Shown here piece after piece: positions 1 to 64,000 of a stretch of 64,000 nt of DNA. The notes beneath the pieces were generated by a model. It saw nothing but the letters and a program-made list of their open reading frames with translations, was not told the origin of the DNA and made no database searches. The stretch comes from an uncultured Marmoricola sp. GTDB taxonomy: Bacteria; Actinomycetota; Actinomycetes; Propionibacteriales; Nocardioidaceae. Location: NCBI GenBank assembly GCA_937868075.1, contig CALMLL010000033.1, forward strand, positions 1-64,000, in the 5' to 3' direction. Each line of letters begins with the position of its first letter. Within the stretch, counting starts at the first letter, position 1. Made by a program: the position numbers and the translations under genes.

Positions 1-133
1 CGACCATGCCGACCCGGCGGTCGTGCAGGGCGATTCCGAGCACCGAGTCGGTGGGCTGGTAGCCGAGCATGTGCGGGAGGGCGGAGAGCAGGGACTCGGG
101 GCCGGTGATGCGGATCGTGGGGGTGCTGGACAT
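1..133 (-). CDS. DUF4192 domain protein, N-terminal fragment
   Basis: Minus-strand gene cut by the window edge; only the first 44 codons are visible. The start ATG is preceded by CAGGAGACGACC, a good ribosome binding site. The N-terminus reads MSSTPTIRITGPESLLSALP and continues with HMLGYQPTDSVLGIALHDRR, the typical opening of actinobacterial DUF4192 proteins (LL..P.lLGf.P.dSlv). The function of DUF4192 is unknown. It is the sole visible gene of a unit driven by a DNA-damage-type promoter 62 bp upstream, with the same leader as the beta-clamp gene. Confidence 0.75.
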   Translation of the reverse strand, partial: MSSTPTIRITGPESLLSALPHMLGYQPTDSVLGIALHDRRVGMV

Positions 134-195
134 GGGTCGTCTCCTGTCGGAGTCGGGAGCCGATGGTCAGTCGGCTCGGGTGGTTGGTGTCTTCG

Positions 196-218
196 ACGCT
201 ACCGCCGACCACCGACAA
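196..218 (-). promoter_or_regulatory. PafBC/RecA-NDp-type promoter, copy A
   Basis: Minus strand reads TTGTCGGTG-N8-TAGCGT, an exact match to the published mycobacterial RecA-independent damage promoter consensus TTGTCRGTG-N8-TANNNT, recognised with the PafBC activator. It is followed by GTCGAAGACACCAACC, a leader start shared by copies A-E and G. It drives the DUF4192 gene. Confidence 0.8.
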
Positions 219-239
219 ACCAACCCCCTCCCAGACCCC

Positions 240-288
240 CAGCTGCACCCACCCCGGCACCCCATGCCGGCTGCCACGGTGGGTGCAC
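240..288. repeat. Two-tier hairpin with CCCCATGCC loop (copy 1)
   Basis: Outer arms GCACCCACC/GGTGGGTGC enclose an inner stem CCGGC-ACCCCAT-GCCGG. The 49 bp are identical to 1656-1704. It lies between the end of the beta-clamp gene and promoter A, so it could serve as a terminator or insulator. Related hairpins with the same loop recur beside other promoters of the island. Confidence 0.6.
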
Positions 289-290
289 CT

Positions 291-333
291 CGAGGGCCCT
301 CTCCCCCGCCGGCGGCGGGCGGGAGGGCCCTCG
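291..333 (-). terminator. Terminator-like hairpin after the beta-clamp gene
   Basis: Arms CGAGGGCCCTCTCCC (291-305) and GGGAGGGCCCTCG (321-333) form a long GC stem 18 bp past the stop of the beta-clamp gene. No U-tract follows, as is common in actinobacteria. Confidence 0.6.
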
Positions 334-350
334 GGGTTTGGATGGGGTTT

Positions 351-1559
351 CTATCCGGCGAGGCGGACCGGCATGAGGACGTGCCGGTAGGTGGTGTCGT
401 CGGCGTCGGTGAGGATCATGGGACGGCCAGGGTCGGTCAGGTGGAGGGTGACCTTGTCGGCAGTCAGGGTGGCGATCGCGTCGAGGAGGAAGGCGGCGTT
501 GGCGCCGGTGGTCCAGGCCTCGGACTGGCCGGCGATGTCGGCCGGCAGGGCGGGGGCGGTGACCTTGGCGCGGTCGCCGTCGGTGGCGGGCGCGATCGTG
601 AGTGCGGTGGGGTTCACCGTGATCGTCACCGGGTTGTTCTTGGCTGCCTTGACGGCCGCCGACAGCGAGGCGGCGCGGGTGGCTGCCTGGAGGAGCTGGG
701 CTCGGTCGAGGGTGACGGTGCGGGTCGGGGCCTGCTCCAGGATCGAGGAGACCTTGGGGTACTCGCCGTCGAGGGTGCGGATCCGGCCTGTGGTGCTGTC
801 GTCGGCCAGGGTCAGCCAGGTGACGCCGGCGATGACGTCGACGCCCAAGCGCACCTGCGCGCTGGTGAGCCGTGGGAGCAGCTTGGCCAGGACGGGTGCG
901 GGGATGAGGACCTTCTCGGTGGTGGTCCCGTTGACGGGGATCGTGCCGCAGGCCAGTCGGTAGCGGTCCGTGGCGGTCAGGGTCAGGGAGCCCTTGTCCA
1001 GGACGGTGTTGATGCCGGTGAGGATCGGCAGCGTGTCCCCACGGTCGGCCGCGACGGTGACTCGCTCGACCAGGGCACTCAGTGCCTCTCGGTCGACGAC
1101 GTGGGTCGGAGCGGTGGTCGGCGGCAGGTCGGGGAAGGCGTCGACGGTGACGGTGTCGTCCAGGGGCAGGCTGTAGCCGGCGACGTGCACGACCGGGGTG
1201 TGGTCAGGGGTGTCGATCGTGACGTCGAGACGGTCGACGATGGACTTGGCGCTGCCCTTGACCGCAGCGGAGAGGACCTTGGTCAGGCTGGAGTGGTCCA
1301 ACAGCATCCGGCCCGGGGCGGCACCGGTGGCGGGCAGGATCACGGTGACCGCGGTCTCGAAGTCGAAGGTGGTCAGCTCGACCTCGGTGGGGCGCACGGT
1401 CGCCAGGACGCGGCTGAAGACGGGCATCGGCTTGCGGCCGGCGGTGGGGAACGCGAGGGTCTTCAGCGCGTCGACGAGGGCGCGGTAGCCGGCGGTGAAG
1501 GTGCCGGCGCTCGGGATCTTCTCGTCGGTCATCTGGCGGCGAGTGGCGGTGGTGGTCAT
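351..1559 (-). CDS. dnaN: DNA polymerase III beta sliding clamp (plasmid-borne DnaN)
   Basis: 402 residues, close to the usual 370-390 of a DnaN beta clamp, the ring that tethers DNA polymerases to DNA. Family marks include LPILTGI in the middle domain, ATDRYRLA, and the C-terminal VLMPVRL. An N-terminal extension of about 25 residues precedes the first clamp domain. The start ATG follows ACAGGAGACGACC. It is a single-gene unit under a DNA-damage-type promoter (1624-1646). The host must have its own chromosomal clamp, so this is an accessory copy. It may support damage-time synthesis or recruit plasmid proteins (inference). Hairpins follow the gene. Confidence 0.9.
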   Translation of the reverse strand: MTTTATRRQMTDEKIPSAGTFTAGYRALVDALKTLAFPTAGRKPMPVFSRVLATVRPTEVELTTFDFETAVTVILPATGAAPGRMLLDHSSLTKVLSAAVKGSAKSIVDRLDVTIDTPDHTPVVHVAGYSLPLDDTVTVDAFPDLPPTTAPTHVVDREALSALVERVTVAADRGDTLPILTGINTVLDKGSLTLTATDRYRLACGTIPVNGTTTEKVLIPAPVLAKLLPRLTSAQVRLGVDVIAGVTWLTLADDSTTGRIRTLDGEYPKVSSILEQAPTRTVTLDRAQLLQAATRAASLSAAVKAAKNNPVTITVNPTALTIAPATDGDRAKVTAPALPADIAGQSEAWTTGANAAFLLDAIATLTADKVTLHLTDPGRPMILTDADDTTYRHVLMPVRLAG

Positions 1560-1623
1560 GGTCGTCTCCTGTCGGAGTCAGGGGGCCAAGTGGTCAGCTC
1601 GGCCCGGGTGGTTGGTGTCTTCG

Positions 1624-1646
1624 ACGCTACCGCCGACCACCGACAA
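1624..1646 (-). promoter_or_regulatory. PafBC/RecA-NDp-type promoter, copy B
   Basis: TTGTCGGTG-N8-TAGCGT on the minus strand, 65 bp upstream of the beta-clamp ATG. The leader (GACTCCGACAGGAGACGACC before the ATG) is nearly the same as those of copies A and D, so promoter and leader were copied as a unit. Confidence 0.8.
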
Positions 1647-1655
1647 ACCAACCCC

Positions 1656-1723
1656 CAGCTGCACCCACCCCGGCACCCCATGCCGGCTGCCACGGTGGGT
1701 GCACACACCGGCCAGTGCCGGTG
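1656..1723. repeat. CCCCATGCC-loop hairpin (copy 2) plus second hairpin
   Basis: 1656-1704 repeats the 49 bp hairpin of 240-288 exactly. It is followed by CACCGGC/GCCGGTG (1706-1712, 1717-1723). Together they separate the end of the 1763-2104 gene from promoter B and probably end its transcript. Confidence 0.6.
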
Positions 1724-1762
1724 CACAGATGGGCGGGGCGGGGTCGGTCGGTATGCCCTGAT

Positions 1763-2104
1763 TCACCGGCCCCAGGTGTGGTACTGGATCGTGGCGTGGA
1801 TTGTGAGCCGGCGCTCCAACAGATCGTGGGTTCGTGCCTGAATCCCTGCGCGAATCGCGGCTAGATCGACGGTGCCGACGCCGAGATGTGCGGCGAGAGC
1901 CGGCAGCAGTTCGGGACGTTCCTGCTCGACCCGGCCCAGGCGTTGCCAGGTCAACTCAAGCTCCCGATCCACCTCGCCCTTGGCGAAGTAGTGCGAGGCC
2001 GAGCGCGCGTCCAAGATCGCCTTGGCGATATCGTGCCGGACCGCGCGGACGAGAGCGGCCTCGCCCGCGGCGAGGGTCGGGGTAGGGGTGGGTTCCGTTG
2101 TCAT
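1763..2104 (-). CDS. Hypothetical protein, 113 aa
   Basis: Start chosen at the ATG preceded by CCAGGAGGCCGCA (strong site); the reading frame is open further upstream but that part overlaps promoter C. The protein begins MTTEPTPTPTLAAGE and is predicted mostly helical, with charged stretches (GEVDRELELTWQRLGRVEQE). No catalytic motif or membrane segment is visible and the family is not recognised. It is a single-gene unit under a DNA-damage-type promoter. Confidence 0.65.
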   Translation of the reverse strand: MTTEPTPTPTLAAGEAALVRAVRHDIAKAILDARSASHYFAKGEVDRELELTWQRLGRVEQERPELLPALAAHLGVGTVDLAAIRAGIQARTHDLLERRLTIHATIQYHTWGR

Positions 2105-2163
2105 TGCGGCCTCCTGGGCCTTCTCTCGGGTGGTCAGCCCGTCACTCTTGGTTGGTGTCTTCG

Positions 2164-2186
2164 ACGCTACCGGCCACCACCGACAA
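2164..2186 (-). promoter_or_regulatory. PafBC/RecA-NDp-type promoter, copy C
   Basis: Minus strand TTGTCGGTG-N8-TAGCGT with the shared GTCGAAGACACCAA start region; 60 bp upstream of the ATG at 2104. Confidence 0.8.
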
Positions 2187-2202
2187 CCCCCTCGCTGCAC
2201 CG

Positions 2203-2245
2203 AAGAGGGCCCTTCCCGCCAGGGCAGCGGGCGGAGGGCCCTCTT
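2203..2245 (-). terminator. Terminator-like hairpin
   Basis: AAGAGGGCCCT (2203-2213) pairs with AGGGCCCTCTT (2235-2245). It lies just past the stop of the small zinc protein (2255) and just upstream of promoter C. Confidence 0.6.
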
Positions 2246-2254
2246 GGGGGTGCC

Positions 2255-2371
2255 TCAGAAGTCCTCGTCTGGAGCGCAGCGCCAGCAGATCAGGTCGGCG
2301 GGCGGGGTTGCACCGTCGAGCTGGTCCCCACAGCGGGGGCAGAAGCCGATGTCGAGGTCGTCCTCGGGCAT
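2255..2371 (-). CDS. Small zinc-ribbon protein, 38 aa
   Basis: Encodes MPEDDLDIGFCPRCGDQLDG and continues to a second pair, CWRC, so two CxxC knuckles (FCPRC and ICWRC) about 17 residues apart can bind one zinc ion. The start ATG follows GAGAGGAGGTGACCACC, an excellent ribosome binding site, which is the main reason to accept so short a gene. It lies 34 bp after the stop of the gene split by the transposon and was originally its operon partner under promoter D. Function unknown; it may bind protein or nucleic acid. Confidence 0.65.
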   Translation of the reverse strand: MPEDDLDIGFCPRCGDQLDGATPPADLICWRCAPDEDF

Positions 2372-2405
2372 GGTGGTCACCTCCTCTCCGGTCTGGGCTG
2401 TGGGG

Positions 2406-2553
2406 TTAGGCGGCGGACGGGGTCTGCCAGTCCAGGCCGAGGGTGGCCGTGATCTGGTCCAGGATCGCGGCCGGGTCGGGGAGAGTGCTGATGAGAGTGG
2501 CGAGCTCGCCGTCGGTCAGGACGGCCTGAGCGTTGGCGTCACAGTCGACCTCG
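2406..2553 (-). pseudogene. 3' half of a gene split by the transposon
   Basis: The reading frame ends ...ATLGLDWQTPSAA-stop and begins at the left transposon boundary with HEVDCDANAQAVLTDGELA. Deleting the element (2554-6100) and one CCTCG copy joins it in frame to the 5' half at 6101-6422, giving an uninterrupted 154-codon gene (465 nt) reading GMHEVDCDANAQ across the join. The family is not recognised. This half has lost its promoter and start. Confidence 0.85.
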
Positions 2554-2633
2554 TGTCAGCGCTGATCGACTCTGAGACGGGCCCGGCCCCGCTCCGGCCA
2601 ATCTGAGACAGGCTCAACAGAGGATTCCGAGAC
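2554..2633 (+). repeat. Left transposon end with TGAGAC repeats
   Basis: Terminal TGTCAGCGCTGATCGACTCT, then TGAGAC at 2573-2578 and 2604-2609 and CGAGAC at 2628-2633. Spacings are 31 and 24 bp, suggestive of transposase binding sites. Confidence 0.75.
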
Positions 2634-2749
2634 AGGCTGCCGCACCGGGGCAGCTTGTGGACGCTGGCCGTGGCGCGTCGTTTTGCTCAGGGCGCGACGC
2701 TCGCCCGGACCGCCACCGATTCGGCGTGAGGCCAGGGTGGCGTCTGCAC

Positions 2750-3105
2750 TCAGCGGGCCACGCCCTCCCTGTCGGTGCGCTCGAGTTGGTGCACGAGCTT
2801 GGCCACGGTCGCGGTCCAGCCGGTCTGGTGACTCGCGCCGAGACCGGCGCCGGTGTTGCCGTCGACGTTCTCGTAGAACGGGTTGAGGTCCAGCCAGAGG
2901 GGTCGTCGGCCATGACTTCGTCACCATGGCAACCCGGCGCCCGTTCACCGGGTCGGGCGCGAAGATCCCTACCAGTCGCTGGGAGAGGTCGCGCGCGACC
3001 TAAACCAGGCTGGTTCAGCGCGCCGAACCGGTGGGCAGCTCGACATGCAGGTCATCGCCGTAGTTGTGACCGATCTTCTGCAGTGCCTCGATCAGGCACG
3101 ATGAG
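2750..3105 (-). pseudogene. Remnant of a GH63/MGH1-like glycoside hydrolase (C-terminal part)
   Basis: Minus-strand fragments match the end of actinobacterial glucosidases. First comes CLIEALQKIGHNYGDDLHVE followed by LPTGSAR, then a stop and a frame change. The last 50 codons read [18 protein letters not shown] and [20 protein letters not shown] before the stop at 2750-2752. Only this tail remains and it is broken by an in-frame stop and at least one frameshift, so it is non-functional cargo of the transposon. Confidence 0.65.
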
Positions 3106-3189
3106 TGCGGTGTTCATGCACTCATTCGACCTGTGGCCAAGCTTGACAACCAGTGGCGGGAAAGACGGTGAACGATAAGGTCTCGCCAT

Positions 3190-4150
3190 ACGCGTGACCG
3201 TTATGGTCAACCGGGGCAGCCGGGCTACGACATCGCCACCGCGCTGGAGGTCTTGGAACACCGATCCGCCATCGGGGTCCAGAGATGAGCGTGGCGGTCG
3301 CGGCCACGACGGAGGTTGTGGACCTCGGCGGCATGCTCATCCGGCAAGACTGCTCGCTCGCTGCGGCCACAGAATCCGACCTCCTGGTAATACCGGTCCA
3401 GCGGAAGCCCCTGGCTGCCATGGACCATCGGATCGTCGCGGCGGTGCGGTGCGGTGCGGGCGGCCGGCAGCAGCAGTTCGGTCGCGGGCCCATGGACGGG
3501 CGCATTCGTCCTCGGCGCCGCCGGGCTGCTCGACGGACTGCCGTGCACAACGCATTGGCGTTGGTGCGATCGTCTCGCCGAGTGACATCCGCGGGCTCGC
3601 GTGTTCCCCAATGTCCTCTATGCCGGAGCCGGCGCCGTCTGGACCTCGGCCGGCGATTCCGCCGATAGCGACCTACTCATCGAACTGGTCCGTCGCCGGC
3701 ACGGCGCGGCGGCGGCCGCAGGGATCGCCCGGTCCATCGTGACGCCGGCCCACCGCCGGGGCACACAAGCACAGTTCGTCCCGACCGTGCGATCGGCGCG
3801 TCCGGGCGATCTTGAGCGGTTGCAGGCCGCGGTGCTCGCCACTCCTGCGCGGGACTGGTCCCTCGCCGCGATGGCCAGCGAGGCCGGCCTGTCGGCGCGA
3901 ACCTTGGCGAGGCGTTTCGCCACCGAGACCGGGCAGTCGCCCATCACCTGGCTCGTCGCGGCCTGGCTCACCTGCGCGCAGGAACTCCTGGAAAGCACCG
4001 GTCTCCCGGTCGAAGCGGTCGCCGACGCCGCAGGATTCGCGAGTGCTGACTTGCTGCGCAGGCATTTTCGCGTCCGCTACTGGACCAGTCCGCAAGCGCA
4101 CCGGCTGGCGATGCGCCACGCCAGAGCAACCGGCGACCGCAGGTCCGACG
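3190..4150 (+). pseudogene. Decayed GlxA/AraC-family transcriptional regulator
   Basis: Pieces of a DJ-1/PfpI-plus-AraC regulator lie in different frames: QPGYDIATALEVLEHRSAIG near 3210, then ATTEVVDLGGMLIRQDCSLA near 3305 in another frame, then a long C-terminal piece from 3601 (NVLYAGAGAVWTSAG, HRRGTQAQFV). The two helix-turn-helix units of the AraC domain follow (WSLAAMASEAGLSARTLARR and VEAVADAAGFASADLLRRHF). At least two frameshifts or stops separate the N-terminal sensor from the DNA-binding domain. The 3' end meets the convergent hydrolase gene. The reading frame runs on to 4347 beyond the homologous part. Confidence 0.7.
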
Positions 4151-4168
4151 GCCCGCCCGTGGCGGAGG

Positions 4169-5245
4169 TCAGGTGGTCGCGAGCAACTCGCGCAGATTCG
4201 CGTCGACCTCGTCCAGATAGGACTGCTCGAAGCCGAACAGCCCGAAGTGCCCGGCGATCGAGTGCAGCACCCTCAGTTCGCTGCCCGGTGTCAGCTTCTG
4301 CTCGGCGGCACAATCGCGCGGCGGGAAGAACATGTCCTGCTCGATAGGCATGACGAACATGCGCGCGGTGATCCGGCCGAGCGCCGCCGCGAGGTCGCCA
4401 TCGGCGTTGCGGGCGACGTCGCCGCGTTGCCACTTCCAGCCCATGGTGAGCAGGGCGTTGGGGTCCATCAACCCGAAGAGCAGCCGTATAAAGCCGTTCT
4501 GGAAATCGTCGTAGGTCTCGAACTGCATTCCCTCGACTAGCGGCGGTATGCCGCGCCAGAACTCGGTCTTCCAAAAGTCCGTCGTCAGACCCATGGTCGC
4601 CCAGATGTCGGCATGCCGGTGCAGGCCGGCGATGACGTCGGTGGGCGCGGCATACTCCCCACCGTTGAAGCCGGGGTCGCTGGTGATCGCGTCGAGCAGG
4701 GTGCGGGTGAAGAGGAAGTCGTGCGGCGTGTTCTGCGCGGTGCCCGCGATCGGGGCGGCACGAACCACCTTGTCGGGGAAGCGAACTGCCCATTCCCACG
4801 TCTGCTGCGCGCCCATCGACCCGCCCACGACGAGGGCCAGGCGCTCGATGCCGAAGTGTTCACGCAGCAGCTGCTCCTGGGCGCGCACGTCGTCGCCGAT
4901 CCGCACGTGCGGGAACTTCGACATCGCGATGCTCGGGTCGTCGGCGTTGTGTGGGGAGGTCGAGAGCCCGTTGCCGATCTGATTGACGACGACGATGAAA
5001 TAGCGTTCGGGGTCCAGGGCCCGCCCCGGCCCGATGTAGGCCTGCGCCCACGTCGCGTGCGTGCCCGAGAACCACGTCGGGATAAGGATCGCGTTGTTCT
5101 TGTCCTCGGCGAGGGTCCCGAAGGTGGCGACCGCGAGTTGCAGGTCGGGGATCACCCCGCCCTCCTCCAACTCGAACCGGCCGATCGAGACCAGGTCGTA
5201 GGGCCCCTGAGCCTCAGCGGTGTAGAAGGGAATGTCGAGAGCCAT
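4169..5245 (-). CDS. Alpha/beta hydrolase, homoserine O-acetyltransferase (MetX)-like
   Basis: 358 residues with the MetX-type alpha/beta-hydrolase layout: nucleophile elbow GGSMG near residue 141 (VVGGSMGAQQTWEWA), acid in IEQDMFF, and histidine in AGHFGLFG near the C-terminus. The ATG follows CGGAGGTTGACGT. MetX enzymes acylate homoserine, but many MetX-like cargo proteins lack proven substrate, so only the fold and triad are claimed. It is the only intact enzyme in the transposon. Its 3' end abuts the decayed GlxA regulator, which may once have controlled it. Confidence 0.8.
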   Translation of the reverse strand: MALDIPFYTAEAQGPYDLVSIGRFELEEGGVIPDLQLAVATFGTLAEDKNNAILIPTWFSGTHATWAQAYIGPGRALDPERYFIVVVNQIGNGLSTSPHNADDPSIAMSKFPHVRIGDDVRAQEQLLREHFGIERLALVVGGSMGAQQTWEWAVRFPDKVVRAAPIAGTAQNTPHDFLFTRTLLDAITSDPGFNGGEYAAPTDVIAGLHRHADIWATMGLTTDFWKTEFWRGIPPLVEGMQFETYDDFQNGFIRLLFGLMDPNALLTMGWKWQRGDVARNADGDLAAALGRITARMFVMPIEQDMFFPPRDCAAEQKLTPGSELRVLHSIAGHFGLFGFEQSYLDEVDANLRELLATT

Positions 5246-5543
5246 ACGTCAACCTCCGTCGTCGGATCCACCTGTGCCGCAGCGGCAGCGAGCGCCGTAT
5301 GCTGTGCCCGCGCCATTGTGCCCTGCCGGAACCTCCGTCGGCCAGCGGTCGCACGTGGATCTGTTCGGGTGGGTGGACGGATTTCCGGCTCGTGCCCTCG
5401 GAGGACGTTTCGAAGGGCGCAACCGGCGCGTCGAGAAGTGCTGGTCGGCCAGGCTCCTCTCGACCCCGGTGATGGCGATGACCTGGGCCGGACGCAACGG
5501 GGCCGTGTCGAGCTCAGGCAGTGGCATCTGAGTAGATGGGGGC
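5246..5543. other. Divergent intergenic region, no gene recognised
   Basis: 298 bp between the divergent hydrolase gene and the 5544 gene inside the transposon. A minus-strand reading frame from 5530 (MPLPELDTAPLRPAQVIAIT) resembles nothing known to me and degenerates. It presumably holds promoters for both genes, but no clear pair of boxes was identified. Confidence 0.5.
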
Positions 5544-5981
5544 ATGGACGACACCTGGACCAGCAGAGACCTACCCGTGCTCACTGCGATCGTGGAGGTG
5601 TTCGAGCGCACGGGAAGAGTCATGAGCCCGAACGAGATCGTGGAGCAATCGGGTCTGCGGGCTGACCAGGTCGAGGCCGCACTGCGAGCTCTCGAAAGCG
5701 AAGACCCGCCCTTCATCACCAAGCTGGAGCGGCGAGCCTCAGGTGGGATCAGTCTCGTTGGCAAGCCCACTGGTCACGCACGACGCGCGGTCGGGGCGTG
5801 GCCCACTCCCGAGAGCATCGCCGATCGACTCATTAGCGCCCTCGACTTGGCAGCCGACCGAGAGCCGGATCCAGAGCGGAAGGGCTGGCTGCGCAAGACC
5901 GCCGGATACCTTGGCAACGCAGGTCGGGATCTCGCGGTTGAGATCGGAGCGACCGCGATCAACCGCCAGATAGGGATGTGA
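5544..5981 (+). CDS. Conserved actinobacterial hypothetical protein, winged-helix-like N-terminus
   Basis: 145 residues. The first 65 look like a winged-helix unit (VLTAIVEVFERTGRVMSPNE, then QSGLRADQVEAALRALE). The second half is HARRAVGAWPTPESIADRLI followed by a helical, Gly-containing tail ending NRQIGM. The pattern resembles a small conserved actinobacterial protein of unknown role. Its stop lies 14 bp before the first of the right-end TGAGAC repeats, so it is the rightmost cargo gene. The ATG follows GATGGGGGC. Confidence 0.7.
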   Translation: MDDTWTSRDLPVLTAIVEVFERTGRVMSPNEIVEQSGLRADQVEAALRALESEDPPFITKLERRASGGISLVGKPTGHARRAVGAWPTPESIADRLISALDLAADREPDPERKGWLRKTAGYLGNAGRDLAVEIGATAINRQIGM

Positions 5982-5994
5982 GACCTTGGAGGCC

Positions 5995-6100
5995 GTCTCA
6001 AGCTCCTCGTCTGACGTCTCAAAGTCCGCCGCTGGAGCGCCGATCTGTCTCACGCCGTCTCGTACTCCGGGGTAAGTCTCAAAATCGCTCGCCGTTGACA
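5995..6100 (-). repeat. Right transposon end with TGAGAC repeats
   Basis: Reading inward on the minus strand from 6100: TGTCAACGGCGAGCGATTTT, then TGAGAC at 6076-6081, CGAGAC at 6057-6062, TGAGAC at 6047-6052, 6016-6021 and 5995-6000. Five sites here against three on the left give an asymmetric element, as in Tn7/Tn402-like transposons. Confidence 0.75.
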
Positions 6101-6422
6101 CCTCGTGCATGCCTTTACCGGGCTGGTAGCGGCACAGGGTCCCTAGCCACTCGTACTTTGGATCTTCCGTGACGGTGAAGGCGACGTCCTGGCCCTCGTC
6201 GGTCAGGGCGGTGAGGACGGCCTCGGCGGCGTCGCGGCACTCGCCGACGGAGCGCTCTTCGATGTCGACCCAGAGCGTCTGGTCGGGGCGGGTGTGGTCC
6301 AGCAGCCGGGTGACGTCCTCGTCGGTCCAGGGGTCGTCGGTGAACGCGGTAGCAGCCATCCGGATGGCTTCCGGGTCGAGGTCTGCCGGTAGCGCCAGGC
6401 GGTAGTAGGTGCGGTCTCCCAT
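6101..6422 (-). pseudogene. 5' half of the gene split by the transposon
   Basis: Starts MGDRTYYRLALPADLDPEAI after ACAGGAGACGACCGAC and runs to GKGMHEV at the right transposon boundary. The frame then continues into the element to 5739, adding about 120 foreign residues antisense to the 5544 gene. The intact ancestor was 154 residues with motifs YEWLGTLCRY and VDCDANAQAVL. It is under promoter D, so a hybrid protein may still be made. Family not recognised. Confidence 0.8.
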
Positions 6423-6489
6423 GTCGGTCGTCTCCTGTCGGAGTCAGGAGGCCAAGTGGTCAGCTCGGCCCGGGTGGTTGGTGTCTTCG

Positions 6490-6512
6490 ACGCTACCGGC
6501 CACCACCGACAA
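6490..6512 (-). promoter_or_regulatory. PafBC/RecA-NDp-type promoter, copy D
   Basis: Minus strand TTGTCGGTG-N8-TAGCGT, 68 bp before the ATG at 6422. The TAG of its -10 box is also the stop codon of the upstream 74-residue protein (6493-6717). Confidence 0.8.
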
Positions 6513-6717
6513 GAGAGCCGGCCTTCCCCGGTTGGTCCGCCTCCCCCAGGGACCCCATGCCGGCAGGCTCAGGGTCATCCTCGTCCTGGGGGGTCGGGTA
6601 GTGCTGCTCGAGGTGGGCGGCGACGAGCTGGTCGAGCTCCTGCTCGCTGCCGGCGCTCAGGGTGCTGGTCTCGCCGGTGACCGGGTCGGTGATGTCGGCG
6701 ACGTGGCGGGTGGTCAT
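6493..6717 (-). CDS. Small hypothetical protein, 74 aa
   Basis: Starts MTTRHVADITDPVTGETSTL after AAAGGAAACTGACC, immediately after the ArdC-like gene. An N-terminal segment that could form a small beta unit is followed by a helix (QELDQLVAAHLEQHYP) and an acidic, Pro/Gly-rich tail. No family recognised. Its 3' end overlaps promoter D. Confidence 0.6.
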   Translation of the reverse strand: MTTRHVADITDPVTGETSTLSAGSEQELDQLVAAHLEQHYPTPQDEDDPEPAGMGSLGEADQPGKAGSLVGGGR

Positions 6718-6719
6718 GG

Positions 6720-8198
6720 TCAGTTTCCTTTCTGGTCGGGCCAGGGGCCCTCGGTGATCTTGTTGAACGCGCGCGTGGCCTTGTCGACGGCCTTGTGCAT
6801 GACGATGGGGTTCCCGCGAGACCAGCCGGCGATGTAGCCGGGGCTGAAGGCGTCGACCTGGTCCCGGGTCATTCCCCTCGAGCGATTCACCAGGTAGGCG
6901 GTCATCTCGGCCTCAGTCTCCATCTGACCGCGGTGGCGCTGGTATTCGCTGTAGTCCTGGTCGACGTGCCCGCAGTGGACGTGACCGAGCTCGTGGGCGA
7001 TCGTCGAGGCCTTCTGCGCCTCGTTGAGGCGGGAGTCGACGACGATCCGCTTGGACTTGGGGTCGGTGTACCCGAGGGTCCCCTCACCGGTCTCAGGGCG
7101 GCAGCCGGGGATCTCGGTCTCTTCGTAGGAGTAGCCAGCTTGGCCGACGCGGTCGCGCAGGCCGTCGAGGGTTCCGGGGGACGCCTTGCCGGGGGCGGGG
7201 CGGGCCGGCGAGGAGGGCAGAGGGTCGCCGTGGGTGTCGGAGACGTTGAAGACGGGCACTCCCTTGAAGCCGACTACCCGGTGCGTCTCGCTCTCGTCGT
7301 CATCGTCGACGATCTTGCGGGTGATCGGGGCGAGGATCCAGACCGCCTTGGCCCCCTTGGAGACCTTCCGGTTCCACTTCTCCCACTGGCGGAAGCCCAT
7401 CATGTGCAAGTCGTCGAGGGACTCTCCGCGCTGCAGCATCTGCACTGCGGCCAGGATGCGGTTGTTGGCGCTCCACCTGCTCAGTCCGTTACTGGCCATG
7501 GCGTTGAGCCAGCGGTGCAGCTGGCCGGACTCGACGATGGCCTTCACCGAGGACTCGAGGTCGGAGACCATCGCCTTGACGCGGTCATCCCCCTTCAGGC
7601 CGGCGTAGTCGCCGGCGGGCAGGCCATCCGGAGTGGGGCACTGATGGTCCTGGGAACGGAACTGGCCACAGCCCGGGCACCGATCAGTGCTGGGGCTCGC
7701 CGTGTCCTCGGCCTCGGTGCTCGCTGGAGAGGAGATCGTGGAGGAAGTCTCTGCCGGCGGGGAGGGTCGTTGTGCCAGGTCAGCCCGTGCTGCCTCAAGC
7801 TCAGCCCGAGCTTCGGAGCGTTCCTTGATCGCGGCCTGCAAGTCGCAGTCCTCGCCACGACGGTGCTTCAGGGTGCTGACACCAGCGGCGACCCGTGCTG
7901 CCTTGTAGCGCGTCTCAGCGGCCGCCAGACGCGCTGCGGCGGCCGTCGGCGGCCCTGGTGTGCCCGTCGGTGGTGACGGGCGCTCAGAAGCGTCCTGGGT
8001 TGGGCGGGACGCTGTCGGCGCGACATGGGACTGCGCAGGATCGGCGTCGCTGGGCGTGGGGCCCGGCGGGGAGCTGTCTTCGTCTGCTGTAGCCGTCCCA
8101 GCCCGACGTTTGCGCCAGTGGCCGGCCACCTGGACACCGGTCGCGGTGGTGTAGTCGTGAACCCAGATGTCTGAGTCGGTCTCGACGGTCGTCGTCAT
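6720..8198 (-). CDS. ArdC-like antirestriction protein with HExxH metallopeptidase
   Basis: 492 residues; start chosen at the ATG preceded by AGAAGGAGGTGCTCCACC. The N-terminal third is low-complexity with CPGCGQF...C zinc-like residues. The middle (AGLKGDDRVKAMVSDLESS to GFRQWEKWNRKVSKGAKAVW) fits the ArdC N-terminal single-stranded-DNA-binding domain. The C-terminal part has IAHELGHVHCGH near residue 399, the zinc site of ImmA/IrrE-type peptidases. Such proteins are typical of conjugative elements and may protect incoming single-stranded DNA from restriction or cleave host repressors. A GTCACCG-N14-CACCTTCC motif lies 55 bp upstream of the start. Confidence 0.8.
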   Translation of the reverse strand: MTTTVETDSDIWVHDYTTATGVQVAGHWRKRRAGTATADEDSSPPGPTPSDADPAQSHVAPTASRPTQDASERPSPPTGTPGPPTAAAARLAAAETRYKAARVAAGVSTLKHRRGEDCDLQAAIKERSEARAELEAARADLAQRPSPPAETSSTISSPASTEAEDTASPSTDRCPGCGQFRSQDHQCPTPDGLPAGDYAGLKGDDRVKAMVSDLESSVKAIVESGQLHRWLNAMASNGLSRWSANNRILAAVQMLQRGESLDDLHMMGFRQWEKWNRKVSKGAKAVWILAPITRKIVDDDDESETHRVVGFKGVPVFNVSDTHGDPLPSSPARPAPGKASPGTLDGLRDRVGQAGYSYEETEIPGCRPETGEGTLGYTDPKSKRIVVDSRLNEAQKASTIAHELGHVHCGHVDQDYSEYQRHRGQMETEAEMTAYLVNRSRGMTRDQVDAFSPGYIAGWSRGNPIVMHKAVDKATRAFNKITEGPWPDQKGN

Positions 8199-8252
8199 GG
8201 TGGAGCACCTCCTTCTGCCGGCGGGCCGCGTCGAGGCGTTCGCCGGCACTTG

Positions 8253-8281
8253 GGAAGGTGCAGATGGGTGTCCCCGGTGAC
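8253..8281 (-). promoter_or_regulatory. GTCACAG-CACCTTCC motif, copy 1
   Basis: Minus strand GTCACCG-N14-CACCTTCC (one mismatch to the consensus). It lies just past the stop of the 66-residue protein and upstream of the ArdC-like gene, suggesting that gene can be transcribed separately from the operon above it. Confidence 0.6.
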
Positions 8282-8481
8282 TATCGGACTTGAGGATCGC
8301 TCTTTCCCTCGAGGTACTCCGCCTGCAGGATCCATCGCTCGGCGGAGAGCAGACAGTGGTCGCGGTGCTCGCCGGGAGGCAGGCAGTCGGCCTCTTCCTG
8401 GTCGATCTGGGCTGAGCGGCGGGCACCGTCGGCGCCCTCGCCCACGTAGGGCTCGCGCAGTTGCACCGGTGGGGTGCTCAT
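8281..8481 (-). CDS. Hypothetical protein, 66 aa
   Basis: MSTPPVQLREPYVGEGADGA... with LPPGEHRDHCLLSAERWILQ; one Cys-His pair but no clear motif. Its ATG overlaps the stop of the preceding gene (ATGA), indicating translational coupling. Third gene of the operon under promoter E. Function unknown. Confidence 0.6.
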   Translation of the reverse strand: MSTPPVQLREPYVGEGADGARRSAQIDQEEADCLPPGEHRDHCLLSAERWILQAEYLEGKSDPQVR

Positions 8482-8717
8482 GGGGTTGTCCGTCTTGTAG
8501 AGGGCGAACGCTGCTGGGTGCGGCGGGCGGCGAGGATCTCGTCCCGGCGCATCATCCAGACCGTCGGAAGGATGACCCCGGCGCCGAGGGCTTTACGGGC
8601 GCGGCCGTTGAGATCGACGACTGCCAGGACGACGTCGTCGGGGTAGTCGGCCGCAGCCGCGGTGGTGGTGAGGTGCTCCACGAGCGTGGTGACGGCGCTG
8701 GCTTCGCCGATGTTCAT
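8478..8717 (-). CDS. Hypothetical protein, 79 aa
   Basis: MNIGEASAVTTLVEHLTTTA then YPDDVVLAVVDLNGRARKAL and a basic tail. Coupled by ATGA overlaps to both neighbours in the promoter E operon. No recognisable family. Confidence 0.6.
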   Translation of the reverse strand: MNIGEASAVTTLVEHLTTTAAAADYPDDVVLAVVDLNGRARKALGAGVILPTVWMMRRDEILAARRTQQRSPSTRRTTP

Positions 8718-9580
8718 CGCGGCTGGTCCTCTCCGTTGTCCTCGAGGAGGTAGTCAGCGAGGTGGCCGGTGGCGCACTCGTCGCAGATGAGCCCGACGTG
8801 CTGGGCGCGACGGGTGCCGGCCCGGGCCCCGAGGTAGGGGTGGGCGGTGGCGGGGGGCTCGTGGTCAACGTGCTCGCACTGGCACATGACCAAGGTGCAG
8901 GAGGCCGTGTGGACCCCGAAGCAGCTGGTCTCGTCGGCGACCGGGCAGCGGCACTCGGGGCAGCGGGCGGTCACGGTGGTCGGAGCGGTGACGATGCCGC
9001 AGTCGGCGCATTCCTCGCCCAACCCACCGGTGCGGGTGCGGGCGTGGTCGCAGCCGTCCTCGCGCCATCTGGCGGTGAGCTCGACCTCGGCGACGCGGTT
9101 GCGGCCGGTGGAGTCGGTGAAGGTGATCAGGAAGGCTCCCTCGCCGGTGAGCGCGGCTTGGGGGTCGAACGCGGGGTGAGGGGCGGTGCTGGCGGTGATC
9201 CCGTCGACGTCGTCGGCGTCGTCGAGCAGGAGCCGGATGTCCTCGACGACATCGTGCAGGGACATCGCGGTAACGGGGTATGGGGGTGTGGCGGGCGCCG
9301 CGGCCACCTCCGGCCGGGGCGGAGTGGTGGTGCCGGGTCGGACCTGAAGCTGCTGCTGTTCGTCGAGAACGGCCTCGAGGCTGCGGCACTCGCAGGTCAG
9401 CGGGCCCTGGTCGTAGCCGGCCCACTCGATGACGTCGGCTGCGGTGACGAGGGTGAGGCGGTAGCCGCCGATGGTGACGCCGGTGTATTCGGCCGTCATG
9501 CCCGCGCAGGCCTTGCACACGAATCGGTCGTAGGCCTCGTAGATCTTGTCGGGGGCCAGGACGGGGGCGGGGTTGTTCAT
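8714..9580 (-). CDS. Cys-rich multi-zinc-knuckle protein, 288 aa
   Basis: Contains repeated cysteine pairs: CKAC near residue 19, CEC about 85, CADC and CPEC with following cysteines around 205-230, CQCEH about 245 and CDEC near the C-terminus. The middle is an acidic, mixed alpha/beta segment (LHDVVEDIRLLLDDADDVDG). Probably several structural zinc sites, as in nucleic-acid or protein adaptors. First gene of the operon under promoter E; ATG preceded by GGGAGATCCGACC. No named family recognised. Confidence 0.65.
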   Translation of the reverse strand: MNNPAPVLAPDKIYEAYDRFVCKACAGMTAEYTGVTIGGYRLTLVTAADVIEWAGYDQGPLTCECRSLEAVLDEQQQLQVRPGTTTPPRPEVAAAPATPPYPVTAMSLHDVVEDIRLLLDDADDVDGITASTAPHPAFDPQAALTGEGAFLITFTDSTGRNRVAEVELTARWREDGCDHARTRTGGLGEECADCGIVTAPTTVTARCPECRCPVADETSCFGVHTASCTLVMCQCEHVDHEPPATAHPYLGARAGTRRAQHVGLICDECATGHLADYLLEDNGEDQPR

Positions 9581-9640
9581 GGTCGGATCTCCCGTGGTCG
9601 GGACCAGCTGGTCAGGCCGGTGGTTTGGTTGGTGTCTTCG

Positions 9641-9663
9641 ACGCTACCGGCCACCACCGACAG
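9641..9663 (-). promoter_or_regulatory. PafBC/RecA-NDp-type promoter, copy E
   Basis: Minus strand CTGTCGGTG-N8-TAGCGT with the shared GTCGAAGACACCAACC leader start, 61 bp before the ATG at 9580. Confidence 0.75.
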
Positions 9664-9685
9664 AGGCCGGGCAGTGTGGGTCCGA

Positions 9686-10501
9686 TCAGGCAGCGGGTGC
9701 CTGGACGAGTGCGTCGAGGTCGGGGTTGCACCAGCTCTCGTGGGGGTGGGCGAGGAGTCGTTGCATGACCTGGTCGAGGAGCTGGTCGTGGGTGGCGAGC
9801 AGCTCGGTGGCGCGCCGGCGGGCTGTGGCCAGGAGCGCGTCGCTGGTGAGCTCGCCGCGGTGGTCCTTCGGGGTGCGGCCGGTGGAGATGATCGCGGCTG
9901 CGGCCACGAGGGCTTGGACCAGGTCGGCTTGGGCTCCGTCGTCGTGGTGGCCGTGGGCCAGATCGGCCTGGTTGCCTGCCATGCAGATCACCAGGTGCAC
10001 CCAGTTGCGTTCCGTGGGGTCGGTGAGCTCCTCGAGGGAGAAGGAGCACTGTCCGCCGCGATCGGCAACGGGCTGGATGTCCAGGGCGAGGATCTTCCCG
10101 CCCAGGGCCCACCCGGCGACGGCGTGGGCTGCCTCGTGTCGAGCGCGGCGGCGGAGCACCTCCGGCGGGGTCAGGTGGCTGGTCATCCTGGCCAGGGGGG
10201 CGGGCAGGGTGACGGTGGTCCGTGTCCGGTACCGGCAGCGGTGAATGTCGGAGATGAGCATGCTCAGGACCCAGAGCGTGCCGAAGAAGAGGAACAGTGC
10301 GCGACCTCCGCCAGGCTCGGCGGCGACGGCGGTGAACCATTTCCACATGTGGCTGGCGAAGGTCACCCAGAGGATCAGCAGCAGCAGGCTGGGCCAGGTG
10401 CTGCGCAAACCCTCGAGCAAGAACCGGCCCGTGGTGCGCGCGCGCTCGAGGGCGGGCAGCGTGATGTCTGCCGGTGCGGTAGCGGGGGTGGGTGCGGTCA
10501 T
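9686..10501 (-). CDS. Membrane protein with HEAAH (M41 peptidase-like) domain
   Basis: 271 residues. Two membrane segments (PSLLLLILWVTFASHMWKWF and RALFLFFGTLWVLSMLIS) precede a soluble part beginning RARHEAAHAVAGWALGGKIL, which matches the zinc-binding HExxH entry of FtsH/M41-type peptidases. A second distant ligand is not assignable by eye. The ATG lies 6 bp after CACCTTCC of the motif at 10508-10536 and lacks a clear ribosome binding site, so the mRNA may be leaderless. A longer upstream frame was not used because it overlaps that motif. Confidence 0.65.
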   Translation of the reverse strand: MTAPTPATAPADITLPALERARTTGRFLLEGLRSTWPSLLLLILWVTFASHMWKWFTAVAAEPGGGRALFLFFGTLWVLSMLISDIHRCRYRTRTTVTLPAPLARMTSHLTPPEVLRRRARHEAAHAVAGWALGGKILALDIQPVADRGGQCSFSLEELTDPTERNWVHLVICMAGNQADLAHGHHDDGAQADLVQALVAAAAIISTGRTPKDHRGELTSDALLATARRRATELLATHDQLLDQVMQRLLAHPHESWCNPDLDALVQAPAA

Positions 10502-10507
10502 GCCTGT

Positions 10508-10536
10508 GGAAGGTGCCGGACGCCCGGCCCTGTGAC
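10508..10536 (-). promoter_or_regulatory. GTCACAG-CACCTTCC motif, copy 2
   Basis: Minus strand GTCACAG-N14-CACCTTCC ending 6 bp before the ATG at 10501. Confidence 0.7.
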
Positions 10537-10539
10537 GGT

Positions 10540-11283
10540 CTAGACGGGACGATTGAACGGCGCCGGGAGCTGCTGCAGCAGGCTCCCGCACCACTGCGCG
10601 AGGGAGTCGACGTCATGGATGCCTAGGTGGGCGCACAGCAGGAGGACGGCGGCGAGCGAGAGCAGTGGGGCGATCAGGGCGCGCTCGAGGAGCCCGTTGA
10701 CCCCGAACAGGCCGACGCTGAGCCGGCGACGGTGACCGAGGAGCCAGAGGATCGGGACAGGGACGCCTTCGTCGGTGAGCCAGTCGCCGGCGATGTGGAT
10801 CAGCACACCGGTGGCCAGGACCAGGGGCAGGAGCCGGATCTGGTGGGCGCCGGCAGCGACCAGGATCCAGGCGATGATCGCGGAGACGAGCAAGTTGGCT
10901 GCCGCGCCGATGCGGCCGACGCCGGCCAGGGCGAGCCCACGCAGCGCCAGGCCGATGGTCACCGCCAGGACCACTCCGGTGGTGACCGGGTGGAGGGAGG
11001 CCAGGAGCGCGACGCCGGCGAATGCGATCGGTGCCAGGACGGCGTCGTGGGTTCCTTGACGATGGCCCTGAGCGAGCGCGCCGACGAGGGAACCCAGCGG
11101 GCGGGTGATCGGGCCCCACATGCGGGCGACGGTGGACCCGGTGGTGTCCAGGTCGGGCAGCAGGCTGGCTCCGCCCAGGGCGAGCACCCAGGCGGTCTGG
11201 GCGGCCGCACCGGTGACGGGTGCGATCGGCAGGGTGGCGACACCGGTCAGCAGGCCGCAGCTGACGTGGTTGTAGCCCATCAT
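10540..11283 (-). CDS. YdjM-like membrane-bound metal-dependent hydrolase
   Basis: 247 residues starting MMGYNHVSCGLLTGVATLPI; its ATGATG overlaps the TGA of the exonuclease gene. The N-terminal NH, LPDLDTTGSTVAR, HRQGTHD and AGDWLTDEGVPVPILW are the conserved metal-ligand-like residues of the YdjM/LexA-regulated family (PF04307). Five or so hydrophobic segments span the membrane. In enteric bacteria ydjM is SOS-induced; here the operon carries a RecA-independent damage promoter (copy F). Exact substrate unknown. Confidence 0.75.
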   Translation of the reverse strand: MMGYNHVSCGLLTGVATLPIAPVTGAAAQTAWVLALGGASLLPDLDTTGSTVARMWGPITRPLGSLVGALAQGHRQGTHDAVLAPIAFAGVALLASLHPVTTGVVLAVTIGLALRGLALAGVGRIGAAANLLVSAIIAWILVAAGAHQIRLLPLVLATGVLIHIAGDWLTDEGVPVPILWLLGHRRRLSVGLFGVNGLLERALIAPLLSLAAVLLLCAHLGIHDVDSLAQWCGSLLQQLPAPFNRPV

Positions 11284-11867
11284 GTGGGCCTCCCGGCGAT
11301 GACGTGGAGGACTTCGAGGGTGGCCAGGCAGTCGCCCAGTGCGTGGTGTGGTCCGCCGAGGGCGACCCAGCCGCGGCCTTCGACCAGAGAGCGGGCACGC
11401 ATCAGGCACACCCAGTTCTGGGGGTCGGCCAGGTGCGCGGGGTCCACGCCGACGTCCCGGAGGCCGGTGGCCAGGACCTGCCGGTCGTAGGGCGCGTTGT
11501 AGGCCAGCAGCTGACGACCTCGGGTGGTCGCCAGCAGCTGGGCTGCGATCGCGTCGAGGGTGGGCGAATCCTGGAGGACCTGGTCGCAGATGCCGTGCAC
11601 CGCGGTGGCGGCCGGACTGACCGTAGTGCTGGGTCGCACGAGGGTGCTGAGCAGGACCTGGCCGGTCAGGTCGATGACGCTGACCTGGACGACCTGGCCG
11701 AACAGGTCGGTGGTCTCGGTGTCCAGGATGACGGCGTCTTTGAGGCGGAGACGGGAGCGTGCCCAGCTGCGCATCTTGACGGCGCGGATCTTGCGGCGGA
11801 GTCGTCGGGTGATCTTCACACCCAGGGAAGGTTCCTGAGCGGGTCGACGGTGACGCGAAATGCTCAT
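11280..11867 (-). CDS. DnaQ-type 3'-5' exonuclease
   Basis: 195 residues with the DEDDh exonuclease signature: ILDTETTDL (Exo I, residues ~47-55), LLAYNAPYDRQVL (Exo II) and HHALGDC (Exo III). The basic N-terminus (about 40 residues) precedes the catalytic domain. The ATG follows GAGAAGGAGAACGGAACCGCC. Resembles the proofreading epsilon subunit or small stand-alone exonucleases. Damage promoter copy F lies 82 bp upstream; the next gene is translationally coupled. Confidence 0.85.
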   Translation of the reverse strand: MSISRHRRPAQEPSLGVKITRRLRRKIRAVKMRSWARSRLRLKDAVILDTETTDLFGQVVQVSVIDLTGQVLLSTLVRPSTTVSPAATAVHGICDQVLQDSPTLDAIAAQLLATTRGRQLLAYNAPYDRQVLATGLRDVGVDPAHLADPQNWVCLMRARSLVEGRGWVALGGPHHALGDCLATLEVLHVIAGRPT

Positions 11868-11948
11868 GGCGGTTCCGTTCTCCTTCTCTCGTCGACGTCG
11901 GGGCGACGACGGCCGGCTGGTCGGGCCGGCGGCGGGTTGGTGCTGCTG

Positions 11949-11971
11949 ACAGTGCCACCTGACACCGACAA
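11949..11971 (-). promoter_or_regulatory. PafBC/RecA-NDp-type promoter, copy F (weak -10)
   Basis: Minus strand TTGTCGGTG-N8-CACTGT; the -10 departs from TANNNT at its first base. Divergent from copy G. Confidence 0.6.
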
Positions 11972-12050
11972 CCCCTGCGGTTGGCGTCATCAGGCACCTG
12001 GCTGGCGCACCTTCCCGGGTCGAAGGAGCACCACCGCAGCGTCGTCCTAG

Positions 12051-12089
12051 CACTGCCACACCCGGCACCCCTTGCCGGGTGTGGCAGTG
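12051..12089. repeat. Perfect 17 bp hairpin between divergent promoters
   Basis: CACTGCCACACCCGGCA (12051-12067), loop CCCCT, TGCCGGGTGTGGCAGTG (12073-12089). It lies between divergent promoters F and G, where no gene ends, so it is unlikely to be a simple terminator; compare 18038-18073. Confidence 0.7.
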
Positions 12090-12115
12090 GCGTTGTGGGG
12101 GTTCGTGAGGCCGGG

Positions 12116-12138
12116 TTGTCGATGGTGGCGGCTAGTGT
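12116..12138 (+). promoter_or_regulatory. PafBC/RecA-NDp-type promoter, copy G
   Basis: Plus strand TTGTCGATG-N8-TAGTGT followed by GTCGAAGACACCAACC, 64 bp before the gene at 12202. Confidence 0.75.
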
Positions 12139-12201
12139 CGAAGACACCAACCAAGTGCTCGGGCTGACCACCCGAGGGAGATTCGACCCGAGAGGGAGTC
12201 T

Positions 12202-12567
12202 GTGATGGAGATCGTTGCCAACCCTTACGCCGCCACTGATGACGGGTGCGGTGTGACCGCGTCCTCGATCGAGACGTGGAAGGGCACGAGGGCGATGTTC
12301 GGCCGGGTCGTGGAGGTCCGGCTGGGAGGGCCGCAGGAGGCTCAGGGGTGGCCTTACAGGCGTTCGTCGGCGGGGGTGGCGGTGTACCCGCTGATGACGC
12401 TGACGGACGGTGCTGGGCGGGTTCTGGCGCTCAACGGGGTCACGAGCGGTTTCGAGGGGACCGGGCCGCGTGGGGCTGCGCAGATTCTCGCGGCGGAGGG
12501 CTTCTTCGATGAGGCGGAGGCGCTGCGGGTGGCGACGACGTTCCGGGAGGTGCGGCTGCGCCGGTGA
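12202..12567 (+). CDS. Hypothetical protein, 121 aa
   Basis: GTG at 12202 and ATG at 12205 are alternative starts; GAGAGGGAG sits 5-8 bp upstream of both. The protein (MEIVANPYAATDDGCGVTAS ... VAVYPLMTLTDGAGRVLALN) looks like a small beta-rich domain with a C-terminal helix, and no catalytic motif is visible. Single-gene unit driven by damage promoter G; ends in a GC hairpin shared with the convergent helicase gene. Not recognised. Confidence 0.6.
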   Translation: MMEIVANPYAATDDGCGVTASSIETWKGTRAMFGRVVEVRLGGPQEAQGWPYRRSSAGVAVYPLMTLTDGAGRVLALNGVTSGFEGTGPRGAAQILAAEGFFDEAEALRVATTFREVRLRR

Positions 12568-12654
12568 GCGGCGAAGGGACGGGAGGGGTCGGTGCATCCA
12601 CACCGGCCCCTCTCGCTGCTCCACCGGGGGCGAGCTCGACTGGCACGGCCGAGC

Positions 12655-12689
12655 CCTGGGCCGGGCACCCCATGCCGCCCGGCCCAGGG
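12655..12689. terminator. Bidirectional terminator hairpin with CCCCATGCC loop
   Basis: CCTGGGCCGGGC and GCCCGGCCCAGGG pair around ACCCCAT, between the ends of the convergent 12202 and 12718 genes. Confidence 0.65.
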
Positions 12690-12717
12690 TCGCGCTGGCG
12701 GGCTGGGGCTGGGGGTT

Positions 12718-14013
12718 TCAGGTGAGTAGTGCGTCGAGCAGGTTGCGGTGGGTGAGGGTGGCCGGGTCGGGGTCGGGGCCGCGTAGGACGGCGGGGGTGG
12801 CGGTATCGGTGACGACGGTCAGGTGGGCGCGGTGGCGGGAGAGCATGACGCAGGCGCGGCCGAGGGCGGTGCCGAAGGCGGTGGGGTCGCGGTATCCGGC
12901 GAGGGGGTGCAGGACGACGGCGGCGGGGCGCTCCATGCCTTGGAGTTGGTTGGCGGTGCCCACGAGGACGTCGGGCAGGTCTGCGAGCAGGGCGCGCACG
13001 GCGGCGGCTTGGCTGACGTGGGCGGCGACGACGGCGAGGTCGGCGGGGGTGACCGGGCGGGTGCCGTCGCTGGTGGTCAAGGTGGTGTCAAGCAGTGCGC
13101 GGGTCAGGTCGGCGCAGGTGCCGGTCAGGGCGGGGTCGCCGGGGCCGGCGGTGGCGGTGATGGGGTGGGCGGCGACTTCGGGCAGCGGGGTTCCGTCCGG
13201 GCCGCTCAGGTGCTCGGGTGGACGGCGGCTGGTGAAGGGCAGGGTCGGGTAGAAGGTGGGTTGAATCAGGCTGGTGGTGGCCGGGCCGAGTCGCCATGTG
13301 TGGCGCAACGTGACCACGGAGACGGCATCGCCGTGCGCGGCGATGAGGGCAGCGGGGGCGGGCAGGTGAGGGCCGGTAGGGGAGCCGTCCCAGCGTCGGG
13401 TCTGGCCGGTGACCACGGGGTCGATCTGTCCGGGGTCGCCCACGCAGACGATCTGCGGTGCGAATGCGCCGAGCGCACCCACGTCGGCGTAGGTGGCCTG
13501 CCATGCCTCATCGACCACGAGCACGTCGGCGGCGAGCACGTTGGGATCGGCGTAGGTCCATCGGGCGGTGGTGGCGATGAGCACTCCCCCACCGGAGTTG
13601 GGGAAACGGACCGACCGGCCGGTGACGACGGTGGCGGTGCCGCCGCTGAGGTCGGGGGTGGGGTGTTTGCCGGGCCAGATCAGTCGGGCGGGGCAGTCGA
13701 GAGCACCGAGGCGGCGGGCGATTTCGACGGCTTGGTCGCGGGTCTGTGCGGCGATGCCCACGCGCAGGTCGGCGCGACCGGCGAGGGTGGCCGCGAGCAG
13801 CGCGACTAGGCGGGTCTTTCCGGCACCGGGCGGGCTGGGCACGACGACGGCTGGGTCACCGGACCATGCCGAGTGCAGGACGCCTGCGGTGGTGGGGTCG
13901 TCCATGATCGCGGCGGCGGGGTGTCGCGGTGGGGTGACCGGGGTCGGGTCGCCGGGTGCCAGTGGCGCGGTGACCGTGGGGGTCGGGGTGGTCGGGCGCG
14001 GGATGGTTCGCAT
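12718..14013 (-). CDS. Superfamily 1-type AAA helicase/ATPase
   Basis: 431 residues. Walker A SPPGAGKTRLV near residue 60, Walker B VLVVDEAWQ near 163, GDPGQIDPVV (helicase motif III), a long middle domain, and TANQLQGMERPAAVV plus a motif VI-like segment AFGTALGRACVMLSRHR near the C-terminus. This is the RecD/Dna2/UvrD order but short and without an obvious nuclease. The ATG follows GAGAAGGACATTCACCC. Single-gene unit under damage promoter H; likely remodels or unwinds damaged or incoming DNA (inference). Confidence 0.8.
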   Translation of the reverse strand: MRTIPRPTTPTPTVTAPLAPGDPTPVTPPRHPAAAIMDDPTTAGVLHSAWSGDPAVVVPSPPGAGKTRLVALLAATLAGRADLRVGIAAQTRDQAVEIARRLGALDCPARLIWPGKHPTPDLSGGTATVVTGRSVRFPNSGGGVLIATTARWTYADPNVLAADVLVVDEAWQATYADVGALGAFAPQIVCVGDPGQIDPVVTGQTRRWDGSPTGPHLPAPAALIAAHGDAVSVVTLRHTWRLGPATTSLIQPTFYPTLPFTSRRPPEHLSGPDGTPLPEVAAHPITATAGPGDPALTGTCADLTRALLDTTLTTSDGTRPVTPADLAVVAAHVSQAAAVRALLADLPDVLVGTANQLQGMERPAAVVLHPLAGYRDPTAFGTALGRACVMLSRHRAHLTVVTDTATPAVLRGPDPDPATLTHRNLLDALLT

Positions 14014-14023
14014 GGGTGAATGT

Positions 14024-14098
14024 CCTTCTCGTTCAACGATGGTCAGCCGTTGTATGGGTTGGTGAGAGCCACTGTAGGCGGGAGCACCGACACCGGGT
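14024..14098. repeat. 75 bp duplicated promoter-leader (copy 1 of 2)
   Basis: Near-identical (one mismatch seen) to 15480-15554. It carries promoter H and the leader of the helicase gene, so the two units arose by copying the regulatory segment. Confidence 0.75.
14071..14093 (-). promoter_or_regulatory. PafBC/RecA-NDp-type promoter, copy H
   Basis: Minus strand GTGTCGGTG-N8-TACAGT; matches the consensus except for the first base, 57 bp before the helicase ATG. Confidence 0.7.
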
Positions 14099-14110
14099 GC
14101 GGGGTGCCGG

Positions 14111-15274
14111 TCAGTCGGGTTCGGCTCCGGCCACGAGGACGTCCAGCGGGACCGGGCGGCGGGTGGCGGTCGGGGTGCGGCCGGTGGTCAGCCATGAGCG
14201 ACGGGCGCTGTAGAGGGCGCGATAGGTCTTGCGTCCAGCGCGCTGCCGATGCGGGTTCGGTGGGGCGGTGGTCAGGGTCACCGGGTCGCCGTCGCCGGGG
14301 GCCGCTCCGGTGGTGCCGCTCAGGGTGAGGATCAGGTGCCCGGCATGCACGGTCGCGGAGGTCACGGAGGCGGTGAAGGGGGCCGCGCTGGTGGCTGGGC
14401 CACCGACCCAGCCTGTGAGCGCGTTGCCGGGTCGCAGCCGGGAGTCCAACCGGGTGCAGGTGACCTCGACCCTTTTCAGCTTGTCTCCCAGCGGCTTGGC
14501 GGTCCCGGTGACCACGTGCCCGGTGTGCACGGCGCGACGGCGGCAGATCGGGTCAGTCAGCAGGGCGGCGGCGTACAGGTCGGCGGCGTCGCAGCGAGAG
14601 CGCAGGCCGAGGGCGGCTCGGCTGGTGCTGTCGGGGCGTCGCCAGTCCAGACCGTCGCTGTGCTCGCTCTGGGCTGACCCGTAAGACCACACGTCGTCCT
14701 CGGCCAGCACGTCCAGCCAAGGCAGCGGCGGGCCAGCGGTGAGCAGTGCGTACAGGTCGAGCAGGCCGGTCACCGAGTCGTCGGGGATGCCGAGCCATGA
14801 GCGCCACGGGCCGGGATGGTGCTCGGCGGCGGGGTCAGTGCCGAGGGTCCAGCGGGTGCGGCAGGCGCTCAGGGTGTCCACGACGGCGCGACCGGCCGGA
14901 TAGTCGGCGCGGTCGCGCCACCACGCGATGTGCGCAGCGACGGTGTCGGCGTCACTGTCCGGGGCGGCAGTCAGCGCGAGACGATAGAGGCTGCCCAAGG
15001 TGGCCGGGTCGTCGGTGACAAGGGTGGCCGGGGACGAGGCGGCGAGGGTGACCCCGAGCGCGCCGAGCAGGTCCAGCGCGGCGTGTCCGGTGGCGGTGGC
15101 TGGTCGCTGGCCGGGTGCGGCGGCGGTGACCGTGATCTGGTCCCCGCGACGGCGAGCCCGCACGGCAACCGGGTGCAGGACGCCGGCCACAGGCGCGTGC
15201 ATCAGGCGCGGCACGGCGTGGCCGCTGGTCGCGGCGCGCAGCCGCTGGCCCAGGTCAAACCACTCGGCAGTCAT
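14111..15274 (-). CDS. Hypothetical protein, 387 aa
   Basis: Begins MTAEWFDLGQRLRAATSGHA; its ATG overlaps the stop of the 65-residue gene (ATGA), so the two are co-translated under promoter I. Rich in Ala, Thr and Asp; middle WWRDRADYPAGRAVVDTLSA, then TCTRLDSRLRPGNALTGWVG and a basic C-terminus (RKTYRALYSARRSWLTTGR). No membrane segment, nucleotide-binding motif or known family is seen. It sits between a damage-inducible helicase and the MoxR/VWA pair. Confidence 0.65.
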   Translation of the reverse strand: MTAEWFDLGQRLRAATSGHAVPRLMHAPVAGVLHPVAVRARRRGDQITVTAAAPGQRPATATGHAALDLLGALGVTLAASSPATLVTDDPATLGSLYRLALTAAPDSDADTVAAHIAWWRDRADYPAGRAVVDTLSACRTRWTLGTDPAAEHHPGPWRSWLGIPDDSVTGLLDLYALLTAGPPLPWLDVLAEDDVWSYGSAQSEHSDGLDWRRPDSTSRAALGLRSRCDAADLYAAALLTDPICRRRAVHTGHVVTGTAKPLGDKLKRVEVTCTRLDSRLRPGNALTGWVGGPATSAAPFTASVTSATVHAGHLILTLSGTTGAAPGDGDPVTLTTAPPNPHRQRAGRKTYRALYSARRSWLTTGRTPTATRRPVPLDVLVAGAEPD

Positions 15275-15468
15275 GACTGGCTCACCGCTCCCGTGATCGG
15301 CTCGGTCAGCGGGGCGGCGGCGTTCCAACCGTCGCGGACGGCGGCTGCAGCCGGGACCGAGGCCGGCAGGACGCCGGTGGCGACGACGAGCAGGTCATCG
15401 ACGTTCAGCTCGGTGCCGACGAGCAGCCTCTCGGCGTGCTCACGCAGCGCAGGGTCGAGTGTGGTCAT
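15271..15468 (-). CDS. Small hypothetical protein, 65 aa
   Basis: MTTLDPALREHAERLLVGTE..., helical with an Ala-rich second half, ending AVSQS. The ATG at 15468 is preceded by GAGAAGGGCATTCATGCC; a TTG codon further up is also in frame. First gene of a two-gene unit under promoter I, coupled to the 387-residue protein. Unknown function. Confidence 0.6.
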   Translation of the reverse strand: MTTLDPALREHAERLLVGTELNVDDLLVVATGVLPASVPAAAAVRDGWNAAAPLTEPITGAVSQS

Positions 15469-15479
15469 GGCATGAATGC

Positions 15480-15554
15480 CCTTCTCGTTCAACGATGGTC
15501 AGCCGTTGTATGGGTTGGTGAGAGTCACTGTAGGCGGGAGCACCGACACCGGGT
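15480..15554. repeat. 75 bp duplicated promoter-leader (copy 2 of 2)
   Basis: Matches 14024-14098 and carries promoter I. Confidence 0.75.
15527..15549 (-). promoter_or_regulatory. PafBC/RecA-NDp-type promoter, copy I
   Basis: Minus strand GTGTCGGTG-N8-TACAGT, 58 bp before the ATG at 15468. Confidence 0.7.
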
Positions 15555-15572
15555 CGGCGCTCCCGCCCAACG

Positions 15573-16829
15573 TCACGCGGCCGGGGGGATGTGGACCGTA
15601 GTGGCCCACTCGGGGGTGCCGTGCGGGGCGCGTTGGCTGATCACCGCGCAGACCAGCCGGGCGCGGGTCGGAGTGTCCGGCCATGGGGTGTCCCCGTCAG
15701 TCAGGACGATCACGACGTGCGGGGCCGGGGCCGAGGCCTCGGCGGCGGCGATGCCGATACGCATGTCGGTGCCCCCTCCCCCGGTCAGGTTGACCGACGT
15801 GGCCGACCGGACCCGCTGGGCGGTGGTGGCGGCGGCATCGCAGGACAGCAGCCGCACATGCTCACGGGCAACCCCGGAGGATCGCAGCACCCCGTGAACC
15901 TCGCTCATCGCGGCGTCAAGGTCGCCTTGGCTCATCGACCCGGACGTGTCCACCACGACCGAGACGATCACCGAAGGGGCGCGCATAGCGGGCTTGAGGA
16001 TGCCGGGCAGGCGACGCCGGGAGGGCCGACTGTAGGTGTAGTCCACCCGGCCTGCCCGCTCGGCCACGGCCCGGCGGACGGCAGCGCGCAACACCCGGTC
16101 CCACGGCACGGTCGGAGGCGCGAGCACCGACGCAGCCCACCGGGTCAGCCCACCGGGCACGCTCCCCCGCCCCTTGGCCTGCTCAGCCGCTTGCACGTCG
16201 TGGGCGACCCGGCGACGGACAAAGTCACCCTCGGCGGGGCTGACCGGCTCAGCGGACCCATCGGGCAGACCGACCCCGGAGGGAAGTTCACCGGGCACCG
16301 GGGGGCATCCGGACCCGGACCCGCACCCGGCCGAGTCGTCGTCGGGCAAGCCGCCACCGGAGGGGTCGCCCTCGGGCGGGACCAGCGCGGCATAGTACGT
16401 CTCCGCGAGGTCACCGTCCGAGCAGCCCAGCGCGGCCGGGGTGACGCACCCCTCGGGCAACGGGACACCGGCCGCGATCAGATCGTCGTTGATCTCGGCG
16501 TCCCCGGCCAGATTCCACGCGAGCTGATGCCTGGGCGTGGGCAGGTTGGCGGCGCGGCCCGCATGGTCGCGCAGCAGGTGCCCGACCTCGTGCAGCAGCA
16601 CGGCAGCCACGGTCGCGCTGTCCCAACGGCCCTCGCCCACCAGCAGGTCGGGGTCCATGTAGAGCCGCCACGACCCATCGACGGCGAAGGTTCCCAAGCC
16701 GGGAGCGGCGACCGGCGCGGCGGCGAACAGTGCGTGCATGAAGTAGGGGGCGCGCTCGGCAGCGACGAGACGCCCGAGCCGGAAGGCCTCCCACTCATCA
16801 GCGGCCAGCGCCCGCGTCTGGCCGCTCAT
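15573..16829 (-). CDS. VWA-like protein with N-terminal metallopeptidase-like domain
   Basis: 418 residues, start ATG overlapping the MoxR stop (ATGA). The N-terminal half has LLHEVGHLLRDHAGR near residue 78 and AGDAEINDDLI, the putative metallopeptidase fold found in front of DUF2201/VWA-like domains. An acidic Gly/Pro linker follows, and the C-terminal half has VVDTSGSMSQ near residue 291 with TGGGGTDMR and VIVLTDGDTPW, the metal-site loops of a von Willebrand A domain. Such proteins work with a MoxR ATPase. The start was chosen by coupling and because upstream sequence is out of register with the family. Confidence 0.85.
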   Translation of the reverse strand: MSGQTRALAADEWEAFRLGRLVAAERAPYFMHALFAAAPVAAPGLGTFAVDGSWRLYMDPDLLVGEGRWDSATVAAVLLHEVGHLLRDHAGRAANLPTPRHQLAWNLAGDAEINDDLIAAGVPLPEGCVTPAALGCSDGDLAETYYAALVPPEGDPSGGGLPDDDSAGCGSGSGCPPVPGELPSGVGLPDGSAEPVSPAEGDFVRRRVAHDVQAAEQAKGRGSVPGGLTRWAASVLAPPTVPWDRVLRAAVRRAVAERAGRVDYTYSRPSRRRLPGILKPAMRAPSVIVSVVVDTSGSMSQGDLDAAMSEVHGVLRSSGVAREHVRLLSCDAAATTAQRVRSATSVNLTGGGGTDMRIGIAAAEASAPAPHVVIVLTDGDTPWPDTPTRARLVCAVISQRAPHGTPEWATTVHIPPAA

Positions 16830-17929
16830 GCCGCACCAGCCGCGCTCAGGCCAGCCGCAGCCAGCACCGGGGCGAAGCGGTCCCGCACAGCGGCGGGGAC
16901 GCGGGCCGAGGACGGGCGACACGCGGCCAGCGGGCGGGCGGCGGCAGCGGACACGTCCGGTGCCCCAGCCTCGGCGGCAGCCAGCAGCGGCCCCCACGCC
17001 TTGCGCCACGCCTCGACGGTTCCGGCGCTGGCTGCCCACCCGACCACCGAGGACAGCACCGCCCACACCCGGTCGGGTCGGTCGGTCCAGTCCACCAGCG
17101 CCGGGTCCTCCACCACGGCGGCGGGATCGGGAAGATCGGCCTGCTCGCACCACGTCAGGAACTCGACCCCGACCCCTTCACCGACCAGCCCGAAGGTGAT
17201 GCCCTGCCGGGCGGCGGCGTCGTCGTCGCGCACGTTCGCCAACGCACCGGCCAGCATCGCCCACGTGCGCCGTGAGGGCCACGGCTTGCCGGTGGCCTCG
17301 GCGGTGCGCGGGAAGGTGTGCAGATGCTCGGGCTTGTGCCGGATGAACCCGGTCACCAGTGCCTTGACCGCCTCGATCCGGGTCGGGTCGGCGGTGATCG
17401 CGCGGGAGGCCGGGGGCGCGGCCCACCCGACCGTCATGCCGTCCAACCACTCATCGACCGAGGGCCGGAACTCGACGTGACAGAAGCGGTTGGCCAGCGG
17501 CGGGGAAATCTCCCACCCGTCAGCGGCCCGGTCGGGCGGATTGGCACCGGCCACCACCCGCACCCCCACCGGCAGGGTCAGGTCACCGACAGTCCGGTCC
17601 AGCGCCAGAGCCAGCATCGCGGCCTGAACAGCCGGTGGGCAGGTCGTCAACTCGTCCAGGAACAGATAGCCCGCTCCCTCGGTGGAAAGCCGACGAGCGA
17701 ACGCGGGCGGGGACAGGATCACCCCGTCATCGGTGACCAGTGGAAGGCCGGCCACATCGGCCGGTTCGCGGATCGAGCCGAGCACCGTCTCGCACGGCAC
17801 CCCCTCGGCGGCGGCGATCCCGCGCACGAGGCTGGACTTGCCCATGCCCGGGTCGGAGAGCAACAGGACCGGCACGGCGGCACGGCCGCAGGCGTCGATC
17901 ACGGTGACGGTGGTGGCGAGGTCGCTCAT
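16826..17929 (-). CDS. MoxR-family AAA ATPase
   Basis: 367 residues. Walker A SDPGMGKSSLV near residue 24, Walker B YLFLDELTTCPP near 85, sensor-1 VVAGANPPD, and PPLANRFCHVEF (arginine-finger region). MoxR ATPases remodel or activate metallo- or VWA-containing clients; the next gene encodes just such a partner, coupled by ATGA. The ATG follows CGAAAGGGGTGCGCCTG. Driven by damage-type promoter J (weak -10). The pair is a plausible chaperone, stress or defence module. Confidence 0.85.
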   Translation of the reverse strand: MSDLATTVTVIDACGRAAVPVLLLSDPGMGKSSLVRGIAAAEGVPCETVLGSIREPADVAGLPLVTDDGVILSPPAFARRLSTEGAGYLFLDELTTCPPAVQAAMLALALDRTVGDLTLPVGVRVVAGANPPDRAADGWEISPPLANRFCHVEFRPSVDEWLDGMTVGWAAPPASRAITADPTRIEAVKALVTGFIRHKPEHLHTFPRTAEATGKPWPSRRTWAMLAGALANVRDDDAAARQGITFGLVGEGVGVEFLTWCEQADLPDPAAVVEDPALVDWTDRPDRVWAVLSSVVGWAASAGTVEAWRKAWGPLLAAAEAGAPDVSAAAARPLAACRPSSARVPAAVRDRFAPVLAAAGLSAAGAA

Positions 17930-17988
17930 CAGGCGCACCCCTTTCGGGTCGTCCGGATGGTCAGTCCGGTTGTTGGTTGGTGCTTCCC

Positions 17989-18011
17989 ACCCTGCCACCG
18001 CCCACCGACAA
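17989..18011 (-). promoter_or_regulatory. PafBC/RecA-NDp-type promoter, copy J (weak -10)
   Basis: Minus strand TTGTCGGTG-N8-CAGGGT; -10 differs at the first base from TANNNT. Divergent from copy K. Confidence 0.6.
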
Positions 18012-18037
18012 CCGTTGCCGCGCAACGCGGTTCACCA

Positions 18038-18073
18038 CCCCGGGACCGGCACCCCATGCCGCCGGTCCCGGGG
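18038..18073. repeat. Hairpin with CCCCATGCC loop between divergent promoters
   Basis: CCCCGGGACCGGC and GCCGGTCCCGGGG pair around ACCCCATGCC. No gene ends here; it separates divergent promoters J and K, as 12051-12089 separates F and G. Confidence 0.65.
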
Positions 18074-18089
18074 TCTTTGGCCCTGGGCG

Positions 18090-18112
18090 TTGTCGGTGGT
18101 GGCGGCTAGTGT
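18090..18112 (+). promoter_or_regulatory. PafBC/RecA-NDp-type promoter, copy K
   Basis: Plus strand TTGTCGGTG-N8-TAGTGT, an exact consensus match, 66 bp before the DUF3846 ATG. Confidence 0.8.
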
Positions 18113-18178
18113 CGGAGATGCCAACCAAGAGCGGCGGACTGACCATCTGCCGCACCGAGACCCCGAGGAGGGGACGAG

Positions 18179-18541
18179 ATGAGCAACCTGTTTCGCGCCG
18201 TGACGATCGACGTCGAGGGCAACGCCGAGGCGGTCCAGTGGGACACCACCACCGGCACGCTCACGCACCTGCAGCGGGCCGTGGACGGCCTGGTGGACCT
18301 GGTCGCGTTGCACGAGCACGTGACCATGTGGGTCAACGACGAGGGCATCGTCAAGGGGATGCCGATGAACATCGTGGCGACCTCGATCGCTCGCGGGTTC
18401 GGCTTCACCCATCAGCCCTACTTCGGGACGGCCGTCTTCACCGGCGGCGGTGACGAGGAGGGCGAGACCCTTGGGCTGAGCGATCAGCACGTCGAGGCGC
18501 TGATGAACCTCGCCCGGCTGGCTCAGCTGCAACTGGCCTGA
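18179..18541 (+). CDS. DUF3846-like protein, 120 aa
   Basis: MSNLFRAVTIDVEGNAEAVQ..., with LQRAVDGLVDLVALHEHVTM and WVNDEGIVKGMPMNIVATSI, the pattern of DUF3846 proteins, which are common on phages and plasmids and of unknown role (some phage antirestriction-associated proteins look alike). The ATG follows GAGGAGGGGACGAG. Single-gene unit under damage promoter K and closed by a perfect hairpin. Confidence 0.75.
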   Translation: MSNLFRAVTIDVEGNAEAVQWDTTTGTLTHLQRAVDGLVDLVALHEHVTMWVNDEGIVKGMPMNIVATSIARGFGFTHQPYFGTAVFTGGGDEEGETLGLSDQHVEALMNLARLAQLQLA

Positions 18542-18547
18542 GACACC

Positions 18548-18583
18548 GGAGAGGGCCGGACGACGAGTCGTCCGGCCCTCTCC
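18548..18583. terminator. Perfect 17 bp terminator hairpin
   Basis: GGAGAGGGCCGGACGAC and GTCGTCCGGCCCTCTCC form a full stem 7 bp past the DUF3846 stop; it can also act for the converging operon ending at 18640. Confidence 0.8.
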
Positions 18584-18639
18584 CCCACCCCAGCCACGCC
18601 CAGCGGCTACCCCATGCCGGCTGTTACGGGTGCTGGTCG

Positions 18640-19479
18640 TTAGGCCGCGGGGCCGGGCATCTGCTGGGGCAGCGGGGCCGGCCAGCGGGTCGGGTCCTCC
18701 CCCTTGCCGGGGATCCCCCACTCGCGGGCCAGGACGGAGCCGGTCTGCTTCATGAAGAACGCGACGCCGGCGGTGCGGCACTCCTGCGCCAGGTCCAGTG
18801 CCCACTGGGGGTCCATGCGGCGGGCTCCGGAACCGGACTCGCCGCCGACGATCACCCAGTGCAGCTGCGGGGTCAGCAGCGTCCACGAGGAGAGGGTGAC
18901 CGGGGCCAGGAGAGGCTCCATCGACAGGAACCGGATCCGGGCGGGGGTGGCCAGCAGGATCGGGATCCGGATGTCGGCCCACTTCTGGGTCTCGACAGAG
19001 ACGCCCATCCATGCGTTGGGCAGCGGCCATGACAGGGCGGTGGCGTGCTCGGCCGGCATCGGCAGCGAACGGTTGTGGGTCAGGGACAGCATGTGATGCC
19101 AGACCTTCCACCTGAAGTCGGGTGAGGTGAGCAGGGCGCGCATCCTGGCCGGTCGCTTGGTCAGGATCTGGAAGGTGTGCGTGGGAGCCAATGCCATGAC
19201 CGCGAAGACCTGGGCGATCATCGCGCCGGGGATCTGGGCGTGGAAGAGGTCGCTCATCGAGTTGACGAAGATCATCCGGGGCCGGCGCCAGCGCAGCGGC
19301 TGGTCCAGGCGCTCGGGGCGCAGGGTGACCTCGAAGCCGCGGGGGTAGGCGGGGGTGCCGGCGAAGCGGTGGGCCACCGAGCGGGCGTAGCAGTGGTCGC
19401 AGCCTTCGGAGACCTCGGTGCAGCCGGTGACGGGGTTCCAGGTGGCCTCGGTCCAGGAGATGGCGGTGCGGTCACCCAT
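18640..19479 (-). CDS. DUF5131 (phage Gp37/Gp68-like) protein
   Basis: 279 residues starting MGDRTAISWTEATWNPVTGC. The three cysteines in TGCTEVSEGCDHCYAR and the segments RMIFVNSMSDLFH, FQILTKRPARM, WMGVSVE and WVIVGGESG define the Gp37/Gp68 (DUF5131) family, a radical-SAM-like fold found in phages and plasmids; its substrate is unsettled. Last gene of the operon that starts near 25197; its start overlaps the preceding gene by 8 bp. Confidence 0.85.
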   Translation of the reverse strand: MGDRTAISWTEATWNPVTGCTEVSEGCDHCYARSVAHRFAGTPAYPRGFEVTLRPERLDQPLRWRRPRMIFVNSMSDLFHAQIPGAMIAQVFAVMALAPTHTFQILTKRPARMRALLTSPDFRWKVWHHMLSLTHNRSLPMPAEHATALSWPLPNAWMGVSVETQKWADIRIPILLATPARIRFLSMEPLLAPVTLSSWTLLTPQLHWVIVGGESGSGARRMDPQWALDLAQECRTAGVAFFMKQTGSVLAREWGIPGKGEDPTRWPAPLPQQMPGPAA

Positions 19480-20140
19480 GGTTCACTCCGGTGCTCTCGT
19501 TGACCAGGGCCAGCCAGACGTCGGCGTGGCAGACCAGGTGGGGGGCGCACCAGCAGGCCAGGTTGCGTCCTCGCAGCACCGCAACGGCCTCCTCGACGAG
19601 GGCGGGGTTGCGGCGCAGGTAGGCGGTGAAGTGTTCGACGGCGGCCTGGTTAGCCGCGGGGGTGCGGGCCGCGGGCCGGAACGGGTTGGCCCAGCGGGTG
19701 GGTGCGGCCACCGACACGGTGTTGGGCGGCAGGGTGAACCCGGCCGACCGGGACAGCCGCACCCGGGTCGGGTGACCGGGCGCAGGCCGGTGGGTGGGCA
19801 GGGCCAGGGCGGCCTCGAAGTCGCGCGGATTCTCTCGCAGCAGCTGGAGGTCGAAGATGACGCCGGCGCGCTTGGCACGGGTCAGGTGGCCTCCCTCGCC
19901 GTAGGTGATCGGCACGGCCCCGAGCTCGAGAGCGCGCAGCCGCTTGCCGGCGGTGATGTCGAAGTGCTCGAGGGGGCTGCCGGGCTTCTGGAGCCAGGAC
20001 CGGTGCAGGCCGAGGCCTGCGGCGAAGTCGAGGAGCTCGCAGGTGGTGTCGGACATGAGGTGAGACCAGCGGCCGCGGACGGTGTGGTCGCCGTTGCGGA
20101 CGGCGGCGGCTTTCAGCATGTCGTCGACGTAGACGGTCAT
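19472..20140 (-). CDS. DUF4031-DUF4326 fusion protein
   Basis: 222 residues. MTVYVDDMLKAAAV, GRWSHLMSDTTCELLDFAAG and HFDITAGKRLRALELGAV fit DUF4031 (N-terminal half). The C-terminal half has RWANPFR, VEHFTAYLRRNPALVEEAVA and LRGRNLACWCAPHLVCHADV, the DUF4326 signature of phage proteins. Both domains are uncharacterised, often found apart and near nucleotide or DNA-modification functions. Operon member between the small 20157 gene and DUF5131. Confidence 0.8.
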   Translation of the reverse strand: MTVYVDDMLKAAAVRNGDHTVRGRWSHLMSDTTCELLDFAAGLGLHRSWLQKPGSPLEHFDITAGKRLRALELGAVPITYGEGGHLTRAKRAGVIFDLQLLRENPRDFEAALALPTHRPAPGHPTRVRLSRSAGFTLPPNTVSVAAPTRWANPFRPAARTPAANQAAVEHFTAYLRRNPALVEEAVAVLRGRNLACWCAPHLVCHADVWLALVNESTGVNHG

Positions 20141-20156
20141 CAGGTCTTCTCTCGGG

Positions 20157-20369
20157 TCAGGCGGCGCGCGGGAGGCTGGTTGGCTCTGCGGCGGTGCGCT
20201 GGGCAGCCCGGGTGTCCGCGGCGGTGGCCAGCGCGCGCAGGTGGGTGGCGTGGGCGGGGTGTCCTTGCAGGTCCAGCACGATCGCCGAGGAGCGGCAGGC
20301 GATGGCGAACCTGAGCAGGTGCCAGGCGGTATGCCCGCGCAGGGGTGGTGGTGTACCCAGGGTGGTCAT
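20157..20369 (-). CDS. Small hypothetical protein, 70 aa
   Basis: MTTLGTPPPLRGHTAWHLLR, a helical Ala-rich protein with two basic patches. Its ATG overlaps the WhiB stop (ATGA). No family recognised. Confidence 0.6.
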   Translation of the reverse strand: MTTLGTPPPLRGHTAWHLLRFAIACRSSAIVLDLQGHPAHATHLRALATAADTRAAQRTAAEPTSLPRAA

Positions 20370-20701
20370 GAGGCGCGCACCAGCAGGATCGGGTCGTCGT
20401 CGAAGACACGGGCGCGCATGGCGATGACCAGGTCGTCGAGCTGGTCGGTGATCGAGGGCGGGGCGGGCAGCTCGCTCTGGGATCGGATCTCGGCGCGGTC
20501 GTCCTCGGTGGTTCCTCCCCAGACGCCGTAGACGTCGTGCGCCAGGGCCCAGTCGCGGCACTCGTCGACGAAGGGGCAGGCCGAGCACAGTGCCAGGGCC
20601 GGGCTCGGGTCGGCGCCGATGGTGCCGGAGAAGGCGGAGGCCGCGGCCGGCGTGGGGTTCTGGCAGGCCTGGGTTCCGTCGAAGTGCGGGTAGTCGTACA
20701 T
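20366..20701 (-). CDS. WhiB-family transcriptional regulator
   Basis: 111 residues. Four cysteines, C13 and then CSACPFVDEC (C39, C42, C48), form the WhiB [4Fe-4S] site, followed by the GVWGGTTEDDR turn. WhiB proteins are actinobacteria-specific regulators that bind sigma factor region 4. It lies in the helicase operon, 16 bp after the helicase stop and coupled to the next small gene. A second WhiB is at 27046. Confidence 0.9.
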   Translation of the reverse strand: MYDYPHFDGTQACQNPTPAAASAFSGTIGADPSPALALCSACPFVDECRDWALAHDVYGVWGGTTEDDRAEIRSQSELPAPPSITDQLDDLVIAMRARVFDDDPILLVRAS

Positions 20702-20717
20702 GGTTTTCTCCTTGGGG

Positions 20718-23627
20718 TCAGGCCGACCGGGTCAGGTCGGCGGTGATCTCGGACAGTGGGGGCATGGGGGTGCGGTGCCGGCGCAGGGGTGGGGTGATGC
20801 CGTCGAGCTGGGCATGTAGCTCGGCGATGCGCTGGGCGTTGCCGGCGGTGACCTGGTCGGTCTTGAGCTGGATGCTGTTGCCGAGGCCGGCTTCGCGGGC
20901 GATCCAGCTCTTGGGCCAGCCTCGAGCGACCATGTCGTTGATCAGCTGCCAGATGGGGGCGGCGGGGATGAGGGTGCCGGGCGCGTGGGACTGGCGGACG
21001 TCGTTCATGGTGATGGCCAGGACTATGCGCTCGGTGTCTGGCTGGATCCGGGTCCGCTGGCCCTCGAGGATGTCGACGATGGTCTTGACGTTGAGGTCGG
21101 CGGCTCGGGCCAGTCCCTTCTGGCTGGCGCCTTGACCGGTCAGGATCCGCAGGTGGCCGCGGGCTCGGGCTGCGCTGATCAGGTCGGTGGACGGGCCGCC
21201 GACGCGGGCCCGCTGGTCACGGCTGGCCTGGGCGACCCGGTTGGCGTCGGTGCAGGGTTGGCAGCGGCAGCCCTTGACGTAGCCGGTCCGGGTGCCGTGT
21301 CGGGCGTCGCCGATGTCGATGCTGATGCGAGGGGTGGGCTGGATCTCCCACAGCCAGCCGGGGACCGCTTCCAAGGCGGCGGCCCGAGTCGGGTCGAGGT
21401 TGTCGTAGCGGTGGTCGTGGCGCTGCCGTCGGCACCACACGTACAGCGGGTACTCGATGCCCTCGAAGGGCTCGGTGTGGTTCTCCGGCATCCGGCAGCG
21501 GCCTTCGCGGGCGGCGTACTGGTGCAGCACTTCCAGGCCGATCTGCCACTGGGTCTGACGGGTCTCCCAGCGCAGGGTGCCCGGGGAGCCGGTGCTGGGG
21601 GTGGTGACCTCGAGCTCGTCCAGGAGCGCCTGGCTCAGGGTGCCCAGGACCTTGGCGCGGCGGATCTGGTTGAGCCAGCGGCCGATGGGCAGGTCGTCGT
21701 CGACGTAGTCGGCCGGTGGGTTGGCCTCTCCCTTCCAGGCGACGTACTCGGCTAGCAGGTCCAGGCAGGCGGCGTCGACGTCGGAGAGGGCGTGGTAGGT
21801 CCAGCCGGGCAGTTCCTTGAGGTAGTTGCGGCGGGCGGTGTCCAGGTCGCCCCGGCGTGCCAGGACGCGCTGGTGGGCGCACCAGCGGCCGATGGTGGTG
21901 GCTCTGTTGCGTCCGGAGACGGTCTGCAGCGGGCGGGTCATCGTCTCGGGGTTCTCGACGTCGAGACGGCCCCCGGGCGCGATGGTGGAGTAGACCTCTC
22001 CCCACTGCTCGACCCAGGTGCGCATCTCCGCGTCCCAGGTCCAGCCGGGCAGGGAGCGCAGTGCGGCGGCCCGATCGGGCAGCAGCATCCCTCGGCGGTA
22101 GGCCTTGCGCTGGTACTCGCACCAGGTGGTCAGGCGCTTGTTCTTGGCCGGGGGGTTGGCGGTGCCGTGCTCGATCGCGAAGGCCTCGAGCTCGGCGAAG
22201 CGCTCGTCCCAGGCGTTGGAGGTGTTCTGGACCAGGCGGGCGATCAGGGCGGGCAGGGCGGTGGTCGAGGGCAGGTCGAAGGTGACCAGGCTGGTGTTGC
22301 GGGAGCCGTCCTCGCGGCCGCGGCGGGACTGGGGGCGGGTGTAGCTGTCGAGCTCGGCGGAGAGGCGGGCGTCGAGGGTGCGCAGGCCGCGCAGGATCCG
22401 CCAGACGGCCGAGAATGAGCTGGTGGACAAGGTGGTGTCCTCGTCCAGGTCCGCGGAGTAGCAGACCGGGATCAGGACCTTGCCGGTCCTTTTGCCGGGA
22501 GCCAGGCGAAGAGCTCGGCCGACGGACTGGATGATCCCGACGTCGCTGGCCTTGGGGTCGGCGAACAGGATGCCGTCGACGGCCGGGACGTCGACTCCTT
22601 CGGCGAGGCAGCGGGCGCTGGAGACCACGACGAGGGTGGACGGGTCGGGGTGCTCGAGGGCCGCCAGGGCGCGGGAGCGGTGCAGGGCCGGGTCGGCGCC
22701 GGCGACGGCGATCGCGTGGACTCGGCGCCCGTCGGGCAGGTCGGTTCCGTCGATGGCCTCGGCGAAGGCTCTCGCCTTGGCGACGCGGCCGTGGAAGGTG
22801 AGGACTCGCGAGAGGCCGGTGGCGGCGGCGGCTCTCAGCGCCGCGACCGGGTCCGGTGCGGTCTGGCCCGGGGTCTCGTAGATGAGGACCTCGTAGTCGC
22901 TGAGCAGCTTGCGCTCGATGGCCTCGGCGAAGTCGAGGCGGTAGACGACCGGACCGAACAGGGTGGTGTCGGACATGGACAGCGGTGCCGACCAGTCGTC
23001 CCATCCGGGTTGGGGAGGGGCGGGGACGGCGTTGACCTGGGTGGCGGTCATGAACACGCGCGCGGCAGTGGGCAGCTCGGAGCCCAGGACGACCCGGAAG
23101 TCGGCGCGGGGGTGGCCGGCGAGGTTGTGTGCCTCGTCGGCGATCGTCAGGTCGAACTGGATGCCGGCGGTCCGGGCGGCCGCCGCGGCGACTGGGGCGG
23201 AGTGGTAGGTGGAGAAGACCACCAGTGGCCGGTCGGGGCGGCGCTCGGTCAGGACGTGGGCCGCGGAGTGCATGGAGGTCGTGACCTGAGCCCGGTGCCG
23301 GGCCCAGAAGGGGGTGGGGATGTCCTCGCCGTCGCTGGCGGCTCGTTCCTCGGCGCCAGCGGCGGTGGAGGGGTCGGAGCAGAGGATCAGCGCCTCGAAC
23401 AGCCAGCCGTTGGCCGAGCGCCACTCGGTCAGGGTCTGGGCGATCAGTGCCAGGGAGGGGACGACGACCAGCGTTGTCGCGCACCGGCGCTGCTCGGCCA
23501 GCCAGCGACCCACGAGCGTCTTGCCGGTGCCGCAGGCCATGAGCACGTTGACTCGGTCGGTGGTGTGCAGGTGTGCCTGGATGGCGGCGATCGCCTCCAG
23601 CTGGTGGGACCGGGGGGTGGGGGTCAC
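20718..23627 (-). CDS. DEAD/DEAH-box helicase with helicase-associated repeats and a GCRC/HTH C-terminal extension
   Basis: 969 residues; GTG start overlapping the preceding stop (GTGA). Motif I ACGTGKTLVG near residue 28, DEAH in TIADEAHNLAG near 160, a helicase C-domain ending QSVGRALRLAPGKRTG. Then at least three helicase-associated repeats (WDERFAELEAFAIEHGTANP, EYVAWKGEANPPADY, LEVLHQYAAREGRCRMP). The last 210 residues are unusual: HGTRTGYVKGCRCQPCTDAN, then a helix-turn-helix-like segment (GASQKGLARAADLNVKTIVD). The same GCRC...C module opens the 24282 protein of this operon. Probably a plasmid DNA helicase with its own DNA-targeting tail. Confidence 0.8.
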   Translation of the reverse strand: MTPTPRSHQLEAIAAIQAHLHTTDRVNVLMACGTGKTLVGRWLAEQRRCATTLVVVPSLALIAQTLTEWRSANGWLFEALILCSDPSTAAGAEERAASDGEDIPTPFWARHRAQVTTSMHSAAHVLTERRPDRPLVVFSTYHSAPVAAAAARTAGIQFDLTIADEAHNLAGHPRADFRVVLGSELPTAARVFMTATQVNAVPAPPQPGWDDWSAPLSMSDTTLFGPVVYRLDFAEAIERKLLSDYEVLIYETPGQTAPDPVAALRAAAATGLSRVLTFHGRVAKARAFAEAIDGTDLPDGRRVHAIAVAGADPALHRSRALAALEHPDPSTLVVVSSARCLAEGVDVPAVDGILFADPKASDVGIIQSVGRALRLAPGKRTGKVLIPVCYSADLDEDTTLSTSSFSAVWRILRGLRTLDARLSAELDSYTRPQSRRGREDGSRNTSLVTFDLPSTTALPALIARLVQNTSNAWDERFAELEAFAIEHGTANPPAKNKRLTTWCEYQRKAYRRGMLLPDRAAALRSLPGWTWDAEMRTWVEQWGEVYSTIAPGGRLDVENPETMTRPLQTVSGRNRATTIGRWCAHQRVLARRGDLDTARRNYLKELPGWTYHALSDVDAACLDLLAEYVAWKGEANPPADYVDDDLPIGRWLNQIRRAKVLGTLSQALLDELEVTTPSTGSPGTLRWETRQTQWQIGLEVLHQYAAREGRCRMPENHTEPFEGIEYPLYVWCRRQRHDHRYDNLDPTRAAALEAVPGWLWEIQPTPRISIDIGDARHGTRTGYVKGCRCQPCTDANRVAQASRDQRARVGGPSTDLISAARARGHLRILTGQGASQKGLARAADLNVKTIVDILEGQRTRIQPDTERIVLAITMNDVRQSHAPGTLIPAAPIWQLINDMVARGWPKSWIAREAGLGNSIQLKTDQVTAGNAQRIAELHAQLDGITPPLRRHRTPMPPLSEITADLTRSA

Positions 23628-24058
23628 TGCTCGCTCCGGGTGGTCAGGACGCGCCTGCCGGCGCGCAGGCGGTGGGTGGCCGAGGACAGGGCGGGGCCGG
23701 TGAGCAGGCGCAGGATCTCCGAGAGCAGGACCAAGGTGGCCGGGCCGGCCCAGAAGAAGAGCGGGGAGAAGGCCAGTGCCCCGATGCCGATGACCGCAAT
23801 GACGAACCAGGTGAACTTGCCGGTGTAGGTCCCGGGCCGGCGGTGGGTGTAGGGGATCCACAGGGCTAGCGGGAGGCAGGCGGCTAGGGCGGCAGGTCCG
23901 GCGTTGAGGATGCTGTCGAGCAGGCCGAAGCGGGCGATGGTCGCGATCAGGGCGGGGACGGCGGCGACGGCGGGGAAGCCGAAGATCAGGTACCCGGCCC
24001 AGACGTTGGCCTGCTGCCAGCGTCCTCGAGGAGGCCGGGGAGTCACGGTGGTGGTCAT
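23624..24058 (-). CDS. Small membrane protein, 144 aa
   Basis: Starts MTTTVTPRPPRGRWQQANVW. Four hydrophobic segments are visible (AGYLIFGFPAVAAVPALIAT, NAGPAALAACLPLALWIP, FTWFVIAVIGIGALAFSPLF, GPATLVLLSEILRLLTG). No enzymatic motif. Co-transcribed with the helicase downstream and the 73-residue gene 5 bp upstream. Confidence 0.65.
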   Translation of the reverse strand: MTTTVTPRPPRGRWQQANVWAGYLIFGFPAVAAVPALIATIARFGLLDSILNAGPAALAACLPLALWIPYTHRRPGTYTGKFTWFVIAVIGIGALAFSPLFFWAGPATLVLLSEILRLLTGPALSSATHRLRAGRRVLTTRSEQ

Positions 24059-24063
24059 CGGGG

Positions 24064-24285
24064 TCAGCTCCCAGGGTTTCGGGTGGAGTGGTCCAGGGCC
24101 GCGACGAAGGCGGCTCGCTGGGTGGGTAGGGACTGGGTGGCTCCGTGCACGCCTCCTCCGCACGGGCAGTCCCACAGCCAGCAGCGTTCTGCGGCCCGGT
24201 AAACGTGCATGTGGTGGGCGGTGCGGGCCCGGCGGGGTGACCGCGATGATGGAGTCCGGTGGGTGGCGGGAGTCTGGATGCTCAT
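24064..24285 (-). CDS. Small Cys/His-containing protein, 73 aa
   Basis: MSIQTPATHRTPSSRSPRRA, basic N-terminus, then CWLWDCPCGGGVHGA, a possible metal knuckle. ATGA overlap with the preceding gene. The motif resembles short phage/plasmid proteins, but no named family is claimed. Confidence 0.6.
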   Translation of the reverse strand: MSIQTPATHRTPSSRSPRRARTAHHMHVYRAAERCWLWDCPCGGGVHGATQSLPTQRAAFVAALDHSTRNPGS

Positions 24286-25130
24286 GCCGCCACCCACCGG
24301 TTGCTGGTGATCCGGCCGATCAGCTCGGTGCGGCCGGCGCGGGTCAGGGCTATCTCGATGCTGTTGCGGCAGGAGCCGACCCGGTGCTCCAGCTCTGCCC
24401 AGGTGGCGCCCAGGGCGGCGAGCTCGGCGACGTCGTCGACGTAGATGCGCTGCCAGGACTTGGCGGGTCGGCGGGCGTGGACCGGGGCGGGCAGGTTGGG
24501 GTCGTCGATCGTGTCGTCGTCCCAGGCCAGTGGTGGCAGCCAGCCGGCCTTCTCGGCGCGCAGCCTGGTGCGGGTGATCGCGGTCTGGGCGTGTGGACCG
24601 TCTGCCTCCGGTGAGCTGGTCCAGTGGGCGTCGTAGAAGTCGCGGACCTCGCGGGCCAGCTTCGCGGTGACGGTCTCGCGAGTGAGGCAGCGGTGCAGGG
24701 CTGAGGTGCCCGTTGCGCGCTGGATCTGGCTGAGGGACCAGCCCAGGACCATCAGCGCCTGAAGTCGCCGCTGGGTGCCGGCAGATGGGGTCAGCGCGGA
24801 GTCGGCCAGAGCATCCAGGGTGGGGCGAACCGCAAGGATCGCCGCGGCGACACGGGGGGTCACGCCGCGGCGGTAACTGCTAGGACGGGTGACCTGTTCG
24901 ACGGTCATCCGACCGACGTTGGCGAGCTGGGCGATCTGCCGGGAGCCAACTCCCTGCGTCGACAGCCAAGCGATGTGAGCGGCGACCTGCTCGAGCGGGA
25001 CGAGTTCTTCGAGCTGACCGTATGCACGCAACCGGGCCCTGCGGCGGCCGTACTCGCGGGAGGCCTTGGTGCATGCCGCGCAACGGCAGCCGTGGTTGAC
25101 GTAGGTGTCGAGGACGCCGTGGGGTGCCAT
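24282..25130 (-). CDS. GCRC-motif helix-turn-helix protein, 282 aa
   Basis: MAPHGVLDTYVNHGCRCAAC then TKASREYGRRRARLRAYG, a short Cys-basic module common in actinophage and plasmid DNA-binding proteins. Two HTH-like units follow (VGSRQIAQLANVGRMTVEQV; ALMVLGWSLSQIQRATGTSA) and a C-terminal segment GATWAELEHRVGSCRNSIEI, also HTH-like. Probably a sequence-specific DNA-binding regulator. First gene of the eight-gene operon; the ATG follows GGAAGGCGGCACCGAG. The GTCACAG/CACCTTCC motif is 38 bp upstream. Confidence 0.7.
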   Translation of the reverse strand: MAPHGVLDTYVNHGCRCAACTKASREYGRRRARLRAYGQLEELVPLEQVAAHIAWLSTQGVGSRQIAQLANVGRMTVEQVTRPSSYRRGVTPRVAAAILAVRPTLDALADSALTPSAGTQRRLQALMVLGWSLSQIQRATGTSALHRCLTRETVTAKLAREVRDFYDAHWTSSPEADGPHAQTAITRTRLRAEKAGWLPPLAWDDDTIDDPNLPAPVHARRPAKSWQRIYVDDVAELAALGATWAELEHRVGSCRNSIEIALTRAGRTELIGRITSNRWVAA

Positions 25131-25167
25131 CTCGGTGCCGCCTTCCAGCCGGGTGCTGATACCCGAA

Positions 25168-25197
25168 GGAAGGTGCGCGGTGAAGGAGCGCTGTGAC
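25168..25197 (-). promoter_or_regulatory. GTCACAG-CACCTTCC motif, copy 3
   Basis: Minus strand GTCACAG-N15-CACCTTCC, ending 38 bp before the ATG at 25130; candidate promoter for the whole 18640-25130 operon. Confidence 0.75.
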
Positions 25198-25218
25198 GGG
25201 GGCGATGTTGTCCCAACA

Positions 25219-25313
25219 ATCCGCGGGGTCGGGCGTCGGGGACCAACCCAACGTTGCTCCCGACCGCCGCGGATTCCGGCCTGGGCCGCGGGTTCCATCC
25301 CGCGGTTGGTCCC
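25219..25313. other. Structured intergenic region (hairpin plus possible pseudoknot)
   Basis: ATCCGCGGGGTCGGG (25219-25233) pairs with CCCGACC-G-CCGCGGAT (25260-25274). The loop contains GGGACCAACC (25239-25248), which is complementary to GGTTGGTCCC (25304-25313) outside the hairpin. No gene lies here. It could be a structured RNA, a terminator complex, or a recombination/transfer site. Confidence 0.5.
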
Positions 25314-25322
25314 AGACAGGGG

Positions 25323-25340
25323 GGCCGGACGAGTCCGGCC
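25323..25340 (-). terminator. Terminator-like hairpin
   Basis: GGCCGGAC/GTCCGGCC stem with a 2-base centre, 48 bp past the stop of the 25388 gene. Confidence 0.5.
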
Positions 25341-25387
25341 GGGCCCAGTGTAGATGGGTCCGGGGACGGTGCCCGGCTGCTTGTGGG

Positions 25388-26182
25388 TCACGACTGGCTC
25401 CGGTGCTCGACGAACTCCGGGGCGGGGTCGCGCAGCTGCTGCTGCAGCCACGGCTGGCAGGAGGGCCAGAGCAGTGCCAGGGCGGGCATGTTCAGTCCGC
25501 TGACGGCCTCCCACACCAGGTTGGCGTCCTCCTGGCCGTCGAAGGAGAGGACGAAGACGCCGCTGCGGGCGGGCAGATCGGCCGGCAGCGCGGCCGCGGC
25601 GTCGCAGCGGATCACCACCAGCGGCGCGTCGTGCCAGTGCTCGCGTGCCTGGTCGGGGGCGACCCAGGTCAGGCCTGGGACCGCGGGAGGGGTGGAGTGG
25701 GTCAGGGCCACGCCGATGCTGGTGCCCGAGCGCAGCTGAGGGCGGGTCCAGAACCAGGGCGCGTCCGCGTAGCCGGGCAGGCGGTGGGTGGCGGCGGTGA
25801 TCAGGGCAGCCATGAGCCGCGCGGTCGGGCTGCTCGACCAGGTCGGGCTGTCCTTGCAGGCAGCCTGAGCGCTGTGCGCGGCCTTGATCACCTCGACCGG
25901 GTCGATGGTCTCGACCCGGGTGTGGGTGTAGGGCCCGGCCGGGGCTCGGTCGACCAGCCGGGTGCGGCCGTGGTCGGAGAGCCACCGCACTGAGGCGGTG
26001 TTCTCGGCGCGCAGCATCCGGCCGGCCTCGGTGCTCGAGGCGACGATGACGTGGCGCTCGAGCGCCGACTGGGCGAAGGCCGCCGCCGTCGGGGATGCCA
26101 GCAGTCGCCAGTCTGCGGCGGCGGTGATGAGCAGGTCGATGTGGTCGTCGGTCAGGACGGGGGTCGGGCTGGTCGTTGCCAT
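25388..26182 (-). CDS. Hypothetical protein, 264 aa
   Basis: MATTSPTPVLTDDHIDLLIT..., a mixed alpha/beta protein (DGQEDANLVWEAVSGLNMPA, PSCQPWLQQQLRDPAPEFVE). No membrane span or catalytic motif was recognised. The ATG follows CCCGAGGGAGCGATCCTG-like spacing and the leader (CAACCAACC...) resembles those of the damage promoters, but no TTGTCGGTG box is present. Divergent from 26336; their shared upstream region carries two copies of the GTCGCAGCAAGC motif. Confidence 0.6.
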   Translation of the reverse strand: MATTSPTPVLTDDHIDLLITAAADWRLLASPTAAAFAQSALERHVIVASSTEAGRMLRAENTASVRWLSDHGRTRLVDRAPAGPYTHTRVETIDPVEVIKAAHSAQAACKDSPTWSSSPTARLMAALITAATHRLPGYADAPWFWTRPQLRSGTSIGVALTHSTPPAVPGLTWVAPDQAREHWHDAPLVVIRCDAAAALPADLPARSGVFVLSFDGQEDANLVWEAVSGLNMPALALLWPSCQPWLQQQLRDPAPEFVEHRSQS

Positions 26183-26243
26183 CAGGATCGCTCCCTCGGG
26201 TCGAGCTGGTCAGGCTCGTTGGTTGGTTGCCCCCAACCTGACA

Positions 26244-26260
26244 CGGCTTGCTGCGACCCG
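26244..26260 (-). repeat. GACGGGTCGCAGCAAGC motif, copy 1
   Basis: The 17-mer is identical to 42890-42906, upstream of the sigma-like gene. It faces the 25388 gene. Confidence 0.6.
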
Positions 26261-26300
26261 TCCACCCGGTGTGGGTCGCCATCACCTCTCAAAGCCGGTT

Positions 26301-26317
26301 TACGGTTCGCAGCAAGC
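26301..26317 (+). repeat. GACGGGTCGCAGCAAGC motif, copy 2 (two mismatches)
   Basis: TACGGTTCGCAGCAAGC, 19 bp before the ATG of 26336 and inverted relative to copy 1. Its TACGGT could be a -10 box. Confidence 0.5.
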
Positions 26318-26335
26318 GACCAGAGGAGACCTGCG

Positions 26336-27040
26336 ATGAACCGCCACGCACGCCGGCCCATCACCTTCACCGCCACCGCGACCCAGTGGGGGCGGGTGGA
26401 GTTCGACGTCGACCAGGTCGGTGCGTTCACGGTGGCGTTCGGGGCCAACGGGTATCCCCACGACTGCGACACCGAGCGGCTTGAGGTCGTCTACGGGCGA
26501 TGGACCGATGACCAGCTCTTCGGTCGTGTCCGCGAGCTGGACGGGGCACCGGTCATCAACGGGATCCGCCTGGCCGGCGGGTCGGTCTTCGCCCCTGACC
26601 AGGCGCTGGCGCACCTACGGGAGACCGAGAACGACTGGTGTGGCTGGTTGACCGTCTTCCGCCGCAACGCCAGCTGGAGTGAGCAGGTCCCGTGGAAGAC
26701 CAAGGAACGAGCGGCCTACATCGTGGCCCGCCTGGTCGAGGCGTTCCTCGAGCGTGCCGACGTCGACGAGCTCCTGGCCGCGCACCGGGCTCATCACGCG
26801 CCGGCGAGAATCGCACGTCACGAGGACAACCTGCGCCGGGTCGAAGCCGAGCTGACCGAGTGGCGGAGCCGGCGTGACCTCGAGCGGCAGCAGCTGGACC
26901 GCCAGCTCGCCTTCGCTCGCGCCGACGAGCAGCGCCAGGACAGTATCGACTCGCCGCGGTGGAGGGACTACTCCACCGCGGCGACCCGCGACGGTGAGAT
27001 GTTCCTGATCTCGACGGTCGGGGCCCGGCGGCCCGCGTGA
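26336..27040 (+). CDS. Hypothetical protein with C-terminal coiled coil, 234 aa
   Basis: Start chosen at the ATG after AGAGGAGACCTGCG rather than the longer frame. The N-terminal 130 residues look beta-rich (ATQWGRVEFDVDQVGAFTVA). The C-terminal part (DNLRRVEAELTEWRSRRDLE and onward) is a strongly charged helix with heptad-like spacing. Family not recognised. Converges on the WhiB gene with a 5 bp gap. Confidence 0.65.
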   Translation: MNRHARRPITFTATATQWGRVEFDVDQVGAFTVAFGANGYPHDCDTERLEVVYGRWTDDQLFGRVRELDGAPVINGIRLAGGSVFAPDQALAHLRETENDWCGWLTVFRRNASWSEQVPWKTKERAAYIVARLVEAFLERADVDELLAAHRAHHAPARIARHEDNLRRVEAELTEWRSRRDLERQQLDRQLAFARADEQRQDSIDSPRWRDYSTAATRDGEMFLISTVGARRPA

Positions 27041-27045
27041 GTGGC

Positions 27046-27360
27046 TCAGCTGGCGAGCTTCTTCATCGGATGGCGGTGGATCCAGTGGGCCGGTTTCTCG
27101 GTCCCCTTCACCCACGCGGATCCGGCGGCGATCCCGGTGTATTCGTCGGCTTCAGCCCAGGCTCGGCACTCGGCCACGATCGGGCAGCCAGCACAGATCT
27201 TCACCAGCGGCTCAGCCGCCGCCCAGGCCTTGGACTGGGAGCCGGCTGCCGCGTGCAGCTGCTCCTGGCGGTTCCACATCTTGCCCTGGCCGGCGCACGC
27301 GGCAGCGACCAGCCGCACCGATGCCGCCTGCGCCAGGGCTTCCTTGCGCCGTGAGCTCAC
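27046..27360 (-). CDS. WhiB-family regulator (second copy)
   Basis: 104 residues. C22, then CAGCPIVAEC (C56, C59, C65) gives the WhiB iron-sulfur pattern, followed by YTGIAAGSAWVKG, a variant of the usual G[VI]WGG turn. The N-terminal half lacks the common acidic segment. Last gene of the TraB operon, ATGA-coupled to the small membrane protein; probably a transfer regulator (inference). Confidence 0.8.
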   Translation of the reverse strand: MSSRRKEALAQAASVRLVAAACAGQGKMWNRQEQLHAAAGSQSKAWAAAEPLVKICAGCPIVAECRAWAEADEYTGIAAGSAWVKGTEKPAHWIHRHPMKKLAS

Positions 27361-27680
27361 GCCAGCTCCTCACGGCGGCGGGCGATCGCGCGGCGGGCCG
27401 AGCTGACCGCTGTGACCACGACGGCGAGGATCACCGCGGCGAGGATCGCTAGCCGCGGTACGTCCAGCCCTGCGCCGGCAGCGCCGGGGATCTGAAGGAG
27501 CGGGTCTGCCTTCGCGGCCACCAAGACCTGGTGCTCAACCAGCCAGGTGGCTCCCTTGAGCCAGAACGTGCCGGCAGAAGCGGCCACGATCCCCAGCAGC
27601 GCCAGACCGACATGGATCAGCAGGACCTCCTCCTCTGGAGTGTCGGCCATTCCGTTGCCTCGGTAGGGGGTGTTGCTCAT
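27357..27680 (-). CDS. Small two-span membrane protein, 107 aa
   Basis: MSNTPYRGNGMADTPEEEVL followed by hydrophobic LLIHVGLALLGIVAASAGTF and LDVPRLAILAAVILAVVVTA, with a basic cytoplasmic tail. Coupled by ATGA to TraB upstream and WhiB downstream. Likely a transfer accessory (Spd-like) protein. Confidence 0.65.
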   Translation of the reverse strand: MSNTPYRGNGMADTPEEEVLLIHVGLALLGIVAASAGTFWLKGATWLVEHQVLVAAKADPLLQIPGAAGAGLDVPRLAILAAVILAVVVTAVSSARRAIARRREELA

Positions 27681-29884
27681 GCGTCCTCCTCGGGTCGGCG
27701 CACCTCGACGTAGTTGTCGTCGGGCAGCGAGATGGATCCGGACTCGTCGCCGTCGCCTCGCCAGGAGACGGCGATCATGCCAGGGGCTGCGAGGTCTTCC
27801 TCGGGTGGCTCGTCGACGACGACCCACTCCCCTGCGCCGTCCTCGACCTGGATGAGGTCGCCGACGACCAGGTCGCGGGCCGCGCAGCTGACCGGGGGCG
27901 CGTAGCCGACGTACTCGTCGAGCTCCCACGTCGAGCCGCTGTGCTGCTGCTCGTCCTCGGCCTCGTCCTGCTCGAGCGCGTCGACCAGGCGCAGGTGCGG
28001 GCGTGCGCAGGGTCCGGGATGGTCGGTGGTGCTGATCCCCAGGGAGGCCATGGTTGAGGAGAGCTCGCGGCCGTCGGCTGCGCCTTCGCCCTGGGCGCCG
28101 GAGAGCGGGTCGAGGTCGGGTCGGTTCTCGGCCAGGTCCCAGACGGCTCGGGCGTAGTCGCGGAAGGTCGGTGGGGTCGGCTCGCCGCCGTCGAGGTCGA
28201 CCAGCGGCTCGGGGGGCACGATGACCAGCCGGGGCCAGCGCGCTTCGGCTGGGCGGATCGCCTCGAGCAGCTGGCGTTCCTCGGAGCCCTCCTCGGCGGT
28301 GATGTCGGGGAAGCGGTAGCACTGCACCTCGACTGGCTTGCCGTCCTCGTGGGTGGCGGTGGCTCGGCCGGTGCGGGCCCGCGGAAGGCTGACCCCGACC
28401 GCGGGGTTCTCCCACATCATCATGGCGCCCTGCGGGCTCAGCCGGCCCATGGAGATTCGGAAGCCGAAGTTGTCCCTCATCTCGCCGCCGAGGAACTCGG
28501 CGTCGGGCCGCTGGGTAGACAGCACCAGGTGGATCCGGGCGGTGCGTGCCTTGCGGGCGAGGGAAGCGACCTCGGCCAGAGTCGGTGGCTTGGTGGGGTC
28601 GCCCTTGACCTTGATCTGGGCGTACCACTCGAAGAGGTTGGAGCGGAACTCGGCGAACTCGTCGAGGAAGACCACCAGCGGCTCGAAGTCGTTGACGGTC
28701 GCCTTCCCCTCCTCGATCAGCTGGTAGCGGTACTCCATCAGCTCCCAGACTCGGCGGATCAGCGCCACCTGCTGGGGGATGCTGCCGGCGACGATCTGCA
28801 CGTTGGGCCATGTGCGGAAGTCCAGGAACTCCACCCGCTTGGCATCGAGCACCCAGACCGGCCATCCGTACTGGGTGATCTGCCCCAGCAGCGCGTGCGC
28901 GGTTGAGGTCTTGCCGGTGCCGGTGCCTCCGGTGAGCATCGCCTGGGGAACCCGGGCCGGGTACCAGAGGATCTCGCGGCCGTCCTCGTCGATGGCGCAC
29001 GGGATCTTGACCTGGCGGTAGTTGCGCAGCAGGTCCTCGGTGTCCTCGGGTGCGCGAGGTGGGAGCCAGACGCTGGAGGGCAACGTCGGGCGCACCTCGA
29101 AGCGGACCTCGTCTCCTTCCAGGTCCCAGACCGCTCTCCATCGTCCGGGCATCATCGTCGAGATCACCCGCTCGATCCGGTTGCGGTACCCGGAGGCGGC
29201 CAGCTTCGCGCCGGCCTGGTGGGTGACCGTGAGGGAGCGCAGCTCCTCACCGTCCAGCTCGACGCCGGTGACCTTCGCGGTCGGGCCGATCAGTTCGGTG
29301 ATGGCCCGCTCGGCGCGCACCTGGGAGTAGGGCGGCTCCTCGTGCCCGGTCTGCTCCTTGGTCACCAAGGTGAGCCAGAGCGTGCATCGGCGGGGCTCGT
29401 GCCTGGCGACCTCGTAGCGGGCCAGCATTCGGGAGTCCAGGACCGCGAGGATCTCGCTCTTCCACATCGGGTCGCTGTCGGGCGCGCCAGGTGCGTAGTG
29501 GATCCGCACCTTCGCCGGCAGGCCGGGCCACCGGTTGGTCCACTTGGTCATCTTCACGATGCGCCTGTCCAGGTGGCGCACACCCAGCAACGGGGCCAGC
29601 GCCTCGAGCACCTTGTCCTCGAGCTCGCGGCGCAACTTGGTGCGTTGGCCGGTCACCGCTAGGGCTGCTCCCCCGCCGACACCGAGCAGCAACGACGGAA
29701 CATCCAGCCCCGGGTACCCGACCAGCGGCGCGGCTCCGAAACCAGCGACGCCCGCGGCGGTGAGCAGGGCCGCATCTCGTAGGTGCGTGGTCGGCCGCGA
29801 CGGGACCTTCGCGGCCGGCGCCGGCGCCGCAGCCGAAGGCCGCGGCGGACTTGGGCGGCGCTGAAGTGTTCGAGCTGCCGGCAT
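27677..29884 (-). CDS. traB: FtsK/TraB-type DNA translocase (conjugation ATPase)
   Basis: 735 residues. An N-terminal hydrophobic hairpin (LLTAAGVAGFGAAPLVGYPG ... LLLGVGGGAALAVTG), a long middle domain, Walker A GGTGTGKTST near residue 318, Walker B LVVFLDEFAEF near 405, and LVLSTQRPDAEFLGGEMRDN typical of FtsK/SpoIIIE/TraB motors. Such proteins move plasmid DNA between actinomycete cells or couple it to a secretion channel. The last 70 residues form an extra beta-rich module (VVGDLIQVEDGAGEWVVVDE). The ATG follows AGAAGGAGGCCGGT; a GTCACAG/CACCTTCC motif lies 38 bp upstream. Confidence 0.85.
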   Translation of the reverse strand: MPAARTLQRRPSPPRPSAAAPAPAAKVPSRPTTHLRDAALLTAAGVAGFGAAPLVGYPGLDVPSLLLGVGGGAALAVTGQRTKLRRELEDKVLEALAPLLGVRHLDRRIVKMTKWTNRWPGLPAKVRIHYAPGAPDSDPMWKSEILAVLDSRMLARYEVARHEPRRCTLWLTLVTKEQTGHEEPPYSQVRAERAITELIGPTAKVTGVELDGEELRSLTVTHQAGAKLAASGYRNRIERVISTMMPGRWRAVWDLEGDEVRFEVRPTLPSSVWLPPRAPEDTEDLLRNYRQVKIPCAIDEDGREILWYPARVPQAMLTGGTGTGKTSTAHALLGQITQYGWPVWVLDAKRVEFLDFRTWPNVQIVAGSIPQQVALIRRVWELMEYRYQLIEEGKATVNDFEPLVVFLDEFAEFRSNLFEWYAQIKVKGDPTKPPTLAEVASLARKARTARIHLVLSTQRPDAEFLGGEMRDNFGFRISMGRLSPQGAMMMWENPAVGVSLPRARTGRATATHEDGKPVEVQCYRFPDITAEEGSEERQLLEAIRPAEARWPRLVIVPPEPLVDLDGGEPTPPTFRDYARAVWDLAENRPDLDPLSGAQGEGAADGRELSSTMASLGISTTDHPGPCARPHLRLVDALEQDEAEDEQQHSGSTWELDEYVGYAPPVSCAARDLVVGDLIQVEDGAGEWVVVDEPPEEDLAAPGMIAVSWRGDGDESGSISLPDDNYVEVRRPEEDA

Positions 29885-29922
29885 ACCGGCCTCCTTCTGA
29901 TCGGATCTTTCGTCCTCGATCA

Positions 29923-29952
29923 GGAAGGTGCGCGCGCCCAGTGGGCTGTGAC
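29923..29952 (-). promoter_or_regulatory. GTCACAG-CACCTTCC motif, copy 4
   Basis: Minus strand GTCACAG-N15-CACCTTCC ahead of traB. Confidence 0.75.
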
Positions 29953-30021
29953 GCCGGGCAGGTGTGGAAGTGGTGTGGCAGTGGTGGGGGGTTGTTGCCC
30001 GTCAACTGGCGGTGCGTTGTC

Positions 30022-30105
30022 GGGTCAGCGGAGTGGCAGCGGACGGGCCATGGATGAGGTGTGGGTCAGCAGTGAGGGGTCAGTCTTGCCCAAGCGAGGG
30101 GTCAG
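30022..30105. repeat. Four GGGTCAG direct repeats upstream of traB
   Basis: GGGTCAG at 30022-30028, 30063-30069, 30077-30083 and 30099-30105. The last two sit in GAGGGGTCAGT units 22 bp apart (two helical turns). In Streptomyces plasmids TraB recognises short repeats (clt/TRS) beside its gene; these repeats may play that role. Confidence 0.5.
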
Positions 30106-30330
30106 TTGGCCGCTTGACGCGCCCCCTAAACTCGGCCTCGGGCACGGTTCTCGAAGAGGTTCTGTCCGAGATCCGAGTTCAGTGCGCACCTCCAGCTCAC
30201 TTTTCGCGGGGGTGCGCCCCCCTTGTCGAGATGCACTCAAGATTGAACTCTTGCGCAACTGGCGACCTACGTAACATAAACGCCGCGTTATGCGTAGCGG
30301 CTTCTTCTCACCGGCCTCCGCTTATGCCGG
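30106..30330. other. Non-coding region with short inverted repeats
   Basis: No convincing gene. It holds TTGTCGAGATG at 30223-30233 (also at 31203-31213) and an imperfect inverted repeat CTACGTAACATAA/TTATGCGTAG near 30265-30295 in locally AT-richer DNA. Candidate oriT-like or regulatory DNA. Confidence 0.4.
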
Positions 30331-30711
30331 TCACCCTCCTCCCCGGCGAGGGCCTTGGGGCCGCAACTCCGGATAACGCTCCAGCAACCACCGCCGGCGA
30401 GCCAACTGGTTCTCAAGGTAGATCCGCTCAGTCGTGGACGGCCGCGGCTCGCGGGCCAAAGCTCCGAGGATGTCCTCTCGCTCCGCCACGAGCCGACGAC
30501 GCACTAGGCGGTACCGCTCGTGACAGAGCCGATCGTGGAACAGGGACGGGCGACCACGACGCGGCGACCACACGCACACCTCCGAACACTCGGGGTTCAT
30601 ACACCGAGCCGAAGCCGGCGGCGCCAGCGCAAACCGCAGGTCATCGGCAACGGTGTCCAGCGTGGCGGCGGCACCACGACGCTCACGCAGCAGCCCATAG
30701 GTCGGCCTCAT
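30331..30711 (-). CDS. Small zinc-finger-like protein, paralogue A
   Basis: 126 residues: MRPTYGLLRERRG, CMNPECSEVC, FHDRLCHERYR, LENQLARRRWLLERYPEL. The CxxxxC...C...C-H arrangement could hold a zinc ion ahead of a long basic helix. It is clearly related to the 31276 protein (shared MRP.(Y/F)G.LR.RRG start, YLENQ.(A/S)RR.WLLERYP end). Divergent from 30748 with 36 bp between. No named family; probably DNA-binding. Confidence 0.65.
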   Translation of the reverse strand: MRPTYGLLRERRGAAATLDTVADDLRFALAPPASARCMNPECSEVCVWSPRRGRPSLFHDRLCHERYRLVRRRLVAEREDILGALAREPRPSTTERIYLENQLARRRWLLERYPELRPQGPRRGGG

Positions 30712-30747
30712 GAGGCCTTACCGTAGAGGAGCGCCGGAGGGCACAGC

Positions 30748-31074
30748 ATGGGCGGCGCTAAGACGCAGCAGACGGGGGCGAGGATGTCTTGCCCCAAGTT
30801 CGTGGGCAAGGGCTCACCGCCAGAGCGCCAGGAGACGCCTCGAGGTTGCCGATCCGACGACTGCCGGACCGCGCACACCGAGTATCGACGAGCCCGGCGC
30901 ATCGCCGCGGCGCGGATCGACCGCGACGAGGGAGGGAGCCCTCACCGCGACTCGCCACAGCTGCCCAATGCCCCCCGCCCGCGACCCATACGACCGAGAA
31001 GCTATGACGAGTCGCGGCGACCAGGGGAAACGGCCCCCTTCGGAGGCCGGGCAGCCCTTAGGCGGCGACCGTAG
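30748..31074 (+). CDS. Small GCR-C motif basic protein, 108 aa
   Basis: ATG follows CCGGAGGGCACAGC. MSCPKFVGKGSPPERQ then GCRSDDCRTAHTEYRRARRI, close to the GCRC..C...A...Y.RRR module of the 24282 protein and of the helicase tail. The C-terminal part is low complexity. Minus-strand frames across the same DNA look like shadows. Moderately supported as a small DNA-binding protein. Confidence 0.45.
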   Translation: MGGAKTQQTGARMSCPKFVGKGSPPERQETPRGCRSDDCRTAHTEYRRARRIAAARIDRDEGGSPHRDSPQLPNAPRPRPIRPRSYDESRRPGETAPFGGRAALRRRP

Positions 31075-31185
31075 CCCTCGCGGTTCGGGGGTGCGGAGGT
31101 GGCCGGCGCACCGCAACCTGCACGACGACGCACGACGGGCCACGGCGTGCAAGATACCCCGCACGACGACGCGCAACTTCTACCG

Positions 31186-31225
31186 CATCTCGACAACTCT
31201 TGTTGTCGAGATGTCGTCGAGATGC
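31186..31225. repeat. 12 bp palindrome and TCGAGATG repeats
   Basis: CATCTCGACAAC-TCTT-GTTGTCGAGATG (31186-31213) is a perfect inverted repeat, followed by another GTCGAGATGCA. The half-site TTGTCGAGATG also occurs at 30223-30233. Operator, transfer origin or partition site are possible. The remaining 31075-31275 holds no gene. Confidence 0.55.
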
Positions 31226-31275
31226 AGGAGTGGGAATCGACCAAGCCGTTATAGAGGTCCATCGGTGGCTGCGCG

Positions 31276-31674
31276 TCACTGCTGAGCGTCTGCCGCATGG
31301 TCAAGGACCATCAATCTCGCCTGCTCCCTGTACGGCATGGGATACCGCTCCAGCAGCCACAGTCGTCGACTGCGTTGGTTCTCAAGGTACTTCCGATCGA
31401 CCGGGCCAGGCGCTCTCGCCAACGTGTCCTCAATAGCGGCGACCTCCTCCAGCAGCCGGGCGCGTTCACGATCGAACCGCTCTTGGCACCCGCGCGAGCA
31501 GAACCGCGCTGGACGACCGCCGGATGCCGGCCACTCGCAACTGCCGGGGCAGTTCGGCGCCATACAGCGTGTCTGTGTAGCCGGCTGAATGCTCGCCCGA
31601 AGATCGGCGAGCACGGTGGCCGATTGCGCACTCTCGCCCCGGCGGTCGCGGAGCACTCCGAATGAAGGTCTCAC
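31276..31674 (-). CDS. Small zinc-finger-like protein, paralogue B
   Basis: 132 residues from GTG: MRPSFGVLRDRRGESAQS, CMAPNCPGSCEW, RPARFCSRGCQERF, then YLENQRSRRLWLLERYPMPY. The same design as the 30331 protein: two cysteine pairs and a basic helical C-terminus. The two genes flank repeat-rich DNA containing a 12 bp palindrome, so one or both may bind it. Transcribed in the same direction as the DUF2637 gene 126 bp upstream. Confidence 0.65.
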   Translation of the reverse strand: MRPSFGVLRDRRGESAQSATVLADLRASIQPATQTRCMAPNCPGSCEWPASGGRPARFCSRGCQERFDRERARLLEEVAAIEDTLARAPGPVDRKYLENQRSRRLWLLERYPMPYREQARLMVLDHAADAQQ

Positions 31675-31743
31675 AGCAGCCCAACGTAGGCGGAGAGCGA
31701 CCCCCGCGCGAGGAGTTGTGCCCTATCGGCGGCGGGCCGCACC

Positions 31744-31771
31744 CTCTTGCCCTGAACACTCCGGGCAAGAG
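31744..31771 (-). terminator. CTCTTGCCC/GGGCAAGAG hairpin after the DUF2637 gene
   Basis: Perfect 9 bp stem with 10 nt loop. It may terminate the DUF2637 transcript; its CGGGCAAGAG half-site also occurs at 42823-42832 upstream of the sigma-like gene, so an operator role is possible. Confidence 0.5.
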
Positions 31772-31800
31772 CGTCGAGCCACCTCGCAGCATGACCCCGA

Positions 31801-32616
31801 TCAGGCCGATCGTTGGCCCATCTGCCCGGACTGGGCATCGGTCCGGGCAAGGGTTGCCAGTCGGGTTGCCCGTGAGGCTCCGCAGCCCAGTTCGTCCTGG
31901 ATGGTCCGGCGTGAGGCTTGCCCGCCGGCGGCCTGGTCCAGGCGGCGGATGACCTCGATGGCGAGGGCGTCCTCGGTTCTTTCCGTGACCGGACGGGGTG
32001 GCTTGCCCGGGGCGGGCTTGTCGACCAGGTGCAGCTGCTCGCTCGTCGACGGGCGGGCCGGTCCGGGCTTCCCGCCGGCATGGGCGGTGGTGGACGGTCC
32101 GCTCGCGGGGAGCGGCGCGGACGTCGAGACGCTCCGGGATGAGGTGTGGGGCGATGCCTGGCTGGGCTCGGTCTGCTCGGAGGTGATGGTCTCGGGCGTC
32201 CCGGGCCGGGCAGGGGCGACTGGGGCGGCGGACCGGCGGGACATCGAGGCCAGCACCTCGATGCCTAGGGCCAGTGCGATCGGGGGCCAGGCGGCGACGG
32301 CGCGGGCGGTCCATGTCGGTTGGGCGCTGGCGATGTTGGCGGCCAGACTGGCGGCCAGGCCGAGGGCGAGCATGAGCCAGGTCAAGAAGGTGGTCCGCCG
32401 GCTGGCCTTGGAGTCGGCCAGGACGACCGCGGCCGCGGCGGCGATCGCCCCGTCGATGCTGAGCGGGAGAAGCCAGGCGGTCAGCTCGGGTTCTCCGGCT
32501 GTGCGGGCGAGTGCCTGCACGTGGGAAAAGGAGATCACTGCGGCGGTGGCGGCCACCGTGGCCACGCCCAGGATGGCAGTCATCCGGCCGGTCTGGCGGG
32601 GCGGCGTTTGGGTCAC
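31801..32616 (-). CDS. DUF2637 membrane protein with C-terminal HTH-like tail (Spd-like)
   Basis: 271 residues. Start chosen at GTG 32616 because the upstream ATG (32673) lies inside the GTCACAG/CACCTTCC motif. Four membrane segments (AILGVATVAATAAVISFSHV, LTAWLLPLSIDGAIAAAAAV, FLTWLMLALGLAASLAANIA, AAWPPIALALGIEVLASM) fit DUF2637, found on actinomycete conjugative plasmids. A Pro/Ser/Thr linker leads to a helical tail resembling a helix-turn-helix (QASRRTIQDELGCGASRATR). Probably a transfer/spread accessory protein. Confidence 0.8.
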   Translation of the reverse strand: MTQTPPRQTGRMTAILGVATVAATAAVISFSHVQALARTAGEPELTAWLLPLSIDGAIAAAAAVVLADSKASRRTTFLTWLMLALGLAASLAANIASAQPTWTARAVAAWPPIALALGIEVLASMSRRSAAPVAPARPGTPETITSEQTEPSQASPHTSSRSVSTSAPLPASGPSTTAHAGGKPGPARPSTSEQLHLVDKPAPGKPPRPVTERTEDALAIEVIRRLDQAAGGQASRRTIQDELGCGASRATRLATLARTDAQSGQMGQRSA

Positions 32617-32662
32617 GACGGCGTTCCGTTCTGCTTGAGGATGCGGGTGGGTGTGCGTTCTG

Positions 32663-32691
32663 GGAAAGGTCATTTCGGGGCGGTCTGTGAC
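32663..32691 (-). promoter_or_regulatory. GTCACAG-CACCTTCC motif, copy 5 (variant)
   Basis: Minus strand GTCACAG-N14-ACCTTTCC, 47 bp before the GTG of the DUF2637 gene. Confidence 0.6.
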
Positions 32692-32723
32692 GGGGGTCAG
32701 TGCGGCGATCTACGCTCGATCGC

Positions 32724-33017
32724 ATGTCGATGTCGGGCCAGGCCGGGCCACCGGTCCGGGCCGAGATTCCGTTGAAGGACCGCCCGGTCAACGGGGTCGC
32801 GCGGGAGGAGCCTGCTCCGGCTGACGCTCCGGCGAGGCAGCGGTGGTGCGTGGTGAACCATCCGGTGCATGGTCTGGCGCAGGGGCTGGTGTTGCAGTGG
32901 GCGCAGGATCAGCGAGGGTGGGTTGCCCTGGTGGTGTTCGTGCTCGAGCAGGCCGGGGGGGACGTGACGGTTCAGGAGTGGCTGCCCGCGGACCGGTTGC
33001 GGGCAGCGAGTGCGTGA
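32724..33017 (+). CDS. Hypothetical protein, 97 aa
   Basis: MSMSGQAGPPVRAEIPLKDR, then WCVVNHPVHGLAQGLVLQWA and VALVVFVLEQAGGDVTVQEW. Looks like one compact alpha/beta domain. Divergent from the DUF2637 gene and convergent, with 1 bp between, to the T4SS operon end. A frame from 32700 is open but has no better start. Family not recognised. Confidence 0.6.
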   Translation: MSMSGQAGPPVRAEIPLKDRPVNGVAREEPAPADAPARQRWCVVNHPVHGLAQGLVLQWAQDQRGWVALVVFVLEQAGGDVTVQEWLPADRLRAASA

Positions 33018-33018
33018 G

Positions 33019-34692
33019 TCAGGCCGTGGCACCGGTCTTGGCGTACCGCTTGATGGACCAGGCCATCGGCTCGTAGTAGCTGGAGCCCTTCAGCTGGACG
33101 ATCTCCACGGTCTTGCCGGGGCGGGGTGCGTGGATCATCTGCCCGTTGCCGATGTAGATGCCGACGTGCCCGAAGCTGCCTGGTGAGCCCGACCCGTTCC
33201 CGCTGAAAGCGATCACGTCGCCAGGCTGCATCTTCGTCCAGTCTCTGGGCACGGTAGTCCCCCTGGCGTCCATTCCCTGGTCCTCGGCGCTGTGCGGCAG
33301 CTGGATCCCGGTGGAGTTGTAGACGGCGAACATGACCAGGCCTGAGCAGTCGAAGCCGACCGTCTTGGTGCCGTCGAGGCTGGGGCTGGAGTAGATGCCC
33401 AGGCTTGGGCCTTGGTAGTTGCCGCCGCCCCAGCTGTAGGGGGTGCCCTGGTAGTGCTTGGCGGCCGAGACGATGGCCGCGCCGGAACCGTCGCCGGGGT
33501 TCAGCGGTTCTCCTGGGCCGCCGCCCTCGCAGCCCTCGAGGAAGCCGCCGGCGGGCAGGCTCTCCAGCAGGGAGGGGTCGGCGGTCAGCGTGGACACCAT
33601 GAGCACGGCATCGGCCCAGTACGGCTGGTAGTGGTAGGGGTCGGCGTTGCGCTGCGCCTTGTGCGCGGCCAGGGTGGGTTCCATCTGCAGGTAGCCGGGG
33701 ACGGCGATGAGTGCCTTGAAGAAGTTGGTCGAGGCGATGGTGGGGTTCATTCGGTCGGCCAGGGTCCCCCAGGCTCCGTTGGCCCGCTGCTGGAAGAGCC
33801 CGCGCGAGTCCGGGCCGGCGGCGTCGCCGTAGCCGATGTTGACCAGGCTGGACTCTCCCATCGCGGTCATCACGCCGATGGTGATCGTCTTGGCGTCCAG
33901 ACCCATGGCCTGGCCGGCCTTGATGACGTAGCCGGCGTTGACGACCTGCTCGCCCTTGTAGGGCCCGACCTGGGCCGGGAGGTTCGAGATAACGGGCTTG
34001 GCGGTGATGGTGCCGGTTCTTGGGGTGGCCAGGATCGGGTCGGTGTTGCCGGTGGGAGTGGATCCGGGGGTCGCGGTGGTGACCGCCGGCGGTGCCGTTG
34101 CTGTTCCGCGGGTGGGTGGCAGGGTCAGGCCTTGGGTGGTGAGCCACTGGCGCGGGTCGACGGGCTGTCCGTTCACCTTGACCGTGAAGTGAAGGTGCGG
34201 GCCGGTCGAGTTGCCGGTGGAGCCCTCCATGCCCAAAGGCTTGCCGGGCCAGACCTTCTCTCCGGGGGTGACCGAGCGGGAGGCCAGGTGCATGTAGACG
34301 GTGTTCACGCCACCGCCGTGGTCGACGACCACCATGTTGCCGCCGCCGGTGGGGTCGGTGGGCAGAGATGAGACGACGCCGGCGCTAGAGGCCACGACCG
34401 TCTTGGAGGTTCCGGTCATGACCAGGTCGATGCCGCCGTGCAGGCGGTAGACGCCGTTGCCGTAGGGGCCGGGGTTGTACCTCATGCCGTACTCGCTGGT
34501 GATGGTGAAGGCGCCGGTGACCGGAAGGCGGACCGGGCCACCGACGGGGTTGACGACCGAGGTGATACACGGGTTCTGGGAGGCGGAGGCGCTGGCGCTG
34601 AAGATCACGGCCACCAGGCCGAGCAGTATGGGGCCGAGGAGCATGCTCATCCCGGTCAGCGCGACCAGGACGAAGATGAGCTTCTTCTTCAT
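33019..34692 (-). CDS. Conjugative cell-wall hydrolase: M23 peptidase, transglycosylase-like, NlpC/P60
   Basis: 557 residues. An N-terminal signal/anchor (KKKLIFVLVALTGMSMLLGP) leads to an M23 endopeptidase with YRLHGGIDLVM near residue 84 and GPHLHFTV near 164. A middle region (MGLDAKTITIGVMTAMGESS, GPDSRGLFQQRANGAWG) resembles soluble transglycosylase-like domains of conjugative elements. A C-terminal NlpC/P60 peptidase has GFDCSGLVMFAVY (Cys near 447) and FGHVGIYIGNGQMIHAP (His near 507). It opens peptidoglycan for the transfer channel. Last gene of the T4SS operon; ATGA-coupled to the gene before it. Confidence 0.9.
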   Translation of the reverse strand: MKKKLIFVLVALTGMSMLLGPILLGLVAVIFSASASASQNPCITSVVNPVGGPVRLPVTGAFTITSEYGMRYNPGPYGNGVYRLHGGIDLVMTGTSKTVVASSAGVVSSLPTDPTGGGNMVVVDHGGGVNTVYMHLASRSVTPGEKVWPGKPLGMEGSTGNSTGPHLHFTVKVNGQPVDPRQWLTTQGLTLPPTRGTATAPPAVTTATPGSTPTGNTDPILATPRTGTITAKPVISNLPAQVGPYKGEQVVNAGYVIKAGQAMGLDAKTITIGVMTAMGESSLVNIGYGDAAGPDSRGLFQQRANGAWGTLADRMNPTIASTNFFKALIAVPGYLQMEPTLAAHKAQRNADPYHYQPYWADAVLMVSTLTADPSLLESLPAGGFLEGCEGGGPGEPLNPGDGSGAAIVSAAKHYQGTPYSWGGGNYQGPSLGIYSSPSLDGTKTVGFDCSGLVMFAVYNSTGIQLPHSAEDQGMDARGTTVPRDWTKMQPGDVIAFSGNGSGSPGSFGHVGIYIGNGQMIHAPRPGKTVEIVQLKGSSYYEPMAWSIKRYAKTGATA

Positions 34693-35312
34693 CGCTGGCC
34701 ACCGCTCTCCGGGCTGGCCCGGGTGATCCGGATCCCGTCGCCGGTGGTGGTCATCTCGACCCGGTACCAGCCGGCGTCGGTGGGGACGCGGGCGATCGCC
34801 AGCAGCTGGCTCGGTGCGTCGCTGGGCACGATGGTCGCCGGGCCGGTGACCGTGGTGAAGGGCACATTCTGGGGGTCGGTCCCCTCGTATGCCGTGACTG
34901 CCTGCTCGCTCAGGTGCAGGGCGACCTTGGCCCACCACTGCTGCTCGGTCACCGTGGCGGGCCGGGCGAAGTCGGCCATGAACGCCTCGGCGGCCTTGGC
35001 GTAGGCGGTGAACTGCTTGGCCTGGTCCTCATCGCGGGCGGTTGCCGGCGCCGTGGGGTCGACCAGGTCACCCTCGGGTTCGACCGGATTGACTGCAGGA
35101 GCCTGGGGGCTGCTCGTCGACGTCGAGGTGGTGCCGGTCGGGGTAGCGGCGGCCGGGGACGGGGTGACCGGCGCAGGGACCGCGACCGTAGGAGCGGAGG
35201 ATGTCGCGCTGGGCTGGGAGGGGGAAGGTGGCGCGGCGTCACGCTGCTGCAGGAACCACAGGGCGACCAGGACCACGGCTGCCAGGACGAGGGAGCCAAG
35301 ATATCGGCGCAT
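34689..35312 (-). CDS. Membrane-anchored conjugation accessory protein, 207 aa
   Basis: One N-terminal membrane segment (YLGSLVLAAVVLVALWFLQQ), a Pro/Ser/Thr-rich stalk of about 60 residues, then a soluble domain (FTAYAKAAEAFMADFARPAT ... GWYRVEMTTTGDGIRITRAS). Position between the VirB6-like protein and the wall hydrolase suggests a channel part facing the outside. No named family assigned. Confidence 0.7.
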   Translation of the reverse strand: MRRYLGSLVLAAVVLVALWFLQQRDAAPPSPSQPSATSSAPTVAVPAPVTPSPAAATPTGTTSTSTSSPQAPAVNPVEPEGDLVDPTAPATARDEDQAKQFTAYAKAAEAFMADFARPATVTEQQWWAKVALHLSEQAVTAYEGTDPQNVPFTTVTGPATIVPSDAPSQLLAIARVPTDAGWYRVEMTTTGDGIRITRASPESGGQR

Positions 35313-35327
35313 GTCAGATCAGGTCCT

Positions 35328-37550
35328 TCAGGCGGAGCGGCGGGGGCGACGGGCACGGTCAGCCAGCCGCTGGCGCAGCTGGGCGGCGCGCTGGGCGTTC
35401 TCTGACTGCGGCGGAGCAGCGGGAGGGCTCGTCCGGGAGGGCCTCTTCACCGGAGGTGGCGAGCCCGCCGGCGATGCGGGACGGGCAGGCTGCCGAGGAG
35501 CGGGCTTCCTGCCCGGGGGCGGAGTGTTCTTGCCTGTCGGGGCGGGGGTGCCCTTGCCGGGGCGCGTCTGCGGGGTCGGCGAGGGGGTGCTGCGCGGCGG
35601 GGCGGACCGGGAGGTCGTGGAGGTCGAACTCGAGGAGATGACCTCGCCCTGGATCACCGGGCCCGCGGGGCGCTGCGGGTGACCGGGCCGGGGTGCCGGC
35701 CTGGTCCGCATCGGCATCGGCCGGGCTGGGCTGGCGCTGCGCGTCAGACGCGCGGCCAGAGCCACTCGGCGGGCGGTCTTGCCGGCGCTGGCGGCACGTG
35801 CTGCACCGGTCACCGCGGTCGAAGCTCCACCGGTGGCATACGCCAGCGCGGCGTGGGTGCCCGCGCGCACGAGGGCCCCGGCGGCCTTCTTGCGCCCCTG
35901 GATCCGGGGTAGGTCGCCACTGGGAGCAGGCGAAGGGGGCTGGCCGGGGCCGCCCGGAGGCAGATGTGGGCGATCGGGGCCGCCGGGCAGCTGCGGTCGA
36001 CCGGGCCCTCCCCCGCCGGGGCGCGGTGTCGGTACGACGTCGACGTGGGGCAACGGGCCGTTGCCGCCGTCGTTGCGGCGCGGGAAGGGGAAGAAGACCG
36101 CGGCCTGCTGACGGTTGTCCACGAAGGTGGTGCCGGCCTCCCGGTTGGCGGCCGCGCGCTGAGCTCGCAGCTGAGCCAGGCCGGTGGCGGTGCGGACGGC
36201 CGTGGACGCGGCGCCCAGACCCATGCCGGGTGACCGCTCAGGCAGGCGGGTCGCCGGAGCTCCCCCGGGGCGCTGGGACATCCATTGCGCCAGCCGCTGG
36301 GCGGCAGCCTTGAGCTGCTTGCGCTGACGCATGTAGACGAAGATCCCGACGATGATCAGGATGTCGACGATCACGAAGGTCTTGGGGATCGACTCCCCCT
36401 TGGAGGCAGCGAACAGCGCCTGGATCACCAGCAGGAACACCGACAGGAAGACGCTGGTGAAGACGATGAGCAGCAGGGCCACGATCGTCTCGGCGGCGGT
36501 CAGCATCAGAGATCCGCGGCCGCCGCCGGGCAGCAGGCCGGTCACGAACGTCACGATCGCCTTCAAGGACTGGAACATCGCCCACACCGCGGCGGCGATC
36601 ACCGAGCCGCCCAGCAGCATGCACATCGCCAAGATCACGAACGCGGCCGGGAAGAAGACGATCGAGCCCAGGGCCATCGACGCGGAGGGGTTGGCGGCGT
36701 ACTCCCCGAGGGTGTTGTCGCAGTCGGAGATCTTGTCCCGGATGTCCGACTCGTTACCGTAGGGCCCGCCCTTGACGACGTCGTTGTAGGCGCCCTCGCA
36801 CTTGCCGCCGTCGAGGACCTGGCCGAAGTTGATCATCTGGGTGGGCTGTCGGATGAAGGTGTCGACCAGCTGCCCGGTCTGCGCCTGGCGCAGCTGCTCG
36901 GGGCTCTTGCCTTCGGCGTCGCCGGTGGCCAGGGCGGCGGCGAGCTCCTGGCCGGTCTGGTTGGCCTTGACGATGTAGCCGTTCTGGCCGGCGATCATCT
37001 GCACGGGCTGGGCGAAGACGCCGGAGGCCAGAGCGGCGATGACGCAGGCGATGCCGACTTCCCAGATCGCGGTAGTGTGGCGGCCCTTGAGCATCCACAG
37101 CCCGGCCAGCAGCGCGGTCAGGGTCAAGAAGGTGGGGACCAGTCCGAGGCGGGTGACGACCTGCTGCATCGCGTCGCCGACCGACAGCAGCGGGGCAGCG
37201 ATCGTCTGCACCCAGGTGAAGGACAGGACCCAGTCAAGGAACCACAGCGACAGTGCGCACCAGGACCGGTAGGCGCCCCAGCAGGCATCAGTGATCGACG
37301 CCCAGAAGAACTTGTCCGGGGAGGTGATCCCGCCCCGGTCCAAGGACATCTCGAAGTTCCAGATCGAGATCCCGCGAGAGTCCTTCAGGTCGATCCAGGC
37401 CAGCGCCGGCGGGGTCTGGCCGATCTTGTCCGCGGCGGCGATCGGGGCCGCAGCCGCGGACTGCACGCGCACGAACATCAGCAGCATCCAGCCGGCGAAC
37501 ACCGACAGGGCGCGCCGGAGCCAGGGGCCGCGAGCTCGCAGCCACGTCAT
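35328..37550 (-). CDS. VirB6/TrbL-like polytopic T4SS membrane protein
   Basis: 740 residues. Starts overlapping the VirB4-like stop. About eight hydrophobic segments lie in the first 430 residues (RALSVFAGWMLLMFVRVQSA, FLTLTALLAGLWMLKGRH, GSIVFFPAAFVILAMCMLLG, ETIVALLLIVFTSVFLSVFL, VIVDILIIVGIFVYM) around a loop with two cysteines. The last 300 residues are a disordered, basic, Pro-rich tail. The layout fits actinobacterial VirB6-type channel proteins. Ends in RRPRRSA; the next gene starts 16 bp on. Confidence 0.8.
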   Translation of the reverse strand: MTWLRARGPWLRRALSVFAGWMLLMFVRVQSAAAAPIAAADKIGQTPPALAWIDLKDSRGISIWNFEMSLDRGGITSPDKFFWASITDACWGAYRSWCALSLWFLDWVLSFTWVQTIAAPLLSVGDAMQQVVTRLGLVPTFLTLTALLAGLWMLKGRHTTAIWEVGIACVIAALASGVFAQPVQMIAGQNGYIVKANQTGQELAAALATGDAEGKSPEQLRQAQTGQLVDTFIRQPTQMINFGQVLDGGKCEGAYNDVVKGGPYGNESDIRDKISDCDNTLGEYAANPSASMALGSIVFFPAAFVILAMCMLLGGSVIAAAVWAMFQSLKAIVTFVTGLLPGGGRGSLMLTAAETIVALLLIVFTSVFLSVFLLVIQALFAASKGESIPKTFVIVDILIIVGIFVYMRQRKQLKAAAQRLAQWMSQRPGGAPATRLPERSPGMGLGAASTAVRTATGLAQLRAQRAAANREAGTTFVDNRQQAAVFFPFPRRNDGGNGPLPHVDVVPTPRPGGGGPGRPQLPGGPDRPHLPPGGPGQPPSPAPSGDLPRIQGRKKAAGALVRAGTHAALAYATGGASTAVTGAARAASAGKTARRVALAARLTRSASPARPMPMRTRPAPRPGHPQRPAGPVIQGEVISSSSTSTTSRSAPPRSTPSPTPQTRPGKGTPAPTGKNTPPPGRKPAPRQPARPASPAGSPPPVKRPSRTSPPAAPPQSENAQRAAQLRQRLADRARRPRRSA

Positions 37551-40120
37551 GCCGTCTCCTGATTACGGGGTGCGGCCTTGGTGCTGGCCGAGCCGCCGGC
37601 GGTGATCGCGGCCGAGCGCTCATCGCGGGCCGGCAGCAGGACCTTGACCCTGCCGACGTTGCCGGACATGTCGCGCATGGTGGCCTCGCCGCGGCGGTGC
37701 ACCGGGACCGCCTTGCCGTCCGGGCCGAGGGGGGAGGTGTCGTGGCGGACCATCTCGATCAGCTGCTCGTCCTCGGCGTCCAGGTCCAGCCAGGCCAGGC
37801 CGCGCTTGGCCAGGGTCTTGTCGCGGTGGCGCATGAGGATGCGGGTGGGGATCAGGCCGCGCAGGGTCGGGGAGCCGAAGTCGGCCTCGGGGTCGTGGGA
37901 GTCCAGGAGCACCACGGCGCGGTGCTTGCGGCCGTCACGCACGAAGTCCACGAGTTCACGCTCACCCTCGAAGGAGATGGTCATCGAGTGAGCCTCGGAG
38001 ACCACGAACCCGGCCAGGGTGGAGGTGTCCTCGAAGCAGACGTGGCGGGCCAGGGCGGCGATGAGCGCGTTGAGGGCTCGGCCGAACAGCTTCTCCAGGC
38101 CGAGCTGCTCGAAGAGGTGCTCGTGCTCGAGCTCTTCGCGGGAGGGCAGCTGCAGGGTGTGGGTGCGGATGACGACCGCGCGGGTAGACAGGTCCAGTGG
38201 CGGGACCGTGCCGTCGAAGATGACGCGCCCGATCTCGCGGCGGGCGAAGACGTTGACCAGGCGGGCCAGCTCGCTGGCGCCGGGGAGGGTGCAGCCGTCG
38301 TGCAGGTGGGCGAGCAGGTCGCCGGAGGAGGTCAGCTCGTGCTTCTCCAGGTAGGCCGGGTCGAGGACGTCGGAGAGCAGCACGCCTCGTTCGCTGGTGG
38401 GGCGGACGTTGAGCAGCGGGGTGAGGAAGGTCTGCATGATCCGGCTGCCGGTGCGGGGGCCGAAGACGCGCAGGGGGTCAAGGGACAGCTCGGGGTCGGC
38501 GGCGTTGACGACGACGGCTCGGGTCAGTGCGCCGGCCCACGATGCCCACTCCCCCTTGGCGGTGCGGTCGGCGATGACGAGCTGGCCGCCGCGGTCGATG
38601 ACGTCGCCGGCGAGCTTCATCAAGGTCGCGGTCTTGCCGGCGCCGAGTTCGCCGGCGACGGCGGCCGAGCCGGAGATCTGCCGGTCGGAGGCTCCCTCGA
38701 GGTCGTGCAGGACGACGCTGGTCGGGCCGCAGGGGACGTTGGGGGCCAGGAGTGGGCCGTGGGCGATGTTCAGGCCGAGGGCGGAGCCCTTGGAGTCGCC
38801 TAGGCGGACCGAGGCCAGGGGGACGGTGGCGGCCAATGCCTTGCTGGTGGTGATCTGGGCGAACTCGCGCACGGCGCGCGAGGCGGGCACGCCGGGCTGC
38901 ATCGCCCACCACAGCTCCTCCTGGTAGCCCAGGGGTGCGGAGAGCTTGTAGCCGGTGTCGCCGAGGAAGTCGGCCAGGGCGCGCGCCTGCTGTCGGGAGG
39001 AGTCAGGGGTGGGGCCGGCAACCGCGAAGATCATGGTGGCCTGGGCTTCGGCCTCCAGCTTGTCGGACTCGAGGATGGAGACGTACTCGGCCAGGTCGTC
39101 AGCTACCCGGTCGAGCATGTTCAGGCCGTGGGAGACCTCGCCTTCGCGCTGGCCGTATTGCTCGTTGAGGTTGCGCAGGGCGCGCTGGTTTTGGGAGGCG
39201 ACGGCGGCCGAGGAGCGGATCGACAGTCGCATCGCCCAGTCGACGTCGATGCCGGATTCGTCGATGCGGCCGATGACCTCTGAGCCGGGGAAGACCATGC
39301 CCCCGTCGGGGACGTCGGAGATGACCATGAGGGACTGGTAGGACGCCTCGGTGTCGGCGACCGATGAGGCGTCGGTGACCTTGAGGTAGCGGCGCGAGAT
39401 CGGGTTGAGGCGGGCCGGGGACTTGGGGTCCAGGTCGCTCTGGCCGCCCTCGTCGAGGACCGGTTCGCCCAGGGCTGCGCCGGTCTTGGGTGCCAGGAGT
39501 GCCGCGGCGACATCGTCTTCGCCGTCGCCGGGTAGGTCGAGGTCCTGGAAAAGTCCGCGGCGGATCGCGTGCTGGTGGAGCCAGACCATCTGGGCTGGGG
39601 TGGCCGGGGTGGGGTTGAAGGGGCCGGGGATGCTCTCGGAGACTCGTGCGGCCTGGGCCAGGCGACGTTCGACGTCGCCGAGCTTGACGGCGGCGCGGGG
39701 CAGGCCGAGGCGGTCGCGCAGGTCGGAGGTGGCGGCCTTGAACGGCTCGGTAAACCGGTCCGAGGGCTTGTCGTCCCCCAGCGGGACCGAGAGCCAGTAG
39801 ATGCGCTGGCCGGGGCCGATGTGGTCGAGGGTGTCCAGGGTGGCCTCGCACTCGGCGACCCAGTCCGGGCAGTCCTCGAGGTCGACCCCGTCGAGCATCT
39901 TGGAGACCACGACCGCTGGGTCCAGGCCGGAGTTGATACCCAGCAGCAAGGACTCCCCCGGTAGTGCCCGGAACAGCGCTTGGTGCAGGGCGCGCACGCC
40001 GTGCTTGTCCTTGGTGGGGCGCAGGCCGTAGGGAAGGCCGGTGAGCAGCCAGTCGGCCCACACCGATCCCGAGCGGGTCCAGCGGAGGTTGGCGGCCATG
40101 GAACGGGACGGGGTGCGCAT
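37547..40120 (-). CDS. VirB4-like T4SS ATPase
   Basis: 857 residues; start chosen at the ATG after AGGAGGACTG, overlapping the preceding stop by one base. Walker A GELGAGKTATLMKLAGD near residue 490, followed by LVIADRTAKGEWASW. A Walker B-like FVVSEAHSM near 708 sits in the ATPase domain, then VVLLDSHDPEADF and TRILMRHRD (sensor/arginine region). The N-terminal 450 residues match the large pre-ATPase part of actinobacterial VirB4 proteins (LLTGLPYGLRPTKDKHGVRA). It energises channel assembly and DNA/protein transport. Confidence 0.88.
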   Translation of the reverse strand: MRTPSRSMAANLRWTRSGSVWADWLLTGLPYGLRPTKDKHGVRALHQALFRALPGESLLLGINSGLDPAVVVSKMLDGVDLEDCPDWVAECEATLDTLDHIGPGQRIYWLSVPLGDDKPSDRFTEPFKAATSDLRDRLGLPRAAVKLGDVERRLAQAARVSESIPGPFNPTPATPAQMVWLHQHAIRRGLFQDLDLPGDGEDDVAAALLAPKTGAALGEPVLDEGGQSDLDPKSPARLNPISRRYLKVTDASSVADTEASYQSLMVISDVPDGGMVFPGSEVIGRIDESGIDVDWAMRLSIRSSAAVASQNQRALRNLNEQYGQREGEVSHGLNMLDRVADDLAEYVSILESDKLEAEAQATMIFAVAGPTPDSSRQQARALADFLGDTGYKLSAPLGYQEELWWAMQPGVPASRAVREFAQITTSKALAATVPLASVRLGDSKGSALGLNIAHGPLLAPNVPCGPTSVVLHDLEGASDRQISGSAAVAGELGAGKTATLMKLAGDVIDRGGQLVIADRTAKGEWASWAGALTRAVVVNAADPELSLDPLRVFGPRTGSRIMQTFLTPLLNVRPTSERGVLLSDVLDPAYLEKHELTSSGDLLAHLHDGCTLPGASELARLVNVFARREIGRVIFDGTVPPLDLSTRAVVIRTHTLQLPSREELEHEHLFEQLGLEKLFGRALNALIAALARHVCFEDTSTLAGFVVSEAHSMTISFEGERELVDFVRDGRKHRAVVLLDSHDPEADFGSPTLRGLIPTRILMRHRDKTLAKRGLAWLDLDAEDEQLIEMVRHDTSPLGPDGKAVPVHRRGEATMRDMSGNVGRVKVLLPARDERSAAITAGGSASTKAAPRNQETA

Positions 40121-40794
40121 CAGTCCTCCTGGGACGCGCCCGACGAGGCGAGCAGGCGCTGTACCTCGGTCAGCGCCGGCGAGGCCGAGCTGCGGGGTGC
40201 GGTGGCGGGTACGGGACGGAGCCGGGTCGAGGCAGGCGCGGCCGCGACCGAGGGCTGCTGGGAGGGGGCTGGGCGGGACCACCTGGGCCGCGGGAGCCGT
40301 CGACGAGTGCGGGTCGGTCGGGGCGGCGTGGGTGCGGCCCGGCGTGCCTGGATCTCGGCCAGGGACGGTGCGTCGTGGTTGATGACCAGGCGGGAGCGGG
40401 TCGGTCGGGCCCGGCGGATCCGTACCGGAGCTCCGCCCAGGTGTCCCTGGGCTGGTGAGCTGAGGGCACGGATCGCGCCGGAGCCGACCGAGATCGGGTT
40501 ACGGGACCCGATCGGGAGCCGCCCCAGGAGCACCACGAGGCCGTAGGCGCAGCCGAGGAGGATGAGCGCGTTGCCGATCAGGCCGAAGTGGCCCCACAGC
40601 CACGTCGTCTTGCTGCCGATCACGATGAACGCCACGCCCGCGATCACCTGGGTGTAGGTGTACGGGCCGCCCCAGATGGTGGCGCCGTCGGGTGTCTTCC
40701 CGATCAGCTGAGGGAAGCGGCGGGCACGGGTGTACCACTTGACGACCTCGTAGGCCTCGCCGCTGCTGGTGCGCGGGTTCGTCGTTGTCGACAT
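40120..40794 (-). CDS. Membrane protein of T4SS operon (VirB3/PrgI position), 224 aa
   Basis: MSTTTNPRTSSGEAYEVVKW after CCAAGGAGGAGACAGCG. Two membrane segments (TYTQVIAGVAFIVIGSKTTW and LIGNALILLGCAYGLVVLLG) in the first 95 residues, then a basic Pro-rich tail. Its place just before the VirB4-like gene and its two-span N-terminus suggest the VirB3-like subunit, but similarity is positional only. Confidence 0.65.
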   Translation of the reverse strand: MSTTTNPRTSSGEAYEVVKWYTRARRFPQLIGKTPDGATIWGGPYTYTQVIAGVAFIVIGSKTTWLWGHFGLIGNALILLGCAYGLVVLLGRLPIGSRNPISVGSGAIRALSSPAQGHLGGAPVRIRRARPTRSRLVINHDAPSLAEIQARRAAPTPPRPTRTRRRLPRPRWSRPAPSQQPSVAAAPASTRLRPVPATAPRSSASPALTEVQRLLASSGASQED

Positions 40795-40834
40795 CGCTGT
40801 CTCCTCCTTGGATTGCCGGTAGTCCTGGTTCCGG

Positions 40835-41194
40835 TCAGGTGGTGGAGGGGAAAGCAGACGGGCCGGCGGGGCCGGGGATGACATGGACGGCGACCGGGCC
40901 CATGCTCATCTCGTTGCCGACGCGGTCCTTGATGTCGGTGACCGACCAGACACCCCAGATGAAGATGCCGGCGGCGATCAGCGAGATGATGATGCGGGCC
41001 ATGGCGCCGCGGGAGGCGACCGCCTGAATGATCACGAAGATGATCCCCAGGGTGACCGCGACACCGCGCAGCACCGTCTGGGTCTGGGTGTTCTTCGACG
41101 TGACCCAGTCGAGGATCCCGTCGCCGGCGGCCATGACGACGCCGGACTGGTGAGCAGAGATGACCTCGCTGCTCAGCTGGATGAGTGCGGACAT
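40835..41194 (-). CDS. VirB2/pilin-like small membrane protein, 119 aa
   Basis: MSALIQLSSEVISAHQSGVV; two hydrophobic segments (TVLRGVAVTLGIIFVIIQAV and MARIIISLIAAGIFIWGVWS) with a short loop between, the shape of TrbC/VirB2-type pilins. No clear cleavable signal. Between the TcpC-like gene and the VirB3-position gene. Confidence 0.65.
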   Translation of the reverse strand: MSALIQLSSEVISAHQSGVVMAAGDGILDWVTSKNTQTQTVLRGVAVTLGIIFVIIQAVASRGAMARIIISLIAAGIFIWGVWSVTDIKDRVGNEMSMGPVAVHVIPGPAGPSAFPSTT

Positions 41195-41207
41195 GGTGGT
41201 GCTCCTC

Positions 41208-42281
41208 CTACGGGGCGGTGGTCGGCGTGGGGCTGCCGGCCGGGGGTGGGGTGGCGCTACCCGAAGGCCGGGTAGACGCCGGGCCCGGCGCCGAGCTGGC
41301 GGCGGGAGCCTGGGACTGCTGCTGCACCGGGGCGGGGTCGATCGCGGAGATCTCCCAGCGGCCGGCGCGGGCAGTCAGGGTCAGCGCATAGGCGACGTTG
41401 GCGGTCTGCTGGTCGGTGACCACCGCCGTGCCCAGCGCCAGGACTCGGGTCTTGGTGCCGTCCTGCGGGACGGCCGCCGGTGGCTGGTCGCTGCCGGCGG
41501 CGCGGATCTCCGAGAGCCGGACCGAGGTGTACGGTGCCGGGGTGAGCGGGGTCAGGTTGACTCCTGGGGTCAGGTAGCGAGAGACGTCACCCGAGCCGGC
41601 GATGTAGGCCGTCAGGAACTGGCCCACGGCCTGCCCGAGCGGGGTGGTCAGGTCGACCTGGGCGCGGTAGCCGTTGGAGGAACCGACTGTCACCGGCGGC
41701 GGGGACACAGGGGCCGGCAGGGTCAGCGCGGTCAGCCCGCCCTGGGCGTACCGGACGGGGACCTGGAAGTAGCGGCGGGCGGTGGTCTTGTTCGCGTCGG
41801 TGATGGTGGCGGCCACGGTCACCGACCAGGTGCCATCGACGAAGGTGATCCCCGAGACGGCCGAGTCGTCGACCTTGAAGGCCGTCTGGGACAGCCCCGA
41901 GACCTGGGCGTCCTTGACTAGAGCCAGCATCGGGTCGGGCTTGTCCTGGGTAGTGGTCAGCCAGGTAACGACCACCTGCTGGGCGAACTGGCCGACGATC
42001 GCGCGCTCGTTGGACTGGTCCACCGGGGCAACAACGGGGGCGGCGGAGGGCTGGCTGGACTGCAGGAAAGCCAGGCCGCCGGCCACTGCACCCACCGGGC
42101 CGAGCGCCAGGCAGGTCAACAGGCCGACCGTGGCGGCCTTGGCGCCGAGCGCTGAGGTGGTCTGGTGGCGGCCGTCGGCCACGGGCGGCAGGTCCTCGAA
42201 CTCGACATCGTCGCTCTGGTCGACATCGAGCTCAGGGTCGGCCTTCCTCGACCCGCGGCGCAGCGACAGGGTGGGGCTCAT
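41208..42281 (-). CDS. TcpC/VirB8-like conjugation protein
   Basis: 357 residues. Cytoplasmic acidic N-terminus, a single membrane span (AATVGLLTCLALGPVGAVAG), then two NTF2-like-sized halves (YFQVPVRYAQGGLTALTLPA; TRVLALGTAVVTDQQTANVA ... WEISAI) and a Pro-rich tail. This is the arrangement of TcpC-type VirB8 analogues of Gram-positive T4SSs. ATGA-coupled to the 42278 gene. Confidence 0.75.
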   Translation of the reverse strand: MSPTLSLRRGSRKADPELDVDQSDDVEFEDLPPVADGRHQTTSALGAKAATVGLLTCLALGPVGAVAGGLAFLQSSQPSAAPVVAPVDQSNERAIVGQFAQQVVVTWLTTTQDKPDPMLALVKDAQVSGLSQTAFKVDDSAVSGITFVDGTWSVTVAATITDANKTTARRYFQVPVRYAQGGLTALTLPAPVSPPPVTVGSSNGYRAQVDLTTPLGQAVGQFLTAYIAGSGDVSRYLTPGVNLTPLTPAPYTSVRLSEIRAAGSDQPPAAVPQDGTKTRVLALGTAVVTDQQTANVAYALTLTARAGRWEISAIDPAPVQQQSQAPAASSAPGPASTRPSGSATPPPAGSPTPTTAP

Positions 42282-42616
42282 GCCGCACCTCCCGGAGCCA
42301 GGGCCGGGGTCATGAACTGACAGGACCGCCGGACCACCGGCGGAGCCTGCGGGCGGGACCCGACGGTTCTGTCAGTCGTCATGGGCGAGACCACCTGGAG
42401 CGGGGGGCGCGACTCCCCAGGCCGGGCCAGACGCCGGATCGCCCGGCGGACCGCCGGCGACTCGGCGCGCTCGAGGGCAGCCTTCATCCGGCTGGTCGCC
42501 TGCTCGTCCAGAGGGCTCGCGGCCAGGGGCCCCAGGGCCAGCACGATCGCGTCGCGGGCAGCGTGGACGGCGGCAGCGTCGGCCAGGTCGCGGGGAACGC
42601 GATTGGTGCGGCTCAT
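42278..42616 (-). CDS. Small hypothetical protein leading the T4SS operon, 112 aa
   Basis: MSRTNRVPRDLADAAAVHAA, two helical repeats (RDAIVLALGPLAASPLDEQA; RMKAALERAESPAVRRAIRR) and a basic Pro-rich tail; no membrane segment. The ATG follows CACGAGGAGAGACC. First gene of the eight-gene T4SS operon; may be regulatory or a cytosolic accessory. Confidence 0.65.
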   Translation of the reverse strand: MSRTNRVPRDLADAAAVHAARDAIVLALGPLAASPLDEQATSRMKAALERAESPAVRRAIRRLARPGESRPPLQVVSPMTTDRTVGSRPQAPPVVRRSCQFMTPALAPGGAA

Positions 42617-42654
42617 GGTCTCTCCTCGTGCGGCAGGTTTCTTCCGACGTCTCT

Positions 42655-42684
42655 GGAAGGTGCCGAGCCCAGGCCGGCTGTGAC
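42655..42684 (-). promoter_or_regulatory. GTCACAG-CACCTTCC motif, copy 6 (T4SS operon)
   Basis: Minus strand GTCACAG-N15-CACCTTCC, 38 bp before the ATG at 42616. The four 38-47 bp leaders (copies 3-6) argue for a transcription start just after the CACCTTCC box. Confidence 0.75.
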
Positions 42685-42789
42685 GAGCACGGAGGAGATA
42701 TCGCCCAACTTTTTTCCCGACACCCAACGGGCGCGTTATCGCAGGTCACAGGGCCATCAGCAGGTGGCGGGCAAGCCCCCAGTTGGCGG

Positions 42790-42918
42790 CTTGCCCGAAG
42801 AAAGTTCTCGGGCTGACCTGCTCGGGCAAGAGAACGGGCAAGGGTGCCGGACTTGAGTGGAGACCGTAGGAGGCGACCCACAACTAGTAGACGGGTCGCA
42901 GCAAGCACTCCTACGGTC
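42790..42918 (+). promoter_or_regulatory. Complex regulatory region of the sigma-like gene
   Basis: Contains CTTGCCCG (42790-42797) inverted to CGGGCAAGAG (42823-42832) and CGGGCAAGGG (42835-42844). Then a nested palindrome: GACCGTAGGAG (42862-42872) with CTCCTACGGTC (42908-42918), enclosing GCGACCC (42873-42879) and GGGTCGC (42893-42899). The right side overlaps the 17-mer GACGGGTCGCAGCAAGC (42890-42906) also found at 26244-26260. The outer right arm ends 6 bp before the ATG. Likely autoregulatory operators or an mRNA hairpin. Confidence 0.6.
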
Positions 42919-42924
42919 CAAAGC

Positions 42925-43842
42925 ATGAACCGCACGGAGGAGCCAGCAGCCGTGAAGCAGATCGCCCGGATGTTTCGCCAGCACGACGTCGCACCCGCCG
43001 ACGTCGTCTCACCCCTCTACCGCCAGCTAACCCAGGAATGGGCCGAGCTGCACTCAACCCCCAGCACGCCGGCGACGGTACGGAGGTGGGGCCGTAGCGA
43101 GAAGGCACTGACCGGATTCACCCTCCCCGGTGAGATCGTCGACGCGATCGACGCCGCCGGTCACGACCGCACCAACGAGCTCCTCCTGGCGCTCATCCGG
43201 CTCTTCCAGCGCGGCCACCAGCTAGCCGGCCGTGTCGTCCTCCAGGCGCTGCTGCCCAAGCTCGCCAAGACGGCCACCCACGCCGGCGGGATGTGCACCT
43301 CGAGCAGCGACACCTGGGCCGAGGACCGCAGGCACATCACCCTCGCTGAGTTCTGGGACGTGATGGCCGACTACCCCGTGGATCGGCGCACCAGCTCCGT
43401 CGCCTCCAACCTGGCCCTGGACACACTGCACCGCGTCACCGGCGCCCGGAAGCCTCCCGCAGACCTGCCCGTCGACCCGCACGACTTCCGCGACGACGAG
43501 ACCCGTGACGGCGCCCGGAGCACCTGGCTCGCCGGGCTCAGCACCACCGACCCCGACCCGGTCGAGGAGATCACCCCCGACTCGGATCTGCTCGAGGTCA
43601 TCGCCTGGGGCATGCGCAACGACACCATCAGCCAGGACGAGGCACAGCTGCTCGTGGCCTCCTACCTGCCAGAGCGCACCAGCGGCTTCGGGTTCGCGGA
43701 CGTGGCCGACCAGCTCGGCCTCAGCCATGCCGCCGTGCGCCAGCGCTGCTCCCGCGCCTCCCGCAAGCTCACCGAGGCCGTCCGGGCCGAGCTCCACTCC
43801 CCCGCCACACCCGCCGTGGCCGTCCAGGTCGCCTGCGCCTGA
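42925..43842 (+). CDS. Sigma-factor region-4-like regulator
   Basis: 305 residues beginning MNRTEEPAAVKQIARMFRQH. The C-terminal 70 residues (DEAQLLVASYLPERTSGFGF, then VADQLGLSHAAVRQRCSRAS) closely follow sigma-70 region 4, with helix-turn-helix AVRQRCSRASRKL. The N-terminal part is a helical domain of unknown type without a clear region 2, so it is either a divergent sigma factor or a region-4-based activator. It is alone on the plus strand between the T4SS and Tad operons, both carrying the GTCACAG/CACCTTCC motif, and is the best candidate to act on that motif (inference). Confidence 0.75.
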   Translation: MNRTEEPAAVKQIARMFRQHDVAPADVVSPLYRQLTQEWAELHSTPSTPATVRRWGRSEKALTGFTLPGEIVDAIDAAGHDRTNELLLALIRLFQRGHQLAGRVVLQALLPKLAKTATHAGGMCTSSSDTWAEDRRHITLAEFWDVMADYPVDRRTSSVASNLALDTLHRVTGARKPPADLPVDPHDFRDDETRDGARSTWLAGLSTTDPDPVEEITPDSDLLEVIAWGMRNDTISQDEAQLLVASYLPERTSGFGFADVADQLGLSHAAVRQRCSRASRKLTEAVRAELHSPATPAVAVQVACA

Positions 43843-43867
43843 GACCCGTCCACTACTGGCAGCACAG

Positions 43868-43907
43868 GAGCCGGCCCCCACCCCCGGATAGGGGTGAGGG
43901 CCGGCTC
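43868..43907. terminator. Bidirectional terminator
   Basis: GAGCCGGCCCCCACCCCC, loop GGATA, GGGGTGAGGGCCGGCTC followed by TTCC. It ends the sigma-like gene and the converging Flp operon. Confidence 0.8.
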
Positions 43908-43927
43908 TTCCGTGTCCAGAGTGAGGG

Positions 43928-44818
43928 CTACTGGTTGATCACCTGAGACTCACCCATGGTGATGTTCGTGCGCGTGGTGAAGTCGATCGGGATCGTCCCG
44001 GTCTGGCCGATGCCAGCCCAGGTCACGGTCCAGTACGACGTCGCCGACACCGTATAGCGACCCTGACGGGTGTAGGTGTGACCGCAATCCGGGGAGCTCT
44101 GCTTGCCATAGCTGTCGGCATACGGCGTGCCCGGGCCGGTGCAAGTCACCGTCCTGCCGTCACCCATGTTCCAGACGATCTTGGTCACCTTCGCCACGGC
44201 GGTCACCGTGTAACCACGAGCCGAGGCAGAGCGGGTGATGGGCCCCATGGTGTTCTCGACTGGCGCGTCGACCCACATCCAGCTCGGCAGCCCGATGATC
44301 CCGATGCTTCCGGGACGGTCTTCCGGCACGATCCCGATGTTGATCGCCTTGAGATTCATCGAGTCCATAGCCTGCTGAGCAAGCACCCGCGGGTCTGGCG
44401 GCGGGAGGGCGGGAGGGGTCGCAGCCCAGAACGGGATCTGGTACCCAGCGATGATGCTGCCTCGCCGAACCTGAGGAGCAACCTCGCACGCATAGATTGC
44501 GCCGTCAGTGTGGCCTTCCCACACCGGATCATCCTTGGATGGCTGGGGGTTCTTCAGGCCGGCGTAGGTACATCTCTGGCCGTCGATGACGAGGACGATG
44601 ATGTTGCTTCCGCCGCCTCCGCCTCCGCCGCCGCCTCCGCCTCCGCCGCCGCCGCCGCCGCCACCGCCAGGCACTTCGATCCAGATGACGCAGATGCCGG
44701 TTCGGGGATCTGTCTTCTGACAGACAGGGCCCTCAGCATTCGCGGACGTTGCTGTGCCAGCGAGCATGAACGCCGCGGCCATCAGGGTGAGGAGGCAGGT
44801 GGCTGCTCGCTTCAACAT
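43928..44818 (-). CDS. Secreted poly-glycine protein, 296 aa
   Basis: Signal peptide (LLTLMAAAFMLAGTATSANA) then mature EGPVCQKTDPRTGICVIWIE and 20 consecutive glycines from imperfect GGC/GGA repeats (about 44610-44669). The remainder is a cysteine-containing beta-rich domain with WNMGDGRTVTCTGPGTPY and CGHTYTRQGRYTVSATSYW, which resembles PKD-like folds. Last gene of the Flp/Tad operon, so likely an extracellular pilus-associated or surface protein. Unusual: the glycine run should be prone to slippage. Confidence 0.75.
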   Translation of the reverse strand: MLKRAATCLLTLMAAAFMLAGTATSANAEGPVCQKTDPRTGICVIWIEVPGGGGGGGGGGGGGGGGGGGGSNIIVLVIDGQRCTYAGLKNPQPSKDDPVWEGHTDGAIYACEVAPQVRRGSIIAGYQIPFWAATPPALPPPDPRVLAQQAMDSMNLKAINIGIVPEDRPGSIGIIGLPSWMWVDAPVENTMGPITRSASARGYTVTAVAKVTKIVWNMGDGRTVTCTGPGTPYADSYGKQSSPDCGHTYTRQGRYTVSATSYWTVTWAGIGQTGTIPIDFTTRTNITMGESQVINQ

Positions 44819-45447
44819 GTCTTATCCCCCTTGGTGTCGGTGTAGGCAACCCTCCAGGCGTCAGCCTTCGGGTACTCGTAGTTGGAAACTCCGACCCTCC
44901 ACAGTTGGCGAGGCTTGCGGTCCGCCGGGATGGCGGACTTGCCGTCCTTGTCCACGACGTTGAGCTTGCTGACGTCGATGCACACGTCGAGCTGAACGGT
45001 TGGAACGTCCGGCGGGGACTTCTTGAGGTCGAGCTTGAGGTCGACACGGGGGTTCGTAATGGACTCGACCTCGGTCGAGCCGGATGCCTTGAACTGCTGG
45101 TTCTGGAAGGCGCTCATGAGATTTTGCATGTCGTCGAGTGCCGTGGAGATCGCAACCTTCTTGAGCTCCTCGCGGTCGAACTTGTCAGGTGCCGCAATGG
45201 AACTGTCGCCGACCTGGAAGTAGAGGGGGATCATCTTCTCCGCGGCCGCGATCGCCTCGTCCTCGGGGGACTTGGTCGGAGTCGGGGTCGAGGCGGTGGG
45301 CGAGACATCCGTGGTGGCCGGCGCGGAGGTCGTTGCGGCGGTGGCGGTGTTGCTCCCGGGGTCTCCGGTGGAGTTGCACGCACTCAGGGCCAGGGCAGCC
45401 ACGGCGATCGCCGCGATGCAGGTGAGGTGCTGGGTGTGGCGGGTCAT
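44812..45447 (-). CDS. Lipoprotein, 211 aa
   Basis: Signal peptide ending in lipobox LSAC (CIAAIAVAALALSACNSTGD), a Thr/Ser/Pro stalk, then a soluble domain (EEAIAAAEKMIPLYFQVGDS-like helix; DVPTVQLDVCIDVSKLNVVD; PRQLWRVGVSNYEYP). The pattern resembles small NTF2-like Tad/secretion accessory lipoproteins. 13 bp downstream of the LysM-BTAD gene, overlapping the next gene. Confidence 0.75.
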   Translation of the reverse strand: MTRHTQHLTCIAAIAVAALALSACNSTGDPGSNTATAATTSAPATTDVSPTASTPTPTKSPEDEAIAAAEKMIPLYFQVGDSSIAAPDKFDREELKKVAISTALDDMQNLMSAFQNQQFKASGSTEVESITNPRVDLKLDLKKSPPDVPTVQLDVCIDVSKLNVVDKDGKSAIPADRKPRQLWRVGVSNYEYPKADAWRVAYTDTKGDKTC

Positions 45448-45460
45448 GGGTCGGATTCTC

Positions 45461-48400
45461 CTAGAGTGCGTTGGCCATGAGCTTGTCGAAGTCGATGCCT
45501 GGGGTCTTGAGTGCGGCGAGCAGCTGCTCGGTCTCGGGTTCGAGGTCGCACTCGAGCTGTTCGGTGATGGTCAGGAGCCGCTCGACCGCTTCGGCTTCGG
45601 CAGCGAGGTTCCTGGACTCGTGGGCGGCGAGGATCCTCATTCGCCAGAGGTTCTCCTGGGCAGGCTCGATGCGCAGCCCGACGACGACCGCCTCCTCCGC
45701 ACCGCGCCAGCGGCCTTCCATCAGGCGGCGCCGGGCGAGTTCATAGGAGGCGTCGACGATCTCGCTGATGAGGCGCTGACGGATCGGCTCGGCCCAGGCG
45801 TACCGCTTGCGATGGGTTCCCTCGAAGGGGACCCCGCGCACCAGGGCGAGTGCCCCCTCGAGGCGCTCAGTGGGTGCGTTGAGCGGATCGTGGCCCAGCA
45901 GGTGGTCCCAGTCGCCGGCGTCGGTGGTGACAGCCGGGTGGAAAGCGTAGCCCTCCCCCGCTTGCAGGCGCGGGAGGTACTCGTCGCCGTTGACGGGATC
46001 GGTGCCGACCCATCGGCGCAGCTTACTGGTGGCGGTGTTGCGGGTGTTGAGGTTGTCCTCGTTCTTGCGGTCGGGCCAGATCGCGTTGTCGATCGCGGTG
46101 TGGGTCGCGCCGGGGGTCAGGGCGAGGTAGGCGGCGTACTCAAGAAGGCGTGAGCGCTTAGTCGGTTCGACCGTGCCTTCGGCGTTGACCAGGTCGACCG
46201 GGCCCAGGACGAGGATCCTGGGCGTCGGGAGCGGCATGGGGTGCACCGGAGCCTCCTGGGCGGCGGCGGGCTCGTCCGTGGACTCGGCGAGGGTCTCGTC
46301 GACGGCGGGGCTGGCGTAGACGTGAGAAGCGGTGGCCTCAGGAGTGGTCGTGCCAGCCTCGTCCAGCGGGAACTGAGTCTCGGGATCCTGCTCTGGGGAG
46401 TCGTCGGACTGGACCGGGTTGACCTCGACCTCGGCGGGGTCGGCGAGGGTACGGTCCGAGGGCGGCCCCTCGGCGACGAGCTGGGGTTCGGTGGGCGCGG
46501 CGGTAAGGACGGTCTCGTCGTCGACGTCATCGGTGGGTCGCTTGTCCTGCGGGAGCAGGGGTCCGAAGGTCGGCATGGCTGTGGGGCTGGAGGACACCTC
46601 GACGGCGGCGACGGCCTCGAGGTGCTCCAGCGTGATCTCGGGCATCGCCGAGACCGGGGCGGACGGCTCATCGACGGGCACAACGGACTCGACCTCGGCC
46701 AGCGAGGGGGGCGGGACTGCCTCGGTGGGGTCGAGCTCTGCGACGTCGGCGAGAGAGGCGATCTCCAGGAGATGGCCATACTGCTCGGCGGGGAGACGCT
46801 GGGGGCGCAGCTGAAGTCCGATGGGGTTGAGCACTGCGTAGTCGGGACCGGCGCCGGCGGTAAGGTCCAGACCCCATTCCCCCACGTTGAGGCCGTTGGT
46901 GACCGTGGCCAGGGCGACGCGAGGGAGGTCGGTGACGAGCTGCTCGAGCTGGTTGCGCTGCCGGGCGGTGATCTCGCCGGCGAGCAGGACAATCTCGGGG
47001 GCCCAGGCGTCGGGTGCGGCGCCGGTGACGCGGGCGTGGTGCAGGTCGGGGGTTCCTTCGGCGGACATGGCTTCGCGGTCGAGGTCTGCGCGGTCGAGCA
47101 GGTCCTCGAGGATGCGACCGACGGAGGGGAGATAGCGGATCCGGCCGGTCTGGAGGGTGTCTTCGAGATCGGGGAAGGCCCCGACGAGGGTGACCTGCAG
47201 GTCGTCTGCCCAGGTGGAGTTCGCCAGCTCGATCGCCAGGGCGGCGAGGATCTCGCGGGTGGCTGCGTCATCCTGGCCGGAGACCCCGATGGAGCCGAGG
47301 AACTCCAGGTCGAGCAGGACGTGGCCGTCTTCCTCGTCGTGGCCGACCGTGACCAGAGCAGGGTAGGGCGCGGGAATGTCGGAGACGTCGGTCCCCTCGA
47401 GATCGGCGGCGTTGTCGACCTCGAGCGTCCAGACGGTGTCGTCCGCGGTGCCGGTCCACGGCTCGGGGAGCTCTGCAGGCTCGGCCAGGTAGAGATCGAA
47501 CTGGGTGGCGGTGAGCCGAGCCGCACGCACGGCAGGCAGGGCCACCCCAGCCTCGGTGCAGCTGCGAGCCAGGGAGCGCAGCGCGACGTCGACCGTTTCG
47601 ATCGACAAGGCGTCCGCCGTTGCGCGCAGTTCCTGCTCGACCTGGGCTGCTGCGCCGGTGGGCATGGGCATGCGCTGGCCAGGGCGACGGCGACGCTGTT
47701 GGGTCCGACGTCGGGTGGCGAGCAGGGCGATGACGCCGGCAGCGAGCAGAGCACCGACGCCGTAGCTGGTCCGGGCCGTCCACGGCGATTCGTCCTGGAG
47801 GTGGTCGGCGGCCGCAGTCTCTGGGGTGGCCGGGGACGGGGTCGGAGACTGGGACTGTGCCGGCGTTGACGGAGCAGCGGCCTCGGGGGCTGGCGCGGCC
47901 GGGGCAGCTGGAAGGGCCGGGGCAGGCGGCGAGGGCTGAGCCGTGGTGGGGGTGGTTGTCTGAGGCTGCTCGGCGGGCGCCTCGGGTGCAGCCGGGGCCG
48001 CTGCCTGGATCTGGGGTGCCGCCTGGGTGGGGACCTTCAGGGTCCACCCGACGTCGATCACGTCGGGGTCGGTGAGCTTGGCTCCCCCGGGCTGGGTGAT
48101 GGAGCGCGAGGCCTCGAAGATCTCGGGGTAGCGGGTGGCGTCGCCGTACTGCTCGAGCGCGATACCGGAGAGGGTGTCGCCCTTCTCGACGGCGACGGTG
48201 CCGGGGTCGGTGGATGCGGGAGCGGGTGGCGCGGGCACGTCGAGGACCCAGCCGGCCTTGATGAAGCCTGGCTGGTCTCCAAGGGTGCTGCGGTTGAGCT
48301 CGACGATCTCCTTGTAGCGGTGCCCATCGCCCAGATGGTCGGAGGCAATCGACCACAGGGTCTCGCCTTGCTTGACGGTGTGCTTGACCGTGGCCGGGGC

Positions 48401-48904
48401 GGGGGTCTCCTGCGTCGAGGTGGCCGCGGGGGCGGTGGGCTGTGCCTGGGTTGCCGCATCAGCGGGAGCGGCGCTCACCACGGTAGTCGTGACGCTCGAG
48501 GTCACGGCCACCGGCGCGGCAGGGGCTGCGTTGGCGATTCCTGCGGTGGGGATCGCGACGAACAGCATCATGGCGGTGCCGACCAGGCCGCGGGCGGCGT
48601 TCTGCGGGAGTCGTAGCCCGGGCAGGCGAGGTGCGCGCACTCCACGCAGACGGGCTAGGACCTCCAGGAGGATGGACAGGGTCAGGAATCCCCAAGATGC
48701 CCAGGCCACGATCTTGATCAGCGCGACGGCCAGGGTGCCGTCGTCGGGGGAGGTCAGGGCGGTCTTGATCGCCTCTAAGGTCGGCAGTCCTCCGGCGAAG
48801 GGGTTGGCTCCGACGGCGAGCAGGACGGACGGCAGGCCGATGAGGATGCCGAGGATCGCCAGCAGCGCGACCAGGCCGAGGAGACGACGGCGGAGGGTGC
48901 TCAC
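45461..48904 (-). CDS. LysM and BTAD domain membrane regulator of the Tad locus
   Basis: 1,147 residues; GTG start overlapping the previous stop (GTGA). Three N-terminal membrane spans (LLGLVALLAILGILIGLPSV, IVAWASWGFLTLSILLEVLA, GLVGTAMMLFVAIPTAGIAN), two LysM domains (VKHTVKQGETLWSIASDHLG about 171-225; VEKGDTLSGIALEQYG about 236-292), a Pro/Ala linker, a further span (SYGVGALLAAGVIALLATRR), a long cytoplasmic region, and a C-terminal winged helix plus BTAD segment (YLALTPGATHTAIDNAIWPD ... RWRGAEEAVVVGLRIEPAQE). It could sense peptidoglycan outside and act on DNA or partners inside. Confidence 0.82.
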   Translation of the reverse strand: MSTLRRRLLGLVALLAILGILIGLPSVLLAVGANPFAGGLPTLEAIKTALTSPDDGTLAVALIKIVAWASWGFLTLSILLEVLARLRGVRAPRLPGLRLPQNAARGLVGTAMMLFVAIPTAGIANAAPAAPVAVTSSVTTTVVSAAPADAATQAQPTAPAATSTQETPAPATVKHTVKQGETLWSIASDHLGDGHRYKEIVELNRSTLGDQPGFIKAGWVLDVPAPPAPASTDPGTVAVEKGDTLSGIALEQYGDATRYPEIFEASRSITQPGGAKLTDPDVIDVGWTLKVPTQAAPQIQAAAPAAPEAPAEQPQTTTPTTAQPSPPAPALPAAPAAPAPEAAAPSTPAQSQSPTPSPATPETAAADHLQDESPWTARTSYGVGALLAAGVIALLATRRRTQQRRRRPGQRMPMPTGAAAQVEQELRATADALSIETVDVALRSLARSCTEAGVALPAVRAARLTATQFDLYLAEPAELPEPWTGTADDTVWTLEVDNAADLEGTDVSDIPAPYPALVTVGHDEEDGHVLLDLEFLGSIGVSGQDDAATREILAALAIELANSTWADDLQVTLVGAFPDLEDTLQTGRIRYLPSVGRILEDLLDRADLDREAMSAEGTPDLHHARVTGAAPDAWAPEIVLLAGEITARQRNQLEQLVTDLPRVALATVTNGLNVGEWGLDLTAGAGPDYAVLNPIGLQLRPQRLPAEQYGHLLEIASLADVAELDPTEAVPPPSLAEVESVVPVDEPSAPVSAMPEITLEHLEAVAAVEVSSSPTAMPTFGPLLPQDKRPTDDVDDETVLTAAPTEPQLVAEGPPSDRTLADPAEVEVNPVQSDDSPEQDPETQFPLDEAGTTTPEATASHVYASPAVDETLAESTDEPAAAQEAPVHPMPLPTPRILVLGPVDLVNAEGTVEPTKRSRLLEYAAYLALTPGATHTAIDNAIWPDRKNEDNLNTRNTATSKLRRWVGTDPVNGDEYLPRLQAGEGYAFHPAVTTDAGDWDHLLGHDPLNAPTERLEGALALVRGVPFEGTHRKRYAWAEPIRQRLISEIVDASYELARRRLMEGRWRGAEEAVVVGLRIEPAQENLWRMRILAAHESRNLAAEAEAVERLLTITEQLECDLEPETEQLLAALKTPGIDFDKLMANAL

Positions 48905-49341
48905 TGGGCCACACCTCCCACGACGCGGACGATGCGTGCTTCGGCCTGGCCGGTGACGCGCATGCTGCCCAACCCGATGATCGAGAGGAACTTGGTGTTG
49001 TAGGTCGAGGAGGTCGTGACCCTGATGGTGTTGCCGCTGACGATGGAGGCGGTTCCGTTGACGTCGGAGGCGTTGAGGTAAGTCTGGGCGGCTGAGACGG
49101 CCTGGGAGGCGTTGGCCTGCACGCCTTGGCCGCGGATGGCCACAGGCGCGTTGATCTGCTGGCCAGCGACCCGGGCGGCCTGGTTGGCAACGTTGCGGGT
49201 GTGCTGCTGGGCGTGGACCTGGCCGGCGAGGTCGACGACGACGCCGACGAGGATGATCATCACGACTGCAGCGGTGGCCAACCACACCGAGACCGAACCG
49301 CGCTCGGAGTCGGGCAGACGCTGGGGCAGAGTGGTCATCAT
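48901..49341 (-). CDS. TadG-like pilus assembly protein, 146 aa
   Basis: After a basic start, ERGSVSVWLATAAVVMIILV and GVVVDLAGQV form the hydrophobic segment of a TadE/TadG-type pseudopilin; the rest is a small extracellular domain (QAARVAGQQINAPVAIRGQG). Coupled to the LysM-BTAD gene. Confidence 0.75.
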   Translation of the reverse strand: MMTTLPQRLPDSERGSVSVWLATAAVVMIILVGVVVDLAGQVHAQQHTRNVANQAARVAGQQINAPVAIRGQGVQANASQAVSAAQTYLNASDVNGTASIVSGNTIRVTTSSTYNTKFLSIIGLGSMRVTGQAEARIVRVVGGVAQ

Positions 49342-49781
49342 CGCTCCCGGTAGGTGTCGAGTGGGCTGCTCATCGTGGCCGTGATGGTGCGCGTGCCGGG
49401 CAGGCCGGGAACGGCGACGTCAGAAAGGTTCACCACGCAGGTCACAGTGGCCGTCACGGTGGCTGGGGTGCCGACTGGAGAGGCGAACCCGCTGGTGTCG
49501 ACGCTGACGGACTTGGTGGTGCACTGCAGCTTCTGGTTGGCCAGCGAGGAGGTCGCTCCGCTGATGGCCGAGCCGTGGGCCTGCCCCTGGGTGCGGGAGA
49601 TCGAGGCCGAGCGCGCCGCCTCGGCAGCTGCGGCCTGCACGGCCTGGTCGGCGATCGCCAAGCGGCCGCCGGCGATGATCAGCGCGATGAAGAGCAGGAA
49701 TGCCGGCACGCCGATAGCAGCCTCCAGCGCCTCGGAACCGCGGTCGCTGCGGCCAAGGGGGCGGAGCCTGAGCCGACTCAT
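49338..49781 (-). CDS. TadE-like pseudopilin, 147 aa
   Basis: MSRLRLRPLGRSDRGSEALE then AAIGVPAFLLFIALIIAGGR, the Glu-containing N-terminal hydrophobic helix of TadE proteins, then AAAAEAARSASISRTQG. Start by ATGA overlap with the gene before. Probable minor subunit of the Flp pilus. Confidence 0.75.
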   Translation of the reverse strand: MSRLRLRPLGRSDRGSEALEAAIGVPAFLLFIALIIAGGRLAIADQAVQAAAAEAARSASISRTQGQAHGSAISGATSSLANQKLQCTTKSVSVDTSGFASPVGTPATVTATVTCVVNLSDVAVPGLPGTRTITATMSSPLDTYRER

Positions 49782-50197
49782 CCGGTCAGCCGTTCCACTG
49801 GCATGGACGCCGACTGGGTGATCTTCGGGGAGACGAACGGGATCAAGCTGACCGTGTAGGTAGTCACGGTGATCGTCGCGGTGGTCGCGGTGCGGTTGCC
49901 TGAGACGGAGGTGTTCTTCAGTCCTGCCGAGGTGGAAGAGACGAAGTCGGAGGCCGCGGCGACGCCGGCGGCATTGGTTCCGTCGGCAGCCGCAGCGATC
50001 CTGGCGCCCTCTTGGGCAGCGGCCAGTGTGATCGTGCGCCCCTGGTAGAGCACCGCGGCCTGGACCCCGAGGAACATCAAGGTGAACAGGGCGGGCATCA
50101 GCACCACCATCTGGATGGTCGCCGAGCCACGCTCCCGCCGCGCCGTCAACCAGTTGGCCAGACGGCACGGCAGGAACGGCGCTCGGAAGTCGCTCAC
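49778..50197 (-). CDS. TadE-family pseudopilin, 139 aa
   Basis: GTG start overlapping the Flp pilin stop (GTGA). RRERGSATIQMVVLMPALFT then LMFLGVQAAVLYQGRTITLA and AQEGARIAAA, a TadE signature (hydrophobic helix, then AA.EGAR). Third of three adjacent TadE/G-like genes. Confidence 0.8.
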   Translation of the reverse strand: MSDFRAPFLPCRLANWLTARRERGSATIQMVVLMPALFTLMFLGVQAAVLYQGRTITLAAAQEGARIAAAADGTNAAGVAAASDFVSSTSAGLKNTSVSGNRTATTATITVTTYTVSLIPFVSPKITQSASMPVERLTG

Positions 50198-50394
50198 GTG
50201 ATCTTGGCGGCTTCGCTGGTGACGTAGGCGCGGATGGCGGTGACGACGATCGCGACGATGGCAATCACCGCGACGGCCCAAAGGACCTTCTCGATGGTCT
50301 CCGAACCGCGCTCGGACTTGGTCGTCAGGCTGGCGCGGGCCCGGTCGGCCAGGTCCACGCCGAGGGTGTGCAGTGTTGCTGCGAGGTAGTGCAT
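50194..50394 (-). CDS. Flp/Fap-type pilin, 66 aa
   Basis: MHYLAATLHTLGVDLADRAR, then ERGSETIEKVLWAVAVIAIV followed by AIVVTAIRAYVTSEAAKIT: a short prepilin with a Glu-containing start of a single hydrophobic helix, the form of actinobacterial Flp pilins. The ATG follows AAGAGGGGACTCCCGCT. First gene of the Flp operon and likely the major pilin. Confidence 0.8.
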   Translation of the reverse strand: MHYLAATLHTLGVDLADRARASLTTKSERGSETIEKVLWAVAVIAIVAIVVTAIRAYVTSEAAKIT

Positions 50395-50435
50395 AGCGGG
50401 AGTCCCCTCTTCTAGTGCGAGCTCCGGTCAAGACC

Positions 50436-50464
50436 GGAAGGTGCGACACGGTGGTGTCTGTGAC
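50436..50464 (-). promoter_or_regulatory. GTCACAG-CACCTTCC motif, copy 7 (Flp operon)
   Basis: Minus strand GTCACAG-N14-CACCTTCC, 42 bp before the pilin ATG. Confidence 0.75.
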
Positions 50465-50538
50465 ACCGATTCTGTGGTGTTGTCACCGAGACTTCATCTC
50501 GGCGTGGGTCGAGATCGTCACTGGGATCTTGGTGCCGA

Positions 50539-51450
50539 TCAACCTCCCGCCATCACTCGTAGGAGTTGGGGCGCGACGAGGATCGCCAGGAACACCACAC
50601 CGAGCAGGGACATCGGCATGCTCATCCGCTCCCCTGTCGCGTTGGCCTTGGCCAGCTCCTCGTTCAGCATCGCAGAGCGCAGGGCACCGGAGCGGGCGCG
50701 CAGGTTGCTGTAGACCTGGGACCCCTCCTTGCTCAGGCGCATGATGTCGGCCAGGTCGTCGAGCTCGGGCAGCCCGAGTTCGTCCGAGAGCGCGGTCAGT
50801 GCGTCCCAGGGGGCCAGGCCGGACCAGCGGGAACGGGCCAGCTCCTCGCCGATGCGGTGGAACACCCACGAGTCCCCCACCTCGGCCGCCAGCTCCATGG
50901 CTTGACGCGACCCTGACCCGCCGAGCCGCTCGAGGGCGACCAGGTCGGTGTAGGCGCCCAGAGCGCGGCCGAACTCGGCGCGCGCGTGGCGGGCGTCGGT
51001 GCGGACGTCGATGTCCGGGGTGAGGAAGAGCCCGATGGCGAGCAGGAGCGAGCCGACCACGGGGATCATGATCGGGATGGCCCAGCCGAGGACGACGAAG
51101 AAGTAGGACAGGACCGGGGCGATCAGCAGGCCGGTGATGCCGTAGAGGACCTTCTTGCCGTAGAACCGGTGCACCGGGATCCGCAGCAGCGCCAGCTCCT
51201 TGGTGGGCGTCTTGCCCCACCAGGACGCGGGGAAGCGCTTGATCGCCCAGATCCCGAGCCGGTCTGGGGTGGTCGAGGCCTGGATGGTGGGGCCGGCGGC
51301 GGCCGCGCGGGCGCGGACTCCTTCTGGGGAGTAGCGGTGGACGACATCGACGGGGTCGGGGTCGGCCGGCAGCAGTCGCCAGACGATCAGCGACAGGCCG
51401 AGGCCGACGAGGGCCCCGCCGAGGAGGGCGAGCTGGAGTCCGGTGGTCAT
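50539..51450 (-). CDS. tadC: TadC-type inner-membrane platform protein
   Basis: 303 residues. N-terminal span (LQLALLGGALVGLGLSLIVW), a central pair (VLYGITGLLIAPVLSYFFVV, PIMIPVVGSLLLAIGLFLTP), then the GspF-like helical domain (EFGRALGAYTDLVALERLGG ... LDDLADIMRLSKEGSQVYSN) and C-terminal spans (MSLLGVVFLAILVAPQLL). ATGA-coupled to TadB. Last gene of the parA-Tad operon. Confidence 0.85.
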   Translation of the reverse strand: MTTGLQLALLGGALVGLGLSLIVWRLLPADPDPVDVVHRYSPEGVRARAAAAGPTIQASTTPDRLGIWAIKRFPASWWGKTPTKELALLRIPVHRFYGKKVLYGITGLLIAPVLSYFFVVLGWAIPIMIPVVGSLLLAIGLFLTPDIDVRTDARHARAEFGRALGAYTDLVALERLGGSGSRQAMELAAEVGDSWVFHRIGEELARSRWSGLAPWDALTALSDELGLPELDDLADIMRLSKEGSQVYSNLRARSGALRSAMLNEELAKANATGERMSMPMSLLGVVFLAILVAPQLLRVMAGG

Positions 51451-52322
51451 GTGTGGGCTCCTTCGCGGGCGGCGTCGCCGAGGAAGCGGGGCAGCGCCTC
51501 ACCCTTGGCCATGTTGCGCATCCAGATCAGCAGTCCGACGTAGGCCGAGAGCAGCAGGATCAGCAGGAGCTGGCCCAGCGGTGAGCCGTAGGGGCTGATG
51601 TAGTCACCTGTCAGGGTCAGGAAACCCAGGACGCTAATCGTAATGATGGTGACCCAGCGGGCGGTGGTGCGTGGCTTTGCCCGGTCGGCCTCGATCGCAC
51701 GACGGGCGCGCACGTCGGCGGCGACGGACTCGGCCAGCGACTCCAGCACCGAGGCCAGGCCTTGGCCGCGTCGACGGGCGCCGAGAATGAGGTACGCGGC
51801 GACCAGGTCACCAGTGGCGTCGTTGAGGTCGTCGGCGAAGGCGCGCAGGGCTTCTTCGGTGCTGATCCGGGCGCGCAGCCGGGCGACCAGGGTCGTGACC
51901 TCGGGTCGGATCGCCTCGGGCGTTGAGCGCAGTGTCGAGCGCAGTGCCTCTTCCAGTCCGACACCGACCGTCAGGACGCCGGCCAGTGCTCGGGTCCACT
52001 CCTCGAGCGCCTCGAGGCGGTCGATTCGGGCTGCCGACGGCGGCGCGGACAACAGGGTGGGCAGGCCGACCGCAGCCAGCGGGACCAGGAGGACGGCGAT
52101 CAGCCAGCCGGTGAACAGATAGATGACCGCCCCGGCGATCAGGCCGGCGACGGTGAGGATCTTGGTTCGGCGCTCCATGCCCGACAGTCGGGTGCTGAGG
52201 CGGGACTGGGTGCCCCGGCGGGGTGCTGGCGGGGTGGCCGGGGTGCGACGGGCGCCGAGGATGACGCCGATGATGCCGGCGACGACCAGGGCGCCACCGA
52301 GGGCGGGGATCAGCAACGGCAT
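51447..52322 (-). CDS. tadB: TadB-type inner-membrane platform protein
   Basis: 291 residues. Start at the ATG 5 bp after the TadA stop. Spans LLIPALGGALVVAGIIGVIL, ILTVAGLIAGAVIYLFTGWL and two C-terminal ones around the cytoplasmic GspF-like domain (LEEWTRALAGVLTVGVGLEE ... YLILGARRRGQGLASVLESL). Partner of TadC in the pilus motor. Confidence 0.85.
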   Translation of the reverse strand: MPLLIPALGGALVVAGIIGVILGARRTPATPPAPRRGTQSRLSTRLSGMERRTKILTVAGLIAGAVIYLFTGWLIAVLLVPLAAVGLPTLLSAPPSAARIDRLEALEEWTRALAGVLTVGVGLEEALRSTLRSTPEAIRPEVTTLVARLRARISTEEALRAFADDLNDATGDLVAAYLILGARRRGQGLASVLESLAESVAADVRARRAIEADRAKPRTTARWVTIITISVLGFLTLTGDYISPYGSPLGQLLLILLLSAYVGLLIWMRNMAKGEALPRFLGDAAREGAHT

Positions 52323-52327
52323 TCCGT

Positions 52328-53896
52328 CTACACCGCCTCGCGACCGTTGTCGGCCAGGTAGGCGTTGATGTCGAAGCCGTGCTGCTCCAGCTCGCGCAGC
52401 TCGTCGGGCAGGGTGCCGGGCACCGCAGGGCCACCGGCGAGGTTGGGCCGGAAGACGTGGGTGACGGCGTATCCCTTGGCTGCTTCGCCAGGGGCGACGT
52501 GCACGATCTCGGAGACCCAGCGGGATCGGCGCCACTTGCCGTCGCCGAGGGGGACGGTCTCGAGGTGGACCTGGACGACGAGGTCTACGGTCTCGGCGAG
52601 TTTGGAGGTGGCCAGTTCCTTGGTGACGTGGGGGCCGGCCTCCATGGCGCACGTGACGAGCTTGCGGATGGCTCCCTCACCGTTGCCGGCGTGGGTGGTG
52701 GAGATCGAGCCGGCGCCGGACTCCATCGCCTTGATCATCGCCCACACCTCGCGGCCGCGGACCTCACCGACGATCTGACGGGAGAGGTTGAACCTGAAGG
52801 AGTCGTAGAGGGCTTCGTCGAGGGTGAACTCGCCGGCCTGCTTGCCGTCGGGGCCGACCTCGCCGGATCCGGGGCGAGCCTCCCAGGCGTGGACGATGGG
52901 GTGGACGTCTGTGAGCTCGTGCAGGTGCAGCTCGAACTCGGTCTCGAACGTGCCGATCGCTTCCCACGGGTTGATCTCCGCGCACAGGGCTCGGACCATC
53001 GTGGTCTTGCCGGCGCCCTGTGGCCCGGCCACCACGACGGACTTGCGTGCCTTGATCGCAGCGCGCAGGAAGGTGGCCTGGGTGAGGGTGATCATGTCGC
53101 GGTCGACGAGCTCGTCCAGGGTGACCCGGCGCAGCCGGTGGCGGCGGATCACCACGGAGGGGTGGGCAGTCACCCAGGCGGCGGCCGCCAGACGCGGTCC
53201 GCCATCCAGACGCATGTGCAGCCGCGGGTTGGCCGAAGAGAAACTGCGGGCGTTGACCTCGCTGCGAGAGGCGACGAAGGACAGGAAGTCCAGCAGCTCC
53301 TGGTCGGAGTCGGCTACCGGGTCGGCCTTGACCAGGGTGCCGTCGACCTTCTCCACCCACACGTTCTGGGCGCCGGTGATGATGATGTTCTCGACGGTGT
53401 CGTCGTCGACGAGGGGCTGCAGCCTGCCCAGCCCGAACAGCGCGTTGTAGACGGCAACCGCCATCGCGTCCTGCTCATCCATCGACCACGCGGCTTCGCC
53501 GTCGTGGAGCCGGTCGGCGGCCGTGGTCTGCAGGAGCTCTTGGATGATCGTGCGACCAAGCTCCCGCTCGGTCTCGGGGTCCATGCCCCGCTCCTCCCCC
53601 AGCGCCGCGGTCAGCTGGTCCGAGGCCTGAGCGCGCAGCATCGCGACCTGGTGCCAGTCGATTCCGCCCGGGGCGACGCCGGTAGGCCGTGCAGCCGGCG
53701 GAGGTAGAGCGGTCGGCGCAGGAGCGGGAGCGGGCCGTTCAGGGCTTCGGGCCACGCCCCCGATCGGACCCGCCAGGGAGCGGGCCGAAGGCGCGACGGG
53801 TGAGGGCGCGAGGGAGATCGTCGGGACCTGGTGATGGCCGTTGGGCGAGGTGGCTCCGAAGATTGGCAGCGAGGTGGGGTCGAGACGGTCAGTCAC
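52328..53896 (-). CDS. tadA: TadA/CpaF pilus assembly ATPase
   Basis: 522 residues; GTG start after CCTTGGAGGATTCC. A disordered N-terminus (~80 residues) leads into the CpaF N-domain (NALFGLGRLQPLVDDDTVEN about 151-170). Walker A AGPQGAGKTTMVRAL at 291-298, GTFETEFELHLHELT, a Walker B region with SRQIVGEVRGREVWAMIKAM, and TTHAGNGEGAIRKL. This type II/IV secretion ATPase powers Flp pilus extension. A separate 56-residue copy of its residues 159-206 region lies immediately upstream. Confidence 0.9.
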   Translation of the reverse strand: MTDRLDPTSLPIFGATSPNGHHQVPTISLAPSPVAPSARSLAGPIGGVARSPERPAPAPAPTALPPPAARPTGVAPGGIDWHQVAMLRAQASDQLTAALGEERGMDPETERELGRTIIQELLQTTAADRLHDGEAAWSMDEQDAMAVAVYNALFGLGRLQPLVDDDTVENIIITGAQNVWVEKVDGTLVKADPVADSDQELLDFLSFVASRSEVNARSFSSANPRLHMRLDGGPRLAAAAWVTAHPSVVIRRHRLRRVTLDELVDRDMITLTQATFLRAAIKARKSVVVAGPQGAGKTTMVRALCAEINPWEAIGTFETEFELHLHELTDVHPIVHAWEARPGSGEVGPDGKQAGEFTLDEALYDSFRFNLSRQIVGEVRGREVWAMIKAMESGAGSISTTHAGNGEGAIRKLVTCAMEAGPHVTKELATSKLAETVDLVVQVHLETVPLGDGKWRRSRWVSEIVHVAPGEAAKGYAVTHVFRPNLAGGPAVPGTLPDELRELEQHGFDINAYLADNGREAV

Positions 53897-54059
53897 GGAA
53901 TCCTCCAAGGAAGTCGAGGAGCTCACGGTCGGAGTCGGCCACGGGGCCAACGGCGGTGAGGGTCCCGTCGCTTTTCTGCACGCAGACCTCCTGAGAGCCG
54001 GTGATGATGATGTTCTCGACGGTGTCGTCGTCGATAAGCGCTTGGATCTGACTGGTCAT
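53889..54059 (-). CDS. Mini-protein duplicating part of the TadA N-domain, 56 aa
   Basis: Reads MTSQIQALIDDDTVENIIIT then GSQEVCVQKSDGTLTAVG and PVADSDRELLDFLGGFRD. It aligns with TadA residues about 159-206 (LVDDDTVENIIITGAQNVWV; PVADSDQELLDFL). The ATG overlaps the TadZ-like stop (ATGA) and the stop overlaps the tadA GTG, so it is fully embedded in the operon and probably translated. It may be a decaying duplication or a competitor that fits the TadA hexamer interface. Confidence 0.7.
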   Translation of the reverse strand: MTSQIQALIDDDTVENIIITGSQEVCVQKSDGTLTAVGPVADSDRELLDFLGGFRD

Positions 54060-54853
54060 GACTGGCTCCTCTCCCCGACTGCGAGGTCGATCGCAGCTCG
54101 GGAGCTAGACAGGGTGGATTGGATGGCCTGGACGGCGGCCCGCAGGGACTTGCTCAGCCCTGCGTTCTCGAACTTGCGGCGCGGCTGGTTGCCGACGGAG
54201 AACACCTCGGCGGAGGTGGGGTCCCATTCCAGGGAGGCGACGGCGGGCATCTGGAGGGTCTTGGCGACCTCGGATGCGGTGAAGGGCATGCCCGGGCCCA
54301 CGATGAGTGCTCCCAGGCTGGTGGCGGCGCCGGATCGGGTGAAGGTGTCTCGCAGGGTCGGCGACCAGGAGGCCGCGCCGACGAGGGCAGGAACCGTGGA
54401 GCGAGTGACCAGGAGCGCTAGGTCGGCGGCCGCGAGCAACTTGAAGGGCGACCCCTCCAGCCCGAGTCGGCCGGCGTCGACGATGACGTCCTGACCGTTG
54501 CGCTCGAGGTTCTTGAAGACGCCGGCCAGAGGCTCCCACAGGCTGTCCAGGGCGCGTGCCTGGTTGTGCCGGACCGGCCCGTTGAGGAGCTGGATATGGG
54601 TGTTGGGGATGCGCATCAGCAGCCGGGGAAGCTCTTCGACCAGGGAGCCTTGGCGGTGGGCCAGCGCGAGGTCGATGATGGAGCCTTCGGTGGGTAGCTG
54701 GCCGCCGCGGAAGTAGCCGGCGGGGATCGCCCGGGATCCGGTCGGGTCGGCGTCGACGAGGATGCTGGGTCGCGGCCAGGCCATGGCCAGGCCTAGCGCG
54801 GAGGAGGTCACGCCGGGGGATCCGTTGGCGGAGGTCAGGACGATGAGCGCCAT
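54056..54853 (-). CDS. TadZ/CpaE-like P-loop protein
   Basis: 265 residues. The N-terminus IVLTSANGSPGVTSSALGLA sits where MinD/ParA proteins have KGGVGKT but lacks the lysines, so it is an atypical site, as known for TadZ/CpaE localisation proteins. ILVDADPTGSRAIP and VIVDAGRLGLEG keep the other fold strands. Between CpaB/SAF and TadA genes, it likely places the pilus machine in the cell. Confidence 0.75.
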   Translation of the reverse strand: MALIVLTSANGSPGVTSSALGLAMAWPRPSILVDADPTGSRAIPAGYFRGGQLPTEGSIIDLALAHRQGSLVEELPRLLMRIPNTHIQLLNGPVRHNQARALDSLWEPLAGVFKNLERNGQDVIVDAGRLGLEGSPFKLLAAADLALLVTRSTVPALVGAASWSPTLRDTFTRSGAATSLGALIVGPGMPFTASEVAKTLQMPAVASLEWDPTSAEVFSVGNQPRRKFENAGLSKSLRAAVQAIQSTLSSSRAAIDLAVGERSQS

Positions 54854-54857
54854 GGGG

Positions 54858-55553
54858 TCAGCTCCGGCTGTCGAGGACGATCGCGACCTTGCCGGTGGCG
54901 GCTCGAGCGGCCAGCATCGGTCCGTCGTTGGTGGGGACCTGGACGTTGACGATGGCGTTGCCGGTGGTCTCGTCCTTGGCCACGCCGACGACGACGGCTT
55001 GGATGGAGTCAGGGTCGGTGGTGGGCATCTCGCCTTGCTGCCCGGGGGTCACCACGACCCTGACCTGGTCGCCGACACGCATCTGGTTGGCGGGCAGCAT
55101 GCCCGGGGTGAGCGCGATGCCGACCACGGAGGAGCCCTTGGCTGGCAGCGCCTGCTCGGTGATCTGGTCTTGGGTGACCACTCCCCCGGCCGACATGTCC
55201 AGGGCAGCGTGCTTGCCGACGACGCTGTTGGCCTGGTCGGCCGAGAGCGGCTTCAGGGCGGGGTCGACGCTGATGTTGACGGTCATCAGGTCCTCGGCGG
55301 TGATGACATCGCCGCGCTCGATGGTCTGGCGCACGGCCAGGACGCTGTGGGCGTCGGAGGTGGACTGGTACGCCCACATGCTGGCCAGTGCCCCCAGGCA
55401 GATCGCGGCCACTGATGCCGCGATCAGCACCGGGCGGCGGCGCAGCTTCGGCGGCGGGGCGAACTGCTCCCCCGGGGCCGATGTCGGTTCCCCATCGGTG
55501 GGGTTCTTACGCTGTTGCCGCCAGGTCTCGGTGGCGGGAGTCGTGGTCGACAT
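54858..55553 (-). CDS. CpaB/RcpC-like SAF-domain pilus protein
   Basis: 231 residues. A cytoplasmic N-terminus, one span (PVLIAASVAAICLGALASMW), then a SAF domain (VLAVRQTIERGDVITAEDLM, VVGKHAALDMSAGGVVTQDQ) and an RcpC-type beta region (GMLPANQMRVGDQVRVVVTP). Periplasm-facing part of the Flp secretion machinery. Confidence 0.82.
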   Translation of the reverse strand: MSTTTPATETWRQQRKNPTDGEPTSAPGEQFAPPPKLRRRPVLIAASVAAICLGALASMWAYQSTSDAHSVLAVRQTIERGDVITAEDLMTVNISVDPALKPLSADQANSVVGKHAALDMSAGGVVTQDQITEQALPAKGSSVVGIALTPGMLPANQMRVGDQVRVVVTPGQQGEMPTTDPDSIQAVVVGVAKDETTGNAIVNVQVPTNDGPMLAARAATGKVAIVLDSRS

Positions 55554-55606
55554 TGGCTGGTCGGGCCTTTCGGGTTTGGTTGAGGTTCTGGCTTCTGGAT
55601 CGAGAT

Positions 55607-56227
55607 TCAGTTGTCGCCGAAGAAGTCGCTCAGGGCCGCGGTGATGAGGTGTCCTCGCGAGCTGGCACCGAACTCCTCGACGAGCTGGTCCAAGGTGGCG
55701 AAGTCAGCCTCACGGAGCCGGTAGTTCAGGGGGGTCAGTGGGCCATCTGTCTTGCGTGAAGCGCGGCTGCGCCTGGAGGCGAACAGCCCTCCGCCGGCGG
55801 TCGCCACCGGGTGGATGAGGTCCTTCAGCCGGGGGTGGGCGTTCTCGATGGCCACGATGATGACCTCACCGTGGGACAGTCCGTCCGCCTTGCACTTGGC
55901 GACCAGCGGATCAAGCAGTGCGACCGGGATGTGCACGTTGGAGGGCCGGACCTTGTCCTCGGGGCCCTTCTGAGCCGTCTCAGGCGCCGCGGAGGGATCG
56001 GAGGGGCTGGTGTGCTCCGGCGAGGCCGTAGAGGTCTCAGCGGCCCGCACAGGGCGCTCTGCGGCCTTCTTGGACCGGTTGGTCGTGCCACGCGCCGACG
56101 AGGGTGACTGGGAGGTGCGACGGGGCGGCAGCAGCGGCGTCGGTGCGTCCTCGACGGGGACGTCTTCGAAGTTGGACAGGCGGCCGGGCGGGATCTCTCG
56201 GGCCGAGCCGGTTCCGGATGTGGTCAT
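55607..56227 (-). CDS. ParB-like centromere-binding protein (candidate)
   Basis: 206 residues. A disordered Pro/Ser/Thr N-terminus (~95 residues), then VRPSNVHIPVALLDPLVAKC followed by KADGLSHGEVIIVAIENAHP, and PLTPLNYRLREADFATLDQL followed by VEEFGASSRGHLITAALSDF; both resemble ribbon-helix-helix arms. ATGA-coupled to parA, which is the main reason to call it the partition adaptor. Confidence 0.7.
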   Translation of the reverse strand: MTTSGTGSAREIPPGRLSNFEDVPVEDAPTPLLPPRRTSQSPSSARGTTNRSKKAAERPVRAAETSTASPEHTSPSDPSAAPETAQKGPEDKVRPSNVHIPVALLDPLVAKCKADGLSHGEVIIVAIENAHPRLKDLIHPVATAGGGLFASRRSRASRKTDGPLTPLNYRLREADFATLDQLVEEFGASSRGHLITAALSDFFGDN

Positions 56228-57198
56228 GCCTCTGCTCCTGCCAGGTACGTAGCTCCGGTCTCGGCGGCCGAGATCCTGGCGCAGATCTCGGCGGCGAGCC
56301 GGTCGTAGTCACCCGCGAGAGAGTCGGCCGTGCCGGAGAGCGCGACCGGGAGCGGGATGACGTTGTCGACGGAGTCCTCACCCCGGCGACGGGCGCTGAG
56401 TGCCTCGAGTCGCTCCGCACGGTTGGCGTCGACGTCGGCGGCGAGCTCGTGAGCGAGCTGCCCGCGGTAGCGGCAGTCGTGCGCGGAGCTCTCTGAGTGG
56501 CGCACATAGGCCTGGAGCAGCGGCACGGTCTCCCCCACTTCCTCCAGGCGGACCTTGGTGTTGCGCATGACCCGAGTCGCCTGCGGGTTGTGCGCAGTGA
56601 CAACCACACCCAGGTAGCCCAGATCAGGGTTGATCGCACGAGCGCGCTTGACGCGAGGACCCACCCCGAGCAGCCCGTCCCAGGACCCGGGGTCGGTCTT
56701 GGTCGGGATCAACACCCATCGCGAGGCGGTCAGCGCCATATCCTGAAGGTCACCGTTGCCAGGAGGGCAGTCCAGCAGGACCAGGTCGTAGTCCTCGGCC
56801 ACGTCGGCCAGGCGCGAAGCGAACTCCGTGGCGATCGACCCGGTCGGCAGCTCATCGGACATCGACGACTTTGCCAACGAGCTGAGCATCTCCAGCGCAC
56901 GGCCACCGAAGATCATGTCCAAGTTGGGCCGCACCTCGCGCACGATCTGAAGGTCAGCGCCGGACCAGACGGCGTCGACGACGCTCTTGCCGGCGTCATC
57001 CTCGGCGGCGGAGGTCATGCCCAGGTCCATCTTCAGGTTCCCGCTGATGTCGAGGTCGATCACCAGCACCCGCATGCTCTTTGCCAGACACCCGGCGACG
57101 TTGGCCACGATGCTGGTCTTCAGCACCCCGCCCTTGCCGTTGATCACGGCCACCACACGACTCAGTGCGGCCGCGTCCGGCAGCTCAGGTTCGGACAT
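56224..57198 (-). CDS. parA: ParA partition ATPase
   Basis: 324 residues from the ATG preceded by GATGGAGGGACGG; an in-frame ATG at 57219 lies too close to the promoter motif. VVAVINGKGGVLKTSIVANV is the deviant Walker A (KGGxxKT), VLVIDLDISGNLKMDLGM the A' box and DLVLLDCPPGNGDL Walker B. It segregates the plasmid with the adjacent ParB-like protein. It heads the operon that also contains CpaB, TadZ-like, TadA, TadB and TadC, an unusual link of partition and pilus genes. Confidence 0.88.
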   Translation of the reverse strand: MSEPELPDAAALSRVVAVINGKGGVLKTSIVANVAGCLAKSMRVLVIDLDISGNLKMDLGMTSAAEDDAGKSVVDAVWSGADLQIVREVRPNLDMIFGGRALEMLSSLAKSSMSDELPTGSIATEFASRLADVAEDYDLVLLDCPPGNGDLQDMALTASRWVLIPTKTDPGSWDGLLGVGPRVKRARAINPDLGYLGVVVTAHNPQATRVMRNTKVRLEEVGETVPLLQAYVRHSESSAHDCRYRGQLAHELAADVDANRAERLEALSARRRGEDSVDNVIPLPVALSGTADSLAGDYDRLAAEICARISAAETGATYLAGAEA

Positions 57199-57225
57199 CC
57201 GTCCCTCCATCACGCTCATGCCCGT

Positions 57226-57255
57226 GGAAGGTGACCCGAGGCCGGTGCCTGTGAC
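57226..57255 (-). promoter_or_regulatory. GTCACAG-CACCTTCC motif, copy 8 (parA-Tad operon)
   Basis: Minus strand GTCACAG-N15-CACCTTCC, 27 bp before the preferred parA start. Confidence 0.75.
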
Positions 57256-57687
57256 AAGCGAATGTCAGGTGAGGGCCAACTGCTCCCTCGCGGTGCGCCT
57301 ACTGACCCCCAACGGACGGTCTTCAGTGGGTCCACTCTGGCCCACCTGTCCTCCCACTGTCGCATCGTTGTGGGTCCACAGGCGGCATGTGGCCCCCCCG
57401 TGTCCGCCTAACTAGCCCCTCTTAGACCGTCCACTGACTGTCAACAGACCGGCCCTTGGCCCTCTGTTGCCGGTCTGTGTGGCCTCTGTTTGCGCTTGTG
57501 TAGGCACCTGCTAGCGGACTGTGCGCCCCCCACTGTGCCCCTGTTGCCCCCTCATTGACGGTCTGTTGCCCCTCCACTGTCTAAGTGGTGTGTTAGTGGT
57601 GTGGCGATGGTGGGTACCCGGTGCGTGAGTGGTGCCATGCCGGTGTGCCTCTGGTGGGGGAGTGGTGTGTCGGGGCATCATGGAGCC
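57256..57687. other. Repeat-rich non-coding region between parA and a divergent gene
   Basis: No gene seen in about 430 bp. It holds CCACTGT-type units (near 57354, 57531, 57573), CTGTTGCC units (near 57465, 57545, 57564), and ACAGACCGG/CCGGTCTGT inverted repeats (near 57443 and 57469). A partition site (parS) for the adjacent parA/parB is the most likely content. Confidence 0.45.
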
Positions 57688-58323
57688 ATGACTGCCGCGC
57701 GAAAGCCCTCCGACTGGCTCGAGGACATGACGTGGCACCGGCGCATGTACGACCAGTCCAAGTTCCGCTGGGTGCCAGAGGACCCGATGTCGATCGCGCT
57801 GACCTGGACTAAGGGGCGGGTGGAGTTCACCACCCCCGGTCACCTGCGACGCCTCGACATCCAGCTGCATGAGCTGCGCTACTACGCCGGCGGCATACAA
57901 GACGCCATGCTCGACCCTCTCGCTCTCGCTCGCGAGCGGTGCCCGGACTACCGCGCCGGCCTGGAGCTGGTCGGGATGACCAAGACCGACGTCGACATCC
58001 TGCGCTACAACGCACTCAGCGGCCGCGTCCGCAACCACCCCGAGGCCAGGCGAGCCCTGCGCGGCATCCCCCTGCCCAATCCATTCAGCCAGGTCTGGGA
58101 ACTGCGCCAGATGCACGGCATGTACGCCGCAGCGGACAACATCCTCGAAGACACCTTCTGCGACCTCGCCACCGAACTCGCCGAGGACCTCGGCTGGGAC
58201 AGCATCGCCCCCCTCACCGTGATCCACCGCACCGGCAACGGAGTCCGCCTGCGGGTAGAGCAACAGCGGCGCGAGCGGGGGCTCCCAGGCGACCCGCGCC
58301 GGCGCGTAGAGCAGCGCTACTAG
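57688..58323 (+). CDS. Hypothetical protein, 211 aa
   Basis: MTAARKPSDWLEDMTWHRRM; ATG chosen over an upstream in-frame start because GGAG lies just before it and the extra residues look non-coding. A helical, charged protein (LRRLDIQLHELRYYAGGIQD; MTKTDVDILRYNALSGRVRN). No motif recognised. Divergent from parA, ahead of the replication region and closed by a strong hairpin. Confidence 0.65.
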   Translation: MTAARKPSDWLEDMTWHRRMYDQSKFRWVPEDPMSIALTWTKGRVEFTTPGHLRRLDIQLHELRYYAGGIQDAMLDPLALARERCPDYRAGLELVGMTKTDVDILRYNALSGRVRNHPEARRALRGIPLPNPFSQVWELRQMHGMYAAADNILEDTFCDLATELAEDLGWDSIAPLTVIHRTGNGVRLRVEQQRRERGLPGDPRRRVEQRY

Positions 58324-58348
58324 CACTTCCCAACGCGCTCATACCGCT

Positions 58349-58377
58349 CCCCCCTGCCGCCCCTTGCCGGCAGGGGG
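58349..58377 (+). terminator. Terminator hairpin
   Basis: CCCCCCTGCCG and CGGCAGGGGGG pair around CCCCTTGC, 26 bp past the stop at 58323. Confidence 0.75.
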
Positions 58378-58437
58378 GTCACTGTTTTCCAAACCCTCAG
58401 ACCGGGAGCAAAACACCCCCCGCGGGCGTTCTCCTCC

Positions 58438-58540
58438 TCACTTCCCACCTACGTTTCCCACCTCGTTTCCCCCCTCAGTGGGAAGTGAAAAACCGTCTCT
58501 GACCTGCGCAGACACCCTCGTTTCCCACGTTTCCCACCAA
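58438..58540. other. Iteron cluster, candidate replication origin
   Basis: Three tandem 12-mers, CTTCCCACCTAC, GTTTCCCACCTC and GTTTCCCCCCTC (58441-58476), then an inverted GTGGGAAGTG (58478-58487), then GTTTCCCAC and GTTTCCCACCAA in tandem (58520-58540). Iterons just upstream of the replication operon are typical of plasmid origins controlled by Rep. The rest of 58541-58730 is pyrimidine-rich with GCGCGC palindromes and no gene. Confidence 0.6.
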
Positions 58541-58730
58541 ACTCATCCCCATGTCTATGCGTGTGGGCACGCGCGCGAGGCTCTTGCACACGCGCGCGCT
58601 CCTCCTCTCTCTCGCTCTCTCGCAGCAGGGGGGCGGCGGCGCCGGCCCGCGGTGTGTGGTGGGAGCGAGGCGCGGCGCAGCTTGGGTGTCTGCGGGGGAG
58701 CTGTGCGGGAGAGGAACTTCGTCTCGGCTT

Positions 58731-58760
58731 GTCACACAGGACGCAGTGACCGCACCTTCC
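58731..58760 (+). promoter_or_regulatory. GTCACAG-CACCTTCC motif, copy 9 (replication operon)
   Basis: Plus strand GTCACAC-N15-CACCTTCC, one mismatch, 95 bp before the RHH gene. The only plus-strand copy, facing the only plus-strand operon of the core. Confidence 0.65.
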
Positions 58761-58855
58761 GCATCCATGACGGCGTTTGGGGTCCTCGACTGCAACGACA
58801 CGCCGGTGGCCATGAGATCCCTGATGCAGCATCTAGGCGCCGGTAGGAATGAGCC

Positions 58856-59086
58856 ATGGAGTCCCGAGCCAAGCCCGGCACCAGGCCGAAGGGCGATCGC
58901 CGCGCGATCACTGTTCGTGTGCCCCGCAGTCAGTGGGCCATCTTCGACGGGGCGCGAAAGCGCGCCGGCTACCAGAGCCTGTCCGACTACGTCACGGCGC
59001 TTCTGGCCGAGCACCACGGCCTCGACGTCCCCGACTACGCACGACTCGACGACCCAGACCAGGAGGCGCTCCTGCGGGTGGGATAA
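58856..59086 (+). CDS. Ribbon-helix-helix protein, 76 aa
   Basis: MESRAKPGTRPKGDRRAITV then RVPRSQWAIFDGARKRAGYQ and SLSDYVTALLAEHHGL, the strand-helix-helix pattern of RHH (CopG/Arc-like) DNA-binding proteins. Upstream of the large replication gene and downstream of the iterons, so a likely repressor of rep expression, copy-number control (inference). Confidence 0.75.
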   Translation: MESRAKPGTRPKGDRRAITVRVPRSQWAIFDGARKRAGYQSLSDYVTALLAEHHGLDVPDYARLDDPDQEALLRVG

Positions 59087-59262
59087 GTCCCCAGACAACG
59101 AAGAACGCCACCCCCTCTGCTTGGCGGCTATGTGGGGCGGCGTCTCCGACTACGAAAGGCTGCTGTGGCCTCGACCAATCCGAGAGTACCTGACTCTGAG
59201 TCAGGGTTCTCTCGACGCGCGCTTCGGCGTGTCCCTCCCCGGTGATGGGAGGTGACCACGCC

Positions 59263-62200
59263 GTGACTGAGCCGACCCGCCAATCTGGCGGAGGCGGGGC
59301 CCACTCTTCCTTCGATCGCGTCGTCAACGCGATCGAAGCACGCGGGCTGACCACTGCCTCGCGGCGCCAGCACAGCTTGATGGCGGGCTGCCCGGTTCAT
59401 GACGAGCGCACACCCTCGCTGCACATCACCTGGCGTGGTGGACCGCGTGGGGGAGGGGTCCTGCTCTACTGCCACGGGTGCCAGGCACAGGCCGAGCAGA
59501 TCGTCGAGGCGCTCGGCCTGACGATGAGCGACCTGTTCGACGAGCCTCTCCCAGAGCGAGACCGCAGCCTGTATCGCGTCGGGAAGAGCCCCTCGCGTCG
59601 CCGTGCGGGTCAGCGCCGCGGCAAGCTGGGCCGCCTTCCCTCCCTGCTGCCCAAGCCGCCCGCGGCGCCCGCTCCCGCAGTCGAGCACCACTGGGTCGAG
59701 ATCGAGCGCTACCCCTACGTCGACCACGAGGACCGGCTGGTCCAGGAGGTCATCCGCGAGGAGTGCACCGCCGAGGGCGAGCGGCACAAGCAGTTTCGGC
59801 AGCTCTTCGTCACCCGTGACGGGCGGCGGGTCAAGCGCAAGCCTGAGGAGTTCTACCCGGTCATCTACCGCGCCCCGCAGGTCGCTGCTGCGGTCAAGGC
59901 CGGGAGCGAGGTCTGGCTCCTCGAGGGGGAGAAGGACGTCCACACGGCGGAGCGGCTGGGGCTGGTCGCTACGACCAACACCCAGGGCGGCAAGAGCTTC
60001 CCCGCGGACCTGGTTGAGGAGTTCACCAACGCCCGGGTCGTCGTCGTCCTCGACCGGGACTCCACAGGCTGGGCCCGCGGGGTTGACCTGCACGCCAAGC
60101 TCACTGGCGTCGGAGCCAAGGTACTGCTCCGCCTGCCTGACCTGGAAGATGCCAAGACCGACTTCACCGACCACGTCGAGGCCGGCAAGGGTCTGGATGC
60201 GCTGCAGTGGGTCGCGGTCGAGGAGGTCGCTGTCTGGCACGAGCTGACCTCGGTCAAGGACCGGGCACGCTCGCTGCAGCAGGCGATCGAGGAGGCTCAG
60301 GGCCGGTGGGAGCTGGCCGCGGAGGGCCAGGACGTTGAGGACAACCGCCGTTTCGCCAAGCGGTGGGCTCTGGAGAGCCAGGTCAGGCAGGAGTCGCTGC
60401 GCGATCTCGTCGACCAGCTCTGCGCTGCGGGCATGCGCATCGGCACCGAGTGGGTGGGGGAGGCCATCGAGGCGGCTGAGGCGCTGCTGGCCGAGGGGAC
60501 CGAGGCTGCTCGACGGTGTCACCTGCAGGTCCAGGTCCCCGTGCCGGAGTCGCTGCGGCCGGCTGCCCAGCCGCCGGCGAACTCGCCCGCGCCGGCAGAT
60601 GGAGAGCCCACGCCCAAGGCCTCGCCCACCGACGTCGTCACCGAGGACAGCGACTGGCTGGGACAGAAGGGTGTGGGGTCAGGCAACACTCCCTTCCGCG
60701 TCTTGGACGGCAAGATCGTGCAGTGGGAGCCGGACCGTTCGAGCCGCAGGCAGCGGGACGAGTGGGATGAGGACCAAGACGAGCCGGGCAAGTTCAAGAC
60801 GCTGCTGTCGATGATCGTGCGGGTGTCCTGCCGCGAGTACCTCGAGGTAGAGCACAACCACGACGTCGAGGACACCGAGCTCATGGGTCGATCGACACCG
60901 ACCAAGCGGCGGGTGAGCGCACCCAAGACCCTGATCGCGGTTCGGCTGCAGTACCCGGACGAGATCACCGGGGAGCTGCTGGAGATCCGCGTCATGGCCG
61001 ACCAGTGGCGCGACCACTCGTGGCTGGAGTCGCTGCCCGGGCCCCCTGACTACGACCACAAGCGGGCCGGACTGGACCAGCTGCAGCGGGCCATCCTCGC
61101 GATCAGCGAGAACGTCGTCGACGAGGTGCTCTACCGGGCCACAGGGTGGAGGGAGAACGCCGACGGCACCCACCGGTTCATCCACCGCAGAGGCGCGATC
61201 ACCCCCACCGGGCACGAGGACGTCGAAGTCGCCTTCTCCGGGCCCATCGAGCGCTACAACTTCCCCGACCCCATCCGTGAGGCGAAGGCTCTGCGCACGG
61301 CCTGGCAGAACGGTTCGGCCACTATGCTGGACCGGCTGCCGGGGCGCGTGGCGGCCCCGCTGCTCGGACAGGTCTTCCGCGCGGTGCTGGGTCACAACCC
61401 ATGGGTGCTCACCCTGGTCGGACCTCCGGGGTCCTACAAGACCTCGGTGGCCGCCAAGGCGATGCAGCACTTCGGCGAGAAGTGGGAGCACAAGAAGCCG
61501 GCGTCCTCCATGTCCGGAAACGGCGACACCTTCAACGCGCTGCGGTTCAAGCTGCACAACGCCAAGGACTGCCTCTACTGGATGGACGACTTCGCACCCA
61601 CCCGCAGCTGGCTGGAGGCACAGAAGCACCTCGAAGAGACCGCCCGGCTCATCCACAACCAGGAGGAGCGCTCCCGCTCATCGCGAGACGGGCTCTCGGT
61701 CAGCGACGGCACCGGGCCCCGCGCCAGCGGCCTGTGCACCTCGGAGGTCATGCCCCGTCCCGGGTCCGGCGCCGAGCGGATGCTGGTCGTCCCCCTGGCC
61801 CGGGAGGACGTCGACACCGCGCTGTTGTTCCCCCTGGACGAGGCACTCTCTCGCCACCAGCGGGCACTGGTGATGGCCTCCTACATCTCCTGGCTCTCTG
61901 GTGACCTGATGGGCAAGCGCGCCCACTACATGGAGATCGCCGACGCCTACGCCGATGCATTGGTCGAGCGCGCGGGGGAGAGCGTGCGTCAGGCCGCCGC
62001 CATCTCCCACACCTGGGTCGGTTGGGTCGCCATGACCGACTTCCTGTTCGAGGTGGGAGCGATCACCGCCGAGGAGCGCGTGCGGACCCTGCGCCGGGTT
62101 GACGAGGCACTGCACGAGGCAGGACGAGCGGCGGTCAACCCCGACATGCCCCGCACCACCGGTGCCCGGGCACGAGAGCTGCTCGCCTACGCGCTGCGTC

Positions 62201-64000
62201 AGGGCATCGCCTACGTCGACGACGTCCGTACCGGAGAGTGCCCGCCATGGCCGCTGGCCGGGCGCCTGGGGTGGCGGCGCACCGTCACCGAGACCGACAT
62301 GATGGGCTCGCCGAGCAAGTACCGCTTGGAGCGCAACGGGATCCGGCTGGGCTACGTCATGCACGACCCCGGACCCAAGGACCGCGGTCGGGTGCTGATG
62401 TGCGAGTCCACCCAGCTCGAGGCCGTCCTCAAGGCCGCTTCGGCGACCCAGGCCGAAAAACTCGAGATCGACCGCAACACCGCGTGCCGCGCCCTGCACG
62501 ACGAGCATGTCCTGATCCCCGACACCTCCGAGGGGCGCACCCGTCACACGGTCAAGTGCCGCATCCACGCCGAGGAGCGGGACGCCCGCATGGTCACGCT
62601 CTACCTCGATCGCGTCATCGACGACGAGGACGATGCGGTGGGTGATGACCCAGAGGACGGCGGAGACTTCCCCGGCGGCGACGACCCCCACAGCGGACCC
62701 GGGAACCACCACCCCGACTGCAGTGGAACGGCACCGGACACCTACGGCGAGGACCCGGTCCTGGAGATCCCCGGGCTGAACACTCCGGACCCACACGCAG
62801 TGGACACCGCGCACACGATGACCGAGTCTGGGACCGGCGCCGGCACCGACCACAGCGGCGACCATGACGGGACTGACCATCCCAGCGAGGAGACCCCCAT
62901 GGACGAGCCCGAGTTCACCGCGCGACCGCACACCGACCTCGACGGAGTCGTGGGCTGGACCGAGCCGCGGAGCAGCGGCGACGTGGCCCCGTGCGTGGTC
63001 TGCGGAGTGCGCAGTGGCGTGGTCATCTCCGGAGCCCGCGTGCACACGGTGTGCTGGGAAGGCAGCACCGCCACCGACCGCGCAGCCCAGACCCCGGTCG
63101 GCCACCCATGGATGCGCGGCCAGCAGCCCGAGACCGAGGTCGCGGCCACCACCCAACCGGAAGCGCCGGCACCAGATCCGGTGCCGGCCAAGGGGCGCAC
63201 CAGCCCCGCCAAGGCTGCTGCGACGGAGACCAAGTTCCGGGCCGCGGCCGCCGTCGTCGACGTCGACGGGATCTGGCTCAGCAACGGCGAGTTCGTCGAG
63301 ATGCCTGGAGACGGACCTCAGCACGCCGGCGACCTGGTCCGGCTGGCTCAATGGCTGTCTCTGGGAACCGCGGTCACCAAGTACCTCGACGCCGCGGCGC
63401 AGGTGTGGGTTGGCGACGACTTGGCTCGTCGCCTGGGCATCGACGTCGAGGCGATCGCCAAGGCCGCCGAGCAGGACAAGGACAAGGTCGCCCGGGAGAG
63501 CAGCGCGACCAGCGTGGCCGTCACCGCAGCGCAGGAGGCCGGCTACAGCTTCGGCGGGAAGGGCGATGACGCACTGGGCCGCTGGACCAGGATCTGGAAG
63601 GGCACGGAGAAGTCCGTCTGGGTCGTGCTGCTGGCCGCGATGAGCCGAGACGACGCCAACGTCGCGTTGATGCGTGACCAGCCCGACCACGCCACCCTGG
63701 CCCGGCGGATCGGGCTGCTCGCCGATGCCCTCGGACACCCCTATCAGCTGTCCGGGTCCACCACCGGTCTTGACCTGATGACCACTCTGCGGCATCGCGA
63801 CCGCGACCGGTTCTTCCCCGTCCTGGAGCCCTGCCCGCCAGCGCAGGTGAGCAACGTGGAGGCCGACATCTCCTGGTGCCGGCAGCCCACCGGCGAGGAG
63901 CTGGCTCACAAGTGGATCCACGCCTACGACCGGTCCGGGTCCTACCTGGCCGGCGTCAGCGGCCTGGAGCTCGGTGTCGGCGCACCGGTCCACCACCCTG
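59263..64000 (+). CDS. Primase-ATPase replication protein, Tap-like C-terminus (partial)
   Basis: GTG start after GGGAGGTGACCACGCC; open to the window edge, at least 1,579 codons. Order: CHC2-type zinc finger (GCPVHDERTPSLH at ~43 with LLYCHGCQ at ~68), Toprim (WLLEGEKDVHTAERLG ~219; VVVVLDRDSTGW ~262), AAA+/helicase-like ATPase (Walker A VGPPGSYKTSV at ~720, CLYWMDDFAPTRSW ~771), an acidic linker (~1120-1220), a zinc finger (CVVCGVRSG ~1244) and a C-terminal domain with EELAHKWIHAYDRSGSYLAG, reminiscent of Streptomyces telomere-associated (Tap-like) proteins. Likely the replication initiator-primase. Confidence 0.8.
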   Translation, partial: MTEPTRQSGGGGAHSSFDRVVNAIEARGLTTASRRQHSLMAGCPVHDERTPSLHITWRGGPRGGGVLLYCHGCQAQAEQIVEALGLTMSDLFDEPLPERDRSLYRVGKSPSRRRAGQRRGKLGRLPSLLPKPPAAPAPAVEHHWVEIERYPYVDHEDRLVQEVIREECTAEGERHKQFRQLFVTRDGRRVKRKPEEFYPVIYRAPQVAAAVKAGSEVWLLEGEKDVHTAERLGLVATTNTQGGKSFPADLVEEFTNARVVVVLDRDSTGWARGVDLHAKLTGVGAKVLLRLPDLEDAKTDFTDHVEAGKGLDALQWVAVEEVAVWHELTSVKDRARSLQQAIEEAQGRWELAAEGQDVEDNRRFAKRWALESQVRQESLRDLVDQLCAAGMRIGTEWVGEAIEAAEALLAEGTEAARRCHLQVQVPVPESLRPAAQPPANSPAPADGEPTPKASPTDVVTEDSDWLGQKGVGSGNTPFRVLDGKIVQWEPDRSSRRQRDEWDEDQDEPGKFKTLLSMIVRVSCREYLEVEHNHDVEDTELMGRSTPTKRRVSAPKTLIAVRLQYPDEITGELLEIRVMADQWRDHSWLESLPGPPDYDHKRAGLDQLQRAILAISENVVDEVLYRATGWRENADGTHRFIHRRGAITPTGHEDVEVAFSGPIERYNFPDPIREAKALRTAWQNGSATMLDRLPGRVAAPLLGQVFRAVLGHNPWVLTLVGPPGSYKTSVAAKAMQHFGEKWEHKKPASSMSGNGDTFNALRFKLHNAKDCLYWMDDFAPTRSWLEAQKHLEETARLIHNQEERSRSSRDGLSVSDGTGPRASGLCTSEVMPRPGSGAERMLVVPLAREDVDTALLFPLDEALSRHQRALVMASYISWLSGDLMGKRAHYMEIADAYADALVERAGESVRQAAAISHTWVGWVAMTDFLFEVGAITAEERVRTLRRVDEALHEAGRAAVNPDMPRTTGARARELLAYALRQGIAYVDDVRTGECPPWPLAGRLGWRRTVTETDMMGSPSKYRLERNGIRLGYVMHDPGPKDRGRVLMCESTQLEAVLKAASATQAEKLEIDRNTACRALHDEHVLIPDTSEGRTRHTVKCRIHAEERDARMVTLYLDRVIDDEDDAVGDDPEDGGDFPGGDDPHSGPGNHHPDCSGTAPDTYGEDPVLEIPGLNTPDPHAVDTAHTMTESGTGAGTDHSGDHDGTDHPSEETPMDEPEFTARPHTDLDGVVGWTEPRSSGDVAPCVVCGVRSGVVISGARVHTVCWEGSTATDRAAQTPVGHPWMRGQQPETEVAATTQPEAPAPDPVPAKGRTSPAKAAATETKFRAAAAVVDVDGIWLSNGEFVEMPGDGPQHAGDLVRLAQWLSLGTAVTKYLDAAAQVWVGDDLARRLGIDVEAIAKAAEQDKDKVARESSATSVAVTAAQEAGYSFGGKGDDALGRWTRIWKGTEKSVWVVLLAAMSRDDANVALMRDQPDHATLARRIGLLADALGHPYQLSGSTTGLDLMTTLRHRDRDRFFPVLEPCPPAQVSNVEADISWCRQPTGEELAHKWIHAYDRSGSYLAGVSGLELGVGAPVHHP

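Follow-up and report, generated by a model that had tools for sequence, protein, structure and literature searches.

Putative plasmid-borne sigma factors with private promoters for conjugation and Tad pilus genes in actinobacteria

A 64-kb stretch of actinobacterial DNA (the window) carries repeated copies of the bipartite motif GTCACAG-N14/15-CACCTTCC, and the question is which protein reads them. Judged from DNA and protein sequence, the motif is very probably the -35/-10 promoter of an alternative sigma factor that the element itself encodes at 42925-43842. The motif and its positions, their conservation, the co-divergence with homologues of the 42925-43842 protein and the resemblance of this protein to sigma factors were all computed. 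The window is the first 64 kb of contig C33, which is 90.5 kb long and makes up 3% of the genome. Searching the two ends of C33 for a circular overlap found none.

A search for GTCACAG-N{12,17}-CACCTTCC gave 6 exact matches in the window, compared with 0.01 expected. The expectation is the mean of 100 dinucleotide-preserving shuffles, and 0/100 of these gave 6 exact matches. The exact sites, all with N14/15, are at 10508, 25168, 29923, 42655, 50436 and 57226. The whole 2.98-Mb genome contains the same 6 exact copies and no more, all on C33. With the looser pattern GTCAC-N16/17-CACCTTCC, the genome gave 10 matches, of which 10/10 fall on C33 and 2 lie past the end of the window. A mismatch scan adds 11826 and C33:75796, which both read AACCTTCC, and the weak site 32663. 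Near-matches included, there are 10 sites in the window (one weak) and 3 further sites on C33 outside it (C33:66229, 68259 and 75796). An initial annotation had counted nine copies in the window. All nine are present at the coordinates it gave, and it overlooked the copy at 11826. It had also asked whether the motif is equally common at random positions. No copy was found off C33 in this genome, and 148 related genomes gave at most 3 matches each to the looser pattern, near the reversed-pattern control, with two exceptions. These are the genome itself (10 matches) and Actinopolymorpha (11 matches), the only other genome in the set whose homologue of the 42925-43842 protein is close (72%).

The sites had been described as facing gene starts. 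This is borne out, since each of the window sites points toward a reading frame on its own strand that begins 6-54 nt downstream (Table 1). The motif-linked genes include those of the T4SS (TcpC- and VirB4-like), an FtsK-type ATPase, a Flp-pilin-like protein and the Tad operon with its ParA-like leader gene. Others encode an M78/ArdC-like protein, an exonuclease, a DUF2637 protein (weak site), an HTH-like protein and small unknown proteins. Replication, which had been named as a target, is not supported, as the gene behind 25168 encodes an HTH-like protein with a weak match. Control of all core functions by the motif is not supported either. No motif copy precedes the sigma gene at 42925; a different conserved element stands there, and 25388-26182 shares it. 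A further tier of control is therefore likely.

Table 1. Predicted promoters and associated genes in the window.
Feature	Position	Strand	Remarks
Predicted T4SS operon promoter	42655..42684	-	Exact motif; leader 38 nt; divergent from sigma gene; kept in five relatives
T4SS operon	start 42616		TcpC-like 41208-42281 (Pfam TpcC); VirB4-like 37547-40282 (Pfam AAA_10)
Predicted promoter of Flp-pilin-like gene 50194-50394 and following genes	50436..50464	-	Exact; leader 41 nt; conserved in F2B08 and Tetrasphaera
Predicted promoter of ParA-like gene 56224-57219, heading Tad operon	57226..57255	-	Exact; conserved; start codon 6 nt past box; Pfam AAA_31 (ParA-like), T2SSE (TadA 52328-53950)
Predicted promoter of FtsK/SpoIIIE-type ATPase gene 27677-29884	29923..29952	-	Exact; conserved; leader 38 nt; product matches Pfam FtsK_SpoIIIE
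Predicted promoter of 24282-25130	25168..25197	-	Exact; conserved; leader 37 nt; product HTH-like, weak HTH match only
Predicted promoter of 9686-10501	10508..10536	-	Exact; start codon 6 nt past box; product weakly resembles peptidase M41
Predicted promoter of 6720-8198 (M78 peptidase / ArdC-N like)	8253..8281	-	One mismatch (GTCACcG); leader 54 nt; conserved in F2B08
Predicted promoter of exonuclease-like 11280-11819	11826..11854	-	GTCACcG-N14-aACCTTCC; GTG 6 nt past box; kept in two relatives, F2B08 and Tetrasphaera
Predicted promoter of small reading frame at 58767 or 58856-59086	58731..58760	+	One mismatch (GTCACAc); ATG 6 nt past box; conserved in F2B08 and Tetrasphaera
Weak site before DUF2637 gene 31801-32616	32663..32691	-	GTCACAG-N14-ACCTTTCC; leader 46-47 nt
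Putative ECF-like sigma factor gene (305 aa)	42925..43842	+	sigma2-like 85-174; sigma4-like 217-291; ~80 extra N-terminal residues

The leaders in the window are 6, 6, 6, 6, 37, 38, 38, 41, 47 and 54 nt long. At 10508, 11826, 57226 and 58731, the start codon opens with the seventh base past the box. Counting back from this base places CCTTCC at -12 to -7 and GTCAC at about -36. The four sites with 6-nt leaders would thus give leaderless mRNAs, with the start codon at the predicted transcription start. In 60 pooled sites from related elements, 16 or 17 nt separate GTCAC from the 8-nt box. AG is preferred past GTCAC, G is preferred before the box, and a ggTG-like signal lies 4-7 nt past the box. 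Since both boxes were required in the scan that collected the 60 sites, only the spacing and the flanks count as independent evidence. The observation that the -10 is not of the TANNNT type is correct.

Orthologous sites were compared with those of two close relatives, a Nostocoides contig (F2B08) and Tetrasphaera australiensis, whose regulators are 83% and 92% identical. GTCAC is kept at 99/100 positions and the box at 158/160. The other parts drift, with 57-66% identity in the spacer, 60% upstream and 62% in the distal downstream part. Plasmids pXCEL01 and pCPRO01, with regulators 54-55% identical, carry the same box at about 12 and 13 sites, respectively. A site is also present at the position equivalent to flp on pXCEL01, pCPRO01, pLP2, pAL1 and both Microbacterium plasmids. 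The weak site 32663 is probably a degenerate copy; the DUF2637 homologue of pCPRO01 has an intact GTCACAG..CACCTTCC in the same position. Promoter geometry, predicted leaderless starts and box conservation together favor a bipartite promoter over a simple operator, as had been argued from the window alone.

To what kind of protein does 42925-43842 correspond? It scores below the Pfam and NCBIfam cut-offs. A single-sequence search gave only a sub-threshold sigma region 4, no sigma region 2 was found by sequence (including Pfam Sigma70_r2), and a single-sequence PDB search gave no match. When a profile of 12 family members was used instead, it matched the solved region 4 of SigL (E=1.2e-4). The same profile aligned CnrH across both regions, weakly (E=0.022), and RpoE as well. 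An AlphaFold model built from five sequences has low confidence (pLDDT 59). Among the matches listed, 50/50 Foldseek rows and 50/50 VIA-align rows are sigma factors or complexes containing one. In this weak model, residues 85-174 overlay sigma2 of CnrH, SigW and AlgU (2.8-3.1 Å over 78-80 residues) and residues 217-291 overlay region 4 of SigR/SigD at ~3 Å, though helical proteins readily yield middling structural scores. The protein is best read, with the help of this model, as a diverged two-domain ECF-like sigma factor with an N-terminal extension, its putative sigma2 being assigned mainly by structural match to the weak model. No second sigma factor was found on C33 with Pfam Sigma70_r4_2, a model which also misses the 42925 protein at its threshold. 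No anti-sigma gene was recognized beside 42925, and no relatives of the protein were found among viral contigs.

Homologues were found by tblastn on 98 plasmid records, most frequently from Streptomyces and Rhodococcus. NCBI labels the Rhodococcus homologues as 'sigma-70 family RNA polymerase sigma factor'. On 12/12 actinobacterial plasmids examined, the homologue adjoins the T4SS operon. It is divergent from the T4SS head on pXCEL01, pCPRO01, a Cutibacterium plasmid, Kineococcus pKRAD01, Rhodococcus pBD2, pRHL2 and pLP2, two Microbacterium plasmids, Curtobacterium pC1b and Arthrobacter pAL1. On Streptomyces pSSP121038, it lies just upstream of the T4SS head and is co-directional with it.

The initial annotation had suggested a motif search on related plasmids. 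The window motif is common to 2 of the 12 plasmids, pXCEL01 and pCPRO01. The other 10 have their own versions, nine different motifs of the same geometry, located at T4SS, FtsK or Tad operons. With tandem repeats removed, a blind search for enriched words recovered the window motif in its own sequence, in F2B08 and in pXCEL01. It also gave GCACAT..CCTTCA in Cutibacterium, GTCACA..CACCTACC in Kineococcus and TGTCTAA..CCCTTG in pAL1, all with the same geometry and better than shuffles. On pBD2, pRHL2, Microbacterium No. 7 and Curtobacterium, where 50 kb contain only 2-5 sites, the blind search found the motif marginally or not at all, and their motifs were therefore picked by eye. Read from the regions upstream of T4SS, FtsK or Tad, these are GTCACAG..AACCTCCTC in pBD2, TGTCAC..GATCTTCCTC in pRHL2, TGTCCGAT..ACCTATG in Microbacterium No. 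7 plasmid B and TTGTCCCGG..CACC in Curtobacterium. A scan seeded with T4SS upstream regions recovered the motif only in the window's own sequence, pXCEL01 and Kineococcus. The top words of a first blind scan in Kineococcus, pBD2 and one further genome (G120) came from tandem repeats within coding sequence and were set aside. When eight patterns were run against 16 sequences, the matrix was nearly diagonal, with three off-diagonal single stray matches. Two chromosomal stretches with more distant homologues (G128 and G091) contain none of the tested motifs.

A promoter of the form TGTC../..CCT and of the same geometry was then predicted for three plasmids previously unseen: pLP2, one from Microbacterium paraoxydans and one from Streptomyces. 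The plasmids were chosen beforehand and 3/3 fit, with the exact patterns written after the upstream regions had been viewed. On pLP2, T4SS and FtsK are preceded by the pBD2-type motif and flp by a variant. In M. paraoxydans, TGTCCGCGAAG..GGCCTATA precedes T4SS, FtsK and flp. The Streptomyces plasmid carries TGTCACACGG..ACACCTCTA before T4SS and before an operon containing an ATP/GTP-binding protein. The three patterns gave counts of 4, 4 and 3, respectively. Off target they matched only pBD2, through the pattern that it shares with pLP2. The motif changes where the protein changes, and of all our observations this argues most strongly that the sites are read by the homologue. The regulator had been proposed to be a dedicated sigma factor or region-4-type activator, with the 42925-43842 protein as the probable candidate. 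Geometry, two-domain resemblance and the joint change of motif and homologue support this proposal.

Could the same protein be a sigma-like activator, bound to the bipartite site and recruiting host polymerase with the host sigma instead of replacing it? By sequence, single proteins yield region 4 only, and the -10 does not resemble known sigma consensus sequences. So GC-rich a -10 would also be hard to melt, which would be a point against a sigma promoter. However, the overlay of residues 85-174 on sigma2 of three known sigma factors and the profile alignment to CnrH and RpoE, which spans both regions, speak for two domains. In addition, a separate -10 would not fit between the box and the start codon where the leader is only 6 nt long. 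We regard such an activator as unlikely, and the balance leans toward a true sigma factor rather than an activator with region 4 only.

Operators for a repressor, or DNA-binding sites for partition or transfer, would also lie near start codons as these sites do, and the Cutibacterium sites have an inverted repeat, CCTTCA..TGAAGG, across the start region. Yet the motif is asymmetric and always co-oriented with its gene, its spacing and distance fit a -35/-10 pair, and the short leaders hold no other promoter. Fixed orientation, spacing and 6-nt leaders thus disfavor the operator explanation, which we consider highly improbable. An even smaller chance is given to a WhiB-like protein as the activator that reads the motif. 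The window does have two WhiB-like genes (20366-20701 and 27046-27360), and such genes are also found on pXCEL01, pCPRO01 and the Streptomyces plasmid. However, ~50-kb stretches of seven distant promoter-bearing plasmids gave no WhiB match, and the WhiB-like genes do not adjoin the T4SS operon. The sites might instead be read by another conserved plasmid protein encoded next to the T4SS genes.

With the 42925 protein as sigma factor, we infer core binding, start sites and positive control as follows. Sigma4 would contact GTCAC(AG), at about -36 to -30, and sigma2 would recognize and melt CACCTTCC, at about -14 to -7. The predicted transcription start is 6-7 nt past the box, either at the conserved ggTG(A) or, in leaderless genes, at the opening base of the start codon. 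Production of the sigma factor would let host core RNA polymerase turn on all motif-bearing operons together. These would comprise the conjugation T4SS, the FtsK-type ATPase and the Tad/Flp pilus with its ParA-like leader gene, as well as the ArdC-like gene and several small operons. In each lineage of actinobacterial conjugative plasmids, the putative sigma factor and its promoters have diverged jointly.

Compared with ECF (group IV) sigma factors such as SigL, CnrH, SigW and SigR, the 42925 protein has a similar sigma4 part and a putative sigma2 part with no sigma3 detected, and its predicted promoters have -35/-10 elements with 16-17 nt spacing. It differs in the N-terminal extension, in scoring below curated family cut-offs, in the lack of a recognized anti-sigma gene nearby and in its targets, which are plasmid transfer and pilus genes. 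ECF41 promoters have the -35 TGTCACA, a spacer of 16 +/- 1 nt and the -10 CGTC or TGTT (PMC3426412). This -35 is nearly that of the window, Kineococcus, Rhodococcus and Streptomyces promoters, although T precedes GTCACAG in only about a third of our sites. In contrast to ECF41, the -10 here is CACCTTCC, the target genes differ and there is no large C-terminal extension, the sigma4-like part ending at about residue 291 of 305, ~14 residues before the C terminus. Membership in ECF41 was rejected on the -10 and the absent extension.

SigN (ZpdN) of Bacillus subtilis pBS32 is plasmid-encoded and weakly homologous to ECF factors, and has a regulon on its own plasmid with its own consensus; it is LexA-controlled, autoactivating and tied to cell death and a prophage-like element (PMC6751061). 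The 42925 protein is similar as a plasmid sigma candidate with a promoter regulon on the same plasmid, all motif copies of the genome being on C33. Unlike SigN, its targets are the conjugation T4SS and Tad pili, its family spans actinobacteria and its gene has no motif of its own upstream. Plasmid sigma factors (SigN) and the TGTCACA -35 (ECF41) are thus already known, and the regulon and its co-diverging promoters are new. Literature searches, which covered subscription journals thinly, found nothing on the family, its promoters or a link to conjugation, and nothing relevant on start-site maps or the motif string. A plasmid-borne sigma factor family with private promoters for conjugation and Tad pili has apparently gone undescribed so far. 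Taken as one claim, we think it rather likely that this is an undescribed sigma family of actinobacterial conjugative plasmids, whose private promoter classes separate the transfer and pilus program from the host and from co-resident plasmids, and that sigma factor and promoter co-evolve so fast that almost all plasmid lineages use codes of their own.

How transfer is switched on in actinobacterial T4SS/Tad plasmids (Rhodococcus, Arthrobacter, Cutibacterium, Streptomyces and others) seems hardly described. If the proposal is true, one gene and one promoter pattern would mark a plasmid transfer regulon from sequence. The diverged sigma/promoter pairs would be a natural set for studying how promoter specificity evolves, and could yield independent expression systems for high-GC bacteria. 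The paper on the Cutibacterium acnes plasmid makes no mention of regulation, sigma factors or promoters (PMC5696575). Like pBD2 and pAL1, this plasmid belongs to a Flp/Tad-T4SS group that shares with our element the T4SS, FtsK-type genes and the sigma homologue. Tad genes are present in this group where the examined stretch covers them, and each lineage has its own version of the promoter.

The predicted ECF-like sigma factor gene (42925-43842) and the gene at 25388-26182 are both preceded by a conserved element, CGACCCAC-N5/6-GTGGACGGGTCGCAGCAAGC, and the same pairing was found in relatives (the Nostocoides contig F2B08 and the plasmids pXCEL01 and pCPRO01). The copy at the sigma gene is degenerate in the window. 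After the element, the sequence leading into the sigma gene reads CTCCTACGGTCC-aaagc-ATG and contains a -10 of the TANNNT type. The shared element is a candidate for control at a tier above the sigma factor.

Positions of the upstream elements, repeats and terminal hairpins
Feature	Location	Strand	Context
Conserved element	window 42870-42925	+	upstream of sigma gene
Conserved element	window 26261	-	upstream of 25388-26182
Conserved element, pair	F2B08 C3:21341, 40245
Conserved element, pair	pXCEL01 45289, 62302
Conserved element, pair	pCPRO01 38306, 97697
CCTTCA..TGAAGG	L100 14418, 16786, 28181		promoters
A-tract	window 42705-42725		T4SS promoter; also pBD2, pRHL2, Cutibacterium, Tetrasphaera, F2B08
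Terminal hairpin	C33:90486-90545		right end of L053, outside window
Terminal hairpin	F2B08 C3 right end (L058)

The 240 bp preceding the sigma gene (42685-42925) hold four GGCAA/TTGCC words (GGGCAAG/CTTGCCC), where about 0.4 would be expected. They are similarly enriched upstream of the homologues in F2B08, pXCEL01, pCPRO01, Kineococcus and pBD2, and are possible operators. In promoters of the Cutibacterium acnes HL096PA1 plasmid (L100), an inverted repeat, CCTTCA..TGAAGG, spans the predicted start. This repeat, absent from most other lineages, is also a possible operator.

The T4SS promoter of several plasmids has a AAAAAAGTT-like A-tract some 20-40 bp before its -35; this tract may be an UP element or part of oriT.

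Two independent contigs, C33 (which carries the window) and F2B08 C3, terminate at the same point, where both carry the GC-rich hairpin CCTTCGG..GGCGCGCAGCGCC..CCGAAGG. The contig ends were compared for a circular overlap, and none was found. The hairpin looks like a telomere, and the element may therefore be a linear plasmid, as are pBD2, pRHL2, pAL1, pKRAD01 and pC1b.

Sigma factor homologues of about 31% identity are found on the chromosomes of two relatives, G128 and G091 (L096-L099), where they lie 2-4 kb from TadA-like genes. The family may therefore have begun as, or turned into, a Tad-pilus sigma factor.
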